DNA of 64,000 nt from Secundilactobacillus odoratitofui DSM 19909 = JCM 15043. Lineage in GTDB: Bacteria > Bacillota > Bacilli > Lactobacillales > Lactobacillaceae. Numbering within the stretch: the stretch's first letter is position 1; each line of letters begins with the position of its first letter. Position numbers and translations under genes: made by a program. Below are positions 1-64,000 of this stretch, piece by piece. The stretch spans positions 225,267 through 289,266 of the forward strand of contig NZ_AZEE01000029.1 of the NCBI RefSeq assembly GCF_001434895.1. The letters are read 5' to 3'. The notes beneath the pieces are model-generated. The model saw nothing but the letters and a program-made list of their open reading frames with translations, searched no databases and was not told where the DNA came from.

Positions 1-821
1 TCAGCTTCAACAACAATCCACCCTTTATAGTTGTTTTCAATCAACTTCTTGTAAACTGGTTTGAAATCAAGATCACCATCGCCAGGAACCGTAAACATCC
101 CATTTAAAAATGACCCTTGGAAAGTTAAGCCCTTTTCACGACTATCTTTTTCTTTATCACGACGAACATCTTTAAAGTGAACGTGAACAATTCGATCGAT
201 GTGGTCATTCAAGAGACTCATGTAATCACCATCTGAAACAGCAATGTGACCCGTATCATAAAGTAAGCCGACTAATTTCGGATCAGTGCTTGCCATCAAA
301 CGATCAGTCTCTTCTTTAGTTTGGATACCAGTACCCATGTGGTGGTGATATGCAACCTTAATACCATATTTAGCAGCAATTTCACCATAATGGTTTAATC
401 CTGCCGTTACTTGATCCCACTCGGCATCAGTAAAATGGTGCTTATCAGTAAAGATATTAGCAGTATCCGATTGTTGAATCGTATAAGTCTGTTCAGAAAC
501 AACAGCAATAGGTGCATGAACTGCGTGTAAAAATTGACAGTGCTTTTCAAAAGCTTCACTAGCCTTTTCAATTCCATCACGAATGATAAAGCTACTAAAC
601 CATTGACCTGCAATTTCCAAGTTACGTAACTTCAATTCGTAGTTCAACTTTTCAGGACCTGGGAAAAAGCCGCCAACTTCAGTACCTTGGAAACCGGCAA
701 CAACGATGTCACTTAATAATTGCTGTAAATTGTTATCTTTTCCGATTGATGGAATATCATCGTTTCGCCAGCCAATTGGTGCAATTCCCCATTTAATATC
801 TTTCTTAGCATCGTACGTCAT
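1..821 (-). CDS. iolE: myo-inosose-2 dehydratase IolE-like (3' end beyond window)
   Basis: Partial gene running off the left edge, about 273 codons visible. I translated it by eye from the ATG at 821, which follows a GGAGGTAACAG ribosome site; it begins [18 protein letters not shown]. The [10 protein letters not shown] start, the EVGG segment and the later YHHHMGTG and LLYDTGH motifs are those of the IolE/xylose-isomerase-like TIM-barrel family, which dehydrates 2-keto-myo-inositol to 3D-trihydroxycyclohexane-dione with a divalent metal held by Glu/Asp/His residues. It lies 23 bp downstream of the iolG stop on the same strand, so the two form an operon. The family also contains sugar-phosphate isomerases, but the neighbouring inositol dehydrogenase supports IolE. 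Confidence 0.85.
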
Positions 822-844
822 GATCTGTTACCTCCCTATTAACT

Positions 845-1873
845 TTAAATATCTTGAACTTTAACTTGTTGACCAGTTTCTAACGATTTCTTAGCCGCCT
901 GTGCAAGTCGAATTGCACGAATACCATCTTCAAACGTACATTCAATCTCATGTTGCCCTTGAACAGCTTCGAAAAATGATGTTAATTCTGTAAAGTATGC
1001 GTCCATATAGCGCTGTAAGAAGAACAACATTGGTTTATCACTTGAAACTGAATCAGCACCTGAGTAGCTCGTCGTGCTATCCAAAACGTTATCTGCGTGA
1101 GCCATTCCCTTTGATCCAAACAATTCAATTCGCTGATCGTATCCATAAACTGCTTTACGACTATTATCGATTGAACCAATCATTCCGTTTTTGAAGAATA
1201 AGGTTGTCAAGGCAGTATCGATATCCCCTGCTTCACCGATTTTTGGATCAATCATAACGCCACCGGCAACAAAGACTGAATCGACTTCTTCGCCGGTTAT
1301 AAACCTGGCAATATCAAAATCGTGAATGGTCATATCCATGAAGATGCCACCAGACCGGCGAACGTAATCCATCGACGGTGGTTCAGGATCCCGAGACGTT
1401 ATCTTTAAAATCTGTTCTTCGCCAACGTTGCCTTGATTCCGATAATCAACAATTCGCCGAAAATTCTTGTCAAACCGGCGATTAAAACCAACTTGGAATT
1501 TAACACCCGCTTCTTTGACAGTCTTAAGCGCTTTCAAAATTTCCGCATCGTCAAACCCAACTGGCTTTTCACAGAAGATATCTTTACCAGCTTTAGCAGC
1601 ATCCATAGTCATTTGCGGATGCAAATCTGTCGGCACACAGAGTAACACTGCCTGTACCCGATCATCATTCAATACAATATGATAATCAGTTACTATTTTT
1701 TCAGCCTGAGAATATTTGGCAGGCCATTCATCATTTGCAATAATATCGCAAATATATGCAATTTCGACATTTGGCATTCGTAACAAATTTTTATAATGAA
1801 CATTTCCAATTCGGCCCATGCCAATGATACCAATTGTGATTTTTTCGTTTGTGATTAATGAGCTATTTGCCAT
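845..1873 (-). CDS. iolG: inositol 2-dehydrogenase-like Gfo/Idh/MocA oxidoreductase
   Basis: A 342-residue NAD-dependent sugar/cyclitol dehydrogenase. The N-terminal Rossmann fold carries IGIIGMGRIGNVH, EKPVGFDD supplies the family lysine, and GGIFMDMTIHDFDIAR supplies the Asp/His catalytic pair. It likely oxidises myo-inositol to 2-keto-inositol (inosose), the substrate of the IolE-like protein downstream. I start at ATG 1873 because it is preceded by AGAAAGGGGTGATAAG; a longer reading to 1912 has no ribosome site. It is divergent from the MFS transporter at 2334 and shares its control region. It resembles the dehydrogenase at 3835, so one may act on scyllo- or chiro-inositol; substrate is inferred from context. 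Confidence 0.8.
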   Translation of the reverse strand: MANSSLITNEKITIGIIGMGRIGNVHYKNLLRMPNVEIAYICDIIANDEWPAKYSQAEKIVTDYHIVLNDDRVQAVLLCVPTDLHPQMTMDAAKAGKDIFCEKPVGFDDAEILKALKTVKEAGVKFQVGFNRRFDKNFRRIVDYRNQGNVGEEQILKITSRDPEPPSMDYVRRSGGIFMDMTIHDFDIARFITGEEVDSVFVAGGVMIDPKIGEAGDIDTALTTLFFKNGMIGSIDNSRKAVYGYDQRIELFGSKGMAHADNVLDSTTSYSGADSVSSDKPMLFFLQRYMDAYFTELTSFFEAVQGQHEIECTFEDGIRAIRLAQAAKKSLETGQQVKVQDI

Positions 1874-1989
1874 CTTATCACCCCTTTCTATCAACGTTTT
1901 CGAACTGAGCAAGTACTTGTGAAAAAGTGCGTCATCTGCACTTTATTATGTTTCCTGCCACAAGTTCTTTCTTGCTTTGTTCACCACTA

Positions 1990-2017
1990 GATTAGCACTA
2001 TATAAGCGATTGTCAAC
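1990..2017 (-). promoter_or_regulatory. promoter of iolG-iolE
   Basis: Minus-strand TTGACA (complement of 2012-2017) and TAATCT (complement of 1990-1995) are separated by 16 bp. It faces iolG and lies 26 bp from the cre. Confidence 0.6.
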
Positions 2018-2042
2018 ACCAATATTTAATTAATCTTATTTT

Positions 2043-2056
2043 TGTAAGCGATTTCA
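2043..2056. promoter_or_regulatory. catabolite-responsive element (cre)
   Basis: TGTAAGCGATTTCA matches the CcpA consensus TGWAANCGNTNWCA at every position. It sits between the two divergent promoters, 9 bp upstream of the rightward -35, so CcpA could act on both arms of the inositol cluster. Confidence 0.7.
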
Positions 2057-2065
2057 GTTGAAGTG

Positions 2066-2094
2066 TTGACATTCACAAGGTGTCGTGAAATAAT
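2066..2094 (+). promoter_or_regulatory. promoter of the iolT-type operon
   Basis: TTGACA at 2066-2071 and AATAAT at 2089-2094 with an ideal 17-bp spacer. It drives the rightward genes beginning at 2334 through an untranslated leader of roughly 235 nt. Confidence 0.65.
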
Positions 2095-2333
2095 CAGTTA
2101 CGTAAAGTTGATGTAGTTTGTGTGGCTTTTCATTAATTTTACTAAAATTTATACGTCTATTGAAAACCCTTGCTATCCTTTACTTATCAAGGCTAACCAT
2201 AGTTTTCGAATATACGCATCCGTTTATATATCTGATTCTTCCTTTTGCGAAAAGTGGGCATGAGAAATTATCCATGTATATTCAGGACGGCCAATTATTT
2301 TTCAATAATTAAAGTTACCTTGGAGGTGAAATA

Positions 2334-3803
2334 ATGTTGGCAACAAAAGATGTTACTCATTCATTATCGGATCCAGATGAACCTGGAACGGACGTCTTAA
2401 CTGATAAAGCTGCACGGCGGAATTTACAAAGAACTGCATTCATCTCAACTCTAGGTGGTTTATTGTTTGGGGTTGATACTGGTGTTATAAATGGTGCGAT
2501 TGGTTATATGGCAACGCCAAGTGAACTAAATTTAACACCTAGTGACGAAGGCCTCGTAACAAGCGGAATTACACTAGGTGCTGCTTTTGGTGCTGTTTTT
2601 GCAGGTCGTTTATCAGATAAAATCGGTCGAAGACGATTACTTAAGTACTTGGCGATTTTATTTTTGATATGTACATTTGCTTGCTCCGTTGCGCCCAACG
2701 CAATCGTTATGATTATTTTCCGAGCACTTCTTGGACTGGCTGTTGGAGGTTCCTCGGTTATTGTTCCAACCTATCTTTCCGAAATTTCGACACCTAGCAT
2801 CCGAGGTCGCTTAGTAACTCAAAATGAGTTGATGATCGTCACAGGGCAATTGTTAGCCTTTGTTGTTAATGCAATTTTAGGCAATATGTTTGGGCATGTT
2901 TCCCATATTTGGCGTTACATGATTGGTTTCGGTATCATACCAGCGATTCTGTTGTTCTTTGGCATGTATTTTGTACCGGAATCACCAAGGTGGCTTGTCA
3001 TGAAAGGACGGGCTAAAGAAGCGCTTAACTCATTGAAGACACTTCGCTCACGGTCAGAAAATTGCGAAACAGAAATTAGTCAAATTCAAAATGCGCTTAA
3101 TCAAGAAAAAGAAATTAAGCAAGCAACTTTTAAGGACCTTGGGACACCTTGGATTCGACGCCTTGTTCTAATCGGCATTGGTCTGGGCGTTATGCAACAA
3201 TTTATTGGTATCAATATCATGATGTACTACGGAACAACCATTTTGACACAGGCTGGCTTTGCACATAACGCTGCCTTAATTGCAAATATTTTCAACGGTG
3301 TAGTTTCTGTCTTGGCGACGATTGTCGGTATGTCACTTATGAATCGAGTTAATCGACGAAAGATGCTGACAACCGGCATTGTTGGTACGACCGTTTCACT
3401 CATTCTAATCGTAATTGTTTCTGCAACGCTCGCTAATTCGTCGTTACTTCCAATTTTTGTTGTGTTATGTACAATGATGTTTCTTGGTTTCTTTCAAGGA
3501 TTCATTTCACCACTGGTTTGGCTATTGTTATCAGAGATTTTCCCTCAAAACCTTCGTGGTCTTGGTATGGGAGTTTCAACATTCTTTCTCTGGTTCGCTA
3601 ACTTCCTGGTTGGCTACTTCTTCCCAATCTTACTTTCTGGAATAGGCATGACCTTTACTTTTGTAGTCTTTGTCTTTTTCAACATTTTATCGTTTGGTTT
3701 CGCCTATAAATACGCGCCTGAAACGCGTGGCAAGTCTCTCGAGCAAATTCAACTCGAGTTTAAATATGGTGACGAATCTGGAGTTAATCCAGAATCTAAA
3801 TAA
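2334..3803 (+). CDS. MFS sugar/inositol transporter (IolT-like)
   Basis: A 489-residue, 12-helix major facilitator of the sugar porter family. Signatures seen are GRLSDKIGRRRLL after helix 2, PESPRWLVMKGR at the end of helix 6 and PETRGKSLEQIQ at the C-terminus, all typical of the inositol/xylose/galactose proton symporters. It starts at ATG 2334 behind TTGGAGGTGAAATA. As the first rightward gene of the inositol cluster its likely substrate is myo-inositol or a related cyclitol, imported with protons. The N-terminal 35 residues before helix 1 are hydrophilic. Substrate is inferred from neighbours, not from sequence. Confidence 0.8.
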   Translation: MLATKDVTHSLSDPDEPGTDVLTDKAARRNLQRTAFISTLGGLLFGVDTGVINGAIGYMATPSELNLTPSDEGLVTSGITLGAAFGAVFAGRLSDKIGRRRLLKYLAILFLICTFACSVAPNAIVMIIFRALLGLAVGGSSVIVPTYLSEISTPSIRGRLVTQNELMIVTGQLLAFVVNAILGNMFGHVSHIWRYMIGFGIIPAILLFFGMYFVPESPRWLVMKGRAKEALNSLKTLRSRSENCETEISQIQNALNQEKEIKQATFKDLGTPWIRRLVLIGIGLGVMQQFIGINIMMYYGTTILTQAGFAHNAALIANIFNGVVSVLATIVGMSLMNRVNRRKMLTTGIVGTTVSLILIVIVSATLANSSLLPIFVVLCTMMFLGFFQGFISPLVWLLLSEIFPQNLRGLGMGVSTFFLWFANFLVGYFFPILLSGIGMTFTFVVFVFFNILSFGFAYKYAPETRGKSLEQIQLEFKYGDESGVNPESK

Positions 3804-3834
3804 TTTTTCTATCATTTGAAGGGTGGTTTTTTTC

Positions 3835-4860
3835 ATGAAACAAATTCACGCAGGTATTATTGGTCTTGGCCGTGCTGGTCAAATGCATCTTAACAATTTA
3901 ATGACTATGCCCGACATTAAGATCGTGCAAGTCGCTGATGTTTTTATCGAAAACATCTCTGAAAAATTAAACGGTATGGGTATTACAAACCAAACCCGTG
4001 ATTATCACGAACTATTAAGTAATCCAGAAATTGATACTGTATTTATTTTTACATCAACAGATACCCACGAAGAAATCGTAACCGCCGCAGCTAAAGCTGG
4101 TAAAAATATTTTCTGTGAAAAGCCTCTCAGCATGAATCAACACGAGGAAGCTAGTTTAAATGTGCTTCAAGCTGTTAAGGACGCAGGTGTCAAACTTCAA
4201 ATTGGTTTTAATCGTCGGATGGACCCACAGTTCCGAAATGTTTATGAAAATGTTCGCAACGGCAAGATTGGGACTCCTCAGGTTGTTAAGATTACATCAC
4301 GTGATCCTGACTTACTCCCTCACGATTTAATTCAACGTATTGGTGGTCTTCTATTTGACTTCACCATGCATGATTTCGATATGGCCCGTTACATGATGAA
4401 CAGCAATATTACCGAAGTCTATGCTAAGGGTGGTACTTTAATTGATCCAACGCTAAAAGACATTAATGATATCGATACGTTAGCGCTAGTTCTCCAATTC
4501 GAAAATGGCGCCTATGGCTTGATTGATAACAGTCGTCGTGCCGTTTACGGGTACGATCAACGTGTTGAAGTCTTTGGATCCGAAGGTATGCTGAAAGCTG
4601 AAAATGTTAGCGATAGCACTGTTGAACTATATAATGACAAACATGTTGAATTAAAGAAGCCATTACCAATGTTCCAAGAACGTTATAAACCAGCCTATGT
4701 CGCTGAAATGCGGGCATTTGTTAACTCCATTCTCAACGATGAACCCGTTGTTGCAGAAGGTTTAGATGTTGTTATGGCCCAACGAGCTGCTGTTGCCGCT
4801 CAAAAATCAATTGAGACTGGCCTGCCACAAAAAGTTGATACCACGTATCCACTAAATTAA
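3835..4860 (+). CDS. second Gfo/Idh/MocA dehydrogenase of the inositol cluster
   Basis: A 341-residue NAD(P)-binding oxidoreductase and clear paralogue of the protein at 845-1873: GIIGLGRAGQMHLNNL Rossmann motif, EKPLSMNQ lysine motif, and GGLLFDFTMHDFDMAR with the Asp/His pair. Start chosen at ATG 3835, which has GAAGGGTGG upstream; the GTG at 3823 lies inside that ribosome site. It is 31 bp downstream of the transporter and 16 bp upstream of the UPF0303 gene. With two paralogues, one probably handles myo-inositol and the other a different isomer such as scyllo-inositol, but sequence alone does not say which. Confidence 0.75.
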   Translation: MKQIHAGIIGLGRAGQMHLNNLMTMPDIKIVQVADVFIENISEKLNGMGITNQTRDYHELLSNPEIDTVFIFTSTDTHEEIVTAAAKAGKNIFCEKPLSMNQHEEASLNVLQAVKDAGVKLQIGFNRRMDPQFRNVYENVRNGKIGTPQVVKITSRDPDLLPHDLIQRIGGLLFDFTMHDFDMARYMMNSNITEVYAKGGTLIDPTLKDINDIDTLALVLQFENGAYGLIDNSRRAVYGYDQRVEVFGSEGMLKAENVSDSTVELYNDKHVELKKPLPMFQERYKPAYVAEMRAFVNSILNDEPVVAEGLDVVMAQRAAVAAQKSIETGLPQKVDTTYPLN

Positions 4861-4876
4861 AAAGGAGTATCAAATA

Positions 4877-5341
4877 ATGTTAACGACCGAATTAATTTTG
4901 GAACAAGAAAAAAAGACCGCTTTACCCCACTTTGGTTTAAACGACCTTAATCCATTTATCGAAACACTCAAAAAAATTGGCGGTGAAGATTACGAAAAAG
5001 TATGTGTCCTAATTAAGCTCAATCATCGTGTTATCTTCTTTCATGCAGGTCAACATACAACGAACGAAAATAACATTTGGATTGGCAAAAAGGAACGCGC
5101 TGTCGACTTATTTGACCATTCATCTCTCTATGAAAAATATTTGAACAAAGACCATGAAGATCAATTTTTCAAAGATAGCGGCCTTAGCCCAAAGGACATT
5201 GCCATTGTTGGTGGTGGTCTGCCACTTATCGTTACCGGTACAGGAATTGTAGGTAGTCTAATTATTTCAGGCCTAACCGATGAAGGTGATCATGATTTGG
5301 GATACCATGCACTTCTCGACTACAAAGCAGCTTTAAGTTAG
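4877..5341 (+). CDS. UPF0303 / heme-degrading-domain protein (HbpS/GlcG fold)
   Basis: A 154-residue soluble protein of the UPF0303 family, related to the GlcG/HbpS-like fold. The family signature region GGGLPLIVTGTGIVGSLIISGL lies at about residues 113-135 and IFFHAGQHTTNENNIWIGKK near 55-75. The family is often named heme-degrading, but no enzymatic activity can be read from the sequence. It begins 16 bp after the dehydrogenase with AAAGGAGTATCAAATA as ribosome site and is 13 bp before the MDR gene, so it is co-transcribed. Its place in cyclitol or glycol catabolic operons suggests a role in binding or sensing a small ligand; that is inference. Confidence 0.65.
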   Translation: MLTTELILEQEKKTALPHFGLNDLNPFIETLKKIGGEDYEKVCVLIKLNHRVIFFHAGQHTTNENNIWIGKKERAVDLFDHSSLYEKYLNKDHEDQFFKDSGLSPKDIAIVGGGLPLIVTGTGIVGSLIISGLTDEGDHDLGYHALLDYKAALS

Positions 5342-5354
5342 GGGGAATTAATTG

Positions 5355-6290
5355 ATGAAAGCATTTGGAATCAACCAGTACGGAAATTCGAATGTTCTTC
5401 AAGAATATCAAATGCCAATGCCTCAAATTGGAGCCGATGAAGTATTAGTCAAAACCAATGCTTTCGCAATTAATGCTTTTGATATTTCAGTCCGTAATGG
5501 TGTCTTTAGAAACAGTGTCACACTGCTTTTCCCCTTTATTTTGGGTTCGGATGCAGTGGGCCGTATTGTTAAAGTTGGTAAAAACGTCAAAAATTATCAT
5601 GTTGGCGACGATGTAATGGCTCATCCGGGTCTTGGTGCGTATGCTGAATTCTTTAAAGTAGCGACTGCACACTTGGGCCCACTGCCTAGCATTAGTGAGC
5701 CGTACGAAGCAGCAGGTTTGCCCCTTTCTGGAATTACAGCTTACAATGTTTTAGTGCACACCGCCCAAGTTCAAGCGGGACAGACAATTGCCATTCTTGG
5801 TGCATCAGGAGGCGTTGGTTCTTTATTAGTTCAAATGGCCAAAGCCCTCGGACTCTACGTATTGGGAACTGACGTTGAGAATGCACGTGAACACGTACTT
5901 TCTCTTGGTGCTGATGAGTTTGGTGGTTATGATAGTGAACGTGTTCGTGACAAGTTTAGCCGTATGGCAGACGTTTTGATTGATGCTACCAATAATGGCG
6001 TTGGTGGTGTCGCTGGTGTTGAGATTATCAAAGACAACGGCACTTACGTTTCTTTAACCTCCCTGCCAACTGAACGTTATACAAGGCCGAACGTCACCTT
6101 CAAGCAAACTATCCCCAATCCGAAGTATCTCGATAGTGATGCTTTCTTCGCTATCTCGTTGATGATTCGTAATCATCAGCTTCATGTTCCCGTTAGTCAA
6201 TTAAAACCTTTCACGCTTGAGGGTATAATTGAGGCTCAAAATATCGTTGAACATAATTGCACCGATGGTAAAGTAATTATCACACTTTGA
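5355..6290 (+). CDS. NADP-dependent quinone oxidoreductase-like MDR protein
   Basis: A 311-residue medium-chain dehydrogenase/reductase of the zinc-free quinone oxidoreductase type. It has the N-terminal GroES-like fold, the LGSDAVGRIVKVG and VGDDVMAH region, and the nucleotide-binding motif ILGASGGVGSLLVQMAK at about residues 148-164. No structural-zinc cysteine cluster is present. ATG 5355 follows GGGGGAATTAATTG; the TTG at 5352 is the less likely start. It ends the tight polyol cluster (gaps of 10-30 bp) and probably reduces a quinone or enone, perhaps the unsaturated diketones of inositol breakdown; substrate unknown. Confidence 0.7.
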   Translation: MKAFGINQYGNSNVLQEYQMPMPQIGADEVLVKTNAFAINAFDISVRNGVFRNSVTLLFPFILGSDAVGRIVKVGKNVKNYHVGDDVMAHPGLGAYAEFFKVATAHLGPLPSISEPYEAAGLPLSGITAYNVLVHTAQVQAGQTIAILGASGGVGSLLVQMAKALGLYVLGTDVENAREHVLSLGADEFGGYDSERVRDKFSRMADVLIDATNNGVGGVAGVEIIKDNGTYVSLTSLPTERYTRPNVTFKQTIPNPKYLDSDAFFAISLMIRNHQLHVPVSQLKPFTLEGIIEAQNIVEHNCTDGKVIITL

Positions 6291-6406
6291 CTATTAATCT
6301 TCGTTATTGTTTGGTTTAAGCTATTTTCGATTTCTTTTGTTTTAGTTATGCGCTAAACTTAATGTAGATATAAAGGTTCACAACTTTATTCTTGGAGGTT
6401 AGCGTT

Positions 6407-7336
6407 ATGGAAGACATTATTTTGGACTGCGACCCCGGTCATGATGATGCAATTGCTCTGATATTGGCCGTATATTCATCCCAGATAAACCTATTAGGAG
6501 TTACTACTTCAGCAGGTAATCAAGAACACAGCCAAACACTTAGAAATGCCATGTCCTTACTAACATTAATGAACATCAATTCAATTCCAGTTGCATCTGG
6601 AAACCGGACACCTTTACTTAGATCGTTGATATCAGGGGTTACCATGCACGGGGTATCAGGATTAGATGGTGCCGAACTACCAATTCCCAATTTCCAAGCT
6701 CAAAACTTACCCGCAATTGAATTAATTGCAAAACTAGTGTCTGAAAACCCAAACAAAACCACATTAGTAATTACTGGACCATGCACGAATATTGCATTAT
6801 TTTTGGCTGTTCACCCAGATTTAAAATCTAAAATTAAACAACTTGTTATTTTAGGTGGCGGTCGTGGTGTCGGTAACTGGCAGCCTACTACTGAATTCAA
6901 TTTCCAGGTTGATCCCGAAGCCGCTAAAATTGTTGTTAATTCTGGGATACCAATTACTTTAGCCCCCTTAAACGTTGGGTTTGAGGCGCAGCTTTTAGAT
7001 GAAGATAAAAAGAATATTCATAAAGTCAAAAATCCGGTTGGTCAAGCAGTAGCTGGCTTGGTTGATTTCTATGGCCTCTCATTTGATAGCTATTGGAATT
7101 TTGAAGGTTTACCAATGTATGATCCTTGTACAATTGCTTGGTTAATTGATCCTACTAAATTTGTCAGCCGCAATTGTTACGTTGATGTTGAAACCAAAGG
7201 TGAGTTAACTTCTGGCGAAAGTGTTATCGATTACTACAATATCACGAAAAAAAAGCCCAATGCTGATGTGTTGTTTCACATTGATCGTCCTTGGTTTGCA
7301 CAACTTGTCTTGGATGCTGTTAAATCATTTGACTAA
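6407..7336 (+). CDS. inosine-uridine-preferring nucleoside hydrolase family protein
   Basis: A 309-residue nucleoside hydrolase. The diagnostic N-terminal DCDPGHDDAIAL cluster binds calcium and contains the catalytic aspartate; NFQVDPEAA and YDPCTIAWLIDP near the C-terminus complete the site. It cleaves the N-glycosidic bond of ribonucleosides to free base and ribose. ATG 6407 is preceded by CTTGGAGGTTAGCGTT. A 116-bp gap separates it from the MDR gene, so it may have its own promoter, and a strong terminator follows at 7419-7460. It links functionally to the purine salvage genes near 38-41 kb rather than to inositol. Confidence 0.8.
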   Translation: MEDIILDCDPGHDDAIALILAVYSSQINLLGVTTSAGNQEHSQTLRNAMSLLTLMNINSIPVASGNRTPLLRSLISGVTMHGVSGLDGAELPIPNFQAQNLPAIELIAKLVSENPNKTTLVITGPCTNIALFLAVHPDLKSKIKQLVILGGGRGVGNWQPTTEFNFQVDPEAAKIVVNSGIPITLAPLNVGFEAQLLDEDKKNIHKVKNPVGQAVAGLVDFYGLSFDSYWNFEGLPMYDPCTIAWLIDPTKFVSRNCYVDVETKGELTSGESVIDYYNITKKKPNADVLFHIDRPWFAQLVLDAVKSFD

Positions 7337-7418
7337 GCTGCTTATCCGCAAGCATGAAAGCGCATTCAATTCTTTAAAAACTCATTCTTAGAGAAATTAT
7401 AGTATCAATTGCAAAATA

Positions 7419-7460
7419 AAAACTTACTCAAAATCAAAATTGATTTTGAGTAAGTTTTTT
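7419..7460 (+). terminator. Rho-independent terminator after the nucleoside hydrolase
   Basis: Perfect 18-bp stem (7419-7436 with 7441-7458), four-base loop and a T run. The rest of the 313-bp gap to 7650 is AT-rich without genes. Confidence 0.85.
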
Positions 7461-7603
7461 GATTTAATTTATCCCTCCACTATTCTTATGAAGTTAATAT
7501 GCGAGTAATTTCTTGGGAAAATCAACAATGTTAGCAATTTTCCATAAAATAAAGACTTATCAAAAGTTATAACTACAGCGTTATTACTGAATAATACCAA
7601 AAT

Positions 7604-7639
7604 AAAAAGAAGATGACCTTTTCAGATCACCTTCTTTTA
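7604..7639 (-). terminator. terminator of the YfcC-type carrier gene
   Basis: Imperfect hairpin AAAAGAAGATGACCT / AGATCACCTTCTTTT just beyond the stop codon at 7650, followed on the minus strand by a T-rich stretch. Confidence 0.7.
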
Positions 7640-7649
7640 AATTCATTTA

Positions 7650-9188
7650 CTAATAAATCAACACTTCAGCCACCAAAATTCCACCACCAAAGATGAGGAC
7701 GAAGGCGACAACTGGCCAAACGAAGCGAAGCCAGTGTGAGTATTTCATGTCCAACATCTGTAGCGTGGCCATGACTAACCCGGTTGGAGCTAAGAATAGC
7801 ATTGCGTATTGACCAAACTGATAGGCCGTTACCACGACGAAACGTGGGATGTGAACCGTATCAGCGAGCGGTGCCAAGATTGGCATCGACAGCACGGCTA
7901 AACCTGATGAAGATGGCACGATGAATCCGAGCACGAAGAAAATCAGCAACATGACAATAATGAACACTGGTCCATTCATGTGCGCAACTAGGTTCGATGA
8001 AAATTGTAGCATGGTATCGGAAATCATCCCGTTATTGAGCACTAGGTTGATCCCACGGGCTAAGCCGATGATCAATGACACACCGACCAAGCTTGATGCA
8101 CCTTCAACAAAGGCATCAACGACCCCTTTTTCACCAATGCCCATCTTACCAGTTGCCGTTAAGAACATAATGACGATTGCGAAAGTCAAGAACGATGCAG
8201 CCATGATTGGGAAGCCCCAACCCTTTGCCATAACACCCCAAACCATGATTGGGAAAGTTACCGCAAATAAAATAAGGATGATCTTTTTACGTAGTGTAAA
8301 CGCCTTACTCTTACCATCATCTGAGGCCACTGACCACATCTTGTCAAATGACTCGTGATCTTCATATGAGTATGACAATTCTGGATTAGCTTTAACCTTC
8401 TTGCTATACCAGTATAGGTAACCCACAACGAAGGCTGCCGCAACGATCACACCGCCAACCCGCCAGTTCAGGCCTTGTGTAAAGTCAATACCAGCGGCAT
8501 TTGACGCGATAACAACTGAGAACGGGTTAATGGTTGAAAAACAGGTCCCGATTGAACTGGCAAGGAAGATTGCCCCCACGCAGACAATTGAATCATACCC
8601 CATGGCAATAAACACAGGTACCAAGATTGGATAAAAGGCAACGGCTTCCTCTTCAATCCCACATAGTGTTCCCCCAAGAACCATTAGGATTGCAACAAGG
8701 AAAATCAGTAAAAACTCGTGTCCCTTAGTTTTCTTAGTCAGTGCCAACAAACCTGATTCGAAGGCGCCACTGGCTTTAACAACCCCAATCAAACCACCTA
8801 AAACGAAAATGAAGACCATAATGTCGACGGCTTCAATCACACCCTGCACCATACTAGTTGGAACAGCGGCGATACTTGCTGGTCGCTGCTTTAATTTCTC
8901 ATACGTCTTAGGAATTGAAATGGCTTGTGTGATCCCGCCTGATGTAAATTGCTTAATATCAATCTTCACACCAAGTTTATCCAGCTCTTTTTGCGTGGCC
9001 GGTACTTTATCCACCGACCCATTTGGATTCTTGATTTGAAGTTGTGATGTTGGTGCATTATAAGATAATTTCGAATAACTACCGGCAGGAATCACCCAAG
9101 TTGCAATCACTGCAACAATCGTCAAAATAAACAGAATTGAAAACGCGCCTGGCATTCGTAGCTTGAAATGCTTTTTAGCTACAGTCAT
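7650..9188 (-). CDS. YfcC-family amino acid/peptide carrier, likely arginine-ornithine or citrulline exchange
   Basis: A 512-residue polytopic membrane protein of the YfcC (DcuC-like ion transporter superfamily) family with about 12 hydrophobic segments. FSILFILTIVAVIATWVIPAGSY opens the first helix, GTLCGIEEEAVAFYPILVP marks the first re-entrant region and VPSSSGLAVLSMPILAPLAD the second. In lactobacilli such proteins accompany arginine deiminase genes and are proposed arginine/ornithine or citrulline/ornithine exchangers. It lies downstream of arcB and arcC on the same strand but is separated by a terminator and a 111-nt palindrome. ATG 9188 has AGGGGTG upstream; the GTG at 9197 overlaps that site. 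Confidence 0.75.
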   Translation of the reverse strand: MTVAKKHFKLRMPGAFSILFILTIVAVIATWVIPAGSYSKLSYNAPTSQLQIKNPNGSVDKVPATQKELDKLGVKIDIKQFTSGGITQAISIPKTYEKLKQRPASIAAVPTSMVQGVIEAVDIMVFIFVLGGLIGVVKASGAFESGLLALTKKTKGHEFLLIFLVAILMVLGGTLCGIEEEAVAFYPILVPVFIAMGYDSIVCVGAIFLASSIGTCFSTINPFSVVIASNAAGIDFTQGLNWRVGGVIVAAAFVVGYLYWYSKKVKANPELSYSYEDHESFDKMWSVASDDGKSKAFTLRKKIILILFAVTFPIMVWGVMAKGWGFPIMAASFLTFAIVIMFLTATGKMGIGEKGVVDAFVEGASSLVGVSLIIGLARGINLVLNNGMISDTMLQFSSNLVAHMNGPVFIIVMLLIFFVLGFIVPSSSGLAVLSMPILAPLADTVHIPRFVVVTAYQFGQYAMLFLAPTGLVMATLQMLDMKYSHWLRFVWPVVAFVLIFGGGILVAEVLIY

Positions 9189-9214
9189 GATGTTCACCCC
9201 TAATTAATTTATGA

Positions 9215-9325
9215 GTGCAAAATCAAGCGGTTAGTTTTCAGAGTGTAAGTCATTAACTCGTGTGACCCGTACTTAGGTCATACGAGTTAATGGCTTACAC
9301 GGCAGAAAATTGCTTGATTTTGCAC
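9215..9325. repeat. 111-nt near-perfect palindrome upstream of the YfcC-type gene
   Basis: Terminal 14-bp perfect inverted arms GTGCAAAATCAAGC and GCTTGATTTTGCAC enclose further matched blocks: TTTTC/GAAAA, GTGTAAG/CTTACAC, CATTAACTCGT/ACGAGTTAATG and TGACC/GGTCA around an 8-nt loop. The whole folds into one long hairpin with small bulges, ending 26 bp before the ATG at 9188. It has no T run. It could be a MITE-like insertion, an RNase III target or a translation-control leader. Confidence 0.8.
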
Positions 9326-9417
9326 GTTACCACTACAACATTACCAAAGCAAAACCAGTCCACTAGTCAACTAAGTCAACCATCATTCACCCTCGACTGA
9401 TCATTACTTTCACTCCT

Positions 9418-9482
9418 AAAAAGCGTGGTCACAAAGAATCGAATTTGTTGGGCAAGCTTCGAGTTCTTCAGACCACGCTTCA
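9418..9482 (-). terminator. terminator after arcC
   Basis: Ten-bp stem AAGCGTGGTC (9421-9430) with GACCACGCTT (9471-9480) enclosing 40 nt, followed on the minus strand by TTTTT. It lies 12 bp past the arcC stop. Confidence 0.65.
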
Positions 9483-9493
9483 ATAATTTAACG

Positions 9494-10444
9494 CTATTCT
9501 CTTACTAAAGCACCCTGCTTACTGATGATCGTTCCGACTTTGCCTGCAAGGGCATCGTCTAAATGATCCAGTGATGTAATTAATGCAGTGCGGTGCTCAT
9601 CAGATGAAACGAAGTCTAGACAGGCTTCAATCTTTGGCAGCATGCTGCCAGGCGCAAATTGACCTTCGTCAATATAACGTTGCGCCTCTGCACGGGATAA
9701 CTCGCGAAGCACTTTTTGATCAGGCTTGCCGTAGTTAACGTAAACTTCATCTACGGCGGTCAAAATGATCAACTGATCTGCGTCGATGTTGTCGGCTAAC
9801 AAGGCACTCGTACGGTCCTTATCAATCACGGCGGGAACACCCTTTAAACCAGCGTCAGTCTTAACAACCGGTACGCCACCGCCGCCACCGGCAATGACTA
9901 AGTGGTCACCTTCAATCAAATCATTGATGCTAGCAAGCTCAATAATTGACTTGGGACGTGGTGATGGCACAACTTGACGATAGCCACGACCAGCATCTTC
10001 TTTGAAAACGTACCCTTTATCATGTTCAATTTGTTGTGCTTGTTCCTTCGTGTAGAACGCACCAACTGGTTTAGTCGGGTGTTGGAAAGCCGAATCAGTT
10101 GGGTCCACTTCCACCTGCGTGATCATGGATACCACGTTCTTTTGTAACCACTGCTTGTGCAATTCATTTTGCAGACTTTGCTGCAAGTGGTAACCAATGT
10201 AGCCCTGACTCATTGCGCCACATTCTGGAAACGGAAAAGCAGCGGTTTGACCATGTTCAGCTGCATAATTCATGCCTAAGTTAATTGCGCCAACCTGTGG
10301 CCCGTTACCATGGCTGATCACAACTTTATGACCAGCAGCAACTAATCCAACAAGCGACGTTGCTGTATGTTTAACGAGTTCAAGTTGTTCTTCTGGTGAC
10401 TTGCCGAGCGCATTACCGCCCAGCGCAACAACGATTTTTGCCAT
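9494..10444 (-). CDS. arcC: carbamate kinase
   Basis: A 316-residue carbamate kinase, making ATP from carbamoyl phosphate and ADP. It opens with [12 protein letters not shown], has the GNGPQVG motif, the AIDKDRTSA-like [12 protein letters not shown] segment and the C-terminal [15 protein letters not shown] motif (residues about 262-278) typical of the family. It begins 12 bp after the arcB stop, with AATAGGGGG as ribosome site, so the two are one transcript. Length equals the family norm. It gives the ATP-yielding step of arginine or citrulline fermentation. Confidence 0.95.
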
Positions 10445-10456
10445 CAGCTTTACCCC

Positions 10457-11455
10457 CTATTCGCCTAAGGTTGCTACCATGACAGCCTTAATCGTGTGCA
10501 TCCGGTTTTCAGCTTCTTGGAATACCACCGATGCGTCACTTTCGAAGACTTCATCAGTGACTTCCATTTCAGTAATGCCAAATTTGTCAGCAATTTCTTG
10601 GCCAACTTTGGTTTCAGCATTGTGGAATGAAGGTAAGCAGTGTTCAAAAATAACGTTAGGGTTGTTAGTCTTGTCCATCATTGCTTTATTAACTTGGTAA
10701 GGCTTCAATAGCTTGATTCGTTCAGTCCAAACTGAATCTGGTTCGCCCATTGATACCCAAACATCGGTGTAGAGGACGTCTGAATCACGGACACCTTCAT
10801 CAATATCATCAGTGATCTTGATTGTAGCGCCAGTCTTAGCAGCAATGGCGTTCACTTTGGCAACTAATTCATCAGTTGGATCAAGTTCCTTTGGGCATAC
10901 CAAGTGGAATGTCATCCCCATGATCGCTGCACCAATCATTAAGGCGTTGGCGACGTTGTTACGACCATCACCTACGTAAGTAAAGTGAATCTGGTTGTAT
11001 GGCTTCTTTAAAACTTCTTTGGCCGTTAAGAAATCAGCTAAAACTTGAGTTGGGTGATCTTCATCAGTCAAGCCATTCCAAACTGGAACGCCTGAAAATT
11101 CTGATAAAGTTTCAACGGTACGTTGTGAAAAGCCACGATATTCGATTCCATCAAACATGCCACCTAAGACGCGGGCAGTATCCTTGGCTGTTTCCTTCTT
11201 ACCCATGTGTGAACCGCTTGGTCCGAGGTAAGTGACGTGCGCACCTTGATCGTATGCAGCGACTTCAAAGGCACAACGCGTACGGGTTGAACTCTTTTCA
11301 AAAATTAAGGCAATGTTTTTACCAGCTAACTTTTGCTGTTCAGTACCAGCGTACTTAGCATTTTTTAAATCTTCGGATAATTGCAATAAATAGCCCATCT
11401 CACGTGGGGTAAAATCAAGTAAGGTTAAAAATGAACGGTTACGTAAATTAAACAT
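10457..11455 (-). CDS. arcB: catabolic ornithine carbamoyltransferase
   Basis: A 332-residue ornithine carbamoyltransferase that phosphorolyses citrulline to ornithine and carbamoyl phosphate. The carbamoyl phosphate loop STRTR is at residues 56-60, HPTQ near 138, and [14 protein letters not shown] carries the ornithine-site cysteine. Putrescine carbamoyltransferase is a related alternative, but the coupling to arcC with no agmatine genes favours ArcB. It starts at ATG 11455 behind AAAGGAGGAATTAACAA. It is divergent from the histidine kinase at 11562, with a cre-like site between them. arcA does not precede it, which is unusual for the pathway. Confidence 0.92.
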
Positions 11456-11493
11456 TTGTTAATTCCTCCTTTGTTATTTACAATTAGAATTGT

Positions 11494-11507
11494 AGTAAGC
11501 GGTTTCA
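11494..11507. promoter_or_regulatory. cre-like site between arcB and the sensor kinase
   Basis: On the minus strand TGAAACCGCTTACT matches 13 of 14 positions of TGWAANCGNTNWCA. It lies about 40 bp upstream of arcB, where CcpA repression of arginine catabolism would be expected. Confidence 0.6.
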
Positions 11508-11561
11508 TAAAACTTCAAACTGCTTCAAAAGATTGTTAAAAAGTTTCTTGGAGGAATAATT

Positions 11562-12863
11562 TTGTTTAAACAAGCACGTTTTATTACACATGGTCGCTGG
11601 CAACGGATATTAGTTGCCGCCATTTGCATTGCATTAGCATCACAAGTGAATTTTCAAACATATACACCAGGCTTCATCTTAGCTTTTTCACCGTTGATTA
11701 TGCCCATTTTTCTCTACTATAATGGTGACTTAAACCCCATCGAGTTGATGTTGGCAATTGCGTTTGCTTCACCAATTTTCCGTGGCATTCAACTTTTCAT
11801 TACCCATGACGGCTCCAGATATCAAATTACAATGCTGATTCTAGCTGAAATTGCGTTTTATCTCTGCTACGGGGCAATCTATTACTTGCTCTACTGGCGG
11901 CGAGGCCAACGAACGAACAGCTCTTTTTTCTTAACCATCGTGGTGTGTGACTACTTATCTAACCTGCTTGAAGTTGGCCTATTAACTGGCTTTAATCACT
12001 ATAGTTACCAAATTTTTCAACTCCTCTTCGTTGCAGCCCTAGTTCGTAGCGTGCTTGCTTGTCTGCTAGCCTTTCTCTACCATTACTTCACCCTATTAAT
12101 GCGGCAGGAAAGTCACGAGCAGCGCTACTATAACTTCATCTGGATTGCTGCCTCCGTTAAAAGTGAAGTATACTTTATGCAAAAGAACATCTCAGAAATC
12201 GAAAACGTCATGAAAAACGCCTACCTGCTTAATCAGCACCTACAAGATAACCAAAGCAGTACCGATGATGACCGCAGTACCGCACTCAATATTGCTCGAG
12301 ATGTTCACGAAATCAAAAAGGATTATCAAAACGTTATTCGTGGCCTTGGCGATTACTTCAGCGATGACAGTGATGCCAACATGCAGCTAGCCGATATTTT
12401 AAAAGTCGTAACTGGCTACATCCGCGAAACCATTAAGAATAAGCATCAAGACATCGTAATTGAGGTTCATAATCAAGTTGATATTGTAATTCCCAACCAT
12501 TATTACCTGGTATCAATCATTTCTAACCTAATTTTTAACAGCGTCGATGCCCTTAAGGACAGACCAAATGGTAAAATTAGCTTAACAATTGCCGATGGGA
12601 CCAAAAACCTCATTGTCAGCGTCAGCGATAATGGTACTGGCATGGATGCGGATACCCAAGCAATGATTTTCCAGCCCGGTTTTACAACTAAGTTCAATGA
12701 AAATACCGGTGATGTTTATCGTGGCATCGGCTTGTCGCACGTTAAAATTATCGTGGCCGAACAATTTGGCGGTACAATTAGTGTCCAATCACTGCCGGGA
12801 AAGGGCACCAACTTTCAAGTCACTTTAGACAAACAACGACTGACACAGGAGGCTAACGCATGA
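11562..12863 (+). CDS. membrane sensor histidine kinase, GlnK/YcbA-like
   Basis: A 433-residue kinase with a TTG start 7 nt after GGAGG. The first 180 residues form about five to six transmembrane helices with almost no extracytoplasmic domain. ARDVHEIKKDY carries the probable phospho-acceptor His249; SIISNLIFNSVDAL is the N box, VSDNGTGMD the G1 box and GIGLSHVKIIV the G2 box. It overlaps the response regulator by 4 nt (ATGA), showing translational coupling. The arrangement and partner type resemble Bacillus YcbA/YcbB (GlnK/GlnL), which respond to glutamine. Being divergent from arcB, it may control arginine catabolism; that is inference. Confidence 0.8.
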   Translation: MFKQARFITHGRWQRILVAAICIALASQVNFQTYTPGFILAFSPLIMPIFLYYNGDLNPIELMLAIAFASPIFRGIQLFITHDGSRYQITMLILAEIAFYLCYGAIYYLLYWRRGQRTNSSFFLTIVVCDYLSNLLEVGLLTGFNHYSYQIFQLLFVAALVRSVLACLLAFLYHYFTLLMRQESHEQRYYNFIWIAASVKSEVYFMQKNISEIENVMKNAYLLNQHLQDNQSSTDDDRSTALNIARDVHEIKKDYQNVIRGLGDYFSDDSDANMQLADILKVVTGYIRETIKNKHQDIVIEVHNQVDIVIPNHYYLVSIISNLIFNSVDALKDRPNGKISLTIADGTKNLIVSVSDNGTGMDADTQAMIFQPGFTTKFNENTGDVYRGIGLSHVKIIVAEQFGGTISVQSLPGKGTNFQVTLDKQRLTQEANA

Positions 12864-13693
12864 AGTTTTACATTATTGACGATGATCCTTCAATCCCAAT
12901 GATTTTACGTCAAATATTGGAAAAGAGCCTTGATAATGATGTAGTCGGCATTGCGCACAGTTCCAAAAAGGCGCTCACAGATATTATGGTGACTGACGTT
13001 GATATCGTTTTAATCGACTTACTAATGCCTGAAATATCCGGAATCGAGCTGATTAAAACACTCAAACAATTTAAACCAGCCCTGCGCTTCATCATGATCT
13101 CTCAAGTTCGCGACAGCGAGTTACGCGCCCAAGCCTACGAAGCTGGCATCGAATTTTTCATTGATAAGCCCATTAACGTTGTTGAGGTTAAAACGGTCAC
13201 AGAAAAGGTCATCCAAAGTATTCAAATGGCCAATAAACTCAGTAATATTCAATCACTAGTCGGTGCCGGGGTGGCTGCACCAGTACAATCCGTCGATCAA
13301 CAACAATCTAAAAAAGAACGGGTGCTCTCAATTCTGCGATTTTTAGGCATCACCTCTGAGGGTGGCTCTTCTGACATTATCGCGATTAACCAGATTATGC
13401 TTGATCAACACTTAAACTTTAAAGACATTGATTTCAATGCGACCTACCACATTGACGAGCGTGAAAAGAAGATTCTGTTTCAGCGCATTCGTCGCGCCAT
13501 CAAGACTGGTTTAACAAACCTCGCCACTATTTGTTTAGACGACATGGGTGATGAGATCGTGGTTGAATACGCCAATTCACTGTATGAGTACAAGAACGTC
13601 CGAAACGAAATGCTCTACCTACAAGGTCAGCGTAGTTCCGGAGGGAAAACCTCCCTGCAACACTTCTTTGATGGGTTGGTACAAGAAATGTAG
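12860..13693 (+). CDS. response regulator with YcbB/GlnL-type output domain
   Basis: A 277-residue response regulator. The receiver domain has the acidic triad IIDDDPS, phospho-acceptor Asp53 in IVLIDLLMP, and the conserved lysine in FIDKPIN. Residues about 150-277 match the YcbB-type DNA-binding domain rather than OmpR, NarL or LytTR, recognisable by KERVLSILRFLGI and HIDEREKKILFQRIRRAI. It overlaps the kinase gene by 4 nt and ends at a strong bidirectional terminator. Targets are not visible; arcB and the aminotransferase on either side are the obvious candidates. Confidence 0.8.
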   Translation: MKFYIIDDDPSIPMILRQILEKSLDNDVVGIAHSSKKALTDIMVTDVDIVLIDLLMPEISGIELIKTLKQFKPALRFIMISQVRDSELRAQAYEAGIEFFIDKPINVVEVKTVTEKVIQSIQMANKLSNIQSLVGAGVAAPVQSVDQQQSKKERVLSILRFLGITSEGGSSDIIAINQIMLDQHLNFKDIDFNATYHIDEREKKILFQRIRRAIKTGLTNLATICLDDMGDEIVVEYANSLYEYKNVRNEMLYLQGQRSSGGKTSLQHFFDGLVQEM

Positions 13694-13711
13694 TTCGGCG
13701 ATACACTTATC

Positions 13712-13768
13712 AATATGTAAAACAAGCGTACAGATCAATAACCGACCTGTGCGCTTGTTTTACATATT
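13712..13768. terminator. bidirectional terminator
   Basis: A 22-bp stem with one mismatch (13712-13733 with 13747-13768) serves the response regulator on the plus strand and the aminotransferase on the minus strand. Confidence 0.85.
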
Positions 13769-13776
13769 CATTTTAA

Positions 13777-14895
13777 TTAATCAAACGCCTTCAACGCCGT
13801 CGACAACCGCTTCAATCCCTCAACTAAAGTTGCTTTCGGTGCACAATAACCGAGACGAACGTGCCCAGGCATATCAAACCGGTTACCAGGTACCAGTAGC
13901 ACACCCTGTTCCTTCAAAATTTGAATACAAAAGTCTTCAATATCCATTGGAATATCGATTTTAGGGAACGAGGTTGACACGGCCTCTGGTAAGACAACGG
14001 AGACCCGTGGCTCTTTTGCCACCCAGTCTTTCAAAATTTGGAGATTTTCGAGTACTAACTTGCGATTACGAGCCAGCACCTTATCGCGATTTTTCAATAC
14101 ATAAACGGCAAGCATATCATTAAATACACCACAACAAATCATCGTGTAGTCCCGGTATTTTCTGAAAATATCGGCAACTTCAGCGTTACTGGCTGTCCAG
14201 CCAACTCGAATGCCTGGTACTGAATAGGTTTTTGACAGCGAATTGGTAGCGATGCCTTTGTCATATAAATCAATAATCGAAGCAAATTTTTCTGGATGTT
14301 CTAGTGGCAAGTACACTTCATCAACCAACACATATGCGTCAACTTGCTTGGCAATATCAACAACTTGTTGCAAGAACTCACGGTCTAAAATGGTCCCAGT
14401 TGGATTATTCGCATTGTTCAGGCAAATCATTTTCGTATCCGGACGTACTAGCTTCTTAAGTTCATCAATATCTGGGTACCAGTCATTCTCCTCATGAATA
14501 TGCCAATAATCGACTTCAGCACCCAATGATTTAGGAATGTCATACAGTTGTTGGTATGAAGGATATTCCGCAATCACGTGGTCGCCAGGTTCAATCAGCG
14601 CGTACAGGGCCAGATGATTAGCACCCGTCGCGCCATTAGTCTGCAAAATGTTGTCTGGTACCATGTTTTGATAGAGTTTAGCGACCTCTTGCTTAAACTC
14701 CGGCGAACCTTCGATCCAGCCGTAGTTCATTTTTTGTTGGTTCAACGAATCATAAAAAGTTTGGCCGTTTTGCCCATCAATCGCCAAAATTTCCTGCATC
14801 GTCATTGACGAAATTGTACTTTGTGCAATATCGTAAGTGGCCTTTTTTTCCCAAACGTTCAGCCATTCTTCAACACCGAATCCTGCAATTTCCAT
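13777..14895 (-). CDS. PLP-dependent aminotransferase, ArcT-like
   Basis: A 372-residue fold-type I aminotransferase. NANNPTGT at 161-168 and DEVY at 192-195 flank the cofactor ring, and NSLSKTYSVPGIRVGW places the Schiff-base lysine at 222. Close relatives in lactic acid bacteria are annotated ArcT in arginine deiminase clusters, and this copy sits beside arcBC and the two-component system, so it may transaminate ornithine, arginine or a related amino acid; substrate is not established. It starts at ATG 14895 behind AAGGAGTATATC. A parS site lies 41 bp upstream. Confidence 0.75.
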   Translation of the reverse strand: MEIAGFGVEEWLNVWEKKATYDIAQSTISSMTMQEILAIDGQNGQTFYDSLNQQKMNYGWIEGSPEFKQEVAKLYQNMVPDNILQTNGATGANHLALYALIEPGDHVIAEYPSYQQLYDIPKSLGAEVDYWHIHEENDWYPDIDELKKLVRPDTKMICLNNANNPTGTILDREFLQQVVDIAKQVDAYVLVDEVYLPLEHPEKFASIIDLYDKGIATNSLSKTYSVPGIRVGWTASNAEVADIFRKYRDYTMICCGVFNDMLAVYVLKNRDKVLARNRKLVLENLQILKDWVAKEPRVSVVLPEAVSTSFPKIDIPMDIEDFCIQILKEQGVLLVPGNRFDMPGHVRLGYCAPKATLVEGLKRLSTALKAFD

Positions 14896-14935
14896 ATGAT
14901 ATACTCCTTCGAATTAAGCTCATATTGTATTCGTT

Positions 14936-14951
14936 TGTTTCACGTGAAACA
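14936..14951. other. parS centromere site 1
   Basis: TGTTTCACGTGAAACA, an exact 16-bp palindromic match to the ParB (Spo0J) binding site, in the intergenic region upstream of the aminotransferase. Two further exact copies and one near copy occur in this window. Confidence 0.9.
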
Positions 14952-15057
14952 CTCTCATCATTATTCTCTTCTTATTGTACCCTATTCAATAACTGGCTAG
15001 TCGAGATAAATTTAACATTCGAACTGAATATGGTATCGTCACCTAACTTCTGCCCAC

Positions 15058-15091
15058 AAAAAAAGATTGACGTCTTGCGTCAATCTTTTTA
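15058..15091 (-). terminator. terminator of the flavoprotein gene
   Basis: AAAAAGATTGACG paired with CGTCAATCTTTTT around a 5-nt loop, 17 bp past the stop at 15108; symmetric enough to act in both directions. Confidence 0.75.
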
Positions 15092-15107
15092 ATACCCGTT
15101 TCGATCA

Positions 15108-16550
15108 TTAATGTTCACCAACAACATGTAAAACAGCATTCCGCCCAGAAAAGGCAGCATAACCCGCGGTACTTCCTGGCAACGTTACAGCATAAGTGTC
15201 GCCAACAAGCATTCCAGCGGCATCATTACCGGCAGCATATAAACCAGGTACAGGATAGCCATAGTTGTTTAACACTTCATTATGACCATCGACCCGTAGT
15301 CCGCCTAACGCACATGCCATCCCGACACCGAGTTCAACCGCGTAAAACGAACCAGTTGATACGCCGGTTAAATACTTAGTTTGTTTACCAAAGTCAGTAT
15401 CGGAACCGGCAGCAACAAGTTTTTGATACTGAGCAATCGTCTCGCCCAGTTTAGGTAAATTAACTTTGGCTGCTAACTCTTCAATGGTATCAGCTTTCAC
15501 CAAGTACTTCGCATGTTGCTTTAAATCTTGATCGAGTTCAGATTGCAGCCCATCAAACTTATCTGGCGAAATTGGCGAATTACCAACTTCCTTATACAAC
15601 CCGACATTGACTAAGTGATCCACTGCTGCTTGATCAAAAATGGAGAAAACCTTCGACTGTGTCAGAATGGCATTACCAGCATGACACATATTGTCGTTCA
15701 CATCTTCATTCACAAACCGCTCACCACGTTCATTAACCCATAAAATTGCTTCTTGCGTTGCTGCCGCAGCAATTTGTGAGGCCATATGAACGAATGGAGG
15801 CTGAATTTTATCATAAATGGCACCGCCACCATACTGAATGGCACCCATTTGGTAGTGTTGTGCGCCAACTTTCCAGGCTAACTGCATCCCATCGCCAGTG
15901 GATTTACCATCACTGACTGTCATCAGACGATCAGACATTGTAGTATGTTTTTTCACCAATTCTGGATTATCAACATAGCCACCAGTAGCTAAGAGTACAT
16001 GTTTTGACTTCACTTCACTTGATTGTCCCGTTGCTTCATTCATAATCGAAAGTCCAGTAACGTGACCAGCTGCCATCAGCACTTGTTGCGCACTCACACT
16101 CATCGCAAATTCAGCACCGAGATCCGTTGCCTTTTGATAAAGCGTCTGTACCGCCGCGTGACCGCCACCAGTGAACGTGTGGATGGTTGGCCAGCTATCG
16201 CCTTGAGGTCCAACTTTCAAGAAAGCAACGCCGAGTTCGTGCAACCAGTCAATTGTTTCACCACTTGCATCGATAAATTGCTCCATGTGCGGTGCATTGG
16301 CTTCGTAATGTGAGTAGGCCAATTCTTCTTGCAAGAGCTTGGTCTTATCGATCTTGACGCCCGTTTCTTTTTGCAGGTAACTATCAACACCCATCGCGCC
16401 TTCAACGTAGTTACCATCACCGCCGATACTACGACCTTTTTCAAGCACCAACGTTTCTAACCCGTTTTGGCGAGCACTGACTGCGGCGGATAGTCCTGAT
16501 AGCCCAGCGCCGACAATGATTAAATCATACTGTTGTTTTTGAGGAAACAT
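15108..16550 (-). CDS. FAD-dependent oxidoreductase, flavocytochrome c / fumarate reductase-like superfamily
   Basis: A 480-residue flavoprotein without an N-terminal FMN-binding or heme domain. The dinucleotide motif VGAGLSG is at residues 13-19, followed by the Glu of VLEKG; an ATGG motif follows mid-protein and GLYAAGNDAAGMLVGD near the C-terminus closes the FAD site. That last motif differs from the GNRIGGNS form of the fumarate reductase at 63267 and is closer to 3-ketosteroid dehydrogenase-like members, so the acceptor is probably an enone or other unsaturated acid, not certainly fumarate. Its own ribosome site is weak (GTTGGCG), and the leader is long and structured. Confidence 0.75.
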   Translation of the reverse strand: MFPQKQQYDLIIVGAGLSGLSAAVSARQNGLETLVLEKGRSIGGDGNYVEGAMGVDSYLQKETGVKIDKTKLLQEELAYSHYEANAPHMEQFIDASGETIDWLHELGVAFLKVGPQGDSWPTIHTFTGGGHAAVQTLYQKATDLGAEFAMSVSAQQVLMAAGHVTGLSIMNEATGQSSEVKSKHVLLATGGYVDNPELVKKHTTMSDRLMTVSDGKSTGDGMQLAWKVGAQHYQMGAIQYGGGAIYDKIQPPFVHMASQIAAAATQEAILWVNERGERFVNEDVNDNMCHAGNAILTQSKVFSIFDQAAVDHLVNVGLYKEVGNSPISPDKFDGLQSELDQDLKQHAKYLVKADTIEELAAKVNLPKLGETIAQYQKLVAAGSDTDFGKQTKYLTGVSTGSFYAVELGVGMACALGGLRVDGHNEVLNNYGYPVPGLYAAGNDAAGMLVGDTYAVTLPGSTAGYAAFSGRNAVLHVVGEH

Positions 16551-16648
16551 TCAAAACGCCAACTTATTGCAGGTATCAATTCATCATAGATATCAAAATC
16601 GCTCGCCTTGAGCTTTGCCGTAGATTTGATGGAGTAGTGTTTTGACAT
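16520..16648 (-). CDS. possible 42-residue leader ORF overlapping the flavoprotein start
   Basis: Read by eye from ATG 16648; it begins MSKHYSIKSTAKLKASDFD and ends 31 nt inside the flavoprotein gene in another frame. AGAAAGCAGG, 8 nt upstream, is a better ribosome site than that of the main gene, so translational coupling is possible. No similarity recognised. It could equally be a chance ORF in a structured leader. Confidence 0.35.
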   Translation of the reverse strand: MSKHYSIKSTAKLKASDFDIYDELIPAISWRFECFLKNNSMI

Positions 16649-16660
16649 ACTGATACCTGC
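16569..16660 (-). promoter_or_regulatory. structured 5' leader of the flavoprotein gene
   Basis: Perfect 10-bp arms GCAGGTATCA and TGATACCTGC (16569-16578 and 16651-16660) close a 72-nt domain containing smaller complementarities (GCTC/GAGC, ATCAAA/TTTGAT). The upstream promoter places transcription start near 16676, so the domain is almost the entire leader. It could be a riboswitch-like element; no known class recognised. Confidence 0.45.
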
Positions 16661-16682
16661 TTTCTGAAAGTTTATTAACTCT

Positions 16683-16712
16683 ATTATACCGGGTAAGGTG
16701 TGCGCATTTCAA
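16683..16712 (-). promoter_or_regulatory. promoter of the flavoprotein gene
   Basis: Minus-strand TTGAAA (complement of 16707-16712) and TATAAT (complement of 16683-16688) with an 18-bp spacer. Confidence 0.6.
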
Positions 16713-16746
16713 AATTTACAAATTGTCGTCTAACACCATGAACAGA

Positions 16747-16802
16747 TAAAAATGCATTGGAATTGGTCGCGTCTTCAGCTGGCCAATTCCAATGCATTTT
16801 AG
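16747..16802. terminator. terminator of the kdgT-type gene
   Basis: Perfect 18-bp stem (16749-16766 with 16783-16800) and a 16-nt loop just beyond the stop codon at 16833, with A/T runs on both sides. Confidence 0.85.
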
Positions 16803-16832
16803 CTTTCAAAATATTAAATTAGCTTTAGAACC

Positions 16833-17834
16833 TTACCGACCGGTAGCCGCCTTCATTTCCGGCTTGTCTTGTTTACCAGCCTTCTTAGAAGCGTTGCGCT
16901 TTGCAACCCAAGCCGTCAACATTGGTGTCAAGATGGCGGTCACCACAACGGCGGCCGTGATTTGAGCTGTGGCGGTAGCTGCTACGGCCTTGTAACTGGC
17001 ATCAACGGCAGCTAATGCCGCTGGTGTGGCCATGTTAGCGCCCGCACAACTTGAAATAGCTGCGCCGGCAACCCCTGAGCCACCAGTCAAACGGTCAGTC
17101 CAAATGGTGAAGATGCCACCAACCAAGGTAACGATGACCCCAAGTAAAATTCCTGAGAGGCCACTAACGAAGATTTGCTGGAAATTCATGGTACAACCAA
17201 GCGCAAACCCAACGACCACGATTGAGGCGTTCATCCCGTCATTCAAAATTTTCTTAACGGCAGGGAACAAGTTTGCCAATAACATCCCAACCAACAGTGG
17301 CAAGATGGTGGCAATCAGCGTCACGATTGAGAATTGAGCTAGGCCTGAAGAAGCCAGTGCAATCATCGTCACGTATGGTCCAACACTTAAAATGGTGATT
17401 CCAACTGCGGCTTCGTCGACACTATCACCGAAGTCGTGAACGATGCCGGCATACATAGCGTTGTTAGCCCCAGACATCGCACCAATAATAGCAAGTGCGC
17501 TTAGGCCTAAGAAGTTGTTGTTGAGTACTTTCCCAACAAATAGGCCCAATGCAACGGCGACAATCACCTTGGTCAAGATGATCGTCCCACCACGTTTAAC
17601 CGCGGCACCCGTTGTCTTGAATGAAATCGTACCACCAATCACAAACAGGAAGGCCCCAACTAAGGCACCAGATCCCTGTGCGAGTGGTGTGGTAAACCCA
17701 CCGATTTTTAGAAATGATGGGAAAAAGGTGTTGATCAATGCCCCAATGAACATTGGAATAATAATATTACCGCCCGGAATCGAAAAGTGCTTTTTCTGCT
17801 TTGCAGGTGCGGGCGTTTCAGTATTTTCAGCCAT
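16833..17834 (-). CDS. kdgT: 2-keto-3-deoxygluconate permease
   Basis: A 333-residue membrane protein of the KDGT family (about ten helices). IPGGNIIIPMFIGALINTFFP at the N-terminus, GAFLFVIGGTISFKTTG and the GGSGVAGAAISSCAGANMATPAAL region near residue 250 are characteristic. It imports 2-keto-3-deoxygluconate with protons, feeding pectin- or uronate-derived carbon to KDG kinase. It starts 19 bp after the SDR gene, forming a two-gene operon. The lysine-rich N- and C-termini are cytoplasmic. No KDG kinase or aldolase is in the window. Confidence 0.85.
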   Translation of the reverse strand: MAENTETPAPAKQKKHFSIPGGNIIIPMFIGALINTFFPSFLKIGGFTTPLAQGSGALVGAFLFVIGGTISFKTTGAAVKRGGTIILTKVIVAVALGLFVGKVLNNNFLGLSALAIIGAMSGANNAMYAGIVHDFGDSVDEAAVGITILSVGPYVTMIALASSGLAQFSIVTLIATILPLLVGMLLANLFPAVKKILNDGMNASIVVVGFALGCTMNFQQIFVSGLSGILLGVIVTLVGGIFTIWTDRLTGGSGVAGAAISSCAGANMATPAALAAVDASYKAVAATATAQITAAVVVTAILTPMLTAWVAKRNASKKAGKQDKPEMKAATGR

Positions 17835-17853
17835 AATTATTCAGTCCTTTCGA

Positions 17854-18609
17854 CTAACCATCCATGACAACGCCACCGTCAGCATCACCAATTTCACCAG
17901 TGATGAAGCTAGCAGCATCGCACCCGAAGAAGAGGATCATCTGTGCAATCTCGACAGGTTCAGCAGGACGCCCGAGTGGAATAATACTAATCACTTTTTG
18001 ATTCTTAACGGGGTCTTCAGACAGACTAGTCGTCATGGAAGTGTGGGTAAAGGAAGGCGCAACCGCGTTGGCATAGATACCATACTTGCCGCCTTCCTTA
18101 GCAATCGCTTTAGTAAAGCCATTGACACCAGCTTTTGACGATGCATAGGCGACCGTCCCGAGCAAGCCACCGCCAATTTTCCCAGCAACGGAAGAAACGT
18201 TAACGATTCGACCACCACCGTTGGCTTTGAAGTGTTCCCAGATTGCATGAACCGTGTTGTACGGCCCGGTTAAGTTGATTTTAATTGTGCGATCCCACTC
18301 TTCTGGAGGTAATTCATCGAATGGTTTAGCACTGATCACGCCGGCAACGTTGATTAAGGCGTCGACTTTTGTGAAGTCCTGAATAATTTGTTGAAATGTT
18401 TCATTAACCTGTTCCCGGTTTGCTTGATCCACGTGATAGGTTTTCACGTTACCGCCTAATTCTTTAGCAGTTGCAGCAGCAGCTTCATCGTCAATATCCA
18501 ATAACGCTACGGACCCACCGCCGGCAATAATGCCTTTCGTGACTTCTTTTCCAATACCTTTTGCACCGCCAGTTACAATCACAGTCTTATCCTGATAGTC
18601 GTACTTCAT
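17854..18609 (-). CDS. SDR oxidoreductase, 2-deoxygluconate/gluconate dehydrogenase type
   Basis: A 251-residue short-chain dehydrogenase. TGGAKGIGKEV is the cofactor loop, LLDID at the end of strand 2 suggests NAD preference, NVAGV the structural Asn, and VSSVAG / YASSKAG contain the catalytic Ser-Tyr-Lys. The C-terminal GDADGGVVMDG is the usual SDR ending. Pairing with KdgT suggests a role in interconverting keto- and hydroxy-gluconates (KduD-like). It is first in the operon; a 12-bp palindrome matching cre lies about 55 bp upstream. Confidence 0.75.
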   Translation of the reverse strand: MKYDYQDKTVIVTGGAKGIGKEVTKGIIAGGGSVALLDIDDEAAAATAKELGGNVKTYHVDQANREQVNETFQQIIQDFTKVDALINVAGVISAKPFDELPPEEWDRTIKINLTGPYNTVHAIWEHFKANGGGRIVNVSSVAGKIGGGLLGTVAYASSKAGVNGFTKAIAKEGGKYGIYANAVAPSFTHTSMTTSLSEDPVKNQKVISIIPLGRPAEPVEIAQMILFFGCDAASFITGEIGDADGGVVMDG

Positions 18610-19070
18610 GTGTAAAAACCTCTATTCTCATTTGGTATATTTAGAAAATTTAATGAAACCACGTAAACGTTTACAAGCTCAGTTTATCTCAAAGTATTTG
18701 AGAAGTCTAGTGAAAATTTTAATTTGTTTTTAATTTTACGTTTAAGGCATTATCCAAAGTTTACTTAAATCACGGCAATTGTGGCTTTCCGCTTTATTGT
18801 TTATAGATTAAAACCATTATTTGTTTTTAATTAAAAGTAAATTTTCTGATAATAGATAGATTAAATTTCTGTCCTCTTTTTTCACAAGAACCCAAATATT
18901 ACTATAAAGTTGTTCTTATTTTCAGGAATGATTCACTAATTTGTCACAACCGCCAATAAAAATCAAGCGAAAAGGCACCGCTTTCAAATTTGTAACCAAA
19001 ACGTAACTTATGAAGCACCCCCGTTCTCAGCTATACTTGTGGACATTGTGTATAGAAAAGGAGAAACAAC
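18610..19070. other. divergent intergenic region
   Basis: A 461-bp AT-rich gap without a gene. It contains the cre-like palindrome at 18662-18675. A candidate rightward promoter is TATACT at 19032-19037 with a poor -35 (TTATGA) 18 bp upstream. Confidence 0.5.
18662..18675. promoter_or_regulatory. cre-like palindrome upstream of the SDR-kdgT operon
   Basis: The minus strand reads TGTAAACGTTTACG, 13 of 14 matches to the CcpA consensus, with a perfect 12-bp palindrome GTAAACGTTTAC. It could also bind a LacI-family uronate regulator. Confidence 0.65.
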
Positions 19071-19577
19071 ATGCCTCGTAATTTAAAAGAAGAATTAGTT
19101 TTCACTGCCATTATGGCTGGTCTTATGGTCCTCGTGATGGTTGGCTACAACGTCGTCCTGGCTGAAGGCTTTACCAGTAACCTCGTACTGCATACCTTAG
19201 AAGAATACCCCGGCGGTTTAATCGTTGCGGTTATCTTGGACCTATTAGTTGTCGGTAAGCTCGCAAAGGGCTTTGCGTTCAAATACATTATTAACGACTA
19301 TATGAAGAAGAACGTTCTACTGATTGGTTTGACCATCTCTGTTTTAATGGTGCTTGGTATGGTGACTTGCATGTCACTTTTCGGTATCATCATGGCTGGT
19401 AACGTCAGCTGGGGTGCCTATGGTCACGCTTGGTTATTTAACGTCATCATGGCCTTACCATTACAACTACTCATCGTTGGCCCAATTGCTCGAACCATTT
19501 TAGGCAAGATGCAAGCTTCTGCTGATGCAGCAACTGCATTGCGTGAAGAAAGTACGACCGAAAACGAATTGGATTAA
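19071..19577 (+). CDS. DUF2798 four-helix membrane protein
   Basis: A 168-residue integral membrane protein with four hydrophobic segments, matching the DUF2798 arrangement of two repeated halves (PRNLKEELVFTAIMAGLMVLVM and the later LIGLTISVLMVLGMVTCMSLF). Function unknown. It begins behind AAAAGGAGAAACAAC and ends at a strong terminator, so it is monocistronic. A more distant relative is encoded at 35905-36366 on the other strand. Confidence 0.65.
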   Translation: MPRNLKEELVFTAIMAGLMVLVMVGYNVVLAEGFTSNLVLHTLEEYPGGLIVAVILDLLVVGKLAKGFAFKYIINDYMKKNVLLIGLTISVLMVLGMVTCMSLFGIIMAGNVSWGAYGHAWLFNVIMALPLQLLIVGPIARTILGKMQASADAATALREESTTENELD

Positions 19578-19588
19578 ACTCAGACATC

Positions 19589-19628
19589 AAAAAACGGTGC
19601 ACGTTAAATTAACGTGCACCGTTTTTTT
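19589..19628. terminator. bidirectional terminator
   Basis: Stem of about 19 bp centred on GTTAAATTAAC with flanking A and T runs. It separates the DUF2798 gene from the small minus-strand gene at 19641. Confidence 0.85.
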
Positions 19629-19640
19629 AGATTTCAGTAA

Positions 19641-19754
19641 TTATGCGTTCTTTTTGGCGTCATTCATTGCCTTCATAATTGAAGGATTCTTTGAATGGCA
19701 GTCCTTGATCAACTGTAAATCTTCTTCACTTAACTTAACAGTATATTCAGCCAT
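19641..19754 (-). CDS. 37-residue small protein
   Basis: Read by eye from ATG 19754: MAEYTVKLSEEDLQLIKD followed by CHSKNPSIMKAMNDAKKNA. AAAAGGGG lies 8 nt upstream, and a terminator follows the stop within 15 bp, so it has the layout of a complete small gene. The composition is charged and helical with one cysteine and no signal peptide. VKLSEEDLQLIK recalls the start of small RHH or antitoxin-like proteins, but no family is recognised. Confidence 0.6.
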   Translation of the reverse strand: MAEYTVKLSEEDLQLIKDCHSKNPSIMKAMNDAKKNA

Positions 19755-19957
19755 GGTTATGCCCCTTTTCTTATGTAATGCTTTTACTATAAGCATTTGA
19801 GGTGCAAATTGCAACTCATCACAATAGCCATCCTAACTCGTTAGAATTCCCACAGTTGTCATGTCAATCACACTTGTTTTTTACCTTAATCATTGTTTTT
19901 TTAGCACTAAATCGATATGCTTTAGTCAATCTATACGCGTACGAAAGGACATCTAAT

Positions 19958-20722
19958 ATGTTTGAAATGACCCCCACTTGGCATGACGGACGTTTAACCC
20001 TCACACTTGAGCCCGACCATGGCATCATTGAACTTCAACCAGCTCCTGTTTCTCCGAATAAGTCAGTCTCGACACTCTATTTTCAAGGTCCCATGCTGTT
20101 AAGTATCGATCAGCAACCCGACTCGATCACCCCCGACCGTGTCTTAACGATTCAACCTGAGGAAGGAATTGAACCACGTTATCTTTCTCAAACGATTGCA
20201 ACCTTAGCTAAAAAGGCCGGTTACCAAGTCAGTGTTACGACCATCAAAATTCCCGCCAATCATCAGCAACCAACGTTGGCGTACCTAGATCAATTAACTC
20301 CCATCACAACACTCCTCGGGTTAAGTTTTCCTGCTAAGGTGATTGCAAAAAAACAATCAGCCAAAGTACAACATCGTTGGAAAAAGGCCGTTGCCACAGT
20401 TGCTTTCACCACCAATTACGCAGATACGAATGCAACCATTTATTGGCGTAAACGCAACGAAATGGTCATCCTGGCTGGTGCCAAGATGAAAGCTGAGCCC
20501 ACCTTAAACGCTGATGGCAGCCTTGGCTTCTCAGCACGATTTGCGCAACAGCTGCGTGCCGAGCATCAAACTGCCTTCAACAATAACTTCGTAACAACTG
20601 AGGACATCGTTTTAAAAAGTACTAATGAAGTCGGCCTATTCCTCTATTTTGCGGGCACCAACAGTTGGCTCCAGTTTAAAGACGCCGATGGTAAAACACT
20701 GGATGAATGGGCAGCGGTTTAG
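19958..20722 (+). CDS. DUF4357-like C-terminal domain protein of unknown function
   Basis: A 254-residue soluble protein. I start at ATG 19958 behind GAAAGGACATCTAAT; the upstream in-frame reading from 19802 lacks a ribosome site. The last 100 residues contain VILAGAKMKAEP, FVTTEDIVLKS and WLQFKDADGKTLDEW, matching the DUF4357 pattern often found appended to restriction or nuclease-related proteins. The N-terminal 150 residues are not recognised. It is followed after 86 bp by a secreted protein gene. Role unknown; an accessory defence role is possible but unsupported. Confidence 0.6.
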   Translation: MFEMTPTWHDGRLTLTLEPDHGIIELQPAPVSPNKSVSTLYFQGPMLLSIDQQPDSITPDRVLTIQPEEGIEPRYLSQTIATLAKKAGYQVSVTTIKIPANHQQPTLAYLDQLTPITTLLGLSFPAKVIAKKQSAKVQHRWKKAVATVAFTTNYADTNATIYWRKRNEMVILAGAKMKAEPTLNADGSLGFSARFAQQLRAEHQTAFNNNFVTTEDIVLKSTNEVGLFLYFAGTNSWLQFKDADGKTLDEWAAV

Positions 20723-20808
20723 TGTAACGATACTTATAGTAATAAAAGAAATCCACTTTATTTTTTATAAAATAAGGCGTACCCTATTTGTATTAGGGGG
20801 AATTTTAC

Positions 20809-21351
20809 ATGTCAAACAAATTAATTGCTAAACTGGCTGTAGCAACGCTACTGCCAATTGGGGCCATTGCCGTAACGACCGAATTTACCACTGTCCAAGC
20901 GTCTGCTAAATCTACACTCAAGACGTTCCCAAAGTCATTACGACGGACTTGGTATCACTACGATGGTCATGGCCGTTATGAAACCGTTAAGTTTACAAGT
21001 AAGCATTATTATACTAAATATTACGATGGAAAATGGTATCACAGTAGTTCAACACTGCATTCTCGCAACGAGAATGCAGATCCAGACCAGCTCAAAATTC
21101 ATTCGAGTTGGGCAGTTGCCTTTACTTACCACATTGGCAAAACTCACTGGACTGACATCAAGGGCTGGAATCAATCCGCCGGTGATGGTACATCTTACAA
21201 ATTAGAGATTAGAAAATATCACCATAAAAACTTCCGACTTCTCAGTGAGGCTGGCGGTGCAGGGCCTTGGATTTCCAAGCACTACTACGCAACCAAAAAA
21301 GTGGCGCACGTCATGGGTAATCGCCACTTTTCAGGTGAACATTACTATTAA
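20809..21351 (+). CDS. small secreted protein of unknown function
   Basis: A 180-residue protein with a classical signal peptide: KLIAKLAVATLLPIGAIAV followed by a probable cleavage site at VQASA-K (about residue 32). The mature part is basic and rich in Tyr, His and Lys, with a repeated K-Y/H-Y pattern, common among cell-surface or secreted lactobacillus proteins that are otherwise unannotated. Ribosome site TTAGGGGGAATTTTAC. A terminator follows immediately. Confidence 0.65.
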   Translation: MSNKLIAKLAVATLLPIGAIAVTTEFTTVQASAKSTLKTFPKSLRRTWYHYDGHGRYETVKFTSKHYYTKYYDGKWYHSSSTLHSRNENADPDQLKIHSSWAVAFTYHIGKTHWTDIKGWNQSAGDGTSYKLEIRKYHHKNFRLLSEAGGAGPWISKHYYATKKVAHVMGNRHFSGEHYY

Positions 21352-21358
21352 AATCATC

Positions 21359-21397
21359 AAAAAGGTTAGGTCACTTAAGCGACCTAACCTTTTTTTG
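21359..21397. terminator. terminator after the secreted protein gene
   Basis: AAAAAGGTTAGGTC paired with GACCTAACCTTTTT, 8-nt loop, T run. Confidence 0.85.
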
Positions 21398-21463
21398 AGA
21401 AATACACTTCATTAACATCCCACAATGACACGAATCGAACCTACTCCACTAGAGCGATTAATG

Positions 21464-22222
21464 TTATTGGGCCGTGTAACCACCATCGACAACAAATTCA
21501 GAACCTGTCGCGAACTTCGATTCATTCGAAGCAAGGTAGACACACATGTACGCGATATCATCGGGTTCCCCAATGTGCCCCATTGGTGTCTTCGTACGTG
21601 CTGACATGGCTTCCTCAGCACCTGGTAAGTCATCAACTAGCGGTGTCTTAATGTAACCTGGGTGAACGGTGTTAACACGAACACCATAGTCCTTTAAGGC
21701 GCAGTCAAGTGCAGCGGACTTAGACATGATTCTAACAGCACCCTTTGAGGCGTTATAAGCACCCAAGTTAGGATCACCAATGAAGCCTTCGATGGAAGAC
21801 ATGTTGATGATTGATGCGCCAAGATTCTTGTTCTTCATCCGTTGAATGGCTAACCGTGTGCCGAAGAAGACGGCATCCAAGTTGATTGAAAGCAACTTAT
21901 GCCATTCCTCAGTTGTCGTGTTTTCAATGCTCTTGTTGACAGCAATCCCAGCATTGTTGACTAATGTTGATACGGGACCAAAGGCTTTTTCAGTTTCGTC
22001 AAATAAATCGACCCAACCTGCTTCATCCGATGCGTCGTGCTTCATGAACCGAATAACATCTGGGCCACCGATGCTGGCCGCGGCTTTTTCACCAACGTCT
22101 GCGTGACGTCCAGTAATCACCACTTTAGCACCTTCGTCTACGAAACGTTTGGCAATCCCCAAACCAATGCCTAATGTACCACCCGTAACAATTGCAACTT
22201 TACCTTTTAATCGATCTGTCAA
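21464..22222 (-). CDS. R-specific NADPH-dependent alcohol dehydrogenase (short-chain)
   Basis: A 252-residue SDR. I place the start at TTG 22222, 8 nt after GGAGG; this gives the N-terminus MTDRLKGKVAIVTGG, which matches, as I remember them, the R-ADHs of L. brevis and L. kefir, and the C-terminus DGGYTAQ, whose final Gln helps bind magnesium in that family. The catalytic Ser143, Tyr156 and Lys160 are present, and TGRH after strand 2 fits NADPH use. It reduces prochiral ketones to R-alcohols and helps regenerate NADP. It is monocistronic. The longer reading to 22270 passes through the ribosome site and is unlikely. Confidence 0.88.
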   Translation of the reverse strand: MTDRLKGKVAIVTGGTLGIGLGIAKRFVDEGAKVVITGRHADVGEKAAASIGGPDVIRFMKHDASDEAGWVDLFDETEKAFGPVSTLVNNAGIAVNKSIENTTTEEWHKLLSINLDAVFFGTRLAIQRMKNKNLGASIINMSSIEGFIGDPNLGAYNASKGAVRIMSKSAALDCALKDYGVRVNTVHPGYIKTPLVDDLPGAEEAMSARTKTPMGHIGEPDDIAYMCVYLASNESKFATGSEFVVDGGYTAQ

Positions 22223-22582
22223 ATCGAACACCTCCAAGAGAATTACATCGATTGATGTTAATTTAAGCATAGCACCAACACTAACAAAAAGATAGTGTTA
22301 TTTTTCACAAATAGACTAATTTTAAGAAAACTTCAGCTTGTTTACGGTATTTTTAAAAAGCTTGAATTTTTTAATGTTAGCGTATCCAATTACTATTTTA
22401 TAGATATTTAGTAATTTGGTATAAGACTTTAGCTAATCTTTTAGCTACTCATTTTAAAGCGTGATACTAATCACATTCATACAATTTTTCAAACAATTCA
22501 TTTTGAAAATAATTATCCTGGAGCAACGCAAAAAACGACATCGACACCCTTCAGGGGCGTCGATGTCGTTTTTAGTCAGCAA
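22223..22582. other. intergenic region upstream of the R-ADH
   Basis: A 360-bp AT-rich gap. Apart from the R-ADH ribosome site and the terminator at 22530-22574 I see no gene or recognisable operator. Confidence 0.5.
22530..22574 (-). terminator. terminator of the M42 peptidase gene
   Basis: Perfect 15-bp stem (22531-22545 with 22559-22573) followed on the minus strand by a T run. Confidence 0.85.
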
Positions 22583-23659
22583 TTAAAATGCTGCAATCTT
22601 TTCAGCCGAAAGCGCCGCAATCAGTGCCTTCAACAATTTTACTGTATTTTCAAAATCAGAGTATGCCACAATGCCGTAGTTGGTGTGTTCGTAGCGCACT
22701 GGAATCCCAATACAAATCGTTGGAATACCTTGATACTGTTGTAGCGCAGCACCATCAATGCCACCACCAGTTCGTACTGCACGGGTGTATGGAATACCAG
22801 CACCCTCTGCAGTTGCGACCGTAAACGCTTGAAATTCAGGATCCGCGATAAACGACGTGTCCATATCCCGCAACATTGGACCACGTTTCAACCCGGTCTG
22901 AATCAACCATTCTGGGGTGAACGTATCATCAGCTGGACAACCTTCCAAACAAATGGCGATATCCGGGTGCACTTTTTTAATCGTCACTTCTGCACCACGT
23001 AAGCCAACCTCTTCTTGCGCAGCCACTGCACCGACTAGGTTATAGTCCAACTTTTCATCTGCCAAATCGTGCATCGTCGTGAGTAATGCTGAAGTCCCAA
23101 TTCGATTATCGAAGGCTTTACCCATCATCACGTCTTGTTGCTCCCAGTATTCCCACTGAGTATCAGGGACGATTGGGCAACCCGTATCGATCAAGAGCTG
23201 TTGCTTAGTTTCTTCAGCGCTATTGGTACCGACATCGATAACTAAATGGTCATTCTCGATTGGTGCCTTCTTTTCAGCTTCCGTCATAAAGTGAGGCGGC
23301 TTGGTGGCAACTAAGCCGGTTACCCACTTACCAGCTCGATTACGAATTCGCATTTTTTCAGCCGTCAAATTAGCGGGTACCCACCTGCCGAGTTGAACGA
23401 ACTTAATGGTCCCATTGGGCTTTACGGCTTGAACAACCAAACCAACTGCGTCCAAATGTGAATCGATCATCAACGTTTTTTCCTTACGCCCACTATTACC
23501 GTGGTGCTTTAAGTACACATTATTCATTGGGTCACTGGTGACGTCAGCAAAGCCATTACCAAACTGTTTCACGACGTCACGCACTTCATCCTCGTAACCA
23601 CTTGGGCCGTTGGCATTCGACAGTGACTCAATCAACTTTAGTGCTGCTTTTTTATCCAA
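22583..23659 (-). CDS. M42 family aminopeptidase (FrvX/PepA-like)
   Basis: A 358-residue di-metal peptidase. SHLDAVGLVV supplies the first ligands, AFDNRIG the bridging Asp region, AAQEEVGLRGA the catalytic Glu pair, and TGGGIDGAALQQYQGIPTICIGIP the C-terminal ligand segment; all M42 features are present. It removes N-terminal residues from peptides in the cytoplasm, here likely from imported oligopeptides, since a (broken) oligopeptide-binding gene lies directly upstream. It starts at ATG 23659 with AGGAGCAGATAG before it. Related enzymes are called glutamyl aminopeptidase, endoglucanase M or FrvX; the exact specificity is unknown. Confidence 0.82.
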   Translation of the reverse strand: MDKKAALKLIESLSNANGPSGYEDEVRDVVKQFGNGFADVTSDPMNNVYLKHHGNSGRKEKTLMIDSHLDAVGLVVQAVKPNGTIKFVQLGRWVPANLTAEKMRIRNRAGKWVTGLVATKPPHFMTEAEKKAPIENDHLVIDVGTNSAEETKQQLLIDTGCPIVPDTQWEYWEQQDVMMGKAFDNRIGTSALLTTMHDLADEKLDYNLVGAVAAQEEVGLRGAEVTIKKVHPDIAICLEGCPADDTFTPEWLIQTGLKRGPMLRDMDTSFIADPEFQAFTVATAEGAGIPYTRAVRTGGGIDGAALQQYQGIPTICIGIPVRYEHTNYGIVAYSDFENTVKLLKALIAALSAEKIAAF

Positions 23660-23739
23660 ACTATCTGCTCCTCTACATTAGAATTAAACTTACAACTTCA
23701 TTATATTAGAAATAAAGTTGAAATCTAACTATATTTTAA

Positions 23740-25383
23740 TTATTTTGTTAAATAAGCTTCCCGGTAGTCATAGTGTCCATTAATTCGGTCATAAATAACG
23801 CCCTTCAGCTTTGGATTAACGAGGTCAATCCCGTTAGATTGATACAACGAGGTCAGGCCTTGGTCCGATGAAAGTGTCTTTTCAGCTGTGACTAAATCTT
23901 GCCAACGTTTAGTCGGATTGTTGGCATCTGCATTGTTAGAGCGGTCGATGGCATCATCAAAGGTCTTATTAGACCACTTACCATTGTTTTCCGAGCTATC
24001 AGACGTCATTTGAGCCAAGAACGAGATCGGGTCAGCAAAGTCAGCTGACAAGCCCATCATACTCATTTGGAAGTTACCCGACTCCGTTTGGTCTAACAAG
24101 GTTGCAAACGGAATGTTGTTGACCTGAATTTTCAAATTAGGCAGATTTTGCTGTAATTGACTCTGTATGAATTCAGTGACGTGCTTGGTTTGATCATCGT
24201 CAGCCGCTTTCAGAGTTACTGTAATACTCGTTTTACCTAATTGCTTCAAAGCCTTCTTATAATAGCTTTGGGCCTTTTGCTTATCATAATTAACCGTGCC
24301 GTCAACGTAAGCCTCTTTGGCAAAGTCCTCACCCGTCTTCGGATTGGTTGCAAAATCTGCCGGCGTAAAGCCTTTGGAAACCACTGACCCATTTTGCATC
24401 ACTTTATTGATCAGTTGGTTTCGATTAATTGCCAGTGAGAATGCTTTTCGCAAGTTCTTATTCTTGAAGATGCCCGAGGTTTGCTTGTATTGCAAATACT
24501 CAGTTGCCGCCAGCGGTCGGTGAACAACATCCTTATTCTTAGCCAGTTGTTGCGCCTGCTCACCAACTAAGCTGATCATGTCTAACTTATTTGATTGATA
24601 GAGATTGTAATTGGTGTTCGGTTCCTTGACCACTTGATACCCAATGGTTGAAAGTTTAACGGCCTTCTTGTTCCAGTATTCTTTGTTTTTGACGAGTTTC
24701 TAACTTAAGTTAGTCCCGGTCCAACCAACGCTCTTAAATGGGCCGTTCGAAACCGTTGTAGCACTTGAAGTCCCGTACTTTTTGCCATACTTTTGCACTG
24801 CCTTTTTATCCAGTGGATAAAGTGTTTCACGGGCCATAATCATCTTAAAGTAGGTTGTGGGTTTAGCTAACGTGACCTTTAACTGATACTTGCCCGTTGC
24901 CGTAACGCCCAATTGCGTTGGCGATAACTTGCCATCCGCAATCTGAGAAGCGTTTTTGATGCTATCGAACAAATAGGTGTACTGACTGCCCGTTGACGGG
25001 GTTACCGCACGACGCCAAGAGTAAACGAAGTCCTGTGCCGTGACCGGATCCCCATTACTCCACTTGGTATTATGCCGAATATCGATCGTATAGGTTTTGC
25101 CATCTTTGGAAACCTGCGTCTTAGTTGCCAAGGCTGAATGGACCTTACCATTCGCGTCATAGCGATAAAGGCCCTCATTCGTTTGATCAACCTGTGTGAA
25201 CGAGTTCTTATCATAAATCTTTGAGACATCTAGACTCGTTAGTTCCGCATTTGTTGATAAGTTGATTGTTTGCTTTGAGGCCATGCTACTCGAACTACTT
25301 TTGTTGCCACAGGCCGCGAGCAGCGAGACGCTCCCCAAAGTAATCAACATCATCTTGCCAGTGTTACCTAAACCGATATGCAT
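23740..25383 (-). pseudogene. oppA-like oligopeptide-binding lipoprotein interrupted by one in-frame TAG
   Basis: The reading frame is continuous from ATG 25383 to 23740 (547 codons) except for a single TAG at 24700-24702. The first half has a lipoprotein signal ending LLAAC; the second half continues ...KEYWNKKAVKL as in intact OppA proteins. Alignment with the paralogue at 45703-47328 puts the stop one codon after NLS in the GTN-x-x region, most simply a Trp TGG changed to TAG. No frameshift is needed. It is either a recent pseudogene, an amber readthrough case or a sequencing error. The product would bind extracellular peptides for an ABC importer that is not in this window. Confidence 0.85.
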
Positions 25384-25582
25384 CAACAGGACTTCCTTTT
25401 TCTAATTATTTTTTAATCTTAATTATCATACTCGTTTTTGCATATTTATGTCAAATATTTTTGAGATTACTGTTATTTAGGCTATTTCGGCATTTTTATC
25501 GTATTATTTTCATATTTATAAAATTATTTGATTTAATCCAGAATTATTTTCATTAAAATAAAATGAAAATATCGTCACAGAA

Positions 25583-25598
25583 TGTTTCACGTGAAACA
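25583..25598. other. parS centromere site 2
   Basis: Exact TGTTTCACGTGAAACA in the divergent region between the broken oppA and the YjbR-family gene. Confidence 0.9.
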
Positions 25599-25635
25599 TC
25601 AAATATAGTTTATAATTGTACTGGAGGTGTTAGTG

Positions 25636-25986
25636 ATGACCAGAGACCAACTCATCAATTATTGTTTAAACGAATATAATTCCGAAATCGATAAACCATT
25701 TAAGCACTATCCAGACTACGTTGCCATTCGTCATTTGAACGGCAAATGGTTTGGCCTTATCATGAACGTTCCCGCAAATAAACTTGGGTTGTCCGGCACT
25801 GAGAATATTGACATTGTCGACCTCAAAGTTGAGCCTGAACTCAATTCAATTTTGCAGGTTCAGCCTGGTTTTTTACCAGGGTATCACATGTCCAAAATTC
25901 ATTGGATCAGTGCGCGACTAGATTATTTTGAATCTATTGATCAGTTGGCGGATTTGATTGAAGGTAGTTTTATTGCCACGGCTTAA
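25636..25986 (+). CDS. MmcQ/YjbR family protein
   Basis: A 116-residue protein of the MmcQ/YjbR family, a cyclophilin-like double-wing fold sometimes called DNA-binding. FKHYPDYVAIRHLNGKWFGLI at residues 22-42, the VDLKVEP segment near 60 and GYHMSKIHWISARLD near 82 are typical. ATG 25636 lies 8 nt after GGAGG; GTG 25627 overlaps the ribosome site. Function is unknown. parS site 2 is 37 bp upstream, close to its promoter. Confidence 0.7.
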   Translation: MTRDQLINYCLNEYNSEIDKPFKHYPDYVAIRHLNGKWFGLIMNVPANKLGLSGTENIDIVDLKVEPELNSILQVQPGFLPGYHMSKIHWISARLDYFESIDQLADLIEGSFIATA

Positions 25987-26035
25987 TTGTTTGAAGCAAA
26001 ACCGGATATTAATCCTATTTAATGTCAGCCTTCGG

Positions 26036-26204
26036 CCAGCGTTGGTTTGGAACCTGAAGTGGGGACCGGGACGGGCCAAAAGGCGGTCTCGTCCCTCGCA
26101 TTTGAGTCTCACCGAGAACCATTGTGAGTCTCAAACGTCGTCCCGTGATATCAGGGAAGTTCGCCCTGATAACACCGTCACCACAGGTTCCAAACCAACG
26201 CTGG
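26036..26204. repeat. nested inverted-repeat element A (169 nt)
   Basis: Outer arms 26036-26056 and 26184-26204 are a perfect 21-bp inverted repeat. Inside are GGGACG/CGTCCC, a 12-bp pair with a single central mismatch (TTTGAGTCTCAC at 26100-26111 and GTGAGTCTCAAA) and a TATCAGGG/CCCTGATA hairpin. The core GAG-Y-CTCACC-R-AG ... GAGTCTCA ... ACGTC recurs, same orientation and mismatch position, in element B at 61497-61657. Possible structured ncRNA or dispersed repeat. Confidence 0.8.
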
Positions 26205-26426
26205 CGCTACGGCTTTACATTGATAAACATTGAAAAACTATGGTAAATAGTTTCTCTTAGTAAGCGACTAAATCATTTTTTCTATCATAAAATTCACAAA
26301 AATAGTGATAACACGCGAGGCTCACAAATAATCACAATCTTAGTGTTGTGTCTGTTGTTAGCCATCCGATTTCTGATGGCTAACAACGCGAATCAATGTC
26401 ACACTTCAACAAATATAATGCATTCA

Positions 26427-26492
26427 AAAAACGCTAAGTTTAAATAGATCCGCCCACTTATTTGAGTAAATCTATTTAAACTTAGCGTTTTT
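26427..26492. terminator. bidirectional terminator, 23-bp perfect stem
   Basis: Arms 26427-26449 and 26470-26492 are fully complementary with a 20-nt loop and A/T runs at the ends. It lies about 105 bp past the luxS stop and may terminate luxS transcripts. Confidence 0.75.
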
Positions 26493-26596
26493 AATTGTTT
26501 TCAATTGATTCTGAAGACTGATTTCGGCTCTGCCGAAACGTGTTCCTCGAAGCAGAGAGCTGCATCTAAACGCTTCTCGTCACACTCTCTTTCTTT

Positions 26597-27070
26597 TTAT
26601 ACTTCATGTCTTTCAAATGGTTGATCACTGATGCCATCGGCCAAAATTTTCTTTGACCATTCCTTGGCTGAGAACAATGAATGATCACGGTAGTTACCGC
26701 AACTGTAGATGTCAGTGCCTTGGACATCTTTCCATTCGATCTTGTTCGCGATTTCTTCAAGTGAGCTCTTAAGCGCCTTGGCAACTTCTGTCGTTGAATG
26801 TTCTCCCCAGGTAATCAAGTGAAAACCGGTCCGGCAGCCAAATGGTGAACAATCAATCACGCCATCTAAGCGATCACGTAAAAGTCCGGCTAACAAATGT
26901 TCAATCGTGTGCAACCCTGCTGTTGGGATTGCATTCTCATTTGGTTGTACCAACCGTAAATCGTAGTTGCTAATCGTGTCACCCTTCGTGCCGTGCTCTT
27001 CTGTAATCAAACGAACGTATGGTGCTTTAACCTTTGTGTGATCCAACGTAAAACTTTCGACTTTAGCCAT
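26597..27070 (-). CDS. luxS: S-ribosylhomocysteine lyase
   Basis: A 157-residue LuxS. The metal-binding HTIEH is at residues 54-58, the catalytic Cys is in SPFGCRTG (79), and SCGNYRDHS near 128 gives the third ligand region. It splits S-ribosylhomocysteine into homocysteine and DPD, the precursor of autoinducer 2, within the activated methyl cycle. Ribosome site AAAAGGGAGATCTTAT. The gene is monocistronic and preceded by a methionine T-box leader, tying its expression to uncharged tRNA-Met. Confidence 0.95.
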
Positions 27071-27135
27071 AATATAAGATCTCCCTTTTAACTAATTAGT
27101 TTAACGTTGTTAACGACGGCGGAGCTTACTGATAA

Positions 27136-27451
27136 CAAAAAAGCATTTCCATCCTTTAATCTTTCGATAAAAGGACGAAAATGCTTTCGTGTAACCACCT
27201 TAGTTCAAATACCCCTCGCGGAATATCTCTCAACGAGTACTAACTAACGGCGATTCAGTACTTACTGCTGTCAGCGCATACCCTAACGCTTTAACGGGCG
27301 TACCCGCAACTACTTAGCCATCGGTTCGGCAGTTGAGCGATTATCAAGACCATATTCGATGAATCATTCACGTTACCTTGCATCAACTGGTAACTCTCTT
27401 GAGAAAATAAATCATCTACTCATCTTGTCGCTTGCTTCGTATTAACAACTG
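27136..27451 (-). ncRNA. T-box leader (methionine specifier) of luxS
   Basis: All parts of a T-box can be read on the minus strand. Stem I: CAAGA pairs with TCTTG and GATGA with TCATC around an internal loop that presents ATG (complement of 27351-27353) after GAAT; the distal arm AGAGAGTTACC ... GATGCAAGGTAAC carries the conserved AGAGA and GATG bulges. The T-box AAGGTGGTTACACG is at 27190-27203, followed by a terminator hairpin (27141-27187) with T run; antiterminator and terminator share the segment after the T-box. Uncharged tRNA-Met would favour luxS expression. Confidence 0.88.
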
Positions 27452-27457
27452 ATGCTT

Positions 27458-27486
27458 ATTATGGCGCGAATGAAATACCCTGTCAA
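27458..27486 (-). promoter_or_regulatory. promoter of the luxS T-box transcript
   Basis: Minus-strand TTGACA (complement of 27481-27486), 17-bp spacer, CATAAT (complement of 27458-27463). Start of transcription is expected near 27451. Confidence 0.75.
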
Positions 27487-27634
27487 GAAATAATGAGTGT
27501 TTTTTAATCAATTGTCTCATTTTAAAGTTTAGATTTTGATTGTATAAATCCTTATAAATCAGTGATTATCACGTTAGTACCTGTATTTGAACCATCCCAT
27601 TTCTCATCTCCGATTAATTCCAAAAATATTTAGC

Positions 27635-27663
27635 TTGACTATATGTCGATAACGACGTATATT
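27635..27663 (+). promoter_or_regulatory. padA promoter
   Basis: TTGACT at 27635-27640, 17-bp spacer, TATATT at 27658-27663. Operator 1 fills the spacer. Confidence 0.75.
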
Positions 27664-27684
27664 GATCGATGTCGTTATCGACAT
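27643..27684. promoter_or_regulatory. two PadR operators upstream of padA
   Basis: Operator 2 at 27669-27684 is an exact ATGT-N8-ACAT, the recognised PadR site; operator 1 at 27643-27658 is ATGT-N8-ACGT, one mismatch. They are 26 bp apart centre to centre and together form an 18-bp inverted repeat, one in the promoter spacer and one over the early transcribed region, consistent with repression by the PadR encoded downstream. Confidence 0.8.
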
Positions 27685-27709
27685 ATAGCTTTAAAAAGGA
27701 GATATGAAC

Positions 27710-28246
27710 ATGACTAAAACATTTAAAACACTTGAAGACTTCTTAGGAACTCACTTTATCTACACTTACGACAATGGTTGGGAATACGAATGGTATGCGA
27801 AAAATGACCATACCGTTGATTACCGAATTCATGGTGGCATGGTTGCGGGCCGTTGGGTAACTGATCAAGAAGCCGATATTGTTATGCTGACTGAAGGCAT
27901 CTACAAAATTTCTTGGACTGAACCAACTGGTACTGACGTCGCCTTAGACTTTTTGCCAAATGAAGGTAAATTACACGGCACGATTTTCTTCCCAAAGTGG
28001 GTCGAAGAACATCCAGAAATTACCGTTACTTATCAAAACGAACACATTGATTTGATGGAAAGTTCTCGTGAAAAGTACGATACCTATCCTAAGTTGGTCG
28101 TACCTGAATTCGCAAAAATCGCCTACATGGGTGACGCTGGTCAAAATAACAATGATGTTATCTCAGAAGCCCCTTACGACGGTATCGTAAATGACATCCG
28201 TGAAGGCCGTTACTTTGATGCCCAATATCACCGTGTGAATAAATAG
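27710..28246 (+). CDS. padA: phenolic acid decarboxylase
   Basis: A 178-residue decarboxylase nearly identical in its first 60 residues to the L. plantarum enzyme as I remember it. Tyr18, Tyr20, Arg48 and Glu71, the active-site set of the family, are present. It converts p-coumaric, ferulic and caffeic acids to vinyl phenols, detoxifying plant phenolics without cofactor. ATG 27710 is chosen over ATG 27704, because AGGAGA is only about 3 nt from the latter and because family members start MTKTFKTL. The padR gene follows after 76 bp. Confidence 0.95.
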
Positions 28247-28322
28247 TTCCTGCAGCCTACGTTTACCGCCACCGCTGTTTATGGCATAATGGCGTTAGTA
28301 TGCAGTATTGGAGCGATGAATC

Positions 28323-28886
28323 ATGCCAAAGAAACGAACCCTACCCTACATTTTGCTTGGTCTCATTCATAGTAATCACCAATTATCCGGTTACCAGATG
28401 ATGCAAGAATTTAAGCATGAAATCAGCGATTTTTGGACCGCCTCACACAGTCAAATCTACCCAGAGCTACAGCGTATGACTGATGATGATTGGATTGCAC
28501 CTGTGACTTCACCATTCAATGTTGACACTAAACGCAATCAGACATTTTATCAGCTAACGGCCACTGGAGAGCAAGTTTTAGAGGACTGGCTGCGTGAGCC
28601 CCTAACGACCACAAACGACGATTTATTCCCGCTTAAACTCTTCTTCATTGATGACCAGCAAAGTGATTTACTCAAACCACTGATTGCTCAGCAGTTGCAG
28701 TTGAGTACTGATCGTCGCGATTACCTGCTCGGTCGTATGGCAACAGTTTTCCCCACCGAAGCTGAGATTCAAGCCCACTATGGCCATTATTTGACACTAA
28801 CGCGTGGCATTGAACGTGAAAGCAGCTACGTTAAATGGCTCGTTGACCTTGCAATTAGCCTAAACGATATTGATGATTCAAACTAA
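28323..28886 (+). CDS. padR: PadR family repressor of phenolic acid decarboxylase
   Basis: A 187-residue winged-helix regulator. LPYILLGLIHSNHQLSGYQMMQEF is the N-terminal wHTH start, WTASHSQIYPELQRM the recognition helix, and the C-terminal half a dimerising coiled coil. It should repress padA through the two ATGT-N8-ACAT sites and release on phenolic acid exposure, as known for PadR of Bacillus and Pediococcus. It lies 76 bp downstream of padA on the same strand, and no separate promoter is obvious, so negative autoregulation through padA readthrough is plausible. Confidence 0.88.
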   Translation: MPKKRTLPYILLGLIHSNHQLSGYQMMQEFKHEISDFWTASHSQIYPELQRMTDDDWIAPVTSPFNVDTKRNQTFYQLTATGEQVLEDWLREPLTTTNDDLFPLKLFFIDDQQSDLLKPLIAQQLQLSTDRRDYLLGRMATVFPTEAEIQAHYGHYLTLTRGIERESSYVKWLVDLAISLNDIDDSN

Positions 28887-28931
28887 AACCGGTTATGGAC
28901 ACCCCCTATTAGGTGGCCACAACCGGTTTTA
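28885..28931 (+). terminator. terminator after padR
   Basis: AAAACCGGTT with AACCGGTTTT, extended by ATGG/CCAC pairing, directly at the padR stop codon. Confidence 0.8.
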
Positions 28932-29064
28932 ATCTGCAAAAAATTACCAATATTATTATTAATATTGGCCCTTGAAACACTGATACACCAGTCATGCCTA
29001 GAAACTTTGCTAGCTATATGAGTAAAATTACTGTACCTTTGATTCAGGCAAAGGGGGAATTACA

Positions 29065-29667
29065 ATGAAATTTGGTGAACGATTGCAACACGAACGGCAG
29101 ACCCGCGACCTTACCCAAAAATCGGTAGCCAAGGCCATTAACGTCTCGCGTCAAACTATTTCAAGTTGGGAGACTGGTAACAGTTATCCAGATATCGATA
29201 GTCTCATTCAGTTGAGCGATTACTATGCCATTTCCTTAGATATTTTACTTAAGGAGGATAACGGCATGAAGGATTATCTCAAGAAACAGGACGTTTTGAC
29301 ACAGCTGGTACCACTACTCCAAGCAACCACAGTAATTGATATCTTATTTTTAATTTTTGTGATTTTCACACCAATTCACGGGATGGTCTCAATCATCGTT
29401 TACGCCATGGGAATCGTAAACGTTGTGGTCATTAGTAAAATAAAAACGTTCATTGAACAAGTTTCAAAACATCCGCGAATTCTGGCTTGGCCCCACAGAC
29501 GTTGGTGGGCCATCCTCATAAACGTGGTAATAACGCTTGGTTGTACAATCAGTTTTTACTTAACTAACCTGTCCGAATTAACCTGGAATCTATTTTTAAC
29601 CACCATTTGCTTTTGGGTGATTATTATTTTCGCAGAGTTTACTTATAGACGCACATTAAATCAATAA
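29065..29667 (+). CDS. membrane-tethered XRE-family regulator
   Basis: A 200-residue protein: an HTH_3 domain at residues 1-62 (VAKAINVSRQTISSWETGNSYPDIDSL) followed, after a short linker with MKDYLKKQDVL, by four hydrophobic segments from about residue 85 to the end. The same architecture, sequence pattern and spacing recur in the protein at 43916-44536. This design couples DNA binding to a membrane signal; the ligand is unknown. Ribosome site AAAGGGGGAATTAC. Nearest following gene is a YczE-like membrane protein 160 bp away behind a terminator. Confidence 0.75.
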   Translation: MKFGERLQHERQTRDLTQKSVAKAINVSRQTISSWETGNSYPDIDSLIQLSDYYAISLDILLKEDNGMKDYLKKQDVLTQLVPLLQATTVIDILFLIFVIFTPIHGMVSIIVYAMGIVNVVVISKIKTFIEQVSKHPRILAWPHRRWWAILINVVITLGCTISFYLTNLSELTWNLFLTTICFWVIIIFAEFTYRRTLNQ

Positions 29668-29679
29668 AATCGATCAAGG

Positions 29680-29718
29680 CCAGTTACTCACCATAAACGT
29701 TGAGGTAACTGGATTTTT
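29680..29718 (+). terminator. terminator after the XRE-membrane gene
   Basis: CCAGTTAC-TCA paired with TGAGGTAACTGG (one bulge), then ATTTTTCT. Confidence 0.65.
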
Positions 29719-29829
29719 CTGATTCATTTTCAGTTCACATTTAGTTTGCTCACCTTTTCAACATCTCTAAAAACCATTCAATCTTTTGCCGCATCATGCT
29801 AAACTAAAAAATGAAATGAGGCGGAGAAT

Positions 29830-30516
29830 TTGAAAAACACATTAAAAGAGCGGTGGATCGGTCTGATTGCCGGTCTGATTTGTAACGCGTTTGGGAATGC
29901 ACTTTCAATCGCGGGCAACATGGGAAGCGGCGTCTGGTCTGCTTCCGCGGTTAACTTACATAACTGGACTGGTATTAGTCTAGGGTTCATCTTGTTTTGT
30001 ATCGGTGTCATTAACGCCCTCACCAACCAAATCTTGATTCGGCGTTGGGACGGCAAACGTTTCTTTGGCGAAGTAATCTTTGTGATGTTCTTTGGTACTT
30101 TCGTCCAGTTCTTTGTTCACTGGTTTGATAGTATGGGGGCTAACACTGCACCGGTTATCTGGCGGTTGATTCTGAGCTGTCTTGGCATTGCGATTTTTTG
30201 TGTGGGTATCTCACTTTATCAACGGGCCAACATTTTCATGCACCCGAACGATGATACAACTAACATTTTGCGGTTTATGTACCTTAAAGGTAACGCCACG
30301 GCATCACAGTTATTGGACTTCTTACCACCAGTGATCGTAATCATCATTGCCTTCTTTGGTACCGGCCAAATCTTATCAATCAACCTTGCCACGCTGTTCT
30401 CAATATTATGTAACGGCGTCTTGATTGCCACGTCTGATCGGTATATCTGGCCGCGTTTGACACACAACTTCCGTACTAAAGCTGAACGGGAACGGGCGGC
30501 AGCATTAACCAAGTAA
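29830..30516 (+). CDS. YczE/YyaS-like (YitT-related) integral membrane protein
   Basis: A 228-residue protein with five to six hydrophobic segments. The first helix LIAGLICNAFGNALSIAGNMGSGVWSA contains the glycine-rich pattern of the YczE family. It starts at TTG 29830, just after GAGGCGGAG; no ATG in frame is well placed. Family members are associated with small-molecule or lipopeptide resistance, but no function is established. The C-terminal tail is basic and cytoplasmic. Confidence 0.65.
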   Translation: MKNTLKERWIGLIAGLICNAFGNALSIAGNMGSGVWSASAVNLHNWTGISLGFILFCIGVINALTNQILIRRWDGKRFFGEVIFVMFFGTFVQFFVHWFDSMGANTAPVIWRLILSCLGIAIFCVGISLYQRANIFMHPNDDTTNILRFMYLKGNATASQLLDFLPPVIVIIIAFFGTGQILSINLATLFSILCNGVLIATSDRYIWPRLTHNFRTKAERERAAALTK

Positions 30517-30547
30517 GTTTTTGATTATTTCCCGGGTTATTTAAAAT

Positions 30548-30598
30548 AAAAACAAGCGCCATAACAGCGATAGATTCGCTACTATGGCGCTTGTTTTG
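30548..30598. terminator. bidirectional terminator
   Basis: Fourteen-bp stem AAAACAAGCGCCAT / ATGGCGCTTGTTTT between convergent genes. Confidence 0.85.
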
Positions 30599-30616
30599 TG
30601 TAAACAATCAATGGGC

Positions 30617-31093
30617 TTATTTCTCAAACTTAGGTTTTTGCGTGTGTGAAAAAACTTGTTCTTGATTTTTAATTTCGAAGTGGGCAGTTCCATCTTCATC
30701 ATTATCAGATTCAACGTAAGGCACATCATCGCTGTCAAAAATGACGATTTGGCCCATTTCCCGGTTGATAATCAAATCAATTGAGTATTCTTGGAACATC
30801 GTCAATTGGTTTTTTTGCGTCAATTGAACAATAGCGACCATCCCAGTTTCAACGATAAAACGAACACCTTGGATGTGCACGCCGTTGTCATCTTTGCCCA
30901 TATGGTTAAAATGACTCTCATTGTTAGTCGGAATAATTGCGACAAAAGCATCTTTATCTAAGGAATGCAGGCAAGCCGTTAGATAATCACAAATCTGTTC
31001 ATCCGTTTTGTTGCCGCGTTGTGCGTCATATTGTTCTCGTTGTTCCTTGTTCAATAAATAAGTTGGATCCGTCACCATGTACTGATATTGCAT
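30617..31093 (-). CDS. hypothetical cytoplasmic protein
   Basis: A 158-residue soluble, acidic protein with no recognised domain. Start at ATG 31093 with GTAGGTG upstream; the GTG at 31102 lies in that site. Residues 20-60 look helical; 80-130 alternate as beta strands (VRFIVETGMVAIVQL, IDLIINREMGQIVIFD). The C-terminus is lysine-rich. It stands alone, convergent with the YczE-like gene. I cannot assign a function. Confidence 0.5.
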   Translation of the reverse strand: MQYQYMVTDPTYLLNKEQREQYDAQRGNKTDEQICDYLTACLHSLDKDAFVAIIPTNNESHFNHMGKDDNGVHIQGVRFIVETGMVAIVQLTQKNQLTMFQEYSIDLIINREMGQIVIFDSDDVPYVESDNDEDGTAHFEIKNQEQVFSHTQKPKFEK

Positions 31094-31232
31094 GTGGTGC
31101 ACCTACTTTCAAATGTGTTGGTTGAATAAATCTATTTTAGCCTATTTAAGCCGTTTTAGGTTTAATTTTTATTTAGTTTCAAGACTGTTACCTAATCTAA
31201 ACGTACGCCAAAACATAGGTCCCGGCCATCTA

Positions 31233-31282
31233 GAAAACGGGCCCGTGAATTCCAAAAATCAGGAATCCGCGGGCTCGTTTTC
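31233..31282. terminator. bidirectional GC-rich terminator
   Basis: Imperfect 21-bp arms (31233-31253 and 31262-31282) starting GAAAACGGGCC and ending GCTCGTTTTC. It is placed past the TetR stop codon on the minus strand. Confidence 0.7.
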
Positions 31283-31316
31283 TGATATTCTGGGACTTAA
31301 ACGAGTTTTGCCCACT

Positions 31317-31961
31317 CTATTTCAAAAAGCCATGTTCCAATATCCGGTACTCGCTGCGAATCTGCTGAATAAAGGGCTCAAAGTCCTCAATGCCAGCCTC
31401 AGGATGTTCTGCCATGAACTTCTGTGAATCGGCAAAGACCTGATTGGTGACTGCATTGAGTAATCGCTGTAAGTCATCCTGGTCAACATCATCACGAATA
31501 GGCATTCGATCCAGGACTGGTTTTTCCAACAAATCCACTGACATTGTGGTTTGATTTTGCCAGTACTGAGCCATTTCAGTCTGTACATCGTCTGGTAGTA
31601 CACTCATCTCCGAAAATGAACGGATAGAAAGCCGAAACTCATCTGGATACTCTAGCTGTAAACTAATTTTATACCGTAACGCCCGTGAAATCATGTCACT
31701 CAAATCCTGTGCATCCTGCCACACTTTAAAGTCGGCAACATCAGTTAATCGCTCAATGACATACTGCACCGTTGCTAAAAACAGGTGGCCTTTGTCGCCA
31801 AAGTAACGAAAAACAATCCCTTTTGAAACGTCTGCCGCCTTGGCAATATCAGCAGTTTTGGCTTGTTGATAGCCTTCCAGCGCAAAAATATGGGTGGCAC
31901 TTTGCATGATTCGGCTAACTTTGGCCGGATCCTTGGGTACATCTGGACGAACACTTAACAT
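31317..31961 (-). CDS. TetR family regulator of the ABC exporter
   Basis: A 214-residue TetR protein. The N-terminal HTH is recognisable at about residues 15-62: IMQSATHIFALEGYQQAKTADIAK and the recognition helix DVSKGIVFRYFGDKGHLF. The rest is the alpha-helical ligand-binding and dimerisation domain. It lies 24 bp downstream of the ABC permease in the same transcript, behind GAAAGGAGCCCGTT. It probably represses the operon from the ATTGACC/GGTCAAT dyad at 34590-34622, giving autoregulation. Confidence 0.8.
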   Translation of the reverse strand: MLSVRPDVPKDPAKVSRIMQSATHIFALEGYQQAKTADIAKAADVSKGIVFRYFGDKGHLFLATVQYVIERLTDVADFKVWQDAQDLSDMISRALRYKISLQLEYPDEFRLSIRSFSEMSVLPDDVQTEMAQYWQNQTTMSVDLLEKPVLDRMPIRDDVDQDDLQRLLNAVTNQVFADSQKFMAEHPEAGIEDFEPFIQQIRSEYRILEHGFLK

Positions 31962-31985
31962 AACGGGCTCCTTTCAAGATATTGA

Positions 31986-33605
31986 TTAATTTTCCACCAA
32001 ATCACGTCGCTTGTAAAGGCCGTAACCAACGAGAATCAAAATAACACTGAGTAAAACTAGCCAGCCAACCTGATCCCAAGCTACAGCCTTTAATGGAACC
32101 TTGTTGATCCACCCGTACGGCGTTAGTTTTTTAGTCCATTCTGGAAAGTCCAGCAGACCACCGAGGTAAATCGATAGAAGTCCGTACACGGGAATGATCC
32201 AGGCCACTTGTTGATATCGTGGTAACAGTCCTAATAGCACCGCAACTACCCCAACAACAACTAAGACACTAGGTGCAAAGCCCCAAAACGAACGCATCAA
32301 CCGAGCGACACTAATCGCATGTTCGGCACCTTGACCGCCAAGGGCCATACCAAAGGTACCAGCAAAAAGGGTCAATATCCCTGACACAGCGCCGACCAAT
32401 GTATATGCGCCAAATAAATGAAATCTTGATACGCTACGAGCGTGCATGGACTCCAGCCAGCCCTTTTGTTCGTCACTATTGAGTCGTAACATGGCTGCAA
32501 TTGCCGGTACCGATGCACCGATTGCCATAACAACACTCATCAAAGCGGCAAACTGTAATGTCATGGTTTTCCCAACTGACGCCGCTGCAGCCGGACCGAT
32601 AATCTTGGCCACCATGGGACTACTATGCATCATATCGCCAATCGTATTAAATAAGGTTCCCATGCTCGTCCCATAGATTGCGATGCCGATAACCCAAGCA
32701 ATCAAGCTCGTTCGTTCCAACCTAAAAATAAGACTAATTGGACCAATTAATAGACCGCTAGCCGTTGCTCGCCCTGGACGGTCCGGTAACAGGCCAGAGC
32801 CTAGGTCGCGTTCTGCGCTAACGATAAACGTCACCATTAACACAATTATGGATAACCCCAACATCATGACAATCGGTGATAACCGGTTTTTACCATAAGG
32901 ATCAATTTTTTCAACCCAACCAAACACTGTCCACCAAGTATATTTCACATTTTGAACATCCGTCATCGCTCTTAGAATATACAACAAGCCAAGCAAACTG
33001 TAACTCATCGTCGTCGCACCACGGGCGTTGCTGGCAAATTGTGCGAGCAACAATGTCAGTGCGCCGAACATCATCCCAAATGCTGCTAGACCAAAGCCAA
33101 ACAGCCAGTTTCCGCTAGTGTCAGCGCCAGACATATTGATACCCTGAAGTGTGACGCCCATTAACAGCCCTGAAATAACATTAACAATAATCAATTCATA
33201 GAGGGTTGCCAACAACGAGCTTTGACGGCCAACGCTGTGAGCGCGCACCATTTCTAACACACCGTTATCCTCTTGAGCGCGGGTATTTCGAATCGCAAAA
33301 AAGATGTTCATGATTGCCAGAAGTAAGCCGGTAAATACCATCATCGAGGCCGCAAAAATTGATGCAGTGGTGTAAGGCTTAACTGCTGTGAACGGTCCGA
33401 ATAGTGCCGACATGGATGGCGTATCCAAGGCGGTAACGAGTGATGCCACCTGCTTATCATCACCACTCAAGCCAATGATTTTACTGGCACCTGACCCAAC
33501 GCCGCCAACGATCCCAAGCAACCAGATAATAATTGCGATTCGATCACGACGAAGATACATTCGCGTTAAATATCCCGTCTGTGCAGTTCGATTACTTTGT
33601 GTCAT
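31986..33605 (-). CDS. ABC exporter permease (multidrug/antibiotic type)
   Basis: A 539-residue membrane protein with about 12 hydrophobic segments in two six-helix halves, as in the exporters whose permease is a fused dimer (TipC/LtnE or YhgE-like ABC-2 group). ATG 33605 overlaps the end of the ATPase gene by 14 nt and is preceded by GGAGCTGAGGG; the longer reading to 33653 has no ribosome site. It pairs with the ATPase at 33592. Substrate unknown; TetR control suggests a toxic compound. Confidence 0.75.
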   Translation of the reverse strand: MTQSNRTAQTGYLTRMYLRRDRIAIIIWLLGIVGGVGSGASKIIGLSGDDKQVASLVTALDTPSMSALFGPFTAVKPYTTASIFAASMMVFTGLLLAIMNIFFAIRNTRAQEDNGVLEMVRAHSVGRQSSLLATLYELIIVNVISGLLMGVTLQGINMSGADTSGNWLFGFGLAAFGMMFGALTLLLAQFASNARGATTMSYSLLGLLYILRAMTDVQNVKYTWWTVFGWVEKIDPYGKNRLSPIVMMLGLSIIVLMVTFIVSAERDLGSGLLPDRPGRATASGLLIGPISLIFRLERTSLIAWVIGIAIYGTSMGTLFNTIGDMMHSSPMVAKIIGPAAAASVGKTMTLQFAALMSVVMAIGASVPAIAAMLRLNSDEQKGWLESMHARSVSRFHLFGAYTLVGAVSGILTLFAGTFGMALGGQGAEHAISVARLMRSFWGFAPSVLVVVGVVAVLLGLLPRYQQVAWIIPVYGLLSIYLGGLLDFPEWTKKLTPYGWINKVPLKAVAWDQVGWLVLLSVILILVGYGLYKRRDLVEN

Positions 33606-34512
33606 GACCCTCAGCTCCCTCCGAGTTGTAGTAGCGCATGAACAAATCTTCAAGTGTTGGTGGCGTACTTTGTAACGTCACGATACCACGTTGAGCTAGG
33701 TCACTCATAACCGCTCCAACCTGTGCTGTATCCACTGCAAAGGTCGCTTTATTGTCAACTGACTGGTCGGCTGTAAAGCCATGCACACCCGCAAGTTGTG
33801 CAATTGGTGCAACGTCCACCTGCGTTTCCACGGTAATCTGAGTTCGCGTCAGTTGCCGCATCTCTTCCAATGTACCAGTTTCGACAATTTCACCCGCTCG
33901 AATAATGCCAATTCGGTCACACATCCGCTCAACTTCTGACAGGATATGACTGGAAAGCAGGACACTCTTACCCTGTTGCTTTAACGCTAGAACGTGCTTC
34001 TGGAAAATTTCTTCCATGAGTGGGTCTAACCCACTAGTTGGTTCATCAAAAATATATAAGTCAGCATCCGTTGAAAACGCGGCAATTAACGCGACCTTTT
34101 GCCGATTCCCCTTTGAATACGTCCGCGACTTTTTCTTTGGATCCAGTTCAAACTCTTTGATGAGTGCATCCGTTTTGGCAGAGTGTTTTTGATGATTGAG
34201 TTTCAATAAGAAATCAATCATTTCACCACCAGTTAAGTTAGGCCACAAGTAAACATCACCAGGCACATAGGCCAGCCGATTATGAATTGTGACGGCTTTG
34301 GACCAGACGTCTTGGTTAAAAATTTGGGCTGTCCCACCGCTAGCTTTCAAAATGCCAAGTAGTACTCGAATCGTCGTTGATTTACCAGCACCATTCGGTC
34401 CGATAAACCCAAAAACTTCACCCGCTTGCACGTCAAATGTGATATCTTTTAACGCTTGGAATTTACCAAAGTGCTTCTGTAAATGTTCGATACTTACAAC
34501 TGTTTGTGTCAT
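33592..34512 (-). CDS. ABC transporter ATP-binding protein
   Basis: A 306-residue ATPase. Walker A GPNGAGKST near residue 38, the LSGGQ-equivalent region YSKGNRQKVALIAAFS, Walker B DLYIFDEPTSGLDP and the switch His in SSHILSE are all present. The signature is SKGNRQ rather than LSGGQ, common in drug-exporter ATPases of the DrrA/CcmA group. The C-terminal 80 residues form a DrrA-like regulatory extension. It is the first gene of a three-gene operon with the permease and TetR. Confidence 0.85.
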   Translation of the reverse strand: MTQTVVSIEHLQKHFGKFQALKDITFDVQAGEVFGFIGPNGAGKSTTIRVLLGILKASGGTAQIFNQDVWSKAVTIHNRLAYVPGDVYLWPNLTGGEMIDFLLKLNHQKHSAKTDALIKEFELDPKKKSRTYSKGNRQKVALIAAFSTDADLYIFDEPTSGLDPLMEEIFQKHVLALKQQGKSVLLSSHILSEVERMCDRIGIIRAGEIVETGTLEEMRQLTRTQITVETQVDVAPIAQLAGVHGFTADQSVDNKATFAVDTAQVGAVMSDLAQRGIVTLQSTPPTLEDLFMRYYNSEGAEGHDTK

Positions 34513-34577
34513 GTTTGTCCCCTCCCAAAGTCGCGGCCTTAAGCCGTCGAACGAGGTATATTTATGATTGCAAACAG

Positions 34578-34622
34578 AGTATAAATCTCATTGACCAGTA
34601 AGTCAATGACTTGCGGGTCAAT
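34578..34622 (-). promoter_or_regulatory. promoter and TetR-type operator of the ABC exporter operon
   Basis: Minus-strand TTGACT (complement of 34601-34606), 17-bp spacer, TATACT (complement of 34578-34583). Overlapping it are ATTGAC/GTCAAT (34590-34607) and a wider ATTGACC/GGTCAAT (34590-34596 and 34616-34622), a likely operator for the TetR protein. Confidence 0.7.
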
Positions 34623-34684
34623 TTCGAAAAATAATTTGTGTTCCCTTGATATGACGCGTTTAACTAGTCCGATAAACTAAATCT

Positions 34685-34715
34685 TTGACTTTGAGTACAC
34701 TCTAAACGGTATACT
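34685..34715 (+). promoter_or_regulatory. MerR-type promoter of aldo/keto reductase 1
   Basis: TTGACT at 34685-34690 and TATACT at 34710-34715 are separated by 19 bp, with GAGT-AC-ACTC centred in the spacer. Over-long spacers with a central dyad are the hallmark of MerR-activated promoters, here of the AdhR/NmlR aldehyde-stress type. Confidence 0.65.
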
Positions 34716-34747
34716 AATTCTGTGTAAATTGATGAGGAGGATTCAAT

Positions 34748-35587
34748 ATGAACATACCAAACATTCGATTAAATGACGGCCACCAGATTCCTGCAATTGG
34801 GCTTGGAACATATCAGGTCCGTGGTGGTCAAGGCCTCACCCAAATCTTAGCTGCCATTCGTGACGGGTATCGGTCACTCGATACTGCCACTAACTATGAC
34901 AATGAAGGAATTGTGGGTAAGGCCATCCGACTTAGTGGCATTCCACGAAGCCAATTTTACGTGACTTCAAAATTACCCGGGAAATATCACCAGTATGACG
35001 ATGCCCTCAATGCCATCGAAGAATCGCTGGCACGTATGGGGCTCGATTACTTCGATAGCTACCTCATCCACTGGCCATTACCCAAACGCGATCACTATGT
35101 TGACGCTTGGCGAGCAATGATTACTGCTCAAAAATTAGGGTTGCTTCATTCCATCGGTGTCTCAAACTTTACAGCAACTCAACTTGATCGCCTGATTCAA
35201 GAAACCGGTGTAACACCGGCAATCAATCAAGTTGAAAGTCACCCCTACTGGAATAACGAAGCCATTTTAGAAGTCAATCAATCACGCGGTATCGTTACAG
35301 AGGCGTGGAGTCCACTTGGACGTGGCAGTGCTGCTCTTAAAGAACCAATCATTGCGCAACTTGCAACCAAGTACCAAAAGAACGTGGGGCAAATTATTTT
35401 ACGTTGGCACCTTCAACGCAACGTGATTCCAATTCCAAAATCAAGCAGTCTAGTTCATCAGGGACAAAACCTACAGCTTTTTGATTTCGAATTAACAACT
35501 GCTGAAATGCAATCAATTAACGCGTTAACCAAAACTGACGGGCGAATTGACGGCCAAGATCCTGATACCTATGAAGAGTTCGATTAA
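34748..35587 (+). CDS. aldo/keto reductase
   Basis: A 279-residue NADPH-dependent AKR of the prostaglandin F synthase/2,5-diketo-gluconate reductase group. The catalytic tetrad appears in order: Asp and Tyr in SLDTATNYDNE, Lys in VTSKLPG and His in YLIHWPLP; IPIPKSSS binds the cofactor phosphate. It reduces aldehydes such as methylglyoxal or sugar-derived carbonyls. Ribosome site TGAGGAGGATTCAAT. It is monocistronic, with a MerR-type promoter shared in design with the AKR at 41171. Confidence 0.85.
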   Translation: MNIPNIRLNDGHQIPAIGLGTYQVRGGQGLTQILAAIRDGYRSLDTATNYDNEGIVGKAIRLSGIPRSQFYVTSKLPGKYHQYDDALNAIEESLARMGLDYFDSYLIHWPLPKRDHYVDAWRAMITAQKLGLLHSIGVSNFTATQLDRLIQETGVTPAINQVESHPYWNNEAILEVNQSRGIVTEAWSPLGRGSAALKEPIIAQLATKYQKNVGQIILRWHLQRNVIPIPKSSSLVHQGQNLQLFDFELTTAEMQSINALTKTDGRIDGQDPDTYEEFD

Positions 35588-35637
35588 ACGCGACGATTAC
35601 TTGCCAAATATAAAGCAATTTAGTCAAGCACAAATCA

Positions 35638-35666
35638 TTGACTTTAAAACCTGGCGGATGTAGTAT
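35638..35666 (+). promoter_or_regulatory. strong promoter of the orphan micro-transcript
   Basis: TTGACT at 35638-35643, 17-bp spacer, TAGTAT at 35661-35666. Transcription would begin near 35673 and stop at the terminator ending at 35799, giving about 125 nt. Confidence 0.7.
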
Positions 35667-35696
35667 AGTCACAATCAAAAAAGGAGGTGATGCTTT

Positions 35697-35750
35697 TTGT
35701 CTAATGGAAATAGTCTTAAAGCATCAGCTACGGAGACTTCAGTTAACTAG
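35697..35750 (+). CDS. possible 17-residue peptide ORF in the micro-transcript
   Basis: TTG 35697 lies 9 nt after a full AAGGAGG site and encodes MSNGNSLKASATETSVN. A competing reading is a four-codon ORF (35690-35704) overlapping ATG 35704, which encodes a basic 16-mer, MEIVLKHQLRRLQLTS. The 3' half of the ORF lies in a hairpin, 35723-35730 with 35748-35755. No gene follows on this strand, so it is either a leader whose gene is lost, a peptide gene or a small RNA. Confidence 0.45.
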   Translation: MSNGNSLKASATETSVN

Positions 35751-35766
35751 CTGATACTTAAAGAGA

Positions 35767-35799
35767 GAGCCCTGCGAAATTTACTCGCAGGGCTTTTTT
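35767..35799 (+). terminator. terminator of the micro-transcript
   Basis: AGCCCTGCGA paired with TCGCAGGGCT and a run of six T. Confidence 0.9.
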
Positions 35800-35840
35800 G
35801 TGCTTAACTTACAATTCACTTCCGAATTTCATCCATCCCC

Positions 35841-35891
35841 AAAAAAGGTGACGTAGCGACCAGTTCACACTGGCATCTGCGTCACCTTTTA
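35841..35891. terminator. terminator of the minus-strand DUF2798 gene
   Basis: AAAAGGTGACG / CGTCACCTTTT stem (35843-35853 with 35880-35890), just past the stop at 35905. Confidence 0.75.
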
Positions 35892-35904
35892 TTTAGAAAT
35901 TTAT

Positions 35905-36366
35905 TTACGATTCATTCGGAACAACTCGCAACATCACCCGCATTGCAACGGGCTTCACGAATAACCCTCGAACGATGTAAGCCAATACAAACGACCGTGC
36001 CCACACGATCAGCACTGCAGTGATTGACATACCCGGAAAAGCACCCGCAGTCGCGAGTCCCCAAGTACACATACTAAAACACATCACGACAATCATGGTC
36101 CAACTTCGAATCTTTTGGCCTCGTTTTTGCTGTTCATCAGCCGTTAAATCGCGGGTGTAGCGCCGAATCAAAAAGTTAGTGACGTTGGTCGCCACCAATA
36201 AGTTATAACCAAACGCAAAAATAACTGTCGGTACCCACCAAACTAGAAAAGCCTTAAGCGCCGTTTGCGTTAAACCCATTGAAAATAGCTTTCCAATCAA
36301 ACTCATAATTGAACCCATTCCCAGACACATTTCGGCTGTTAAAAATAACCGTTGCTTCGTAGACAT
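35905..36366 (-). CDS. DUF2798-like four-helix membrane protein
   Basis: A 153-residue membrane protein with four hydrophobic segments in two halves, distantly like the protein at 19071. I chose ATG 36366 (MSTKQRLFL); the ATG at 36378 abuts the GAAGG ribosome site, so the start is uncertain by four codons. The loop between helices 2 and 3 is strongly basic (RRYTRDLTADEQQKRGQK). Function unknown; no operon partner. Confidence 0.6.
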   Translation of the reverse strand: MSTKQRLFLTAEMCLGMGSIMSLIGKLFSMGLTQTALKAFLVWWVPTVIFAFGYNLLVATNVTNFLIRRYTRDLTADEQQKRGQKIRSWTMIVVMCFSMCTWGLATAGAFPGMSITAVLIVWARSFVLAYIVRGLFVKPVAMRVMLRVVPNES

Positions 36367-36539
36367 TGATAAAACCATCCTTCTCACTTTAGATTAGGAT
36401 CACATCACCAACTAACGTCTTTAAAACGGACACACTGTCAGCTACCATCGGTCTAATACCGGTGTCGTCCAAGCCTATTGAGAGTGCTGAGTAATCGACG
36501 CTTATTTTAACGCCATCTGAAAGAATTGTTCAAGTATTT

Positions 36540-37877
36540 CTATCGGCCAACTTGACCATTTTCGATACCAGTGGCTGCATCCGTCACGCTATCCACGTTG
36601 ATCTCTGAAGCAGACGACGTTTCCAACATCCGCCAGTAGACAACGAGCGAAACAAATGAAGCAAACGCCACGTAGTAGAAGAATAACGATTCCATGTTTG
36701 CGGACCGCAACCAAAGTGCCACGTACTCCACGGTACCCCCAAAGATGGCAACCGTCAGGCCATATGGGAAGCCAACGCCCAATGCCCGAATTTCAGTGGG
36801 AAACAGCTCTGCTTTCACAATGGCATTAATGGACGTATAGCCCGAAACAATCACGACACCGGTCAACATTAGGAAAAAGGCTGCCCAAGGTGAATGAACG
36901 TGCGCCAAAACTGAAAAAATTGGAACGGTGAACAACGTGCCGCCAATGCCAAACCATAACAGCATTGGTTTACGACCAATTTTGTCTGAAATCGCGCCAA
37001 AAATTGGTTGTAAAATTAACATCACTAACAGTGCGAAGAAGTTAATCACTGAAACGACCCGGGTATTGAGACCGGTCGTGTTGATCATAAATTTCTGCAG
37101 ATAAGTGGTGTAAGCATAAAAGGCAATAGTGCCACCAAAAGTTAGGCCAACGACCGTAAAGAACTGTTTAGGATACTTGGCCAATAGCGTTAGTGTACCA
37201 GCTTTCTTGCTGTGCTTATTTTTAGCCGTAAATTGATCTGATTCTTCCATCGAAAGTCGCAACCATAACACAGCTACGGCGCCTAAAGCCCCAATCACGA
37301 ATGGAATCCGCCAGCCAAAGGCATACAATTGCGCATTTGATAACAAACTCTGCAAAACGATTTGAACGAGTAGCGCAAACAACTGTCCTGAAATCAAGGT
37401 GACATATTGGAACGATGAATAGAAACCCCGACGCTTTGGCGATGCCATTTCAGAGAGATACGTTGCCGAAGTGCCATATTCGCCACCCAGTGATAAGCCT
37501 TGGAAGAGACGTGTTACGACAAGAATAAGTGGCGACCAAACACCAATCACTTTAAACCCTGGAGTCACCGCAATCACGAGCGATCCGGTTGCCATGATTG
37601 TGACGGACAATGTCAAGGCTGCCCGACGACCCTTCCGATCAGCAAAGCGACCCATGATGAAAGAACCCAACGGTCGCATTAAAAATCCCACTGCGAACAC
37701 CGCGGCAGTAGATAGCAGTTCCGCTGTTTTATTCTCAGCCGGAAAAAACGCTGCTGAAAAATAAATTGCAAACGAAGCATAAACATACCAGTCAAACCAT
37801 TCAATCATGTTACCTAACGAACCTTTAAAAATGTTAGCTGCAATTTGTTTTTCGGTTCGTGCTGATCTCTGAGCCAT
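36540..37877 (-). CDS. MHS-family MFS transporter (KgtP/ProP/ShiA-like)
   Basis: A 445-residue 12-helix transporter. GNMIEWFDWYVYASFA in helix 1 and GRFADRKGRRAAL after helix 2 are the metabolite:H+ symporter signatures, as is LFQGLSLGGEYG. The family imports alpha-ketoglutarate, citrate, shikimate or betaine. A dicarboxylate substrate would fit the fumarate-type flavoproteins elsewhere in the window, but this is inference. Start ATG 37877 behind AAGGAGGACTGTCT. Monocistronic. Confidence 0.78.
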   Translation of the reverse strand: MAQRSARTEKQIAANIFKGSLGNMIEWFDWYVYASFAIYFSAAFFPAENKTAELLSTAAVFAVGFLMRPLGSFIMGRFADRKGRRAALTLSVTIMATGSLVIAVTPGFKVIGVWSPLILVVTRLFQGLSLGGEYGTSATYLSEMASPKRRGFYSSFQYVTLISGQLFALLVQIVLQSLLSNAQLYAFGWRIPFVIGALGAVAVLWLRLSMEESDQFTAKNKHSKKAGTLTLLAKYPKQFFTVVGLTFGGTIAFYAYTTYLQKFMINTTGLNTRVVSVINFFALLVMLILQPIFGAISDKIGRKPMLLWFGIGGTLFTVPIFSVLAHVHSPWAAFFLMLTGVVIVSGYTSINAIVKAELFPTEIRALGVGFPYGLTVAIFGGTVEYVALWLRSANMESLFFYYVAFASFVSLVVYWRMLETSSASEINVDSVTDAATGIENGQVGR

Positions 37878-38094
37878 AGACAGTCCTCCTTAAATTAAAG
37901 CCAAATAATATTATTAAAATTTGATTAGAGATTATTTTAATCTATTTTGATTAATTATTCAAGCAACGACTATTTATTATTTTTATGCAAAGCGTCTGCA
38001 GCCTTACTGTCCGTGCCTAAACCGCTCTCAAAATTTTTTTGAAATGAATATTTCCAGATTACAGATTAGAATTTAAAATGTTCGTGAAATTCCA

Positions 38095-38123
38095 TTGAAA
38101 CACTTAAGAATAGTGCCTATAAT
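38095..38123 (+). promoter_or_regulatory. promoter of the guanine deaminase operon
   Basis: TTGAAA at 38095-38100, 17-bp spacer, TATAAT at 38118-38123. Confidence 0.75.
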
Positions 38124-38132
38124 AGCTTTCAA

Positions 38133-38190
38133 AGTATTGAAGCGAAAATTAAATACCGAATGACGAATATCATTCGGTATTTTCAATACT
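38133..38190 (+). promoter_or_regulatory. two-stem leader structure or PurR-like operator
   Basis: A 9-bp lower stem (38133-38141 with 38182-38190), a one-sided 10-nt bulge and a perfect 12-bp upper stem (38152-38163 with 38170-38181) with a 6-nt loop, starting a few bases after the expected transcription start. The upper stem contains CCGAAT/ATTCGG, resembling paired PurBoxes, so a DNA operator for PurR is the alternative. There is no T run. Confidence 0.5.
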
Positions 38191-38221
38191 GAGATTAACA
38201 ATAAACTAAAGTGAGGTGGTT

Positions 38222-39559
38222 ATGATTTCCTATTCACGTGTCATCGAAGGCGCCTACTTTTCACCAACGACACCAACTTCTGTCACGTATCAGTCACATC
38301 AGTTGATTTGTATCGATAATCACGGTTATATCGATCGGCTCGTCACGTCAGACGATCCCGATTTTGACCAAATTCGTCAATCAGCTGATAAAGCCAACAA
38401 ACTGCTTAGTTTAAGTGACACACAGTTTGTCTTACCAGGTTTCATCGACCTTCACATCCACGCACCGCAGTGGCCCAATGCCGGTCTTGCGTTAGACCGA
38501 CCGTTAAATGAATGGCTCGATACTTACACGTTTCCGCTAGAAGCCAAGTATCAGGACACTGATTTTGCTAAATTGGTTTACTCGGATCTGGTCGATGAAC
38601 TCCTTCGTAATGGGACCACCACCGCGCTTTATTTCGGTACCATCCATAATGCCGCCAACCTAGCTTTGGCCCAAGCTTGTGTCGAACATGGTCAACGTGG
38701 TTTTATTGGTAAAGTTGCGATGGATAATCCCGAACAAACACCGGCTTATTATCGTGACGCCTCTGCTCAAGTCGCAATCGAACAAACTGAACAGTTTATT
38801 CACCAAATTGCAGATTTAAACAAAACGGCAACGGTTAAGCAAACGGCCGTAATCACGCCACGATTCGTGCCAAGCTGTACACCAGCCACACTAAAAGGAT
38901 TAGGTCAACTTGCTAAACAATATGACCTACCCGTCCAGTCACATGCAAGTGAGAGTGACTGGGAGGACGGCTTTGCCTTATCGCACTACCATATGCGAGA
39001 TGCCGAAGTTCTCGACCAATATGGTTTACTCACGGATAAGGCGGTTATGGCCCATGGCACCCTGCTCAACGAAGATGATTACGATTTGTTCAATCGTCGT
39101 CAAACCGCGATTGCACACTGCCCAATTTCTAACGTTTACTTTGGCAATGCCGTCTTACCTGTTAACTCAGTTTTGGCGCATCACGTCAAAATCGGTTTGG
39201 GTACTGATATCTCTGGTGGTTACTCACCAAGTCTGTATCAAAATATTCGTCAAGCGGTCATGTCTTCTAGACAATTAACCGATGGCGTCGATCATGCACT
39301 ATCTCCAGTCCACCGTGGTGTCGCTGACAGTTCCATCAGTGTCAAAACCGCCTTCTACCTCGCTACTGCAGGCGGGGCGGCAAGCTTACACCTCAAAACT
39401 GGTCAAATTACACCCGGCTACTTAGCCGACTTACAAATCGTCTCACTGCCCACCCCTATTCCACCTGACAGTGCAGATAATATCTTTGAAAAATTAATGT
39501 ATCAAACGACTAAGCAAACGATTGATCAAGTATTTGTTCAAGGAATACGCGTTCGATAA
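38222..39559 (+). CDS. guaD: guanine deaminase
   Basis: A 445-residue zinc amidohydrolase. LPGFIDLHIHAPQWPN carries the HxH metal ligands (His78, His80), QSHASES the third histidine, HGTLL a further one, and GLGTDISGGYSPSL the catalytic Asp; the long form with NAGLALDRPLNEWLDTYTFPLE is typical of guanine deaminases. It converts guanine to xanthine and ammonia. ATG 38222 follows GTGAGGTGGTT. The purine permease begins 45 bp downstream. Confidence 0.92.
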   Translation: MISYSRVIEGAYFSPTTPTSVTYQSHQLICIDNHGYIDRLVTSDDPDFDQIRQSADKANKLLSLSDTQFVLPGFIDLHIHAPQWPNAGLALDRPLNEWLDTYTFPLEAKYQDTDFAKLVYSDLVDELLRNGTTTALYFGTIHNAANLALAQACVEHGQRGFIGKVAMDNPEQTPAYYRDASAQVAIEQTEQFIHQIADLNKTATVKQTAVITPRFVPSCTPATLKGLGQLAKQYDLPVQSHASESDWEDGFALSHYHMRDAEVLDQYGLLTDKAVMAHGTLLNEDDYDLFNRRQTAIAHCPISNVYFGNAVLPVNSVLAHHVKIGLGTDISGGYSPSLYQNIRQAVMSSRQLTDGVDHALSPVHRGVADSSISVKTAFYLATAGGAASLHLKTGQITPGYLADLQIVSLPTPIPPDSADNIFEKLMYQTTKQTIDQVFVQGIRVR

Positions 39560-39604
39560 AGAACACGAACTCAGATTTTTAATAAAGGGAGAATAATTCA
39601 AATT

Positions 39605-40972
39605 ATGGATCACAAACAAAATGGCTTATTGTATGGACCAGACGATCGGGTACCAGCTGGACAAGCTGGTATCTTAGGACTTCAACACGTGCTTGCAATG
39701 GACGTGTATGTTGCACCAATCATCATGGCTGGCCTACTGTCGATGTCCGTCGCGCAAAAAACTGGCTTCTTGCAAGCCGCTTTCATTGCGTGCGGTATCG
39801 GGACAATTTTACAAACCCGATTCTTTATGAAGTTGCCCGTTTCTCAAGGTCCATCCTTCGTCCCCGTTGGTGCCGTCGCAGGTATTTACCTCGCAAATGG
39901 TGGTGCACACGGTGGGATGGCAACCGTATTAGGATCGTTAGTTGTCGGGTCATTTTTACTCATCGCGTTAGGCGTGTCCGGCGTCTTCCAAAAGGTGATC
40001 TCCAAACTCGTACCCGCTATTGTGGGTGGCACCATCATTACCTGCGTGGGGTTATCACTTTTACCCGGTGCCCTGAACGATAACGTTTTCGAGGCTAGTG
40101 GTAATATCAATCAAAATATCATTATTGCTGGTACCACTGGCATTGTCATGTTACTTGCTATTATTTTAAGTATTCGTGTACCGCAATTAAAGAAAGTCCT
40201 CAAAGTTAGCTCAATTGTGATTGCACTGATTGTTGGCTCAATCGTCGCAACGTTTATGGGTCGATTTGATTGGAGTACTGTTCAAAAAGCACAGTGGTTT
40301 AGCCTACCTCAATTCACGTCGTTACACTACGGTCTCCACTTCTCAATTCCTGCTATTTTAACGTTTGTGGTCATTTACCTCGTGTTAACAACTGAAACAA
40401 CCGGAACGTGGTTTGCCATGAGTGCCGTTACTGGTGAAAAAATCACCGATAAACAATGGAACATGGGCATTATTGGCGAAGGCCTCAGCTGCTTGATTTC
40501 AGCACTACTCGGAGCCACACCAATGACTGGTTATTCAACTAATGCCGGTGTTGTTTCTGTTACCGGTGTTGCAAGTAAACGCGTCTTCGTCTCAGCCGGA
40601 ATTTGGTTTGTTATTCTCGGCTTCTGCGGTAAATTATCCGCGTTCTTTGCGGCCGTACCTGCACCAGTTATCGGTGGTGTCTACTCCATCATCTGTGTCA
40701 TTATTATGCTAAATGGACTAAACGTCATTCGTTTCCTGAACACGGGCGAAAGTGCTATCTATATTATCGGCGTGCCAATCGTCTTAACCATGGCCTTAGT
40801 CTTGATCCCAAGCAAGGTCGTCAGTGAAGCGCCACAACTCATTCAGTACCTATTGGGCTCACCAATTACAATTGCAGCGCTGAGTGCCATTATCTTGAAT
40901 CTATTAATGTCAAATAAACAGACACTAACTGCTGAGCGTCACGAATCAGCAGCTCAAACCAGCGGTCGTTAG
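39605..40972 (+). CDS. NCS2 family purine (xanthine/uric acid) permease
   Basis: A 455-residue nucleobase:cation symporter-2 with about 14 segments. GLQHVLAMDVYVAPIIM at the start and PVSQGPSFVPVGAVAGIY, ATPMTGYSTNAGVVSVTGVASKR in the centre are the family signatures. The QGPSF motif and coupling to GuaD suggest import or exchange of xanthine or guanine, rather than uracil. The nearest ribosome site, AAGGGAG, is about 15 nt upstream, longer than usual. It ends the operon. Confidence 0.8.
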   Translation: MDHKQNGLLYGPDDRVPAGQAGILGLQHVLAMDVYVAPIIMAGLLSMSVAQKTGFLQAAFIACGIGTILQTRFFMKLPVSQGPSFVPVGAVAGIYLANGGAHGGMATVLGSLVVGSFLLIALGVSGVFQKVISKLVPAIVGGTIITCVGLSLLPGALNDNVFEASGNINQNIIIAGTTGIVMLLAIILSIRVPQLKKVLKVSSIVIALIVGSIVATFMGRFDWSTVQKAQWFSLPQFTSLHYGLHFSIPAILTFVVIYLVLTTETTGTWFAMSAVTGEKITDKQWNMGIIGEGLSCLISALLGATPMTGYSTNAGVVSVTGVASKRVFVSAGIWFVILGFCGKLSAFFAAVPAPVIGGVYSIICVIIMLNGLNVIRFLNTGESAIYIIGVPIVLTMALVLIPSKVVSEAPQLIQYLLGSPITIAALSAIILNLLMSNKQTLTAERHESAAQTSGR

Positions 40973-41017
40973 AAACGAATCGCTTCAGTGACACTAGGCG
41001 GTTCTCAATTTAAATCA

Positions 41018-41067
41018 CAAAAAGCACTGAACATTTTTCGAAATTCGAAACTGTTCGGTGCTTTTTG
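41018..41067 (+). terminator. terminator after the purine permease
   Basis: AAAAAGCACTGAACA with TGTTCGGTGCTTTTT (one G-T). Its T run abuts the -35 box of the next promoter at 41069. Confidence 0.8.
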
Positions 41068-41068
41068 C

Positions 41069-41099
41069 TTGACCTAGAGTTAACTCTAAGTATTAACAT
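41069..41099 (+). promoter_or_regulatory. MerR-type promoter of aldo/keto reductase 2
   Basis: TTGACC at 41069-41074, 19-bp spacer, TAACAT at 41094-41099. The perfect palindrome TAGAGTTAACTCTA (41075-41088) fills the spacer, the classic AdhR/NmlR-like operator. The same design precedes the AKR at 34748. Confidence 0.72.
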
Positions 41100-41170
41100 A
41101 ATAACATCCTAAACATAAAAGGATATGGCACAAAACTTTATTCAAACATTAAATGAAATCAGGTGACAAC

Positions 41171-42019
41171 ATGTCAGTTTTAACAGATACAATCACATTA
41201 AATAACGACGTCAAGATTCCAGCCATTGGTTTTGGTACTTGGCAAACACCAAATGGTCCCATTGCTTATAAAGCGGTGAAAACTGCTCTGGACTTGGGCT
41301 ATCGCCACATCGACACAGCTTATGCCTATCATAATGAGGAAAGCGTTGGTAAGGCGATTAAGGATTCCGGACTGAAGCGTGAAGAGGTTTTCATTACTTC
41401 AAAATTACCAGGTGAAGTCAAGAATGCCAAGCAAGTAACCGAATACTTTGAGTCAACAATTAACAGTTTGGGGGTCGACTACTTAGACCTGTACCTAATC
41501 CACGCGCCATGGCCATGGAACAAAATCGGCGAAAGACATGACGCTGATAACGTCGCTGTTTGGCGAGAAATCGAAAAACTTTATCAAGCGGGTAAAATTA
41601 AATCAATTGGCGTTTCAAACTTCGACGTCCATGATTTACAAAACTTGCTTAAGCACACCGATATCGTACCGGTTGTAAACCAGATTCAATACTACGTCGG
41701 CTTTACCGAACCAAAGATCGTTCAATTTGCGACTGAGCATCATATCAAGATTGAAGCTTACTCACCACTGGCTACTGGTGATTTGATTCATAACGCCAAG
41801 GTCAAGGCAATTGCGGATCATTACAACGTCAGTGTGCCTCAAGTGGCTCTGAAATTTGTACTTCAAAACGGTGCCATCGTCTTGCCAAAGGCCACTAGCG
41901 AAGCGCACATCAAGGCTAATGCTGATTTAGACTTCACGATTTCTGAAGCAGACATGGCCACTTTGAACGCGATGACAGATACTGCTCCAGCCCATTTCCA
42001 TAATGAAACACAGGGTTAA
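41171..42019 (+). CDS. aldo/keto reductase
   Basis: A 282-residue AKR. DTAYAYHNEE, ITSKLPG and YLIHAPWPW hold the Asp-Tyr-Lys-His tetrad, and VLPKATS binds the NADPH phosphate. It is a paralogue of the protein at 34748 but not a near copy. Expected role: NADPH-dependent reduction of aldehydes such as glyoxals. Start ATG 41171 with TCAGGTGACAAC; the reading from 41153 lacks a ribosome site. Confidence 0.85.
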   Translation: MSVLTDTITLNNDVKIPAIGFGTWQTPNGPIAYKAVKTALDLGYRHIDTAYAYHNEESVGKAIKDSGLKREEVFITSKLPGEVKNAKQVTEYFESTINSLGVDYLDLYLIHAPWPWNKIGERHDADNVAVWREIEKLYQAGKIKSIGVSNFDVHDLQNLLKHTDIVPVVNQIQYYVGFTEPKIVQFATEHHIKIEAYSPLATGDLIHNAKVKAIADHYNVSVPQVALKFVLQNGAIVLPKATSEAHIKANADLDFTISEADMATLNAMTDTAPAHFHNETQG

Positions 42020-42072
42020 TTTCGGTTAAAAATAACTGAATAGAACTTCAAGGTTTGAAATCAATCAAAAAT

Positions 42073-42114
42073 AAAGCCACAAACTTTCTTAATTAGGAAA
42101 GTTTGTGGCTTTTA
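42073..42114. terminator. terminator after aldo/keto reductase 2
   Basis: Perfect 16-bp stem (42073-42088 with 42097-42112) and T run. The remaining gap to 42339 contains the palindrome ATTTCCCGGGAAAT at 42157-42170 and no gene. Confidence 0.85.
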
Positions 42115-42156
42115 CTTTGAATTTACCACTGCTGGGAAAATGAGAACGATATTTTT

Positions 42157-42170
42157 ATTTCCCGGGAAAT
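42157..42170. promoter_or_regulatory. ATTTCCCGGGAAAT palindrome
   Basis: Perfect 14-bp palindrome upstream of the small membrane protein gene. Related copies are at 43841-43854 (one mismatch), 30527-30540 and 44615-44628. Possible operator. Confidence 0.4.
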
Positions 42171-42338
42171 ACCACGTCAATCATCGTTTACATCTACCTT
42201 AATTATTGTGATTTTCTATCACATTACACGCCTAAATACCATTGTTATTCACATTTACGGCTAGCAACAGTCCGCTTCTAGTCCAAGGTCATGACGTTGC
42301 CTATAATAACCTTATTACTAAACGGAGGGAATTATATT

Positions 42339-42632
42339 ATGTCTGCGCTCATTTACAATTACGGTCCCATTATCTTAATTATGTTCATTCAAGAAATGCT
42401 CGTTCCAAGATGTCGTCATCGCGTTGTTGCAACGATTCTACCGATAATAACCCTGATCTCCGGGCTTTATCTTTACGTCATTCAACCCGCCAATAATTTA
42501 GGCGATAAACTGATTAACTTATTATTAGTGTTGCTCTGCAGTTTAATCGTGTATCTGATGGGGGTCATCGCTCTACCGACCCAACCAACTGAATCTTCAT
42601 CAGATTATCAATTCACTAAAAATCATGACTAG
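42339..42632 (+). CDS. small three-helix membrane protein
   Basis: A 97-residue hydrophobic protein starting at ATG 42339 after ACGGAGGGAATTATATT; the in-frame upstream ATG at 42291 has no site. Three hydrophobic stretches (GPIILIMFIQEML, TILPIITLISGLYLYVI, LINLLLVLLCSLIVYLMGVIAL) are followed by a short polar tail. No family recognised. It stands alone between terminators. Confidence 0.6.
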   Translation: MSALIYNYGPIILIMFIQEMLVPRCRHRVVATILPIITLISGLYLYVIQPANNLGDKLINLLLVLLCSLIVYLMGVIALPTQPTESSSDYQFTKNHD

Positions 42633-42678
42633 CTTAGCAACGTGCTTAAGCAAATCAAACGATGAAATTTGTCATAAC

Positions 42679-43608
42679 CTAATCAATCGGTTCTTCCCAC
42701 TTATCAGTATTTGGACCAAGGGGTAAAACATGTTCAAAATCGCTAACTGTCTCACTCACTTGGAAAAAGTGCTGTTTAATGGCCAAAAAATCTGTATTTT
42801 GTTTAAAAGCGGGAATTTGATAACAAGTTTTGGCGTAACGCCAGAGATTAGGAAACTCTATCAATCTTTTTTGATTAAGTTTATTTTGAAAATAATAGAC
42901 GAGATCAAAGCGTACTAATCGAACAAAAAGGAGTAAGTCAGATAACGTCACCTGTTCACCAAATAGAAACGATTGCGTGGCGAGTCGTTGATCAAATTCT
43001 GACAACTGACCAAAGAACTGATTTGATAACTGTTCGTATTCCGCCTGTGACTTAACCTCATTGATAGCATTTACTGGTTTTGATAAATTATCAATAATCT
43101 GTTGATTCATCGCTAAGATAGCTGAACGTTGCGCTTCTGGAAAGACGTCTGGTGCATGCTGGGAAAAATAAGCCCGCCATTCAGTTGCAAGTTCCGGTAG
43201 TAGCGTCCCTGACTCACCGTTAACGACTTTGCCAGTTTGACAATCAACCAAAGCTGGTACTGAAGCACGTGCACTAAATTGGGCATCCGCCAGCCGATAG
43301 TTTTCACCTAAACTTTTCGTTTTTAAAATCGGATCAACGTCATCTGCGCTTGGACCGAAAAACCAATCATCATTGACGCCATCATGTCGCAAAGCATATA
43401 CGGGACTCTTGGCAATGACTTCATCTAGGCCAAGCAAATCAATCAAGATTGCGACTGGCGTTGCCCAGGGGCAAAACTTTCCCCAAACTAAGCTGTAGCG
43501 ATTAGGTTCAACGGGTAACTCACCCGTTGAAAATTTAAGATCAAAGGTTGGCGTTGACTTTTGGCTGGGTTGCCAAGCACACGCACCATTATCTGAAGTA
43601 GCAGTCAT
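42679..43608 (-). CDS. glutathionyl-hydroquinone reductase-like (Xi-class GST) protein
   Basis: A 309-residue protein of the ECM4/YqjG group. GKFCPWATPV near residue 45 is the CPWA active-site motif with its catalytic cysteine, and SFLFGEQVTLSDLLLFVRLVRFD is the all-helical GST C-domain. These enzymes use glutathione to reduce quinone conjugates. Many lactobacilli lack glutathione synthesis, so the thiol may be imported. Start ATG 43608 with ATCGAGGTTTTGAAT. Monocistronic. Confidence 0.75.
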   Translation of the reverse strand: MTATSDNGACAWQPSQKSTPTFDLKFSTGELPVEPNRYSLVWGKFCPWATPVAILIDLLGLDEVIAKSPVYALRHDGVNDDWFFGPSADDVDPILKTKSLGENYRLADAQFSARASVPALVDCQTGKVVNGESGTLLPELATEWRAYFSQHAPDVFPEAQRSAILAMNQQIIDNLSKPVNAINEVKSQAEYEQLSNQFFGQLSEFDQRLATQSFLFGEQVTLSDLLLFVRLVRFDLVYYFQNKLNQKRLIEFPNLWRYAKTCYQIPAFKQNTDFLAIKQHFFQVSETVSDFEHVLPLGPNTDKWEEPID

Positions 43609-43915
43609 ATTCAAAACCTCGATTCCGACTAAATTAACTTTCAGTTTACCGAACTTTGGTACGAAATGAAATTCCCCTGTTCGCTAAACTCGCATTTTAA
43701 TCATCATTATTGATCATGAAGTTGGCCCTCAATCGGCTCAAATCCCAAAACTAGCTGTAAATATTCGAAATTGTTTAAATAACGTACAACTTCCGGCATC
43801 AAGCAAAGAATCCTAGCATTCAAATCACCCAAGAATAACAATTTCCCAGGAAATATCTGCTATACTTTTTTTAAGGGCACGCTTGGATCCATAATCGTGC
43901 AAACGGAGGAAAACA
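43609..43915. other. intergenic region with candidate operator
   Basis: A 307-bp gap. ATTTCCCAGGAAAT at 43841-43854 lies just upstream of TATACT (43861-43866), where the XRE regulator at 43916 could autoregulate. Nothing else is recognised. Confidence 0.45.
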
Positions 43916-44536
43916 ATGAAACTTGGGGAACGACTTCAACAAACTCGGCTTGAACGCGAATTAACGCAACAGAATCTCGCGACTGCCATGCATGTTTCAC
44001 GACAAACCATTTCAAATTGGGAAACCGGGCGAACTTACCCAGATATTGATAGTCTGATTGGGCTGAGTAATTACTTTGACCTATCACTAGACGTCTTATT
44101 AAAGGAGGACCGCGGTGTGACTGACTACCTCAAACGTCAAGAAGTCGCTGCTCAACTAGCACCAGTTAGTAAATTGAGTACAATTCTCACATATTTAATT
44201 TTAACAATATCACTTTTTGCACCTATGTCAGATATTTGGAGTCTCATCATCCTGATTGCTGTCGTATTACTCATCATTTTGAATCATCGCCTCGAAAAGT
44301 TCACCGAAAACGTCAACGGTGTCTCAATCACGACTAATCATAAAGCATTTAACTGGCCTAAATTTCGCTGGTGGTTAATTGCACTCGCCAGTATCGTAAC
44401 CATCGTTGGCATCTGGCTTTATATTCACTTTGGGCAAACCGAACTCATACTGATATGGATTGTGGTAACTGCAGGTGGCTGGTTACTAATTGGTATATTA
44501 GAGTTGCTTTTCCGCTTTAACGTTTTTGCATCATAA
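43916..44536 (+). CDS. membrane-tethered XRE-family regulator (paralogue)
   Basis: A 206-residue protein with the same design as the one at 29065: HTH_3 at residues 1-62 (MHVSRQTISNWETGRTYPDIDSL), linker VTDYLKRQEVAAQL, then four hydrophobic segments. Start ATG 43916 behind ACGGAGGAAAAC. The two copies differ in their membrane halves, which suggests different signals. Targets unknown. Confidence 0.75.
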   Translation: MKLGERLQQTRLERELTQQNLATAMHVSRQTISNWETGRTYPDIDSLIGLSNYFDLSLDVLLKEDRGVTDYLKRQEVAAQLAPVSKLSTILTYLILTISLFAPMSDIWSLIILIAVVLLIILNHRLEKFTENVNGVSITTNHKAFNWPKFRWWLIALASIVTIVGIWLYIHFGQTELILIWIVVTAGGWLLIGILELLFRFNVFAS

Positions 44537-44570
44537 TCTTGTTCAGCCTCACAAAATATCTATTCGCTTA

Positions 44571-44614
44571 AAAAAGTCACTATCATGTTCAATCGAACGT
44601 GATGGTGACCTTTT
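44571..44614. terminator. bidirectional terminator
   Basis: AAAAGTCAC-TATCA paired with TGATGGTGACCTTTT enclosing GTTC/GAAC, between the XRE gene and the convergent DMT gene. Confidence 0.75.
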
Positions 44615-44624
44615 ATTTCCCGGG

Positions 44625-45533
44625 TTATTTTTGTGGCACGGGTTTTGGTCCACTCACTGCAATCGCCTGTAAAAATGCGGTGGCTAAAATCATCGCACCA
44701 CCAAGCATCTCTGGTAAGCCGAATGCTGTGTGCAGAATCAAAATGGATAAGACCGTTGCCGTGAACGGTTCAAACGAGCTCAGCATTCCTGTCGTTGCCG
44801 GCAAAATGTAGTTTAAACTTTGTAAGTACAAAAGGTAGGCGAACATCGTCCCAAACGTTGCAACGAAGAGCACGCCACCCCAACTCATCAAATTCAGATT
44901 CGGTAGCGGTGTCATGACAATGTGTGGCATAAACACCAGACTCCCAATCAACATCGCCCAACCCGTCACAACTTTGGCATCGTACTTTTGTAGTAACCGA
45001 ATTGGAATCAACGTATAAAGCGCTTGGCCCACACCGGCCATGACGCCCCAAAAAACAGCGGCTGGTGCCAATTGTAAACGATCAAACTGTCCCTTAGTTA
45101 CTAACAAGTATGTACCAAATAGCGCGATGACCATCGAAATTGCGTCAATTCGACGTGGCAGTCGCCAATGACGAATCGCGAGATACAAAATGATAAACAG
45201 CGGCCCTAAAAATTGCAAAATTGTCGCAGTTGGCGCATTACCATGCTTAACCGCCATGAAATACGAATACTGAGATGGAATCATTCCGAATAAGGCAAAG
45301 GCAATTAATAACGTCCAATCTTGCCAATGATGCCAAATGGCAAGAACCTCTTTTGTGTTGGTAACGCTACTCCAAATCACCAGCAACAGTCCCGCAATGG
45401 CTAGACGTACACCAACTAACCATCCTGGTTCAACTGGCTGCTTGGAAAACAAATACTGGGCTGTCACACCTGACATACCCCAAAACGTGGTGCCGACAAT
45501 GGCACAGGTGAGTCCCTTTCGTTTATCGGTCAC
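44625..45533 (-). CDS. EamA/DMT family exporter
   Basis: A 302-residue ten-helix protein made of two EamA repeats (about residues 8-140 and 155-290). GLTCAIVGTTFWGMSGVTAQYLF opens the first and AAVFWGVMAGVGQALYTL the second. Family members export amino acids or metabolites. It begins at GTG 45533, 8 nt after GAGG. A second EamA protein is at 52707. Substrate unknown. Confidence 0.75.
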   Translation of the reverse strand: MTDKRKGLTCAIVGTTFWGMSGVTAQYLFSKQPVEPGWLVGVRLAIAGLLLVIWSSVTNTKEVLAIWHHWQDWTLLIAFALFGMIPSQYSYFMAVKHGNAPTATILQFLGPLFIILYLAIRHWRLPRRIDAISMVIALFGTYLLVTKGQFDRLQLAPAAVFWGVMAGVGQALYTLIPIRLLQKYDAKVVTGWAMLIGSLVFMPHIVMTPLPNLNLMSWGGVLFVATFGTMFAYLLYLQSLNYILPATTGMLSSFEPFTATVLSILILHTAFGLPEMLGGAMILATAFLQAIAVSGPKPVPQK

Positions 45534-45626
45534 CTTAAGATCCTCACTTCCATTAAAAGTCTCTGAGTATTATCTTAGAGGGTCTCCTCGTGAATGTAAA
45601 TCTTTTTTGGAAATCGTCATAGACAA

Positions 45627-45671
45627 CAAAAAGAGCGTAGCCGACTCAATACTGTCAACTACCGCTCTTTA
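45627..45671. terminator. bidirectional terminator
   Basis: AAAGAGCG-TAG / CTA-CCGCTCTTT type hairpin between the DMT promoter region and the OppA stop; on the minus strand it terminates oppA. Confidence 0.65.
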
Positions 45672-45702
45672 TAATTTTTTATCGTAAAGTAATCTTGTTC
45701 AG

Positions 45703-47328
45703 TTATTTAATTGAAGCCCGTGTGTAATCCGCAAAACCGGCCACGTGATAAGCAACCCCAGTTAACTTCGAGTTAACGAGGTGAGATTCCTTCACGTAAT
45801 ATAGCGGGATAATCCCGGTTTGATCTTGTAAGCGGTTCTCCGCCGCACGTAAGTTGCGCCAGTATGCAGTCTGCGTTGAAGCCGACTTAGCTTTTTCAAC
45901 CAATGTATCGTAGGTCTTATCGCTGTAATGCCCTGGATTCATAGCGTTACCTGAGGTCAAAATGCCCAAGTAGTTGATTGGATCAGCAAAATCAGCTAAC
46001 CAGTACCACTGACTCATGGTAAATTTACCACTGGTCTTACGATCAGCAAACCCCTTATCCGGTAGGTTACTGATTTCAACCTTAGCACCGGACAAGTTTT
46101 CTTCAACTTGGCTTTGGACGAACTGTGCGACATTCTTCGTCACATCTTGGTCGTCACCAATAATCGAAATGTTAACCTTACCACTAATCCCTGCTTCCTT
46201 CAGACCTTCAGCCCAAAGTTGCTTGGCTTTTTTGACGTTTGGCTTGTACGTTGTGCTGGTTTCCTTGCTAAAGTCTTTGCCAGTGGTTGGATCGGTTGAA
46301 GTTCCTGGACTAACAAAACTACTTGCAGCAGTTGAACCATCCGCTAAGACCTTGCTTGCTAATTGTTGCTTATCAATCACGAGTGAGAGTGCTTGGCGAA
46401 GTTTCTTGTTAGCCAGTGGTTGGCCATTACGTTGATTAAGCTGTAAATAATACGTCCAAGCTTTAGGCACACGCTTCAGATTTTTATTACCCTGAAGGTT
46501 CTTAGCAGTGACACCTGAAATTGTGGCATCATCTAGCTCGCCCTTAGTAAACAAGTTATGGGCTGTGTTAGCATCCTTCACAGTCTGATACTTAATCTCA
46601 TCAAGCTTAATCGCTTTTTTATCCCAATAGTGACTATTTTTCTCTAACGTATAGCTGTCGTTAGTACCTGTCCAACCCGTAATCTTAAAGGCTCCATTAG
46701 AAACGGTATTCTTCGCCGTTGTGCCATAAGCCTTAGTTCCCACTTTTTCGACAAATGGCTTATCTTGTGGCATAAAGACGGGCATCGCAACCAGTTTATT
46801 AAAGTAGGCCATTGGATGATCGAGTGTAATCGTCAAGGTCCGCTTACTGGTTGCCTTAATTCCGAGTGTCTTGTAGGATTTTTTACCAGCAATAATTGCG
46901 TCAGCGTTTTTAATGCCACTGAAGACATACGTGTAAACTGGATTATTTTTTGGATTCAATGAACGTTTCCAAGAGTACTCAAAGTCAGCAGCGGTCACTG
47001 GATCACCGTTACTCCACTTAGCATTCTTGCGGATATGGAAAACATACTTTTTACCATTATCCGTTGGTTTTTCAATCTGAGTTGCCATCGCTGCCACTGG
47101 TTGATCCTTGTCGTTTAAGCGATAGAGTCCTTCAGAAATGTTGGTCAACGTATTAAACTCAGGCATGGTTGCCTGATTCGTATTGTCCAAGCTCGTTAAG
47201 TCAGAAGTTTGCATTAGCGCGATGCTCTTCTTACTTGATTGATTGGCGTTGTTACTGCTACATCCCGCTAAAACCACGGCAGCAAGTAACGTCACAGTTC
47301 CCAACAACAACCCATTTTTCTTCTTCAC
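45703..47328 (-). CDS. oligopeptide-binding lipoprotein OppA
   Basis: A 541-residue extracellular peptide receptor with a lipoprotein signal (VVLAGCSSN lipobox, Cys about 23). SNGDPVTAADFEYSWKRSLNP at about 95-115 and NGAFKITGWTGTNDSY are the SBP family 5 signatures. It starts at GTG 47328 behind AGAGGG. It is the intact paralogue of the broken gene at 23740. No Opp permease or ATPase genes are adjacent, so it must deliver peptides to a transporter encoded elsewhere. Confidence 0.88.
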   Translation of the reverse strand: MKKKNGLLLGTVTLLAAVVLAGCSSNNANQSSKKSIALMQTSDLTSLDNTNQATMPEFNTLTNISEGLYRLNDKDQPVAAMATQIEKPTDNGKKYVFHIRKNAKWSNGDPVTAADFEYSWKRSLNPKNNPVYTYVFSGIKNADAIIAGKKSYKTLGIKATSKRTLTITLDHPMAYFNKLVAMPVFMPQDKPFVEKVGTKAYGTTAKNTVSNGAFKITGWTGTNDSYTLEKNSHYWDKKAIKLDEIKYQTVKDANTAHNLFTKGELDDATISGVTAKNLQGNKNLKRVPKAWTYYLQLNQRNGQPLANKKLRQALSLVIDKQQLASKVLADGSTAASSFVSPGTSTDPTTGKDFSKETSTTYKPNVKKAKQLWAEGLKEAGISGKVNISIIGDDQDVTKNVAQFVQSQVEENLSGAKVEISNLPDKGFADRKTSGKFTMSQWYWLADFADPINYLGILTSGNAMNPGHYSDKTYDTLVEKAKSASTQTAYWRNLRAAENRLQDQTGIIPLYYVKESHLVNSKLTGVAYHVAGFADYTRASIK

Positions 47329-47525
47329 AGGAATCCCTCTTTTCCCAGAAGGTATTCGGTTCGACTACTCATAGTTTAGCAGATGTTGCGCTGTATTTCT
47401 GCAAATTTGTTGCAAAATAATCAAACAAAGTTAACGATTTGATACGTTTTCAAGCAAAATGCTGACAGGCCGCCAAAACTGCTTTATGATAGCAGGTAAT
47501 TTATCAATGATTAAGGAGCATCTAC

Positions 47526-48074
47526 ATGAGTTTATTGAATAATCCGATTACCCAGACCAGTAACCTTGGCTTAGTCATTATCGATGTTCAATCCGGTTCA
47601 AAATACCTAGCAGAGCACGTTTTCAAGAAACTTAGCCCGACAAATTTTGAACAAATCGTCAGCAATAATCAACGCCTAATCGATGCCTTCGTGGCGCATA
47701 ATCTGCCCGTTTTCATCGTCACAATGCATCCTAAAATGTTTCCCAAGTTGATTAATGACACGTTTTCACGGCCGTTACTAACTGCCAAAGCCACCAACAC
47801 TTATCACGTGCAGAAAAAAACGGCCAGTGCCTTCAAAGAGCCTACCTTCTTGGACGCATTGCAACAATCAGGCGTGAAACACCTCGTTATCACGGGTTTT
47901 ACTGCTGATAATGGTGTTCGTAAAACAGTGCGTGACGGGCAGCGAGAAGGCTACGCTGCGACCGTCATTACCGATGCCATCGTGGCCAAAAGCAACGAAC
48001 TCTATCAAGAAGCAATCAGAACCTTCGCACAAGTTGCCGATACAGACGCAATGATCGCTTCGTTAAACGCATAA
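47526..48074 (+). CDS. isochorismatase-fold hydrolase lacking the nucleophilic cysteine
   Basis: A 182-residue protein with the Rossmann-like isochorismatase fold. LGLVIIDVQ provides the first catalytic Asp and the lysine of VQKKTASAF the second residue. In the motif VITGFTADNGVRKTVRDG the position of the usual nucleophilic Cys is Gly, as in true isochorismatases (EntB type) and unlike nicotinamidases and other cysteine hydrolases. Therefore amidase activity is unlikely. Monocistronic, with TAAGGAGCATCTAC as ribosome site. Confidence 0.72.
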   Translation: MSLLNNPITQTSNLGLVIIDVQSGSKYLAEHVFKKLSPTNFEQIVSNNQRLIDAFVAHNLPVFIVTMHPKMFPKLINDTFSRPLLTAKATNTYHVQKKTASAFKEPTFLDALQQSGVKHLVITGFTADNGVRKTVRDGQREGYAATVITDAIVAKSNELYQEAIRTFAQVADTDAMIASLNA

Positions 48075-48076
48075 TT

Positions 48077-48122
48077 AAAGGCATCTAACCACCTCATGTT
48101 CAGATGGATTAGGTGCCTTTTG
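48077..48122 (+). terminator. terminator after the isochorismatase-fold gene
   Basis: AAAGGCATCTAACCAC with GGATTAGGTGCCTTT, imperfect stem and T run. Confidence 0.7.
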
Positions 48123-48212
48123 ATTAATATTACTTTGCCAAAATAATTTCAGATGAAACGAACATGCCAGTTTGATACCGCAATCTTCACGCACCACAGA
48201 AGGCTTTTCAGC

Positions 48213-49397
48213 CTACTTATTATCAACGTTCTTCACCTGAACCTGCACATAAAATACCCGGGTGCCACGATCAATCAGTTCCTGCAATAGCTGAAGTAAG
48301 ATGATGACCCATCCAAACGCCAGGGCGAAGCCAATGATTTCAAATGCTGTAAGCGATAAGTAACCCACAAAGGCGAACAACACGTCCGAGGCAACTAAGA
48401 TAGCACCAATCGTATACGATAAGCGTAAAAATTGTTTTGAGACGCCAGGCAACAACCACCGAATACCTACAATCAACCCGATAATAAAGTAGGTCAGCGC
48501 TCCTGCAATTTGATCATGGATCTCATGATACTGATGGTTATTGGGGAAAAAGCCCACTGCACCAAGGTCGATTGCCATTAGCGTTAAAATAATCCGTAAC
48601 GTCATCATCCGCAGTGATTTAGGATAAATTGGTTCTAACGAAACAAAAATGTAGTCGATCAAAGCTACCATAATCAACGCTGAAAACATGAGCGTCATAT
48701 TAAACGCCCAGCTGTTACTGGCCAATTGTGTGCCAAGAAAACTCAGATTATGCTGCCACCAACGTCGTGAACTGTTAGTTGCCATCGAAATGATGACCCC
48801 GCTAACGATTACGATGGTAAATAACCGAATCAACGTCCGGGATGACAATGACATAGCTGCAAAAATCATGACGTAGTTAATCATGCCCTCAAACACGAAA
48901 AACAGCATGGTCGACGTTAACCGATCAAAGGTTGCACCATCGAAAATTCGCCCGAACAGCCAAAACATGCCGAGCAGACCGAGTGCCAAAATCAACGCAA
49001 AGGACAAAATCACCACTGGAAAGTTTCGCCAGTAAATATGTGTCGAAAATGAATTGGTCCGGTTACGCCGTTCACGCACGAAAAAGATGCCAAACATCAA
49101 CGTGCCGATGATGACCCCACCGATTAAAACCGTTGTTCCTAATGACATGTCGCCATTCATGGGAATTTGATTTTGTTTTTTAACGGCAAAATAGACATTA
49201 AATGCGATACTGCTCAAAAGTGCGGGTAACACGATCCACCACCACGAGATTCGCTGAAATAGCGACACATCACTCGCCTGAGTTGTCAGAACCATCGTAT
49301 CGCGACTCAGTTCTAACTTAACGCTTTCTTGATCAATTAACTTGAGTTGTGAACTAACATTGTCTGGCAACTCAAGTGTGAATCTCTTTTCACTCAT
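48213..49397 (-). CDS. DUF998-like membrane protein
   Basis: A 394-residue protein. The first 60 residues are soluble (MSEKRFTLELPDNVSSQLK...), then nine to ten hydrophobic segments follow, including the DUF998-type pattern near ITLMAIDLGAVGFFPNNHQYHEIHDQIAG. Start ATG 49397 after GGGGGAAGAAGAAT; the reading to 49460 has no ribosome site. Function unknown. Monocistronic. Confidence 0.6.
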   Translation of the reverse strand: MSEKRFTLELPDNVSSQLKLIDQESVKLELSRDTMVLTTQASDVSLFQRISWWWIVLPALLSSIAFNVYFAVKKQNQIPMNGDMSLGTTVLIGGVIIGTLMFGIFFVRERRNRTNSFSTHIYWRNFPVVILSFALILALGLLGMFWLFGRIFDGATFDRLTSTMLFFVFEGMINYVMIFAAMSLSSRTLIRLFTIVIVSGVIISMATNSSRRWWQHNLSFLGTQLASNSWAFNMTLMFSALIMVALIDYIFVSLEPIYPKSLRMMTLRIILTLMAIDLGAVGFFPNNHQYHEIHDQIAGALTYFIIGLIVGIRWLLPGVSKQFLRLSYTIGAILVASDVLFAFVGYLSLTAFEIIGFALAFGWVIILLQLLQELIDRGTRVFYVQVQVKNVDNK

Positions 49398-49533
49398 ATT
49401 CTTCTTCCCCCAAATGTCTTCGTTCCTATTTTGGCGGAAATTGAGGGTTTGTACAAGCATAAATTTTATGAATAGACAGCGGTAAATGCTACTTATGGTC
49501 GCATCGACGTCCTACAACGACCCGATTAGATAC

Positions 49534-49574
49534 AAAAGTGGGTGAGCGCCTCCCGTGCGTTCACCCACTTTTTT
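49534..49574. terminator. terminator of the metal/Dps cluster
   Basis: AAAAGTGGGTGA-GCGC / GCGT-TCACCCACTTTT stem past the Dps stop at 49603. Confidence 0.8.
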
Positions 49575-49602
49575 GACTTCAACTCATCGACACTATTTAG
49601 AC

Positions 49603-50160
49603 CTAGTCGTCATCGTCATCATCGTCTTCTTCAACAAGGCCTTCCCAAGCCGATTTACCGAGAACTGCTTGTAGTTGCTGAATTGCGTGGTTATTTTGCC
49701 CTAGAAGCGTCGTCAGTGTTGCTGCCAATGCTGGCCGATCTTCCTTTTCGGCTAACTTAATTGCCCGGGTAATAAACAAGTTCTCAGTATTATAATCGTG
49801 CGCTGTAATATCAACGATTTCACTGGCACTCAAGTACTTGTTACGACCGTCCTCTGAGAGCATCTTATAATTGGTGTACTCTTCGGTAGTCGATGGTGGC
49901 AATTCATTTTCGTCAAGCAAGGCATCTGCAACGGTGTCATAATCCTGACGTGCTTGCTCAATCAACTCATCATAAAGTGGCTTAACCGCTGCACCTTCAA
50001 ACCCCTTGAGGAACCACTTGGCTTGGTGTAATTTAACGTCTAAAATTCGTAAGTTAGCGACGATGTGACCAGTCATTGCACCGGCTGTTGGGGTGTGGTG
50101 ATCGACGTCAGCTTGTTTAACTTCTGCTTGGTACTTTGCTTCTACTGCTTCGGTTGTCAT
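49603..50160 (-). CDS. Dps-like ferritin-fold protein with acidic tail
   Basis: A 185-residue four-helix protein of the Dps/ferritin-like family: HIVANLRILDVKLHQAKWFLKG matches the family helix usually ending HQYHWYVKG. The His of the HW pair is Lys here, and the following LHExFExLY-type ligand segment is replaced by AAVKPLYDEL, so the canonical interfacial ferroxidase site looks incomplete. The C-terminus ends EEDDDDDDD. It is last in the metal cluster, 36 bp after the HMA gene, with GGAGGGTTCATTC as ribosome site. Roles may include metal or DNA protection. Confidence 0.68.
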   Translation of the reverse strand: MTTEAVEAKYQAEVKQADVDHHTPTAGAMTGHIVANLRILDVKLHQAKWFLKGFEGAAVKPLYDELIEQARQDYDTVADALLDENELPPSTTEEYTNYKMLSEDGRNKYLSASEIVDITAHDYNTENLFITRAIKLAEKEDRPALAATLTTLLGQNNHAIQQLQAVLGKSAWEGLVEEDDDDDDD

Positions 50161-50196
50161 GAATGAACCCTCCTGTTATTTGGCTTAAATTCCTAG

Positions 50197-50439
50197 TTAG
50201 TTTGCTGCAACTGAGTCCTTAACCTTGATCTTCTTAACTTCGTAGCCTAACTTATCAACGACGGCTGCTAACTGTTCTGCAGAAACTTGACTGTCGTCAA
50301 AATCGGCCTTAGCCTTGCTGGCGTTAAATAATACTTGAACTTTCTCAACACCCGCTTGATTTTGAAGGGCACTTTGAATTTTAGTCATACATGATGGGCA
50401 AGTTAAGCCGTCTAGTTGTAAAATTGCACGTTTTGTCAT
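50197..50439 (-). CDS. HMA-domain metallochaperone (CopZ-like)
   Basis: An 80-residue single heavy-metal-associated domain, ferredoxin-like fold, with LDGLTCPSCMTKIQSAL giving the CxxC metal site and LGYEVKKI the closing strand. It would shuttle Cu(I), or possibly Zn/Cd, to the P-type ATPase encoded just upstream. ATG 50439 follows GTGGAGGTCTTAATT. It has its own dyad-bearing promoter region (50497-50518), the same dyad as the ATPase gene. Confidence 0.82.
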   Translation of the reverse strand: MTKRAILQLDGLTCPSCMTKIQSALQNQAGVEKVQVLFNASKAKADFDDSQVSAEQLAAVVDKLGYEVKKIKVKDSVAAN

Positions 50440-50496
50440 AATTAAGACCTCCACTGTTTTTTGATTATCTATAGTCTAATCGCTTTAATGTCATTT

Positions 50497-50518
50497 GAAC
50501 TTGACGTATATCAAGTTC
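50497..50518. promoter_or_regulatory. FNR-like dyad upstream of the HMA gene
   Basis: GAACTTGA-N6-TCAAGTTC, inner form TTGAC-N4-ATCAA on the plus strand and TTGAT-N4-GTCAA on the minus. A matching AACTTGA-N6-TCAAGTT lies at 52497-52516. Suggests one Crp/Fnr (FLP) or metal-responsive regulator for both. Confidence 0.6.
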
Positions 50519-50525
50519 GCTCAAT

Positions 50526-52439
50526 TTATCTGCCCGAAGTGCTTAATTTGGCAGCTTGCGGCTGTGGTGTTGGCTTCAGTTTGCCATAACCAATCAACCG
50601 CATTGCGTTGAAGATGACCACGAGAATGCTAAATTCGTGGACGAACATGCCGCTGGCCATGTAGATAAACCCAAGAATCAGGCCAATGAGTAAGAAGACC
50701 ACGACACCAATTGCAATTAAGATATTTTCCTTCGTGTTGATAACTGTCTTCTTCGACAGCGCATAGGCGTGGACGAGTGCGTCGAAACTCGATTGCATTA
50801 AAACCACATCGGAGGTTTCAATTGCAACGTCGGTACCGCTACCCATGGCAATCCCAATCTGAGCGGTTGCGATGGCGGGGCTGTCATTGATACCGTCACC
50901 AACAAAGGCAACGTGTTGTCCCCCATCCTTAAATTGCTTGATGTACGTTACTTTATCTTCAGGCATCAGTTCGGCATGAACTTCATCGATGCCAATTTGC
51001 TCAGCAACGTATTGTGCCGTTACGTGGTTATCACCAGTCAGCATGACTAAGTGCTTAGCACCATGGTCACGTAATGCTTGGAGTTGCGCTTTGATACCTG
51101 GTCGAATCACATCTGAAACGCCTAGAATTAAACTTAATTGACCATCAACGGCCACCATGACAACGGAACTACCAGTTGCTTGAACATCCGCCAAATCTTG
51201 ATTTTGTTGCGCTGATAGTGTGACTTGGTTAGCTGTCATCAGCTTTAGGTTACCCACTAACACGTGGTGTTGGTCGATATCTGCGACTAAGCCTTGACCC
51301 TTCACCGTTTCATTGTCAGCGACGTTCAGTGCTTCAAACGCTAATTGTTGCTTAGCAACGTAGGCTGTAATGGCCCGTCCAAGTGGGTGATCGGATAATT
51401 GCTCAGCCCGAGCCACCAAAGTCAGTGCTAAATCAGCATCAGCTGCATAGGTTTTGACTGTCGAAACCGCCGTATTGCCTAGCGTTAGCGTCCCGGTCTT
51501 ATCAAACACAAAAGTATCAACCTTTGAGAAATCATCCATTACAGCGCCACCCTTTAGCAAAATGCCACGTTTAGCACCGTTACCGATTCCCGCAACGTTT
51601 GAGACTGGCGCACCAATCACTAGGGCTCCTGGGCAACCAAGGACTAAAACGGTAATGGCGGTTGGAAAATCACGGGTGAAAATGTAGACCAACAATGCAA
51701 TTACTAAGACGGCAGGTGTGTAGTACTGGGCAAATTTATCGATGAACGATTCAGCTGGTGATTTTGCATCCTGTGCATCCTCAACTAATTCAATAATCTT
51801 GCCAAAAGTGGTATCTTCGCCCACTTTGGTTGCTTCAACCGTCACAGTACCATTGCTTAAAATAGAACCAGAGAATACATCGTCGCCGTTAGTTTTAGCA
51901 ACCGCCTTAGACTCGCCGGTAATTACGGCTTCATCCAAATAACCGGCACCGTCAATAATCTTACCGTCAACTGGCACTGAGGCCCCCGTCTTAACGAGCA
52001 CGTGGTCACCTTCATCAACGTCATCAATATCAACCTCTTCTTCGTGACCGTCACCATCTACCACAATCGCTGTTGCCGGTGCCATTTCGGTCAATGACTT
52101 AATTGATTCACGGGTCTTAGTGAGTGTCCGTTGTTCGAGGTAACTCCCGAATAGGAACAAGAAGGTGACAATTGCGGATTCGTTATACTCACCAATGATG
52201 AACGCACCGATTACCGCAATACTGACCAGCAGTTCGATACTGATAACTTTTACTTTTAACGCTTGGTAGGCGTGCATCATAATTGGCACGGCCGCAATAA
52301 TTGAGGCAAGAATCAAAGCCCCGTTATAAACAACCGTTGCATCTAAAACATATTTGCCAATATAGCCAATGGCAATCAAGACTGCGCTAATCAACGTCAA
52401 TTGGGTTTGGTGTTGCTGAATAAATCGCTGCGCTTTCAT
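50526..52439 (-). CDS. heavy-metal P1B-type ATPase with CPG membrane motif
   Basis: A 637-residue P1B ATPase without an N-terminal HMA domain. TGES (174-177) is in the actuator, DKTGT with phosphorylated Asp313 in the P domain, SDHPLGRAI in the N domain, and GDGINDSPAI in the hinge. The helix motif is CPG (269-271), not CPC or SPC, and the last helices carry MFVHEFSILVVIFNAMRL, so metal specificity cannot be read with confidence; Cu, Zn/Cd and Fe export are all possible. The HMA and Dps-like genes follow within 70 and 40 bp. Confidence 0.82.
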   Translation of the reverse strand: MKAQRFIQQHQTQLTLISAVLIAIGYIGKYVLDATVVYNGALILASIIAAVPIMMHAYQALKVKVISIELLVSIAVIGAFIIGEYNESAIVTFLFLFGSYLEQRTLTKTRESIKSLTEMAPATAIVVDGDGHEEEVDIDDVDEGDHVLVKTGASVPVDGKIIDGAGYLDEAVITGESKAVAKTNGDDVFSGSILSNGTVTVEATKVGEDTTFGKIIELVEDAQDAKSPAESFIDKFAQYYTPAVLVIALLVYIFTRDFPTAITVLVLGCPGALVIGAPVSNVAGIGNGAKRGILLKGGAVMDDFSKVDTFVFDKTGTLTLGNTAVSTVKTYAADADLALTLVARAEQLSDHPLGRAITAYVAKQQLAFEALNVADNETVKGQGLVADIDQHHVLVGNLKLMTANQVTLSAQQNQDLADVQATGSSVVMVAVDGQLSLILGVSDVIRPGIKAQLQALRDHGAKHLVMLTGDNHVTAQYVAEQIGIDEVHAELMPEDKVTYIKQFKDGGQHVAFVGDGINDSPAIATAQIGIAMGSGTDVAIETSDVVLMQSSFDALVHAYALSKKTVINTKENILIAIGVVVFLLIGLILGFIYMASGMFVHEFSILVVIFNAMRLIGYGKLKPTPQPQAAKLSTSGR

Positions 52440-52496
52440 TTGAATCGCTCCTTCACTTAATTGATGACTTTAGTTTAAAGCGCTTTATGAAGGATT

Positions 52497-52516
52497 AACT
52501 TGATGCAGGTCAAGTT
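52497..52516. promoter_or_regulatory. FNR-like dyad upstream of the metal ATPase
   Basis: AACTTGA-TGCAGG-TCAAGTT; on the minus strand the inner form is TTGAC-N4-ATCAA and overlaps a TTGACC -35 box facing the ATPase. It lies 58 bp from the ATPase start and also upstream of the DMT leader promoter (TATAAT 52544-52549). Confidence 0.6.
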
Positions 52517-52586
52517 GAGGATATTTTTCAAGAAATTTTGTCGTATAATAGATGATTGTTATCTATTAATGAAAGTAGGTGTCAAA

Positions 52587-52634
52587 ATGCTCTTTTCAGA
52601 ACTCTTCGAAAATGATCAACCAGTATTGGCCTAA
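52587..52634 (+). CDS. 15-residue leader peptide upstream of the DMT exporter
   Basis: ATG 52587 follows AGTAGGTG by 7 nt and encodes MLFSELFENDQPVLA. It is too short to be more than a regulatory leader. The stop codon sits inside the left arm of a hairpin, GCCTAAC (52629-52635) with GTTAGGC (52659-52665), followed by ATTTTACC, so ribosome position could control folding and expression of the gene at 52707. Confidence 0.5.
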   Translation: MLFSELFENDQPVLA

Positions 52635-52669
52635 CGCCTTTCACTGGAAACTCTCTCTGTTAGGCGATT
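52629..52669 (+). promoter_or_regulatory. attenuator-like hairpin between leader peptide and DMT gene
   Basis: Seven-bp perfect stem with a 23-nt loop containing pyrimidine-rich CTCTCTCT, then GATTTT. It begins in the leader's last codons. Weak as an intrinsic terminator, so translation-coupled folding is as likely. Confidence 0.45.
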
Positions 52670-52706
52670 TTACCAATTAAAATCAAACATAACGGAGCGT
52701 AATACT

Positions 52707-53600
52707 ATGAATGAACTTAAACCATCCGCTGCCTCAAAATTTAAAGGCAGCCTCTATCTCACCATCGCCGCCAGCATTTGGGGCGGTATGTTTGTGGTCG
52801 TTAAAATTGTGGTCCCTAGTGTTCCACCAATGATTCTAGTCTGGTCGCGTTATCTCATCGCAATCGTGGCACTTTTACTTCTATGTCTTCAGCAGCGCAT
52901 TGACTGGCATGTTGATCGACATGACTTACCCTTGTTGATTGGCATCGGTTTAATTGGTCAACTGGCCAGTATTGTCTTTCAAGAAACGGGAACGATGCTT
53001 GCAAATGCTCAGATTGGGTCGATTGTGACCGCTACGACACCAGCTTTCATGACGTTGTTCGCAGCTTGGTTACTGCATGAAAAATTGACCCGGCTTCAAT
53101 TACTGGCCGTTACCAGTGCCACAATTGGGGTCATCCTTGCTGGCGGTGGAATGTTTCACGTGAAACATTCGCAATTACTTGGTGTCGGTTCCTTGCTGAT
53201 TGCGGCGCTTACCTGGGCACTCATGTCCGTGTTACTTAAAAAAGTGCCAGCTCGCTATCCAGCATTACAGGTCACGACCATCGGCACACTAGTAGCTTTA
53301 ATTGGCTTGACCCCGATGATTGCCGTTGCCTACCCGAGCTATAACTGGGCGATTTTGCTCACACCTAAAATTGGTGGTGGTTTACTTTATCTAGGCATCA
53401 TCTCCACCGCGATTGCCTTCATCATGTGGAACAAAGGTCTTCAATATTTACGGGCAAGCCAATCAGGTCTATTTTTCTTCTTTCAGCCGCTAGTCGGTAG
53501 CCTGTTAGGCTGGTTAGTGCTGGGCGAAGCGCTCCACTTAAGCTTTATCGCGGGTTGCCTATTAATTTTCTTTGGCGTTGTTTTAACGTTGCGAGATTAG
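52707..53600 (+). CDS. EamA/DMT family exporter with internal parS
   Basis: A 297-residue ten-helix DMT protein of two EamA repeats. GSLYLTIAASIWGGMFVVVKIVV opens helix 1, and FFFFQPLVGSLLGWLVLGE in the second half contains the family PxxxxxxxxxxxGE motif. It likely exports amino acids, purines or xenobiotics. Start ATG 52707 with AACGGAGCGTAATACT. It is preceded by a leader peptide and hairpin. A perfect parS lies in its coding sequence at 53152-53167 (residues 149-154, MFHVKH). Confidence 0.78.
   Translation: MNELKPSAASKFKGSLYLTIAASIWGGMFVVVKIVVPSVPPMILVWSRYLIAIVALLLLCLQQRIDWHVDRHDLPLLIGIGLIGQLASIVFQETGTMLANAQIGSIVTATTPAFMTLFAAWLLHEKLTRLQLLAVTSATIGVILAGGGMFHVKHSQLLGVGSLLIAALTWALMSVLLKKVPARYPALQVTTIGTLVALIGLTPMIAVAYPSYNWAILLTPKIGGGLLYLGIISTAIAFIMWNKGLQYLRASQSGLFFFFQPLVGSLLGWLVLGEALHLSFIAGCLLIFFGVVLTLRD
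53152..53167. other. parS centromere site 3, inside the DMT gene
   Basis: Exact TGTTTCACGTGAAACA, embedded in the coding frame at a loop between predicted helices. Confidence 0.9.
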
Positions 53601-53779
53601 GCAATTATGGCAACTGGCTCACCACTACCCCCTTATTAATTTTTGAAATTTCGAATTTCATTTGAATTGAGGTTTTACTTTGTTATATCAATTATTTCAC
53701 TGGCTTATCGTCCGTACCGAAAGTCCCTTTGAGTTGGCGTTTTAAACAACCAAATTTTTATTGAAGGGAAAGTCGCTAT

Positions 53780-54970
53780 ATGTCATCATCAAAGACAATT
53801 TCTACTAAAACAGTTTTACTCATGGCGATTATCACTGGTGTGATCGTCGCGAATCTAAATTTTATCCAGCCAATCGAAGGCCTGATTGCAACTGATTTTC
53901 ACCTTTCAAAAGCCATCGTTGGTGTCCTAGCGATGTTAACACAGTTAGGTTACGCCTTTGGCTTACTACTAATCGTGCCACTCGGCGATATTTTTGACCG
54001 CTACCATTTGATTCAATTTATGATGGTACTTTCGATTGGTGCCCTCCTCGTCGCTTTCATTGCGCCTAACGCAATGGTTTTTGCCGTTGCCACCACTCTA
54101 ATCGGCATCACCTCAGTGGCACCACAAATCATCATTCCATACGCTGGTGCACTGGCGCCTGCCATGCAGCGTGGTAAAGTATTAGGCACCGTTTTGAGCG
54201 GTCTACTTACTGGAATATTACTTTCGCGGTCGTTCAGCGGGTTACTCGGCAGCGTCATGCCATGGCAAGATATCTACTTAATTGCTGCATTGTTGGATGT
54301 GGTCATGTTGGTGATTGCCCACGTATACATGCCAAAAGATCCCCGCGGTCATCAGCAATTAAGTTATGGCCATGTCTTAAAATCACTACCACGTTTATTT
54401 ATCACCCAACGTCGGTTACGAGGGTCTTCCCTCAACGGCTTTTGCATGTTCGGCGTCTCTAACGTGATGTGGTCAACCCTGGCCTTTTACCTCGCCGACC
54501 AGTACCATCTCGGCAGTAACGTTGCCGGCCTATTGGGACTCTTAGGCATTGCTGGTGTGCTAGCCGCACCCTACATTGGCAACCTGGTCGATCACCGCTC
54601 ACCACGTCTCACAATTGGCCTCTCCATTTGGTTTTCAAGCCTCGCGTTCGGTCTATTCTGGCTGATTGGCCAATGGCTGGTCGGTTTAATCATCGGTATC
54701 GTTCTGCTTGATCTTGGGACGCAATTTAGTCAGGTTTCTAATCAAGCAATCGTACAATCTCTAAACCGCCAAGAGAGTAGCCGCAACAACTCTGTCTTCA
54801 TGTTTAGTTACTTTTTAGGCGGTTCAATCGGTACCATGTCAGCTACTTGGGCGTGGAGTATTGCGGGTTGGAATGGTGTTTGTCTCGTCGCAGTTGCTTT
54901 CTTACTTATTTCGCTTGCCGGTCATCTCATCTTAAAGGAGCCGCTACAGCTTGTGGCACAACGGGATTAA
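53780..54970 (+). CDS. MFS transporter (drug/metabolite exporter type)
   Basis: A 396-residue 12-helix MFS protein. VPLGDIFDRYHLIQFM replaces the usual DRxGRR loop after helix 2, and RSFSGLLGSVMPWQDIYL around helix 5 matches the antiporter motif region of the DHA1 group (YgaY/NepI-like). Start ATG 53780 after GAAGGGAAAGTCGCTAT. It ends at a perfect terminator. Substrate unknown. Confidence 0.75.
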   Translation: MSSSKTISTKTVLLMAIITGVIVANLNFIQPIEGLIATDFHLSKAIVGVLAMLTQLGYAFGLLLIVPLGDIFDRYHLIQFMMVLSIGALLVAFIAPNAMVFAVATTLIGITSVAPQIIIPYAGALAPAMQRGKVLGTVLSGLLTGILLSRSFSGLLGSVMPWQDIYLIAALLDVVMLVIAHVYMPKDPRGHQQLSYGHVLKSLPRLFITQRRLRGSSLNGFCMFGVSNVMWSTLAFYLADQYHLGSNVAGLLGLLGIAGVLAAPYIGNLVDHRSPRLTIGLSIWFSSLAFGLFWLIGQWLVGLIIGIVLLDLGTQFSQVSNQAIVQSLNRQESSRNNSVFMFSYFLGGSIGTMSATWAWSIAGWNGVCLVAVAFLLISLAGHLILKEPLQLVAQRD

Positions 54971-54997
54971 GCGATTGCTAACGAGGTCTCGTTAGTC

Positions 54998-55042
54998 AAA
55001 AAGCCAACCATAACTTCTAATTGAAATTATGGTTGGCTTTTT
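54998..55042. terminator. terminator after the MFS exporter
   Basis: Perfect 16-bp stem (54998-55013 with 55027-55042) with T run. Confidence 0.88.
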
Positions 55043-55571
55043 AGTATGATTTTAGTTGTATATTAAACACTGACAGTACTTTTAAATTAAAGTTTTTACA
55101 GGTGTAATTAATCGTTCACAAAGTTAGCTGAATTGCGACAAGACACAGCAAAAATCTCCCCAACAAGCTCACCTCATCGTGAAGCTGTAGTTGAAAAAAC
55201 ACGCGCTCGCAAGTTTGTGTGTACGAAAGGAAGTTTAGATATAGCTAATGCTGGTCCACGTGTATAGATCTTCACGACTGTGGATGAGGTTAATTGAAGA
55301 GATTTCGATAGGAGCTGCAGCACTTTTATGTAAAGCGCTTACAACTAAAGTATAACACTTTTGAATATAAAGTAATTCTGTATTTCATTATCGTTTTGAT
55401 AATTATAAGCGTATGTTATAACGTGATGATATCAAAAAACAGTCATCAAATTAGGGATGACTGCCGTACCAGCATAATACCGATTATGGTATTCATTAAT
55501 AACATCTAATATCTAAACGATTACACTTATTTATTTACATAAAATAAATTTTGTAAGCTTCCCCTTACTAA
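55043..55571. other. gene-free region with a long-range inverted repeat
   Basis: No convincing gene in 529 bp. ACCTCATCGTGAAG (55171-55184) pairs with CTTCAC...GATGAGGT (55270-55275 and 55283-55290), closing an element of about 120 nt. On the minus strand a 48-codon ORF starting at GTG near 55323 crosses it without a clear ribosome site. TGTAAAGCGCTTACA at 55329-55343 is a degenerate cre. Two short hairpins (CAGTCATC/GATGACTG at 55440-55463, AATACC/GGTATT at 55476-55493) precede the stop of the next minus-strand gene. Confidence 0.45.
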
Positions 55572-55874
55572 CTACCGTTGAAAAATCACGTGATTGATTC
55601 CCATGACATTCATCACGTAAAGCGCCAACACAAGCGCATTGATTGCAGCTGAAACTAAAATGATGCCGTACGAGATAGTCGCGCTAAAAAGGCCAAACAA
55701 CCAGCCATTTCGATATTTACGGCCACGGAACGTGAAGCACCAGCCAATCAAGAGTAACGTTGCCACCACCTGAACGATGAGGCCCACAATATAGACGCCA
55801 GTACTCCCATGACTAGTTTGAAATAGGTAAGTTGCTACGGTGATAATATCCAATAGAATTGCAAAAAAAGGCAT
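55572..55874 (-). CDS. small membrane protein
   Basis: A 100-residue protein with three hydrophobic segments: MPFFAILLDIITVATYLF, VGLIVQVVATLLLIGWCFTF and SYGIILVSAAINALVLALYV, separated by a basic loop RGRKYRNGW. Start ATG 55874, 8 nt after TGGAGGAG; the longer reading crosses the ribosome site. No family recognised. Confidence 0.58.
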   Translation of the reverse strand: MPFFAILLDIITVATYLFQTSHGSTGVYIVGLIVQVVATLLLIGWCFTFRGRKYRNGWLFGLFSATISYGIILVSAAINALVLALYVMNVMGINHVIFQR

Positions 55875-56032
55875 GCTGATCTCCTCCAAATACGACTTGA
55901 TGTCGAAAAACGCCACCATAGGCCAACGCCATCAATGATAACCATCATTTTACCGCTTTACTTAGTAGACAACCATATCCCAATCATTTTTAAGGTATAA
56001 TTTAAGAAGTACATGATAGGAGCTTAATACAT

Positions 56033-56764
56033 ATGCAATGGTTTTTCATTATTTTCCCGGCAATGTTGGCCGGCTTAGTGCAGGGGTTAACCGGTTTTGG
56101 TACCGGAATTGTTCTAATGATTTTCCTACCCGCTATTTTGCCAATGTCAACCAGTGCTGGTGTTGCGGCTTTGATTCCAATGGTCTCAATTGCCATTATG
56201 GTCCACCGTTACCACGACGCGCTGCACTTTAAACGCCTCATTTGGCCGTTTTTAGTTTATGCCAGTGTGGCTACCTGGTCGATTCATCTTGGCAAGGTTT
56301 TAGACGTCACCTTCTTGAAGTTAATGCTAGGTTGCCTGCTTTGCGTCCTCTCGTTGTATTTCTTATTCGTTAAATCAGCTGCTAACCGCCACTATCCACT
56401 TGTTGTTGCCGTCATTTTCACCATTATTTCTGGCTTTTTTAACGGCCTCTTTGGGATTGGCGGCCCGTTAATGGCGCTCTATTTTCTATCATTGGCTGAA
56501 TCAAAGGAAACCTACATGGCCTCAATTCAAACTTTCTTCCTGATTGACATGACTTATGTTACCGGCGTTCGTCTCGCCAACGGCATTTTTACACCACAGG
56601 ATCTGCCCATCATTCTCGTTGGCATACTTGGCGCTGTCATCGGCACCATTATCGCCAACCACCTGTTGACTCGGCTTAATCTAGACGTCATCCGCCAAAT
56701 CATCTACGTCTTTATCGGCTTTAGTGGCGTGTTTTACCTCGTAACGTCATTACAATCCATCTAA
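56033..56764 (+). CDS. TauE/SafE family sulfite/anion exporter
   Basis: A 243-residue membrane protein with seven to eight helices of the TauE/SafE (TSUP) family. GLVQGLTGFGTGIVLMIFLP in the first helix pair and GFFNGLFGIGGPLMALYFLS in the second are the two signature repeats. Such proteins move sulfite, sulfoacetate or other organosulfur anions. Start ATG 56033 with ATAGGAGCTTAATACAT. Monocistronic, convergent to a LysR gene. Confidence 0.8.
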   Translation: MQWFFIIFPAMLAGLVQGLTGFGTGIVLMIFLPAILPMSTSAGVAALIPMVSIAIMVHRYHDALHFKRLIWPFLVYASVATWSIHLGKVLDVTFLKLMLGCLLCVLSLYFLFVKSAANRHYPLVVAVIFTIISGFFNGLFGIGGPLMALYFLSLAESKETYMASIQTFFLIDMTYVTGVRLANGIFTPQDLPIILVGILGAVIGTIIANHLLTRLNLDVIRQIIYVFIGFSGVFYLVTSLQSI

Positions 56765-56767
56765 AAT

Positions 56768-56807
56768 GACCCTGACTGTGTCCACATGGCAGTTAGGGTC
56801 GTTTTTT
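56768..56807. terminator. terminator after the TauE gene
   Basis: GACCCTGACTG with CAGTTAGGGTC and a run of six T. Confidence 0.8.
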
Positions 56808-56844
56808 AATTGCGTCAATAACAGCGTCACGACTCTAAACAGTA

Positions 56845-57720
56845 TCAACGCTTCACAGTCTTAAATAATCGAACAAAATCCTCAATCAACATTGTGTTCA
56901 CATTGTCTGGTCGGGTCACTAAATGTGCATGTATGTGGTTTTCAATAGCCGTCTCACAGGCAAACAAAACTCCAGCCCGTAGTTCTGATTCGACCATCAC
57001 GCGTGGCAGATAGCTGAACCCTAATCCGGTTGCAACAACCGATTTAATAGCAGCAATACTTGGCAACATGATAGTCGGAAACAGTCGCTGATGTCCTTGC
57101 CAAACAGCCGTCTCAAATTGATTACGATATGAGCAATCTGGCTCATTAATGATAAAGGTGGCGGCACTTGACCGTAACAGCTCACTAAAATGCTGATGTG
57201 GTCGATTGGTGACTAAAACCATCTCTTGCTCGCCCAAATCATGGTCAATTAACTGAGCCTTAGGTTGACTAGGCCACATCATCAAGGCCACATCAACATC
57301 GCCACGTATCAGTGCCTCTTCATTGTGAAGACAAGTGGCATTTTGTAATTTCACCTCAACTTGCGGGTGTTGCTGCTTAAATTGTTGTAACGCCGTTGCC
57401 ACCATCGTCACGGTCAACGATTCGGGCGCGGCCACCTTTAGCTGACCGACTTGTTGTTGGGTGGCTGCAAACTGCTGGACTGTTCCATAGTCTTGTAGCA
57501 ATCGTTCAACTAAAGGCATTAGCGCATGTCCTGCCGCTGTTAAATGAACGCGATGCTGGTCGTATTTCAGCAAAGTTTGACCAATCTCAGCCTCTAGCTT
57601 GCGCATCTGCATCGAAATGGTCGATTGCGTATAACCAAGTTGCACCGCTGCCTTTGAATAACTGTGTGTTGACACGATCATTTGAAATGTAATGAGTTGT
57701 CGAATTTCGATAACAGGCAC
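56845..57720 (-). CDS. LysR family transcriptional regulator
   Basis: A 291-residue LTTR. The wHTH spans residues 1-60 (LGYTQSTISMQMRKLEAEIGQTLL as recognition helix region), and the periplasmic-binding-like effector domain follows from about 90. It is divergent from the GNAT gene at 57823, with TATCAA/TTGATA repeats between them. Likely targets are the GNAT gene or the TauE exporter. Effector unknown. Confidence 0.82.
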   Translation of the reverse strand: MPVIEIRQLITFQMIVSTHSYSKAAVQLGYTQSTISMQMRKLEAEIGQTLLKYDQHRVHLTAAGHALMPLVERLLQDYGTVQQFAATQQQVGQLKVAAPESLTVTMVATALQQFKQQHPQVEVKLQNATCLHNEEALIRGDVDVALMMWPSQPKAQLIDHDLGEQEMVLVTNRPHQHFSELLRSSAATFIINEPDCSYRNQFETAVWQGHQRLFPTIMLPSIAAIKSVVATGLGFSYLPRVMVESELRAGVLFACETAIENHIHAHLVTRPDNVNTMLIEDFVRLFKTVKR

Positions 57721-57724
57721 CTTC

Positions 57725-57761
57725 TATCAATTATTTTGATACTGAATATGATTACTATCAA
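57725..57761. promoter_or_regulatory. TATCAA/TTGATA dyads between LysR and GNAT genes
   Basis: TATCAA (57725-57730), TTGATA (57736-57741) and TATCAA (57756-57761) form two overlapping inverted repeats directly upstream of the LysR start, a plausible LTTR site; spacing is wider than the common T-N11-A. Confidence 0.45.
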
Positions 57762-57822
57762 TTTTACTTTTAATTCTCTCTACCATACACTAACAGTAAC
57801 CATATTTTCAACGGAGGTCTTT

Positions 57823-58308
57823 ATGAAAATTCTACCCTTTGAACCTAATTATCATCATACTGCACAATTAGTGGATCTCATTAACTACTGTCAAAACCTG
57901 GAAGCACACCTCAAGATTAAGATGGCCGAACAAGACGACATCTTTAATATTCCAGCCTACTATCAACAATCTGGCGGTAACTTTTGGTTAGCATTGGACC
58001 AGGACAAGGTCGTTGGCTGCATTGCGCTGCTACCCATTGATGCCAACACCGCCGTACTCAAAAAGTTTTTTACCTATCCAAGCTATCGTGGCAATCCCAT
58101 TCGTCTCGGCCAAAACCTCTATGATACCTTGATCAACTTTGCCAAAGCACATCAGTTCACTCGGTTGGTGCTTGATACACCAGAAGCCGAACACCGTTCA
58201 CACACCTTTTATGAGCGTCAAGGATTCCAACAAATTACGGGTGCACAACTCCACGTCGCTTACCCGTATCCCGATCGCAATTCACGCTTGTATGAACTCA
58301 CTTTATAA
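57823..58308 (+). CDS. GNAT family N-acetyltransferase
   Basis: A 161-residue acetyltransferase. NFWLALDQDKVVGCIAL is strands 2-4, and LKKFFTYPSYRGNPIRLGQNLYDTL contains a variant of the acetyl-CoA loop (R-G-N-P-I-R in place of R/Q-xx-G-x-G/A). HTFYERQGFQQI is the C-terminal strand-turn. Start ATG 57823 after ACGGAGGTCTTT; upstream in-frame sequence overlaps the LysR gene and is noncoding. Substrate unknown. Confidence 0.75.
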   Translation: MKILPFEPNYHHTAQLVDLINYCQNLEAHLKIKMAEQDDIFNIPAYYQQSGGNFWLALDQDKVVGCIALLPIDANTAVLKKFFTYPSYRGNPIRLGQNLYDTLINFAKAHQFTRLVLDTPEAEHRSHTFYERQGFQQITGAQLHVAYPYPDRNSRLYELTL

Positions 58309-58365
58309 GGAATAAATCAAACATCCAACACTGTTACTTGCTGGGTGTTTTCAATTAACAATTTC

Positions 58366-58379
58366 TGTAAGCGTTTACA
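58366..58379. promoter_or_regulatory. cre overlapping the adh promoter
   Basis: TGTAAGCGTTTACA fits TGWAANCGNTNWCA perfectly and is itself nearly palindromic. Its right half TTTACA (58374-58379) doubles as a -35 box, 16 bp from TAATAA, so CcpA binding would block transcription of the zinc ADH. Confidence 0.75.
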
Positions 58380-58436
58380 TTTGCCTAATTTTGTGTAATA
58401 ATGATCAATGATTTAAGACGTGAAAGGACTGAATTT

Positions 58437-59561
58437 ATGATGAAAATTAAAGCTGCTGTTGTTGAAAAACAAAACGCTGATTTTGAAATTAAAGATGATG
58501 TCGAACTCGCCGAAATGGGTCCTGATGATCTCCAAGTTCACATGGTTGCCAGTGGGATCTGTCATTCCGATGAGGCGCTCCGAATTGGGGACGCCGTCAT
58601 TGATTACCCGATCGTTCTTGGCCATGAAGGTTCTGGGATTGTCGAAAAGGTTGGGCCAGAAGTGACACAGTTTAAGCCAGGCGATCACGTTGTCCTCAGC
58701 TTTTACGGCTGTGGTAACTGCAAGAGTTGTCTTAAGGGCATTCCGACCCAGTGTGAAAATTACGCTGCTAATAACCTCTCTGGCGTTCGCCCAGATGGGA
58801 GCGCCCACTTCACTGAAAATGGCCATAAAGTCGCTGACATGTTTGATCAAAGCTCCTTCACGTCAACGACGGTGGTGCGTGAACGTAATGCCGTTAAAGT
58901 TGATCCAACACTCGACTTACGAAAACTTGGTCCTTTGGGCTGCGGCTACGTGACCGGTTCTGGTACGGTGCTGAACACCTTGAAGCCAAAGCCTGGCGAT
59001 ACCATCGCCGTATTTGGTACCGGTGCCGTTGGTTTGGCTGCTATGATGGCTGGCCGAATCTCTGGTTGCACTAAAGTGATCGGCATTGATATTGTTGACT
59101 CACGTTTGGATTTAGCCAAAGAATTAGGCGCTACCGACGTTATCAATAGTAAAAACGTTGACGTCGTTCAGGCCGTTAAAGACTTAACTGATGGCTACGG
59201 TGTTAACTGGGCCGTTGATACCACCGGTGTGACTGCTGTGATGGAAAATTCCATTAAAGTGCTTGCTCAAGGCGGTACCACTGCTACCATTGCCGTCACA
59301 CCAAACCACATTGACGTTGATACTTGGAACGACCTTTGTGTTGACGACAAGAAGATCGTTGGCGTCAACATGGGCGATTCAATTCCTCAAGTTGATATTC
59401 CACGTCTCATCGACTTCTACAAGATGGGTATGTTTGACTTCGACAAGACCGAAAAATTCTACAAATTTAGCGAAATTAACGAAGCCAATGCTGACTCCCG
59501 CTCAGGTAAAACCATCAAACCTGTGCTGGTAATTGACGAAGACTACAAACCTGGTGAATAA
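58437..59561 (+). CDS. zinc-dependent NAD(P) alcohol dehydrogenase, class III/aryl type
   Basis: A 374-residue MDR alcohol dehydrogenase. GICHSDEALR holds the catalytic-zinc Cys, LGHEGSGIVEKVG the zinc His and Glu, and GCGNCKSCLKGIPTQC the four cysteines of the structural zinc. GTGAVGLAAMMAGR is the Rossmann loop, IGIDIVDSR suggests NAD. It resembles aryl- or benzyl-alcohol dehydrogenases. ATG 58437 after GAAAGGACTGAATTT. cre control suggests expression once preferred sugars are gone. Monocistronic. Confidence 0.85.
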   Translation: MMKIKAAVVEKQNADFEIKDDVELAEMGPDDLQVHMVASGICHSDEALRIGDAVIDYPIVLGHEGSGIVEKVGPEVTQFKPGDHVVLSFYGCGNCKSCLKGIPTQCENYAANNLSGVRPDGSAHFTENGHKVADMFDQSSFTSTTVVRERNAVKVDPTLDLRKLGPLGCGYVTGSGTVLNTLKPKPGDTIAVFGTGAVGLAAMMAGRISGCTKVIGIDIVDSRLDLAKELGATDVINSKNVDVVQAVKDLTDGYGVNWAVDTTGVTAVMENSIKVLAQGGTTATIAVTPNHIDVDTWNDLCVDDKKIVGVNMGDSIPQVDIPRLIDFYKMGMFDFDKTEKFYKFSEINEANADSRSGKTIKPVLVIDEDYKPGE

Positions 59562-59576
59562 TCTCACCTAACTAAC

Positions 59577-59592
59577 CGTTACACGTGAAACA
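59577..59592. other. near-perfect parS site 4
   Basis: CGTTACACGTGAAACA differs from the ParB consensus TGTTNCACGTGAAACA only at the first base. Confidence 0.65.
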
Positions 59593-59600
59593 ATGGTTAC

Positions 59601-59638
59601 AAAATAAGCACCTTCCATTTCTGGAAGGCGCTTATTTC
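59601..59638. terminator. terminator after adh
   Basis: AAATAAGCACCTTCC with GGAAGGCGCTTATTT, 6-nt loop; also faces the Doc-like gene. Confidence 0.8.
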
Positions 59639-59646
59639 TGATGTCA

Positions 59647-60030
59647 TTATTTCGCTTTCAAATGCTTGTTAAAGATATCAAATAGTTCAGTTTCTTCGAA
59701 TTCTCCCGCATCCACTCGCTTAACAAGTGCCACAAATTCATCATCGGTAAACGTCAGCTCGTATCCGTTAAGATCAGCTAATGCAGCAACAGCGGTAGCT
59801 GCTGTCTGCAAATTTTGACTCACAAAGGGTTTCCCCGAAATAATTGCAGCCAGTAAAAAGCCAGTTTTGTTGGCAACCATTTCGTGTAAATTGCGATCAT
59901 AAAAATTGGCTTGCGGTACTGCGATAATTTTATCCAGTTGATCAGCCTTGTTAAGTCCAGGCTGCTGACCGTTTTTAATCACTAGCCGGCTATTAATGGC
60001 AATCAGCTCGTCAGCTGTAATATAGCGCAT
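59647..60030 (-). CDS. Doc-like toxin with degenerate Fic motif
   Basis: A 127-residue Fic/Doc-fold protein. YITADELIAINSRLVI is the Doc N-terminus and AALADLNGYELTFTDDEF the C-terminal part. The normally invariant HxFx(D/N)xNKR motif reads KPFVSQNLQ: the His, the acidic residue, Lys and Arg are replaced, leaving Phe and Asn. Kinase or AMP-transfer activity is therefore unlikely. It overlaps the antitoxin stop by 1 nt. Confidence 0.7.
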   Translation of the reverse strand: MRYITADELIAINSRLVIKNGQQPGLNKADQLDKIIAVPQANFYDRNLHEMVANKTGFLLAAIISGKPFVSQNLQTAATAVAALADLNGYELTFTDDEFVALVKRVDAGEFEETELFDIFNKHLKAK

Positions 60031-60251
60031 TAGGCCTCACCTCGTAATTGTGTCAGCGCACCGTCAAATTGATCAATTACTGCATTTAAAGTCGTATAAA
60101 ATTGGTTATCTAATTGGATATTATTCCGAAAGGCTACGTCGATGGCGTCGCCTTTTTGAACATCCAATTTACGTGCAATGTTGGCCGGAATGGTGATAGC
60201 CAAAGAATTGCCGACTTGAATGATTTGACGTTGCGATTTGATTTCGTTCAT
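60030..60251 (-). CDS. AbrB/MazE-type antitoxin of the Doc-like pair
   Basis: A 73-residue protein with a SpoVT/AbrB swapped-hairpin DNA-binding domain: IIQVGNSLAITIPANIARKLDVQKGDAIDV. The tail from residue 45 on would bind the toxin. It precedes the toxin gene, as usual for antitoxins, with GAAAGGAAC upstream. It would bind and autoregulate its promoter region at 60252-60310. The retained antitoxin with a dead toxin suggests a domesticated regulator. Confidence 0.75.
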   Translation of the reverse strand: MNEIKSQRQIIQVGNSLAITIPANIARKLDVQKGDAIDVAFRNNIQLDNQFYTTLNAVIDQFDGALTQLRGEA

Positions 60252-60355
60252 CTTAATAAACCCGTTCCTTTCGTTATAACAATTTCACATTTGTACATGG
60301 CTATTATAGCATACCCGTTAATATCATTCAGGTAATTATCTCTAATTAATCAAAT

Positions 60356-60399
60356 AACCAGTGCACACCTTTTATCAATTTAAAAGGTGTGCACTGGTT
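60356..60399. terminator. perfect hairpin terminator after LysR
   Basis: Arms 60356-60373 and 60382-60399 (18 bp, perfect) lie past the LysR stop at 60414. No long T run, so termination strength is uncertain. Confidence 0.65.
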
Positions 60400-60413
60400 A
60401 TTTGTCGTGTAAC

Positions 60414-61307
60414 TTATGCTTCAATTTTCATTTGCATCAAATCATGAACAAACTGATTCTCGTCCGCAGTGAGTACGTAGCCCTTTCGCGTCACCACTGA
60501 AATGTTAAACCGTTCGGGAAGTGGATCACGAATTGTGATACTGGCAATATCAGCTGCATCATTATCCGAAATCACATCAGCCACAATCAAACTAATGCCA
60601 AGGTTTTCTTTTACCAGGCTCTTGATCCAAGAAATATCTGGTGTTTTATAAATCACCGGTGGATTGATACCTGAATACTCACAGTAAGCTTTAAACGCCT
60701 TGGGATGCACGAATTTGCGGTTTAACATAATGAATTTTTCGTTCGCTAATTGCTTAAAACTAACGCTGGTTTGATCCGCCAATGGATGTTGTTGACTTAC
60801 AATCAGGTTAAAGGGCCGGCTACCCAATCGGCGAACTTCGAGCGATGGTTCGTGCAACGGTAGGACTGAAGCCAGTAACGCAATGTCAATTTGGCCGTCA
60901 CGAACATCTTCTAATAAGCCACCAGAACCAGTTTCTACAACATCCAAACGCTGTAACAGTCCTTCTTTTAGCAATTGCCCCGCCAGGGACGGAAAGTACA
61001 ATGTTCCAATGATGGGTGGTAAGCCAAATCGGATTTTAGCTAATCGCGCATTTTCAATTTCTTGATGGGCCAAGTCGAGGTTATCAGCAATCACGCGGGC
61101 TTTTTCATAAAGCAGCAGCCCTGCTCGAGTAATTTCAGTCCGATGATGGGCACGGTCAATGTGGACCAACTCACCTTCAAATTCACGCTCTAAGCGCTTA
61201 ACAGCTTGGGTCACAGTTGGCTGCGAGACACTGAACGTCTCAGCGACGGCTGTATAATTACGCTTCTCAACCAACGCTTTAAAATACGCCAAATCCTTCG
61301 TATTCAT
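60414..61307 (-). CDS. LysR family regulator of the dicarboxylate/fumarate reductase genes
   Basis: A 297-residue LTTR. The wHTH at 1-60 reads FSVSQPTVTQAVKRLEREFEGELV; the effector domain includes RFGLPPIIGTLYFPSLAGQLL near 95-115. It lies downstream of the transporter gene on the same strand, 515 bp away. By position it likely responds to malate, fumarate or a related acid and controls the operon upstream, as CitR/MleR-type regulators do; inference. Confidence 0.8.
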   Translation of the reverse strand: MNTKDLAYFKALVEKRNYTAVAETFSVSQPTVTQAVKRLEREFEGELVHIDRAHHRTEITRAGLLLYEKARVIADNLDLAHQEIENARLAKIRFGLPPIIGTLYFPSLAGQLLKEGLLQRLDVVETGSGGLLEDVRDGQIDIALLASVLPLHEPSLEVRRLGSRPFNLIVSQQHPLADQTSVSFKQLANEKFIMLNRKFVHPKAFKAYCEYSGINPPVIYKTPDISWIKSLVKENLGISLIVADVISDNDAADIASITIRDPLPERFNISVVTRKGYVLTADENQFVHDLMQMKIEA

Positions 61308-61496
61308 GATGTGCCCCCTGTCTTATTCATTAAGGATTAGCTTATCACAAATCGAAGCTTGAAAAAATACTGAAATCAACCATTCAACCCGTTCTCGTTT
61401 TATATTTTGTTCAAAATACATTCAAAATGAAAAATTTTTAACTCGTGTATATACCCCTACTTAATCTCACACTAAGATATGACACTACCACTACGT

Positions 61497-61657
61497 GCTA
61501 GCGGGGGCGGCTGCTGTGGAACCAGCTGCAGCCACGGTACACGTGTCTTACGCTTCGTTTCTGAGCCTCACCAAGCCCGCGAGTCTCAGAAACGTCCAGT
61601 TCCACTAAATGCTACGCGTTAAGTGGAGCTTTTCACTGCAACCGCTCCCCCGCTAGC
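61497..61657. repeat. nested inverted-repeat element B (161 nt)
   Basis: Outer arms GCTAGCGGGGG (61497-61507) and CCCCCGCTAGC (61647-61657) are perfect and extend imperfectly inward. The core GTTTCTGAG-C-CTC / GAG-T-CTCAGAAAC (61557-61593) has a single central mismatch, as in element A, and shares GAG-Y-CTCACC-R-AG and GAGTCTCA...ACGTC with it. A further TCCACT/AGTGGA hairpin follows, as in element A where TATCAGGG/CCCTGATA follows. Confidence 0.75.
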
Positions 61658-61766
61658 CCTCCGTTCTCGTTACCTTGAGTAATGCACAATAATGATTGTG
61701 GTGGCGTGAATCTTCTAAAATATTCCATTGAACTTTGTAACAATTAATTGTCATTATAATTTTACA

Positions 61767-61800
61767 CAAAAAGTGAGCCCGCTTCCGGACTCACTTTTGT
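61767..61800 (-). terminator. terminator of the dicarboxylate transporter operon
   Basis: AAAAGTGAGCCCG with CGGACTCACTTTT; on the minus strand it ends in TTTTTG. Confidence 0.8.
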
Positions 61801-61822
61801 TTAAAATTCAATTAATTAAAGA

Positions 61823-63241
61823 TTACCACATACCTAAGACTTTCATCCAAAGTGAGCCAATGCCACCCCAGATAACGAGGTAAACCAGACCCAAGATGAA
61901 GTTCATCCGCCACCAGTCGCTTTGTTTGTTGTAACCTGCACCAAACAAGGCTGAGGCAGGACCATTTGCGTATTGTGTCGTTGAACCGAAGATGGCACCA
62001 GTGAAGCCCAGCATAACAGCGGCAAAGGTAGCAGGTGCGCCAGCTGAAATGGCAACGGCAAGTAGAGCACCATACATCGCAGTAACGTGCGCTGTCCCTG
62101 AAGCAAACAGATAATGGCTGTAGAAGTAGAAGAGTACCAAGACAACCATCACAACGCCCCAACTCATACCATGAAGGCTGTTACCCAATGCTTTAGAAAG
62201 CCATGGAATGAAGCCTAAAACGTTCAATTCGTTGGCCATAAAGATCAAAATTGAGAACCAGAAAATCGTGTTCCAAGCACCTGTTTCGCTTAGCACATCT
62301 TTAACGCTCAAAACGCCAGAAATCAAAAGCAATGAAACGGCCAGGAAGGCAACGGTCGTAGCATCCAAACCGATGAAACTTGAAAGCATCCAAAGTACCA
62401 AGGCAATCACGAAAACACAGCCCATGATCTTTTCAGGTAAAGTAACTTTACCCATTTCGGCTAATTCTTTATCAGCCCATTCCTTAGCATTAGGGGTTTC
62501 CTTAATTTCAGGTGGATACATCTTGTAAATCAACCATGGTACAACAGCCAATGAAATTACGGCTGGTACAACGGCTGCAAGGAACCAGCTCATCCATGAA
62601 ATTTCAACGTGTAAACCTTTGGCCAAAGCAACGGCAACCAAGTTAGGCGCCATCGCAGTCATGAACAAACCAGACGTGATAATGTCACCGTGGAATTCAG
62701 AGAAAATCAGGAATGAACCAATCTTACGTTCAGTCCCATCCTTAGGTGATGACCCGAAGGTATCAGATAAAGATTCAATGATTGGGTAAACAATCCCGCC
62801 GGCACGCGCCGTGTTACTTGGTGTGGCTGGTGAAGTCACCAGATCGACACCAATTAAGGCGTAGGCTAAACCAAGGGTCTTTTTCCCGAATAATTTGACG
62901 AAAATAAGGGCAATTCGACGGCCAAGACCGGTGTTAATGAACCCACGTGATAGGAAGTAAGCCATCCCAATCATCCAAACAGTCCCATTACCAAAGCCAA
63001 GAGTTGCATCATCAATTGATACAACGCCTAGTAGAACTGCCAATGTTAAACCAACAAGTGCAACCCCGGCAATCGGGATTGGTTGTACGATACAGCCAAG
63101 AATCGTTGCAACGAAAATTGCCAGCATGTGCCAAGCAACTAATGAAACACCATCTGGTCTGAATCCTGCACAGAACCAGATGATCAGGCCGACTAAAATC
63201 GGCCAGAAGAATTTTTTGTAGTTAATCTTATTGAGTGTCAT
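61823..63241 (-). CDS. DASS family dicarboxylate/anion transporter (CitT/YflS-like)
   Basis: A 472-residue divalent anion:sodium symporter or antiporter, with about 12 helices. TSPATPSNTARAGGIVYPI near residue 140 is the first SNT substrate motif, and FASGTAHVTAMYGALLAVAISAG near 375 the equivalent C-terminal one. Substrates are malate, fumarate, succinate, citrate or 2-oxoglutarate. It begins 25 bp after the fumarate reductase-like gene, so fumarate/malate uptake with succinate export is the likely role. Ribosome site GGGGAGCTAAAAGG. Confidence 0.85.
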   Translation of the reverse strand: MTLNKINYKKFFWPILVGLIIWFCAGFRPDGVSLVAWHMLAIFVATILGCIVQPIPIAGVALVGLTLAVLLGVVSIDDATLGFGNGTVWMIGMAYFLSRGFINTGLGRRIALIFVKLFGKKTLGLAYALIGVDLVTSPATPSNTARAGGIVYPIIESLSDTFGSSPKDGTERKIGSFLIFSEFHGDIITSGLFMTAMAPNLVAVALAKGLHVEISWMSWFLAAVVPAVISLAVVPWLIYKMYPPEIKETPNAKEWADKELAEMGKVTLPEKIMGCVFVIALVLWMLSSFIGLDATTVAFLAVSLLLISGVLSVKDVLSETGAWNTIFWFSILIFMANELNVLGFIPWLSKALGNSLHGMSWGVVMVVLVLFYFYSHYLFASGTAHVTAMYGALLAVAISAGAPATFAAVMLGFTGAIFGSTTQYANGPASALFGAGYNKQSDWWRMNFILGLVYLVIWGGIGSLWMKVLGMW

Positions 63242-63266
63242 CCTTTTAGCTCCCCACTAAAACGTC

Positions 63267-64000
63267 CTATTTTTGACTAATGTAGTTGTAAACTTGTTCC
63301 CCAGCTTGACGGCCAAAGATTACAGTCTCAGCAATTGAGTTACCGCCGATCCGGTTGTTACCGTGCAAGCCACCAACGATTTCACCAGCAGCGTACAACC
63401 CGTTGATTGTTTCCCCATCTTCTTTGAGGACTTCCGTCTTGTGGTTAATGGCGATACCACCCATGGTGTAATGAACGGCTGGTGCAATGTGAATTGCAAA
63501 GAACGGCGCCTTGGTAATATCGCGGTCCATCCCAGTAGAACGACCAAAGTTGGTGTCATTCTTACCAGCAACAGCGGCATTCCAATCAGCAACAGTTTGC
63601 TTCAACGTTGCAGCATCAAAACCAAGTTGGTCCGCTAATTCATCAAGTGATTGACCGGTGTGAACCAAGCCAACGTGATCATAGAATTCAACGGCCTTTA
63701 CACGGTCACGAATTCCTTGATCAAAGATGAGGTATGCGCCACCTTCGTTTAAGCCATCAATGGCAGCGGTCACGTTCTTACGGGTATCCAATTCGTTCAC
63801 GAAACGATCGCCATGTTTGTTGACAAGAATGGCGCCTTCACCACGGACTGCTTCACCAATTAGGTAAGCGTGTGGTGTATCTTGTTGAACAGTTGGGTGA
63901 ACTTGAACTTGGTCCATGTCAACTAACTTGGCACCTAATGATTGAGCTAGCTTGATCCCATCACCAGTAGCGCCTGGTTGGTTAGTCGTCTTCAACCCTT
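63267..64000 (-). CDS. fumarate reductase-type flavoprotein (5' end beyond window)
   Basis: C-terminal 244 codons of a soluble flavoprotein. VHPTVQ, EAVRGEGAILVNKHGDRFVNEL (with the catalytic Arg region) and GLYAAGEIVGGLHGNNRIGGNSIAE are the fumarate/urocanate reductase signatures. It reduces fumarate or a similar enoate, disposing of NADH- or flavin-derived electrons. It is upstream of, and co-transcribed with, the DASS transporter. The FAD-binding N-terminus lies outside, so additional FMN domains cannot be excluded. Confidence 0.85.
   Translation of the reverse strand, partial: GLKTTNQPGATGDGIKLAQSLGAKLVDMDQVQVHPTVQQDTPHAYLIGEAVRGEGAILVNKHGDRFVNELDTRKNVTAAIDGLNEGGAYLIFDQGIRDRVKAVEFYDHVGLVHTGQSLDELADQLGFDAATLKQTVADWNAAVAGKNDTNFGRSTGMDRDITKAPFFAIHIAPAVHYTMGGIAINHKTEVLKEDGETINGLYAAGEIVGGLHGNNRIGGNSIAETVIFGRQAGEQVYNYISQK

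Follow-up and report, generated by a model that had tools for sequence, protein, structure and literature searches.

Two nested hairpins of Secundilactobacillus odoratitofui represent an apparently undescribed, large family of mostly paired, folded intergenic sequences in lactobacilli

The two nested hairpins analysed here are members of a large and apparently undescribed family of ~200-base intergenic folded sequences, present in several groups of lactobacilli. They lie in a stretch of 64,000 nt (hereafter the window) of Secundilactobacillus odoratitofui DSM 19909 = JCM 15043 (GCF_001434895.1, contig NZ_AZEE01000029.1, positions 225,267-289,266, forward strand). The best explanation, to which slightly less than an even chance is given, is that the elements are the ends of a two-ended extragenic repeat unit, similar to REPINs and BIMEs in a large format and kept by selection. 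The similarity is one of kind, and descent is not implied.

Both elements are located where an earlier note on this DNA had placed them (Table 1), and both fold far better than shuffled sequences, none of 200 shuffles being as good in either case. The fold of element 1 reaches -100.7 kcal/mol (z -10.4), and that of element 2 reaches -81 (z -7.1). The outer inverted repeat, which had been called perfect in both, is unbroken over 22 bp in element 1, where it encloses three inner hairpins, but has a 2-nt interruption in element 2 (61497-61510 with 61642-61657). The inner hairpin GAG-Y-CTCACC...GAGTCTC is common to the two and contains the same single central mismatch, as had been noticed (C.T on the plus strand, A.G on the minus strand). 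Element 2 is 190 bp upstream of a LysR-type gene, and its minus-strand reading follows the direction of that gene. The elements had been described as free of ORFs; element 1 is in fact overlapped by mechanical ORFs such as 25958-26233, which nothing marks as genes. When the window was scored unfiltered with a covariance model, the strong members were the cores at 61513-61639 (108.7 bits) and 26056-26184 (80.5 bits), with weak scores only on the opposite strand of the same two places (16.5 and 11.2 bits).

Table 1. Features of the two elements and adjoining genes (coordinates of the window)
Feature	Coordinates	Strand	Basis
Element 1, whole nested fold (subtype A, LE-type)	26035..26205	- (strand with conserved-looking pairing)	folding; covariance-model core 26056-26184
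Element 1, outer stem P1, left arm (22 bp; partner 26184-26205)	26035..26056		folding
Element 1, outer stem P1, right arm	26184..26205		folding
Element 1, hairpin P2	26068..26095		folding
Element 1, hairpin P3, conserved core GAG-Y-CTCACC...GTGAG-T-CTC, single mismatch	26098..26138		sequence and folding
Element 1, hairpin P4	26145..26175		folding
Element 2, whole nested fold (subtype B, LE-type)	61497..61657	- (strand with conserved-looking pairing)	folding; model core 61513-61639
Element 2, hairpin P2	61524..61554		folding
Element 2, hairpin P3	61556..61594		sequence and folding
Element 2, hairpin P4	61598..61630		folding
luxS, adjoins element 1 (context only)	26597..27070	-	Pfam PF02664, E 1.1e-52
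YjbR-family gene, adjoins element 1 (context only)	25627..25986	+	Pfam PF04237, E 5.4e-12
LysR-type regulator gene, adjoins element 2 (context only)	60414..61307	-	Pfam PF03466 and PF00126

Further copies are abundant. The inner-hairpin pattern has 14 matches in this genome and is found in three of 301 genomes of the family, this one included, while the same pattern read backwards has no match; the likeness thus exceeds chance. With 150 of 496 candidates scored, the covariance model gives a lower bound of 134 copies in this genome; eight of 142 listed matches were dropped (six being weak scores on the strand opposite a strong match, and two further weak ones). Matches are observed in 38 of 251 Lactobacillaceae genomes and in seven of 40 genera. 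Among 150 scored candidates per genome, members of at least five lactobacilli genera carry 96 to 147 copies; two genomes of one genus (g16) have 147 and 119. Three genomes of a streptococcal-type lineage (f3/g42) have one copy each, between purE and purD. The earlier proposal, an undescribed family that would be either conserved RNA or mobile hairpins, is supported by the many intergenic copies and their covarying arms. Neither a known MITE nor an Rfam family at its cut-off was found to correspond to it. There were no Rfam matches at the gathering score in the window, and 14 further loci searched at lax thresholds gave nothing near the cut-off on any element. The same lax search detected cspA and PyrR beside elements, and sR53 inside the locus L022 at chance level (E 4.9). 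The pattern search in viral contigs gave no match. No match was found by blastn against plasmids with one unit each of L. brevis and of this genome, or against phages with one unit of this genome. One Gemmatimonadota MAG contains 20 matches (E up to 0.001, best 9.8e-8) with the hairpin motif AGCC...GTCT in common. The four loci viewed are three tandem hairpins without an outer stem, and these matches are not counted as members.

Each element is a branched fold of ~170-215 nt in which an outer stem, long and variable, leads to an inner junction and the hairpins P2, P3 and P4; the fold contains conserved mismatches. In a correction to the earlier note, the usual unit is an inverted pair, consisting of a left end (LE), a spacer and an inverted right end (RE). 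In this genome, all 46 neighbours less than 700 bp apart are arranged plus then minus, yet 42 of the 134 copies have no listed partner. Four other genomes, sampled over 400 kb, show 33 plus/minus, no minus/plus and three same-strand neighbours. The spacer is AT-rich and 40-301 bp long (n = 20 pairs). The subtypes of LE and RE are matched between partners. Of 46 pairs, 20 (17 once the three reference units are left out) have two partners that each resemble a reference by 80% or more, and every one of these is A/H, B/E or F/G. In the 29 classifiable pairs (cut-offs of 0.68 identity for the left end and 0.62 for the right, with several thin margins), LE and RE are of different subtypes, unlike the near-identical terminal inverted repeats of MITEs. 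Identity between members of one subtype averages 82-93%, whereas in the 14 units compared the spacers and outer flanks resemble one another no more than shuffled DNA does.

The arms change and yet keep pairing, as had been claimed. Compensatory change is strong, occurring in 31 of 53 base pairs against 18.7 in shuffles, with a covariation of 0.357 against 0.149. For extra pair types, the count of 54 hardly exceeds the 50.6 of the shuffles, and 39 of 500 shuffles reached it. Elements are retained at orthologous sites, and compensatory change affects 11 of 67 element pairs in one set of orthologous copies and 15 of 68 in another, terminator pairs being left out. The arms had been described as unrelated in sequence; this is mostly so between subtypes, but much arm sequence is common to copies within one subtype. 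The differing arms in the comparison of L039 and L046 first suggested arm replacement but are better explained by an old tandem duplication in which different parts were then lost. At one orthologous locus the divergence is 2.3% for LE, 9.5% for the spacer and 4.2% for neighbouring coding sequence. The RE side is not slow in the same comparison (core 5.0%, right arm 29.5%; paralogous copies seem to be mixed there).

The strand that carries the constrained fold is the reverse of the one first read. In 105 copies in 14 groups, both strands were folded, pairs with a non-Watson-Crick majority were left out and RNase P was used as a control. The mismatch pattern places the constrained fold on the opposite strand in 13 of the 14 groups, with one tied. 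G.T exceeds A.C on the reverse strand (187 against 51), which also gives the more stable consensus fold in all 14 groups. A.C exceeds G.T on the model strand (146 against 57), although the folding program favours G.U there. The RNase P control gave 71 to 1 on its true strand and 19 to 11 on the wrong strand, and a small tRNA control gave 12 G.T and 3 A.C. Two groups have little or no preference (g24, 5 to 4; g15, 3 to 3). An earlier, unrefined count (87 copies, nine groups) had given A.C 127 and G.T 101, and because these looked about equal, constraint at the DNA level was first inferred. The refined two-strand test gave the reverse-strand preference, so stems kept as double-stranded DNA palindromes are rejected. 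The conserved pairing looks strand-specific and tolerant of G.U, as in an RNA gene, whether the molecule is RNA or single-stranded DNA. LE and RE each favour their own reverse strand, and these lie on opposite DNA strands of one unit; read along the constrained strand, the two members of a pair diverge.

Elements are rare in divergent intergenic regions (one of 29 loci) and more frequent in convergent ones (nine). Terminator-like sites on the strand of the neighbouring gene occur at 51 of 163 elements (12.0 in shuffles) and on the constrained strand of the element at 24 of 163 (5.8 in shuffles). On the constrained strand, -35-like hexamers 20-120 nt upstream of the core number 26-27 per 20-nt bin against 15-22 in shuffles, and -10-like hexamers upstream are at or below shuffles. 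For these promoter-like and terminator-like counts, ten named rows and identical duplicates were left out. In this genome, all 29 classifiable units are oriented alike relative to GC skew; with both partners at 0.80 or above, it is 20 of 20 (14 on negative-skew and six on positive-skew contigs). This orientation lock is absent in Levilactobacillus, where the higher-scoring partner was taken as LE, and it is rejected as a general rule. Copy depletion at the terminus, which was placed by GC skew, gene strand and dnaA, is only suggestive. Among the matches listed, there is no copy at 100-680 kb of contig C5, around the skew switch. Six 20-kb samples from inside this gap yielded nothing and another, at its edge, a single match; four of eight samples from other contigs were also empty, and contig C1 (107 kb) has no copy among the matches listed. 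In L. brevis, copies are thinner but not absent at 1.8-2.55 Mb (13 of 92 listed, ~23 expected), and the sign change of the GC skew falls within 1.86-2.68 Mb.

For the two-ended repeat unit, the following course is proposed. Units would spread within chromosomes as whole units, by machinery that may recognise a folded single strand, either RNA or single-stranded DNA, and in this lineage a replication-linked step could be involved. After the spread, selection would keep the units as folded extragenic elements behind gene terminators. Several observations count against this explanation. A one-strand DNA intermediate would not predict the preference of LE and RE for opposite strands. Plain unit copying does not account for unrelated spacers whose length is type-specific, except where drift has taken them to saturation. 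The failure of the orientation lock in Levilactobacillus, the copies without a listed partner, the RE side that is not slow and the small excess of extra pair types are also unfavourable. No movement was observed. Against mobility, this genome has no Y1 (RAYT-type) transposase (no match to PF01797), no target-site duplication was seen by eye at the presumed borders of 20 units, and no empty site was found, the luxS locus being uninformative. PF01797 is present in four of ten genomes (five matches in G234 and one each in G201, G282 and G185). REPINs driven by a Y1/RAYT transposase are thus rejected for this genome.

A multi-copy structured RNA family is a close rival of the repeat unit, though rather doubtful in itself. 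Each element would be transcribed from the reverse strand and work as RNA, either as an independent sRNA or as read-through RNA from the neighbouring operon, and a pair would then consist of two RNAs, each directed outward from the spacer. The strand asymmetry with its G.T excess, the more stable reverse-strand fold, the RNase P control and the -35-like hexamers all fit such an RNA. In addition, the three purE-purD single copies overlap the sRNA family SSRC8_2 (RF02616) on the same strand, below its cut-off. The lack of any excess of -10-like hexamers does not fit, nor do terminator-like sites that are fewer on the constrained strand than on that of the neighbouring gene, or the indifference of g24 and g15; a hundred or more paralogous loci per genome is also unusual for an RNA gene. 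A broader statement has a somewhat better chance, still well below even: that these elements are a previously unnoticed class of structured RNA, or of folded single-stranded DNA, with ~100 or more retained copies per genome in at least five lactobacilli genera. Its partner-matched pairs would point apart and, in at least one species, have an orientation tied to replication; the streptococcal-type lineage would keep single copies at one place. This would make a new genome-wide paired element and not a REP variant.

It is improbable that the pairs are chromosome-structure elements, namely folded DNA or protein-binding sites at operon boundaries that act on supercoiling or domain limits. Such a role has been proposed for BIMEs, and the position behind terminators, the rarity in divergent regions, the orientation lock and the gap around the skew switch in this genome, and the thinning of listed copies in L. 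brevis are consistent with it. The strand asymmetry is unlike a double-stranded site, though, 13 of 15 genomes of the genus carry only 0-6 copies, and Levilactobacillus has no orientation lock. Ordinary non-autonomous insertion elements (MITEs) in neutral decay, whose palindromes are kept perfect by template switching and not by selection, are disfavoured and very improbable. High copy number, inverted ends and intergenic position would be expected of them. However, under symmetric correction G.T and A.C should be equally frequent and the conserved mismatches should disappear, subtype members are alike while their spacers are random, and LE at the orthologous locus, if not the RE side, is slower to change than the spacer and the adjoining coding sequence.

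In the common food bacterium Levilactobacillus brevis, the 147 copies of ~200 bases confirmed in one genome already account for ~1% of the chromosome; the repeat has no name in any library used. How two-ended repeats spread when no transposase is evident can be tested naturally on partner-matched ends with unrelated spacers. The strand test provides a simple means of asking whether other "DNA repeats" are in fact RNA. Should the RNA interpretation hold, a large RNA family would have been overlooked for its resemblance to repetitive DNA.

The comparison with known systems refers to the accessible parts of the literature searched, in which no description of such repeats in lactobacilli was found. 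The stem-loop sequence families of PMC2267715, such as Bcr1 and Efa-1 of E. faecalis (163 nt, 65 copies), are likewise dispersed, foldable and mostly intergenic, a likeness in description. The only lactobacillus found in the accessible part of that paper is L. johnsonii, whose family Lac-1 is in coding regions. SSRC8 gave a Northern blot signal and its ends were determined by RACE in S. pyogenes; it is presented there as an sRNA and not as a family of repeats (PMC3675131, accessible part). The three single-copy relatives match SSRC8_2 at model positions 140-237 or 152-209 of 281 on the predicted strand, at 34.6-39.8 bits against a gathering score of 72 bits. GTAG- and CGTC-tagged REPs are extragenic palindromes often found in dimers, and CGTC-tagged families have no dedicated transposase, but these REPs are simple hairpins of 20-40 bp (PMC3733652, accessible part); the word Lactobacillus is absent from the main text of that paper. 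REPINs are RAYT-associated REP doublets that form hairpins, with compensatory changes reported (PMC3116915, accessible part). Their ends are 16-mers overlapping a REP, in contrast to the branched ends of ~170-215 nt observed here; short single-hairpin ends of about 16-40 bp are not seen in this family. The LE and RE subtypes also differ from each other here, and this genome lacks a Y1 transposase. Common to both are the many extragenic copies and the inverted doublets of conserved LE and RE ends around a less conserved spacer, the arrangement of all 46 close neighbours in this genome.

Both window elements, proposed in the earlier note as nested hairpins, are real: none of 200 shuffles of either equalled its folding energy. 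They share, as described there, the hairpin GAG-Y-CTCACC...GAGTCTC with a single mismatch. Scoring with R1, a covariance model built from 13 copies without the outer stem, gives two members in the window. Nothing in the window matches Rfam, and elements of 14 further loci gave no Rfam score near any cut-off. Plasmid and phage searches with the units tried and a search of viral contigs with the hairpin pattern returned no match. The repeat family was not found described in the Rfam, plasmid, phage and literature searches (published, mostly open-access papers).

By eye, the interval between luxS and element 1 contains a strong terminator-like hairpin that has an A run as well as a T run (AAAAAACGCTAAG...CTTAGCGTTTTT). 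This genome has luxS copies on contigs C7 and C2, whose identity to the luxS of the window is 100% and 88%; of the 15 genomes in the genus, 12 carry two copies.

Coordinates of the features in the window, in this genome (G000) and at two further loci
Feature	Sequence	Position	Folded stretch	Energy (kcal/mol)	z
Element 1	window	26035-26205	26030-26210	-100.7	-10.4
Element 2	window	61497-61657	61490-61664	-81	-7.1
Terminator-like hairpin	window	26420-26500			
luxS copy	G000:C7	251866-252336			
luxS copy	G000:C2	57044-57511			
Copy-free region around skew switch (among matches listed)	G000:C5	100-680 kb			
Tandem RE comparison	L039	896-1340			
Tandem RE comparison	L046	2453-2660			

The inner-hairpin pattern matched 14 times in this genome and was present in 3 of 301 family genomes. 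A stricter pattern found nine stretches in named genomes, seven from Levilactobacillus and two from one Gemmatimonadota MAG. The covariance-model search suggested in the earlier note brought many further copies: with 150 of the 496 candidates scored and an E limit of 1, R1 gave at least 142 matches here, and after eight were dropped at least 134 copies remained, a lower bound. In the genus survey 11 of 15 genomes match, with at least 140 copies in this genome, at least 85 in one other and 0-6 in the remaining 13; two zero-copy genomes again gave 0 matches with 141-150 candidates scored. With 13 candidates scored per genome, 38 of the 251 genomes in the family match, and so do 7 of the 40 genera. 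When 141-150 candidates were scored and E was limited to 0.001, single genomes had at least 122 (genus g24), 96 (g38), 122 (g15), 147 (g16), 22 (g4) and 10 (g12) matches. Two genomes of g16, G234 and G201, gave at least 147 and at least 119 matches from 150 scored of 931 and 612 candidates. A class-wide sample of 348 genomes, with 9 candidates scored in each, contains four that match: this genome and three from family f3; the latter have one copy each, also with 131-150 candidates scored.

Tandem hairpins, each with a GAGCC...GTCTC mismatch motif, are seen at several loci of the Gemmatimonadota MAG G646 (L044, L045, L237, L244, L251, L258). Its R1 matches with E not above 0.001 number at least 20, the best having E 9.8e-8. 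The hairpin module is shared with this other phylum, perhaps by convergence.

Among the copies of this genome, neighbours less than 700 bp apart are + then - in 46 of 46 cases; therefore 92 copies stand in pairs, and 42 have no partner among the matches listed. Four other genomes, over 400 kb in all, gave 33 +/- pairs, no -/+ pair and three same-strand pairs. A unit reads LE, spacer and inverted RE, and its end subtypes are partner-matched in this genome (A/H, B/E, F/G): in 20 of the 46 pairs each partner reaches 80% identity or more to a reference, and all 20, three of them the reference units themselves, have matched subtypes. For 14 units of these types, within-subtype identity averages 82-93%; identity is at the shuffled level for spacers (0.48-0.51) and for outer flanks (0.50-0.52). 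Spacers measured in 20 pairs are 40-301 bp long with 29-40% GC. Borders are recognisable by eye in 20 units, and no target duplication is visible in 20 units so examined. In one unit type (L060, L069, L076) the spacer contains a further short palindrome similar to GTGCCTATT...AATAGGCAC, in several orientations.

By simple ORF calls, 29 loci of this genome lie between convergent (9), tandem (13 + 6) or divergent (1) genes. In 51 of 163 elements, against 12.0 expected from shuffles, the outer flank has a terminator-like site on the model strand, on which the gene that ends there is also encoded. If GC skew is taken to mark the direction of replication, LE is on the left in 22/22 classifiable units on negative-skew contigs and on the right in 7/7 on positive-skew contigs; 12 same-class and 5 unclassified pairs are outside this count. 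Some classification margins are thin; the 20 well-classified pairs agree too. All six classifiable units between convergent genes (five on negative-, one on positive-skew contigs) agree, which makes it unlikely that gene direction alone accounts for the pattern. In Levilactobacillus, units occur in both orientations. Unlike C2, C4, C7, C8 and C11, contig C5 has a long region around its skew switch with no copy among the matches listed (chance ~1e-9, assuming 88 independent, evenly spread units); six 20-kb samples inside it were empty, but so were 4 of 8 elsewhere.

The element structure is under selection. In 30 Levilactobacillus-genus LEs, 96.5% of cells are paired (85.2 shuffled) and covariation is 0.357 (0.149 shuffled), lost when partners are slid; pair types are barely higher (54 vs 50.6). 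The earlier claim that changing arms keep pairing is borne out: both sides change in 31 of 53 LE pairs (18.7 shuffled), and copies at orthologous sites of different species stay paired despite two-sided changes: downstream of a yhgE/pip gene, in five species, this holds for 11 of 67 element pairs, and downstream of ahpF, in four species, for 15 of 68. One gene per set was named by NCBIfam and the rest recognised from residues. At one locus common to L. wangkuiensis and L. mulengensis, divergence is 2.3% for LE and arms, 9.5% for the spacer, 4.2% for the neighbouring putative galM-like gene, 5.0% for the RE core and 29.5% for the RE right arm; in that arm, copies seem mixed by an old duplication. 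A comparison of L039 with L046 shows a tandem duplication of RE in which one copy is truncated, and the two species apparently retained different RE copies with different outer arms.

A strand folding as RNA drifts via G.U, which the opposite strand shows as A.C. For 105 copies in 14 groups, the reverse strand gave G.T 187 and A.C 51, and the reader's strand 57 and 146; there the folding program itself favours G.U, yet A.C dominates. The consensus fold is more stable on the reverse strand in 14/14 groups, and 13 lean to it with one tied, weakly in g24 (5 to 4) and RE type G (8 to 5). The identical procedure on RNase P RNA of 20 genomes gave 71/1 on the true and 19/11 on the wrong strand. In two ortholog alignments counted by hand on the reader's strand, leaving aside a single pair with G.U throughout, gene terminators have G.U in 7 and 8 cells and A.C in 0 and 2, and adjoining elements G.U in 0 and 2 and A.C in 7 and 8. 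Because single-stranded DNA would likewise favour G.T to some degree, RNA is favoured rather than proved as the folded molecule. Below-threshold matches to the sRNA family RF02616 (SSRC8_2) in f3 relatives fall on this same strand. The single f3 copies L209, L210 and L211 (G595, G424, G622) lie between purE and purD and partly overlap RF02616. PMC3675131 gives SSRC8 as a transcript detected in S. pyogenes.

A multi-copy RNA family, which the strand test most directly suggests, is the main rival and close behind the favoured explanation. Own transcription would agree with -35-like hexamers exceeding shuffles upstream of elements, but -10 hexamers show no excess and terminators only some. We favour a two-ended repeat with conserved ends and an interchangeable spacer, extragenic, which would amplify as whole units and later be retained; a folded single strand may be recognised, and one step may be linked to replication. 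Y1 transposases were absent from this genome and present in 4 of 10 genomes searched. Such a repeat would be REPIN-like at larger scale. By description only, it can be set beside Efa-1 of E. faecalis, given in PMC2267715 as a foldable intergenic family of 163 nt with 65 copies.
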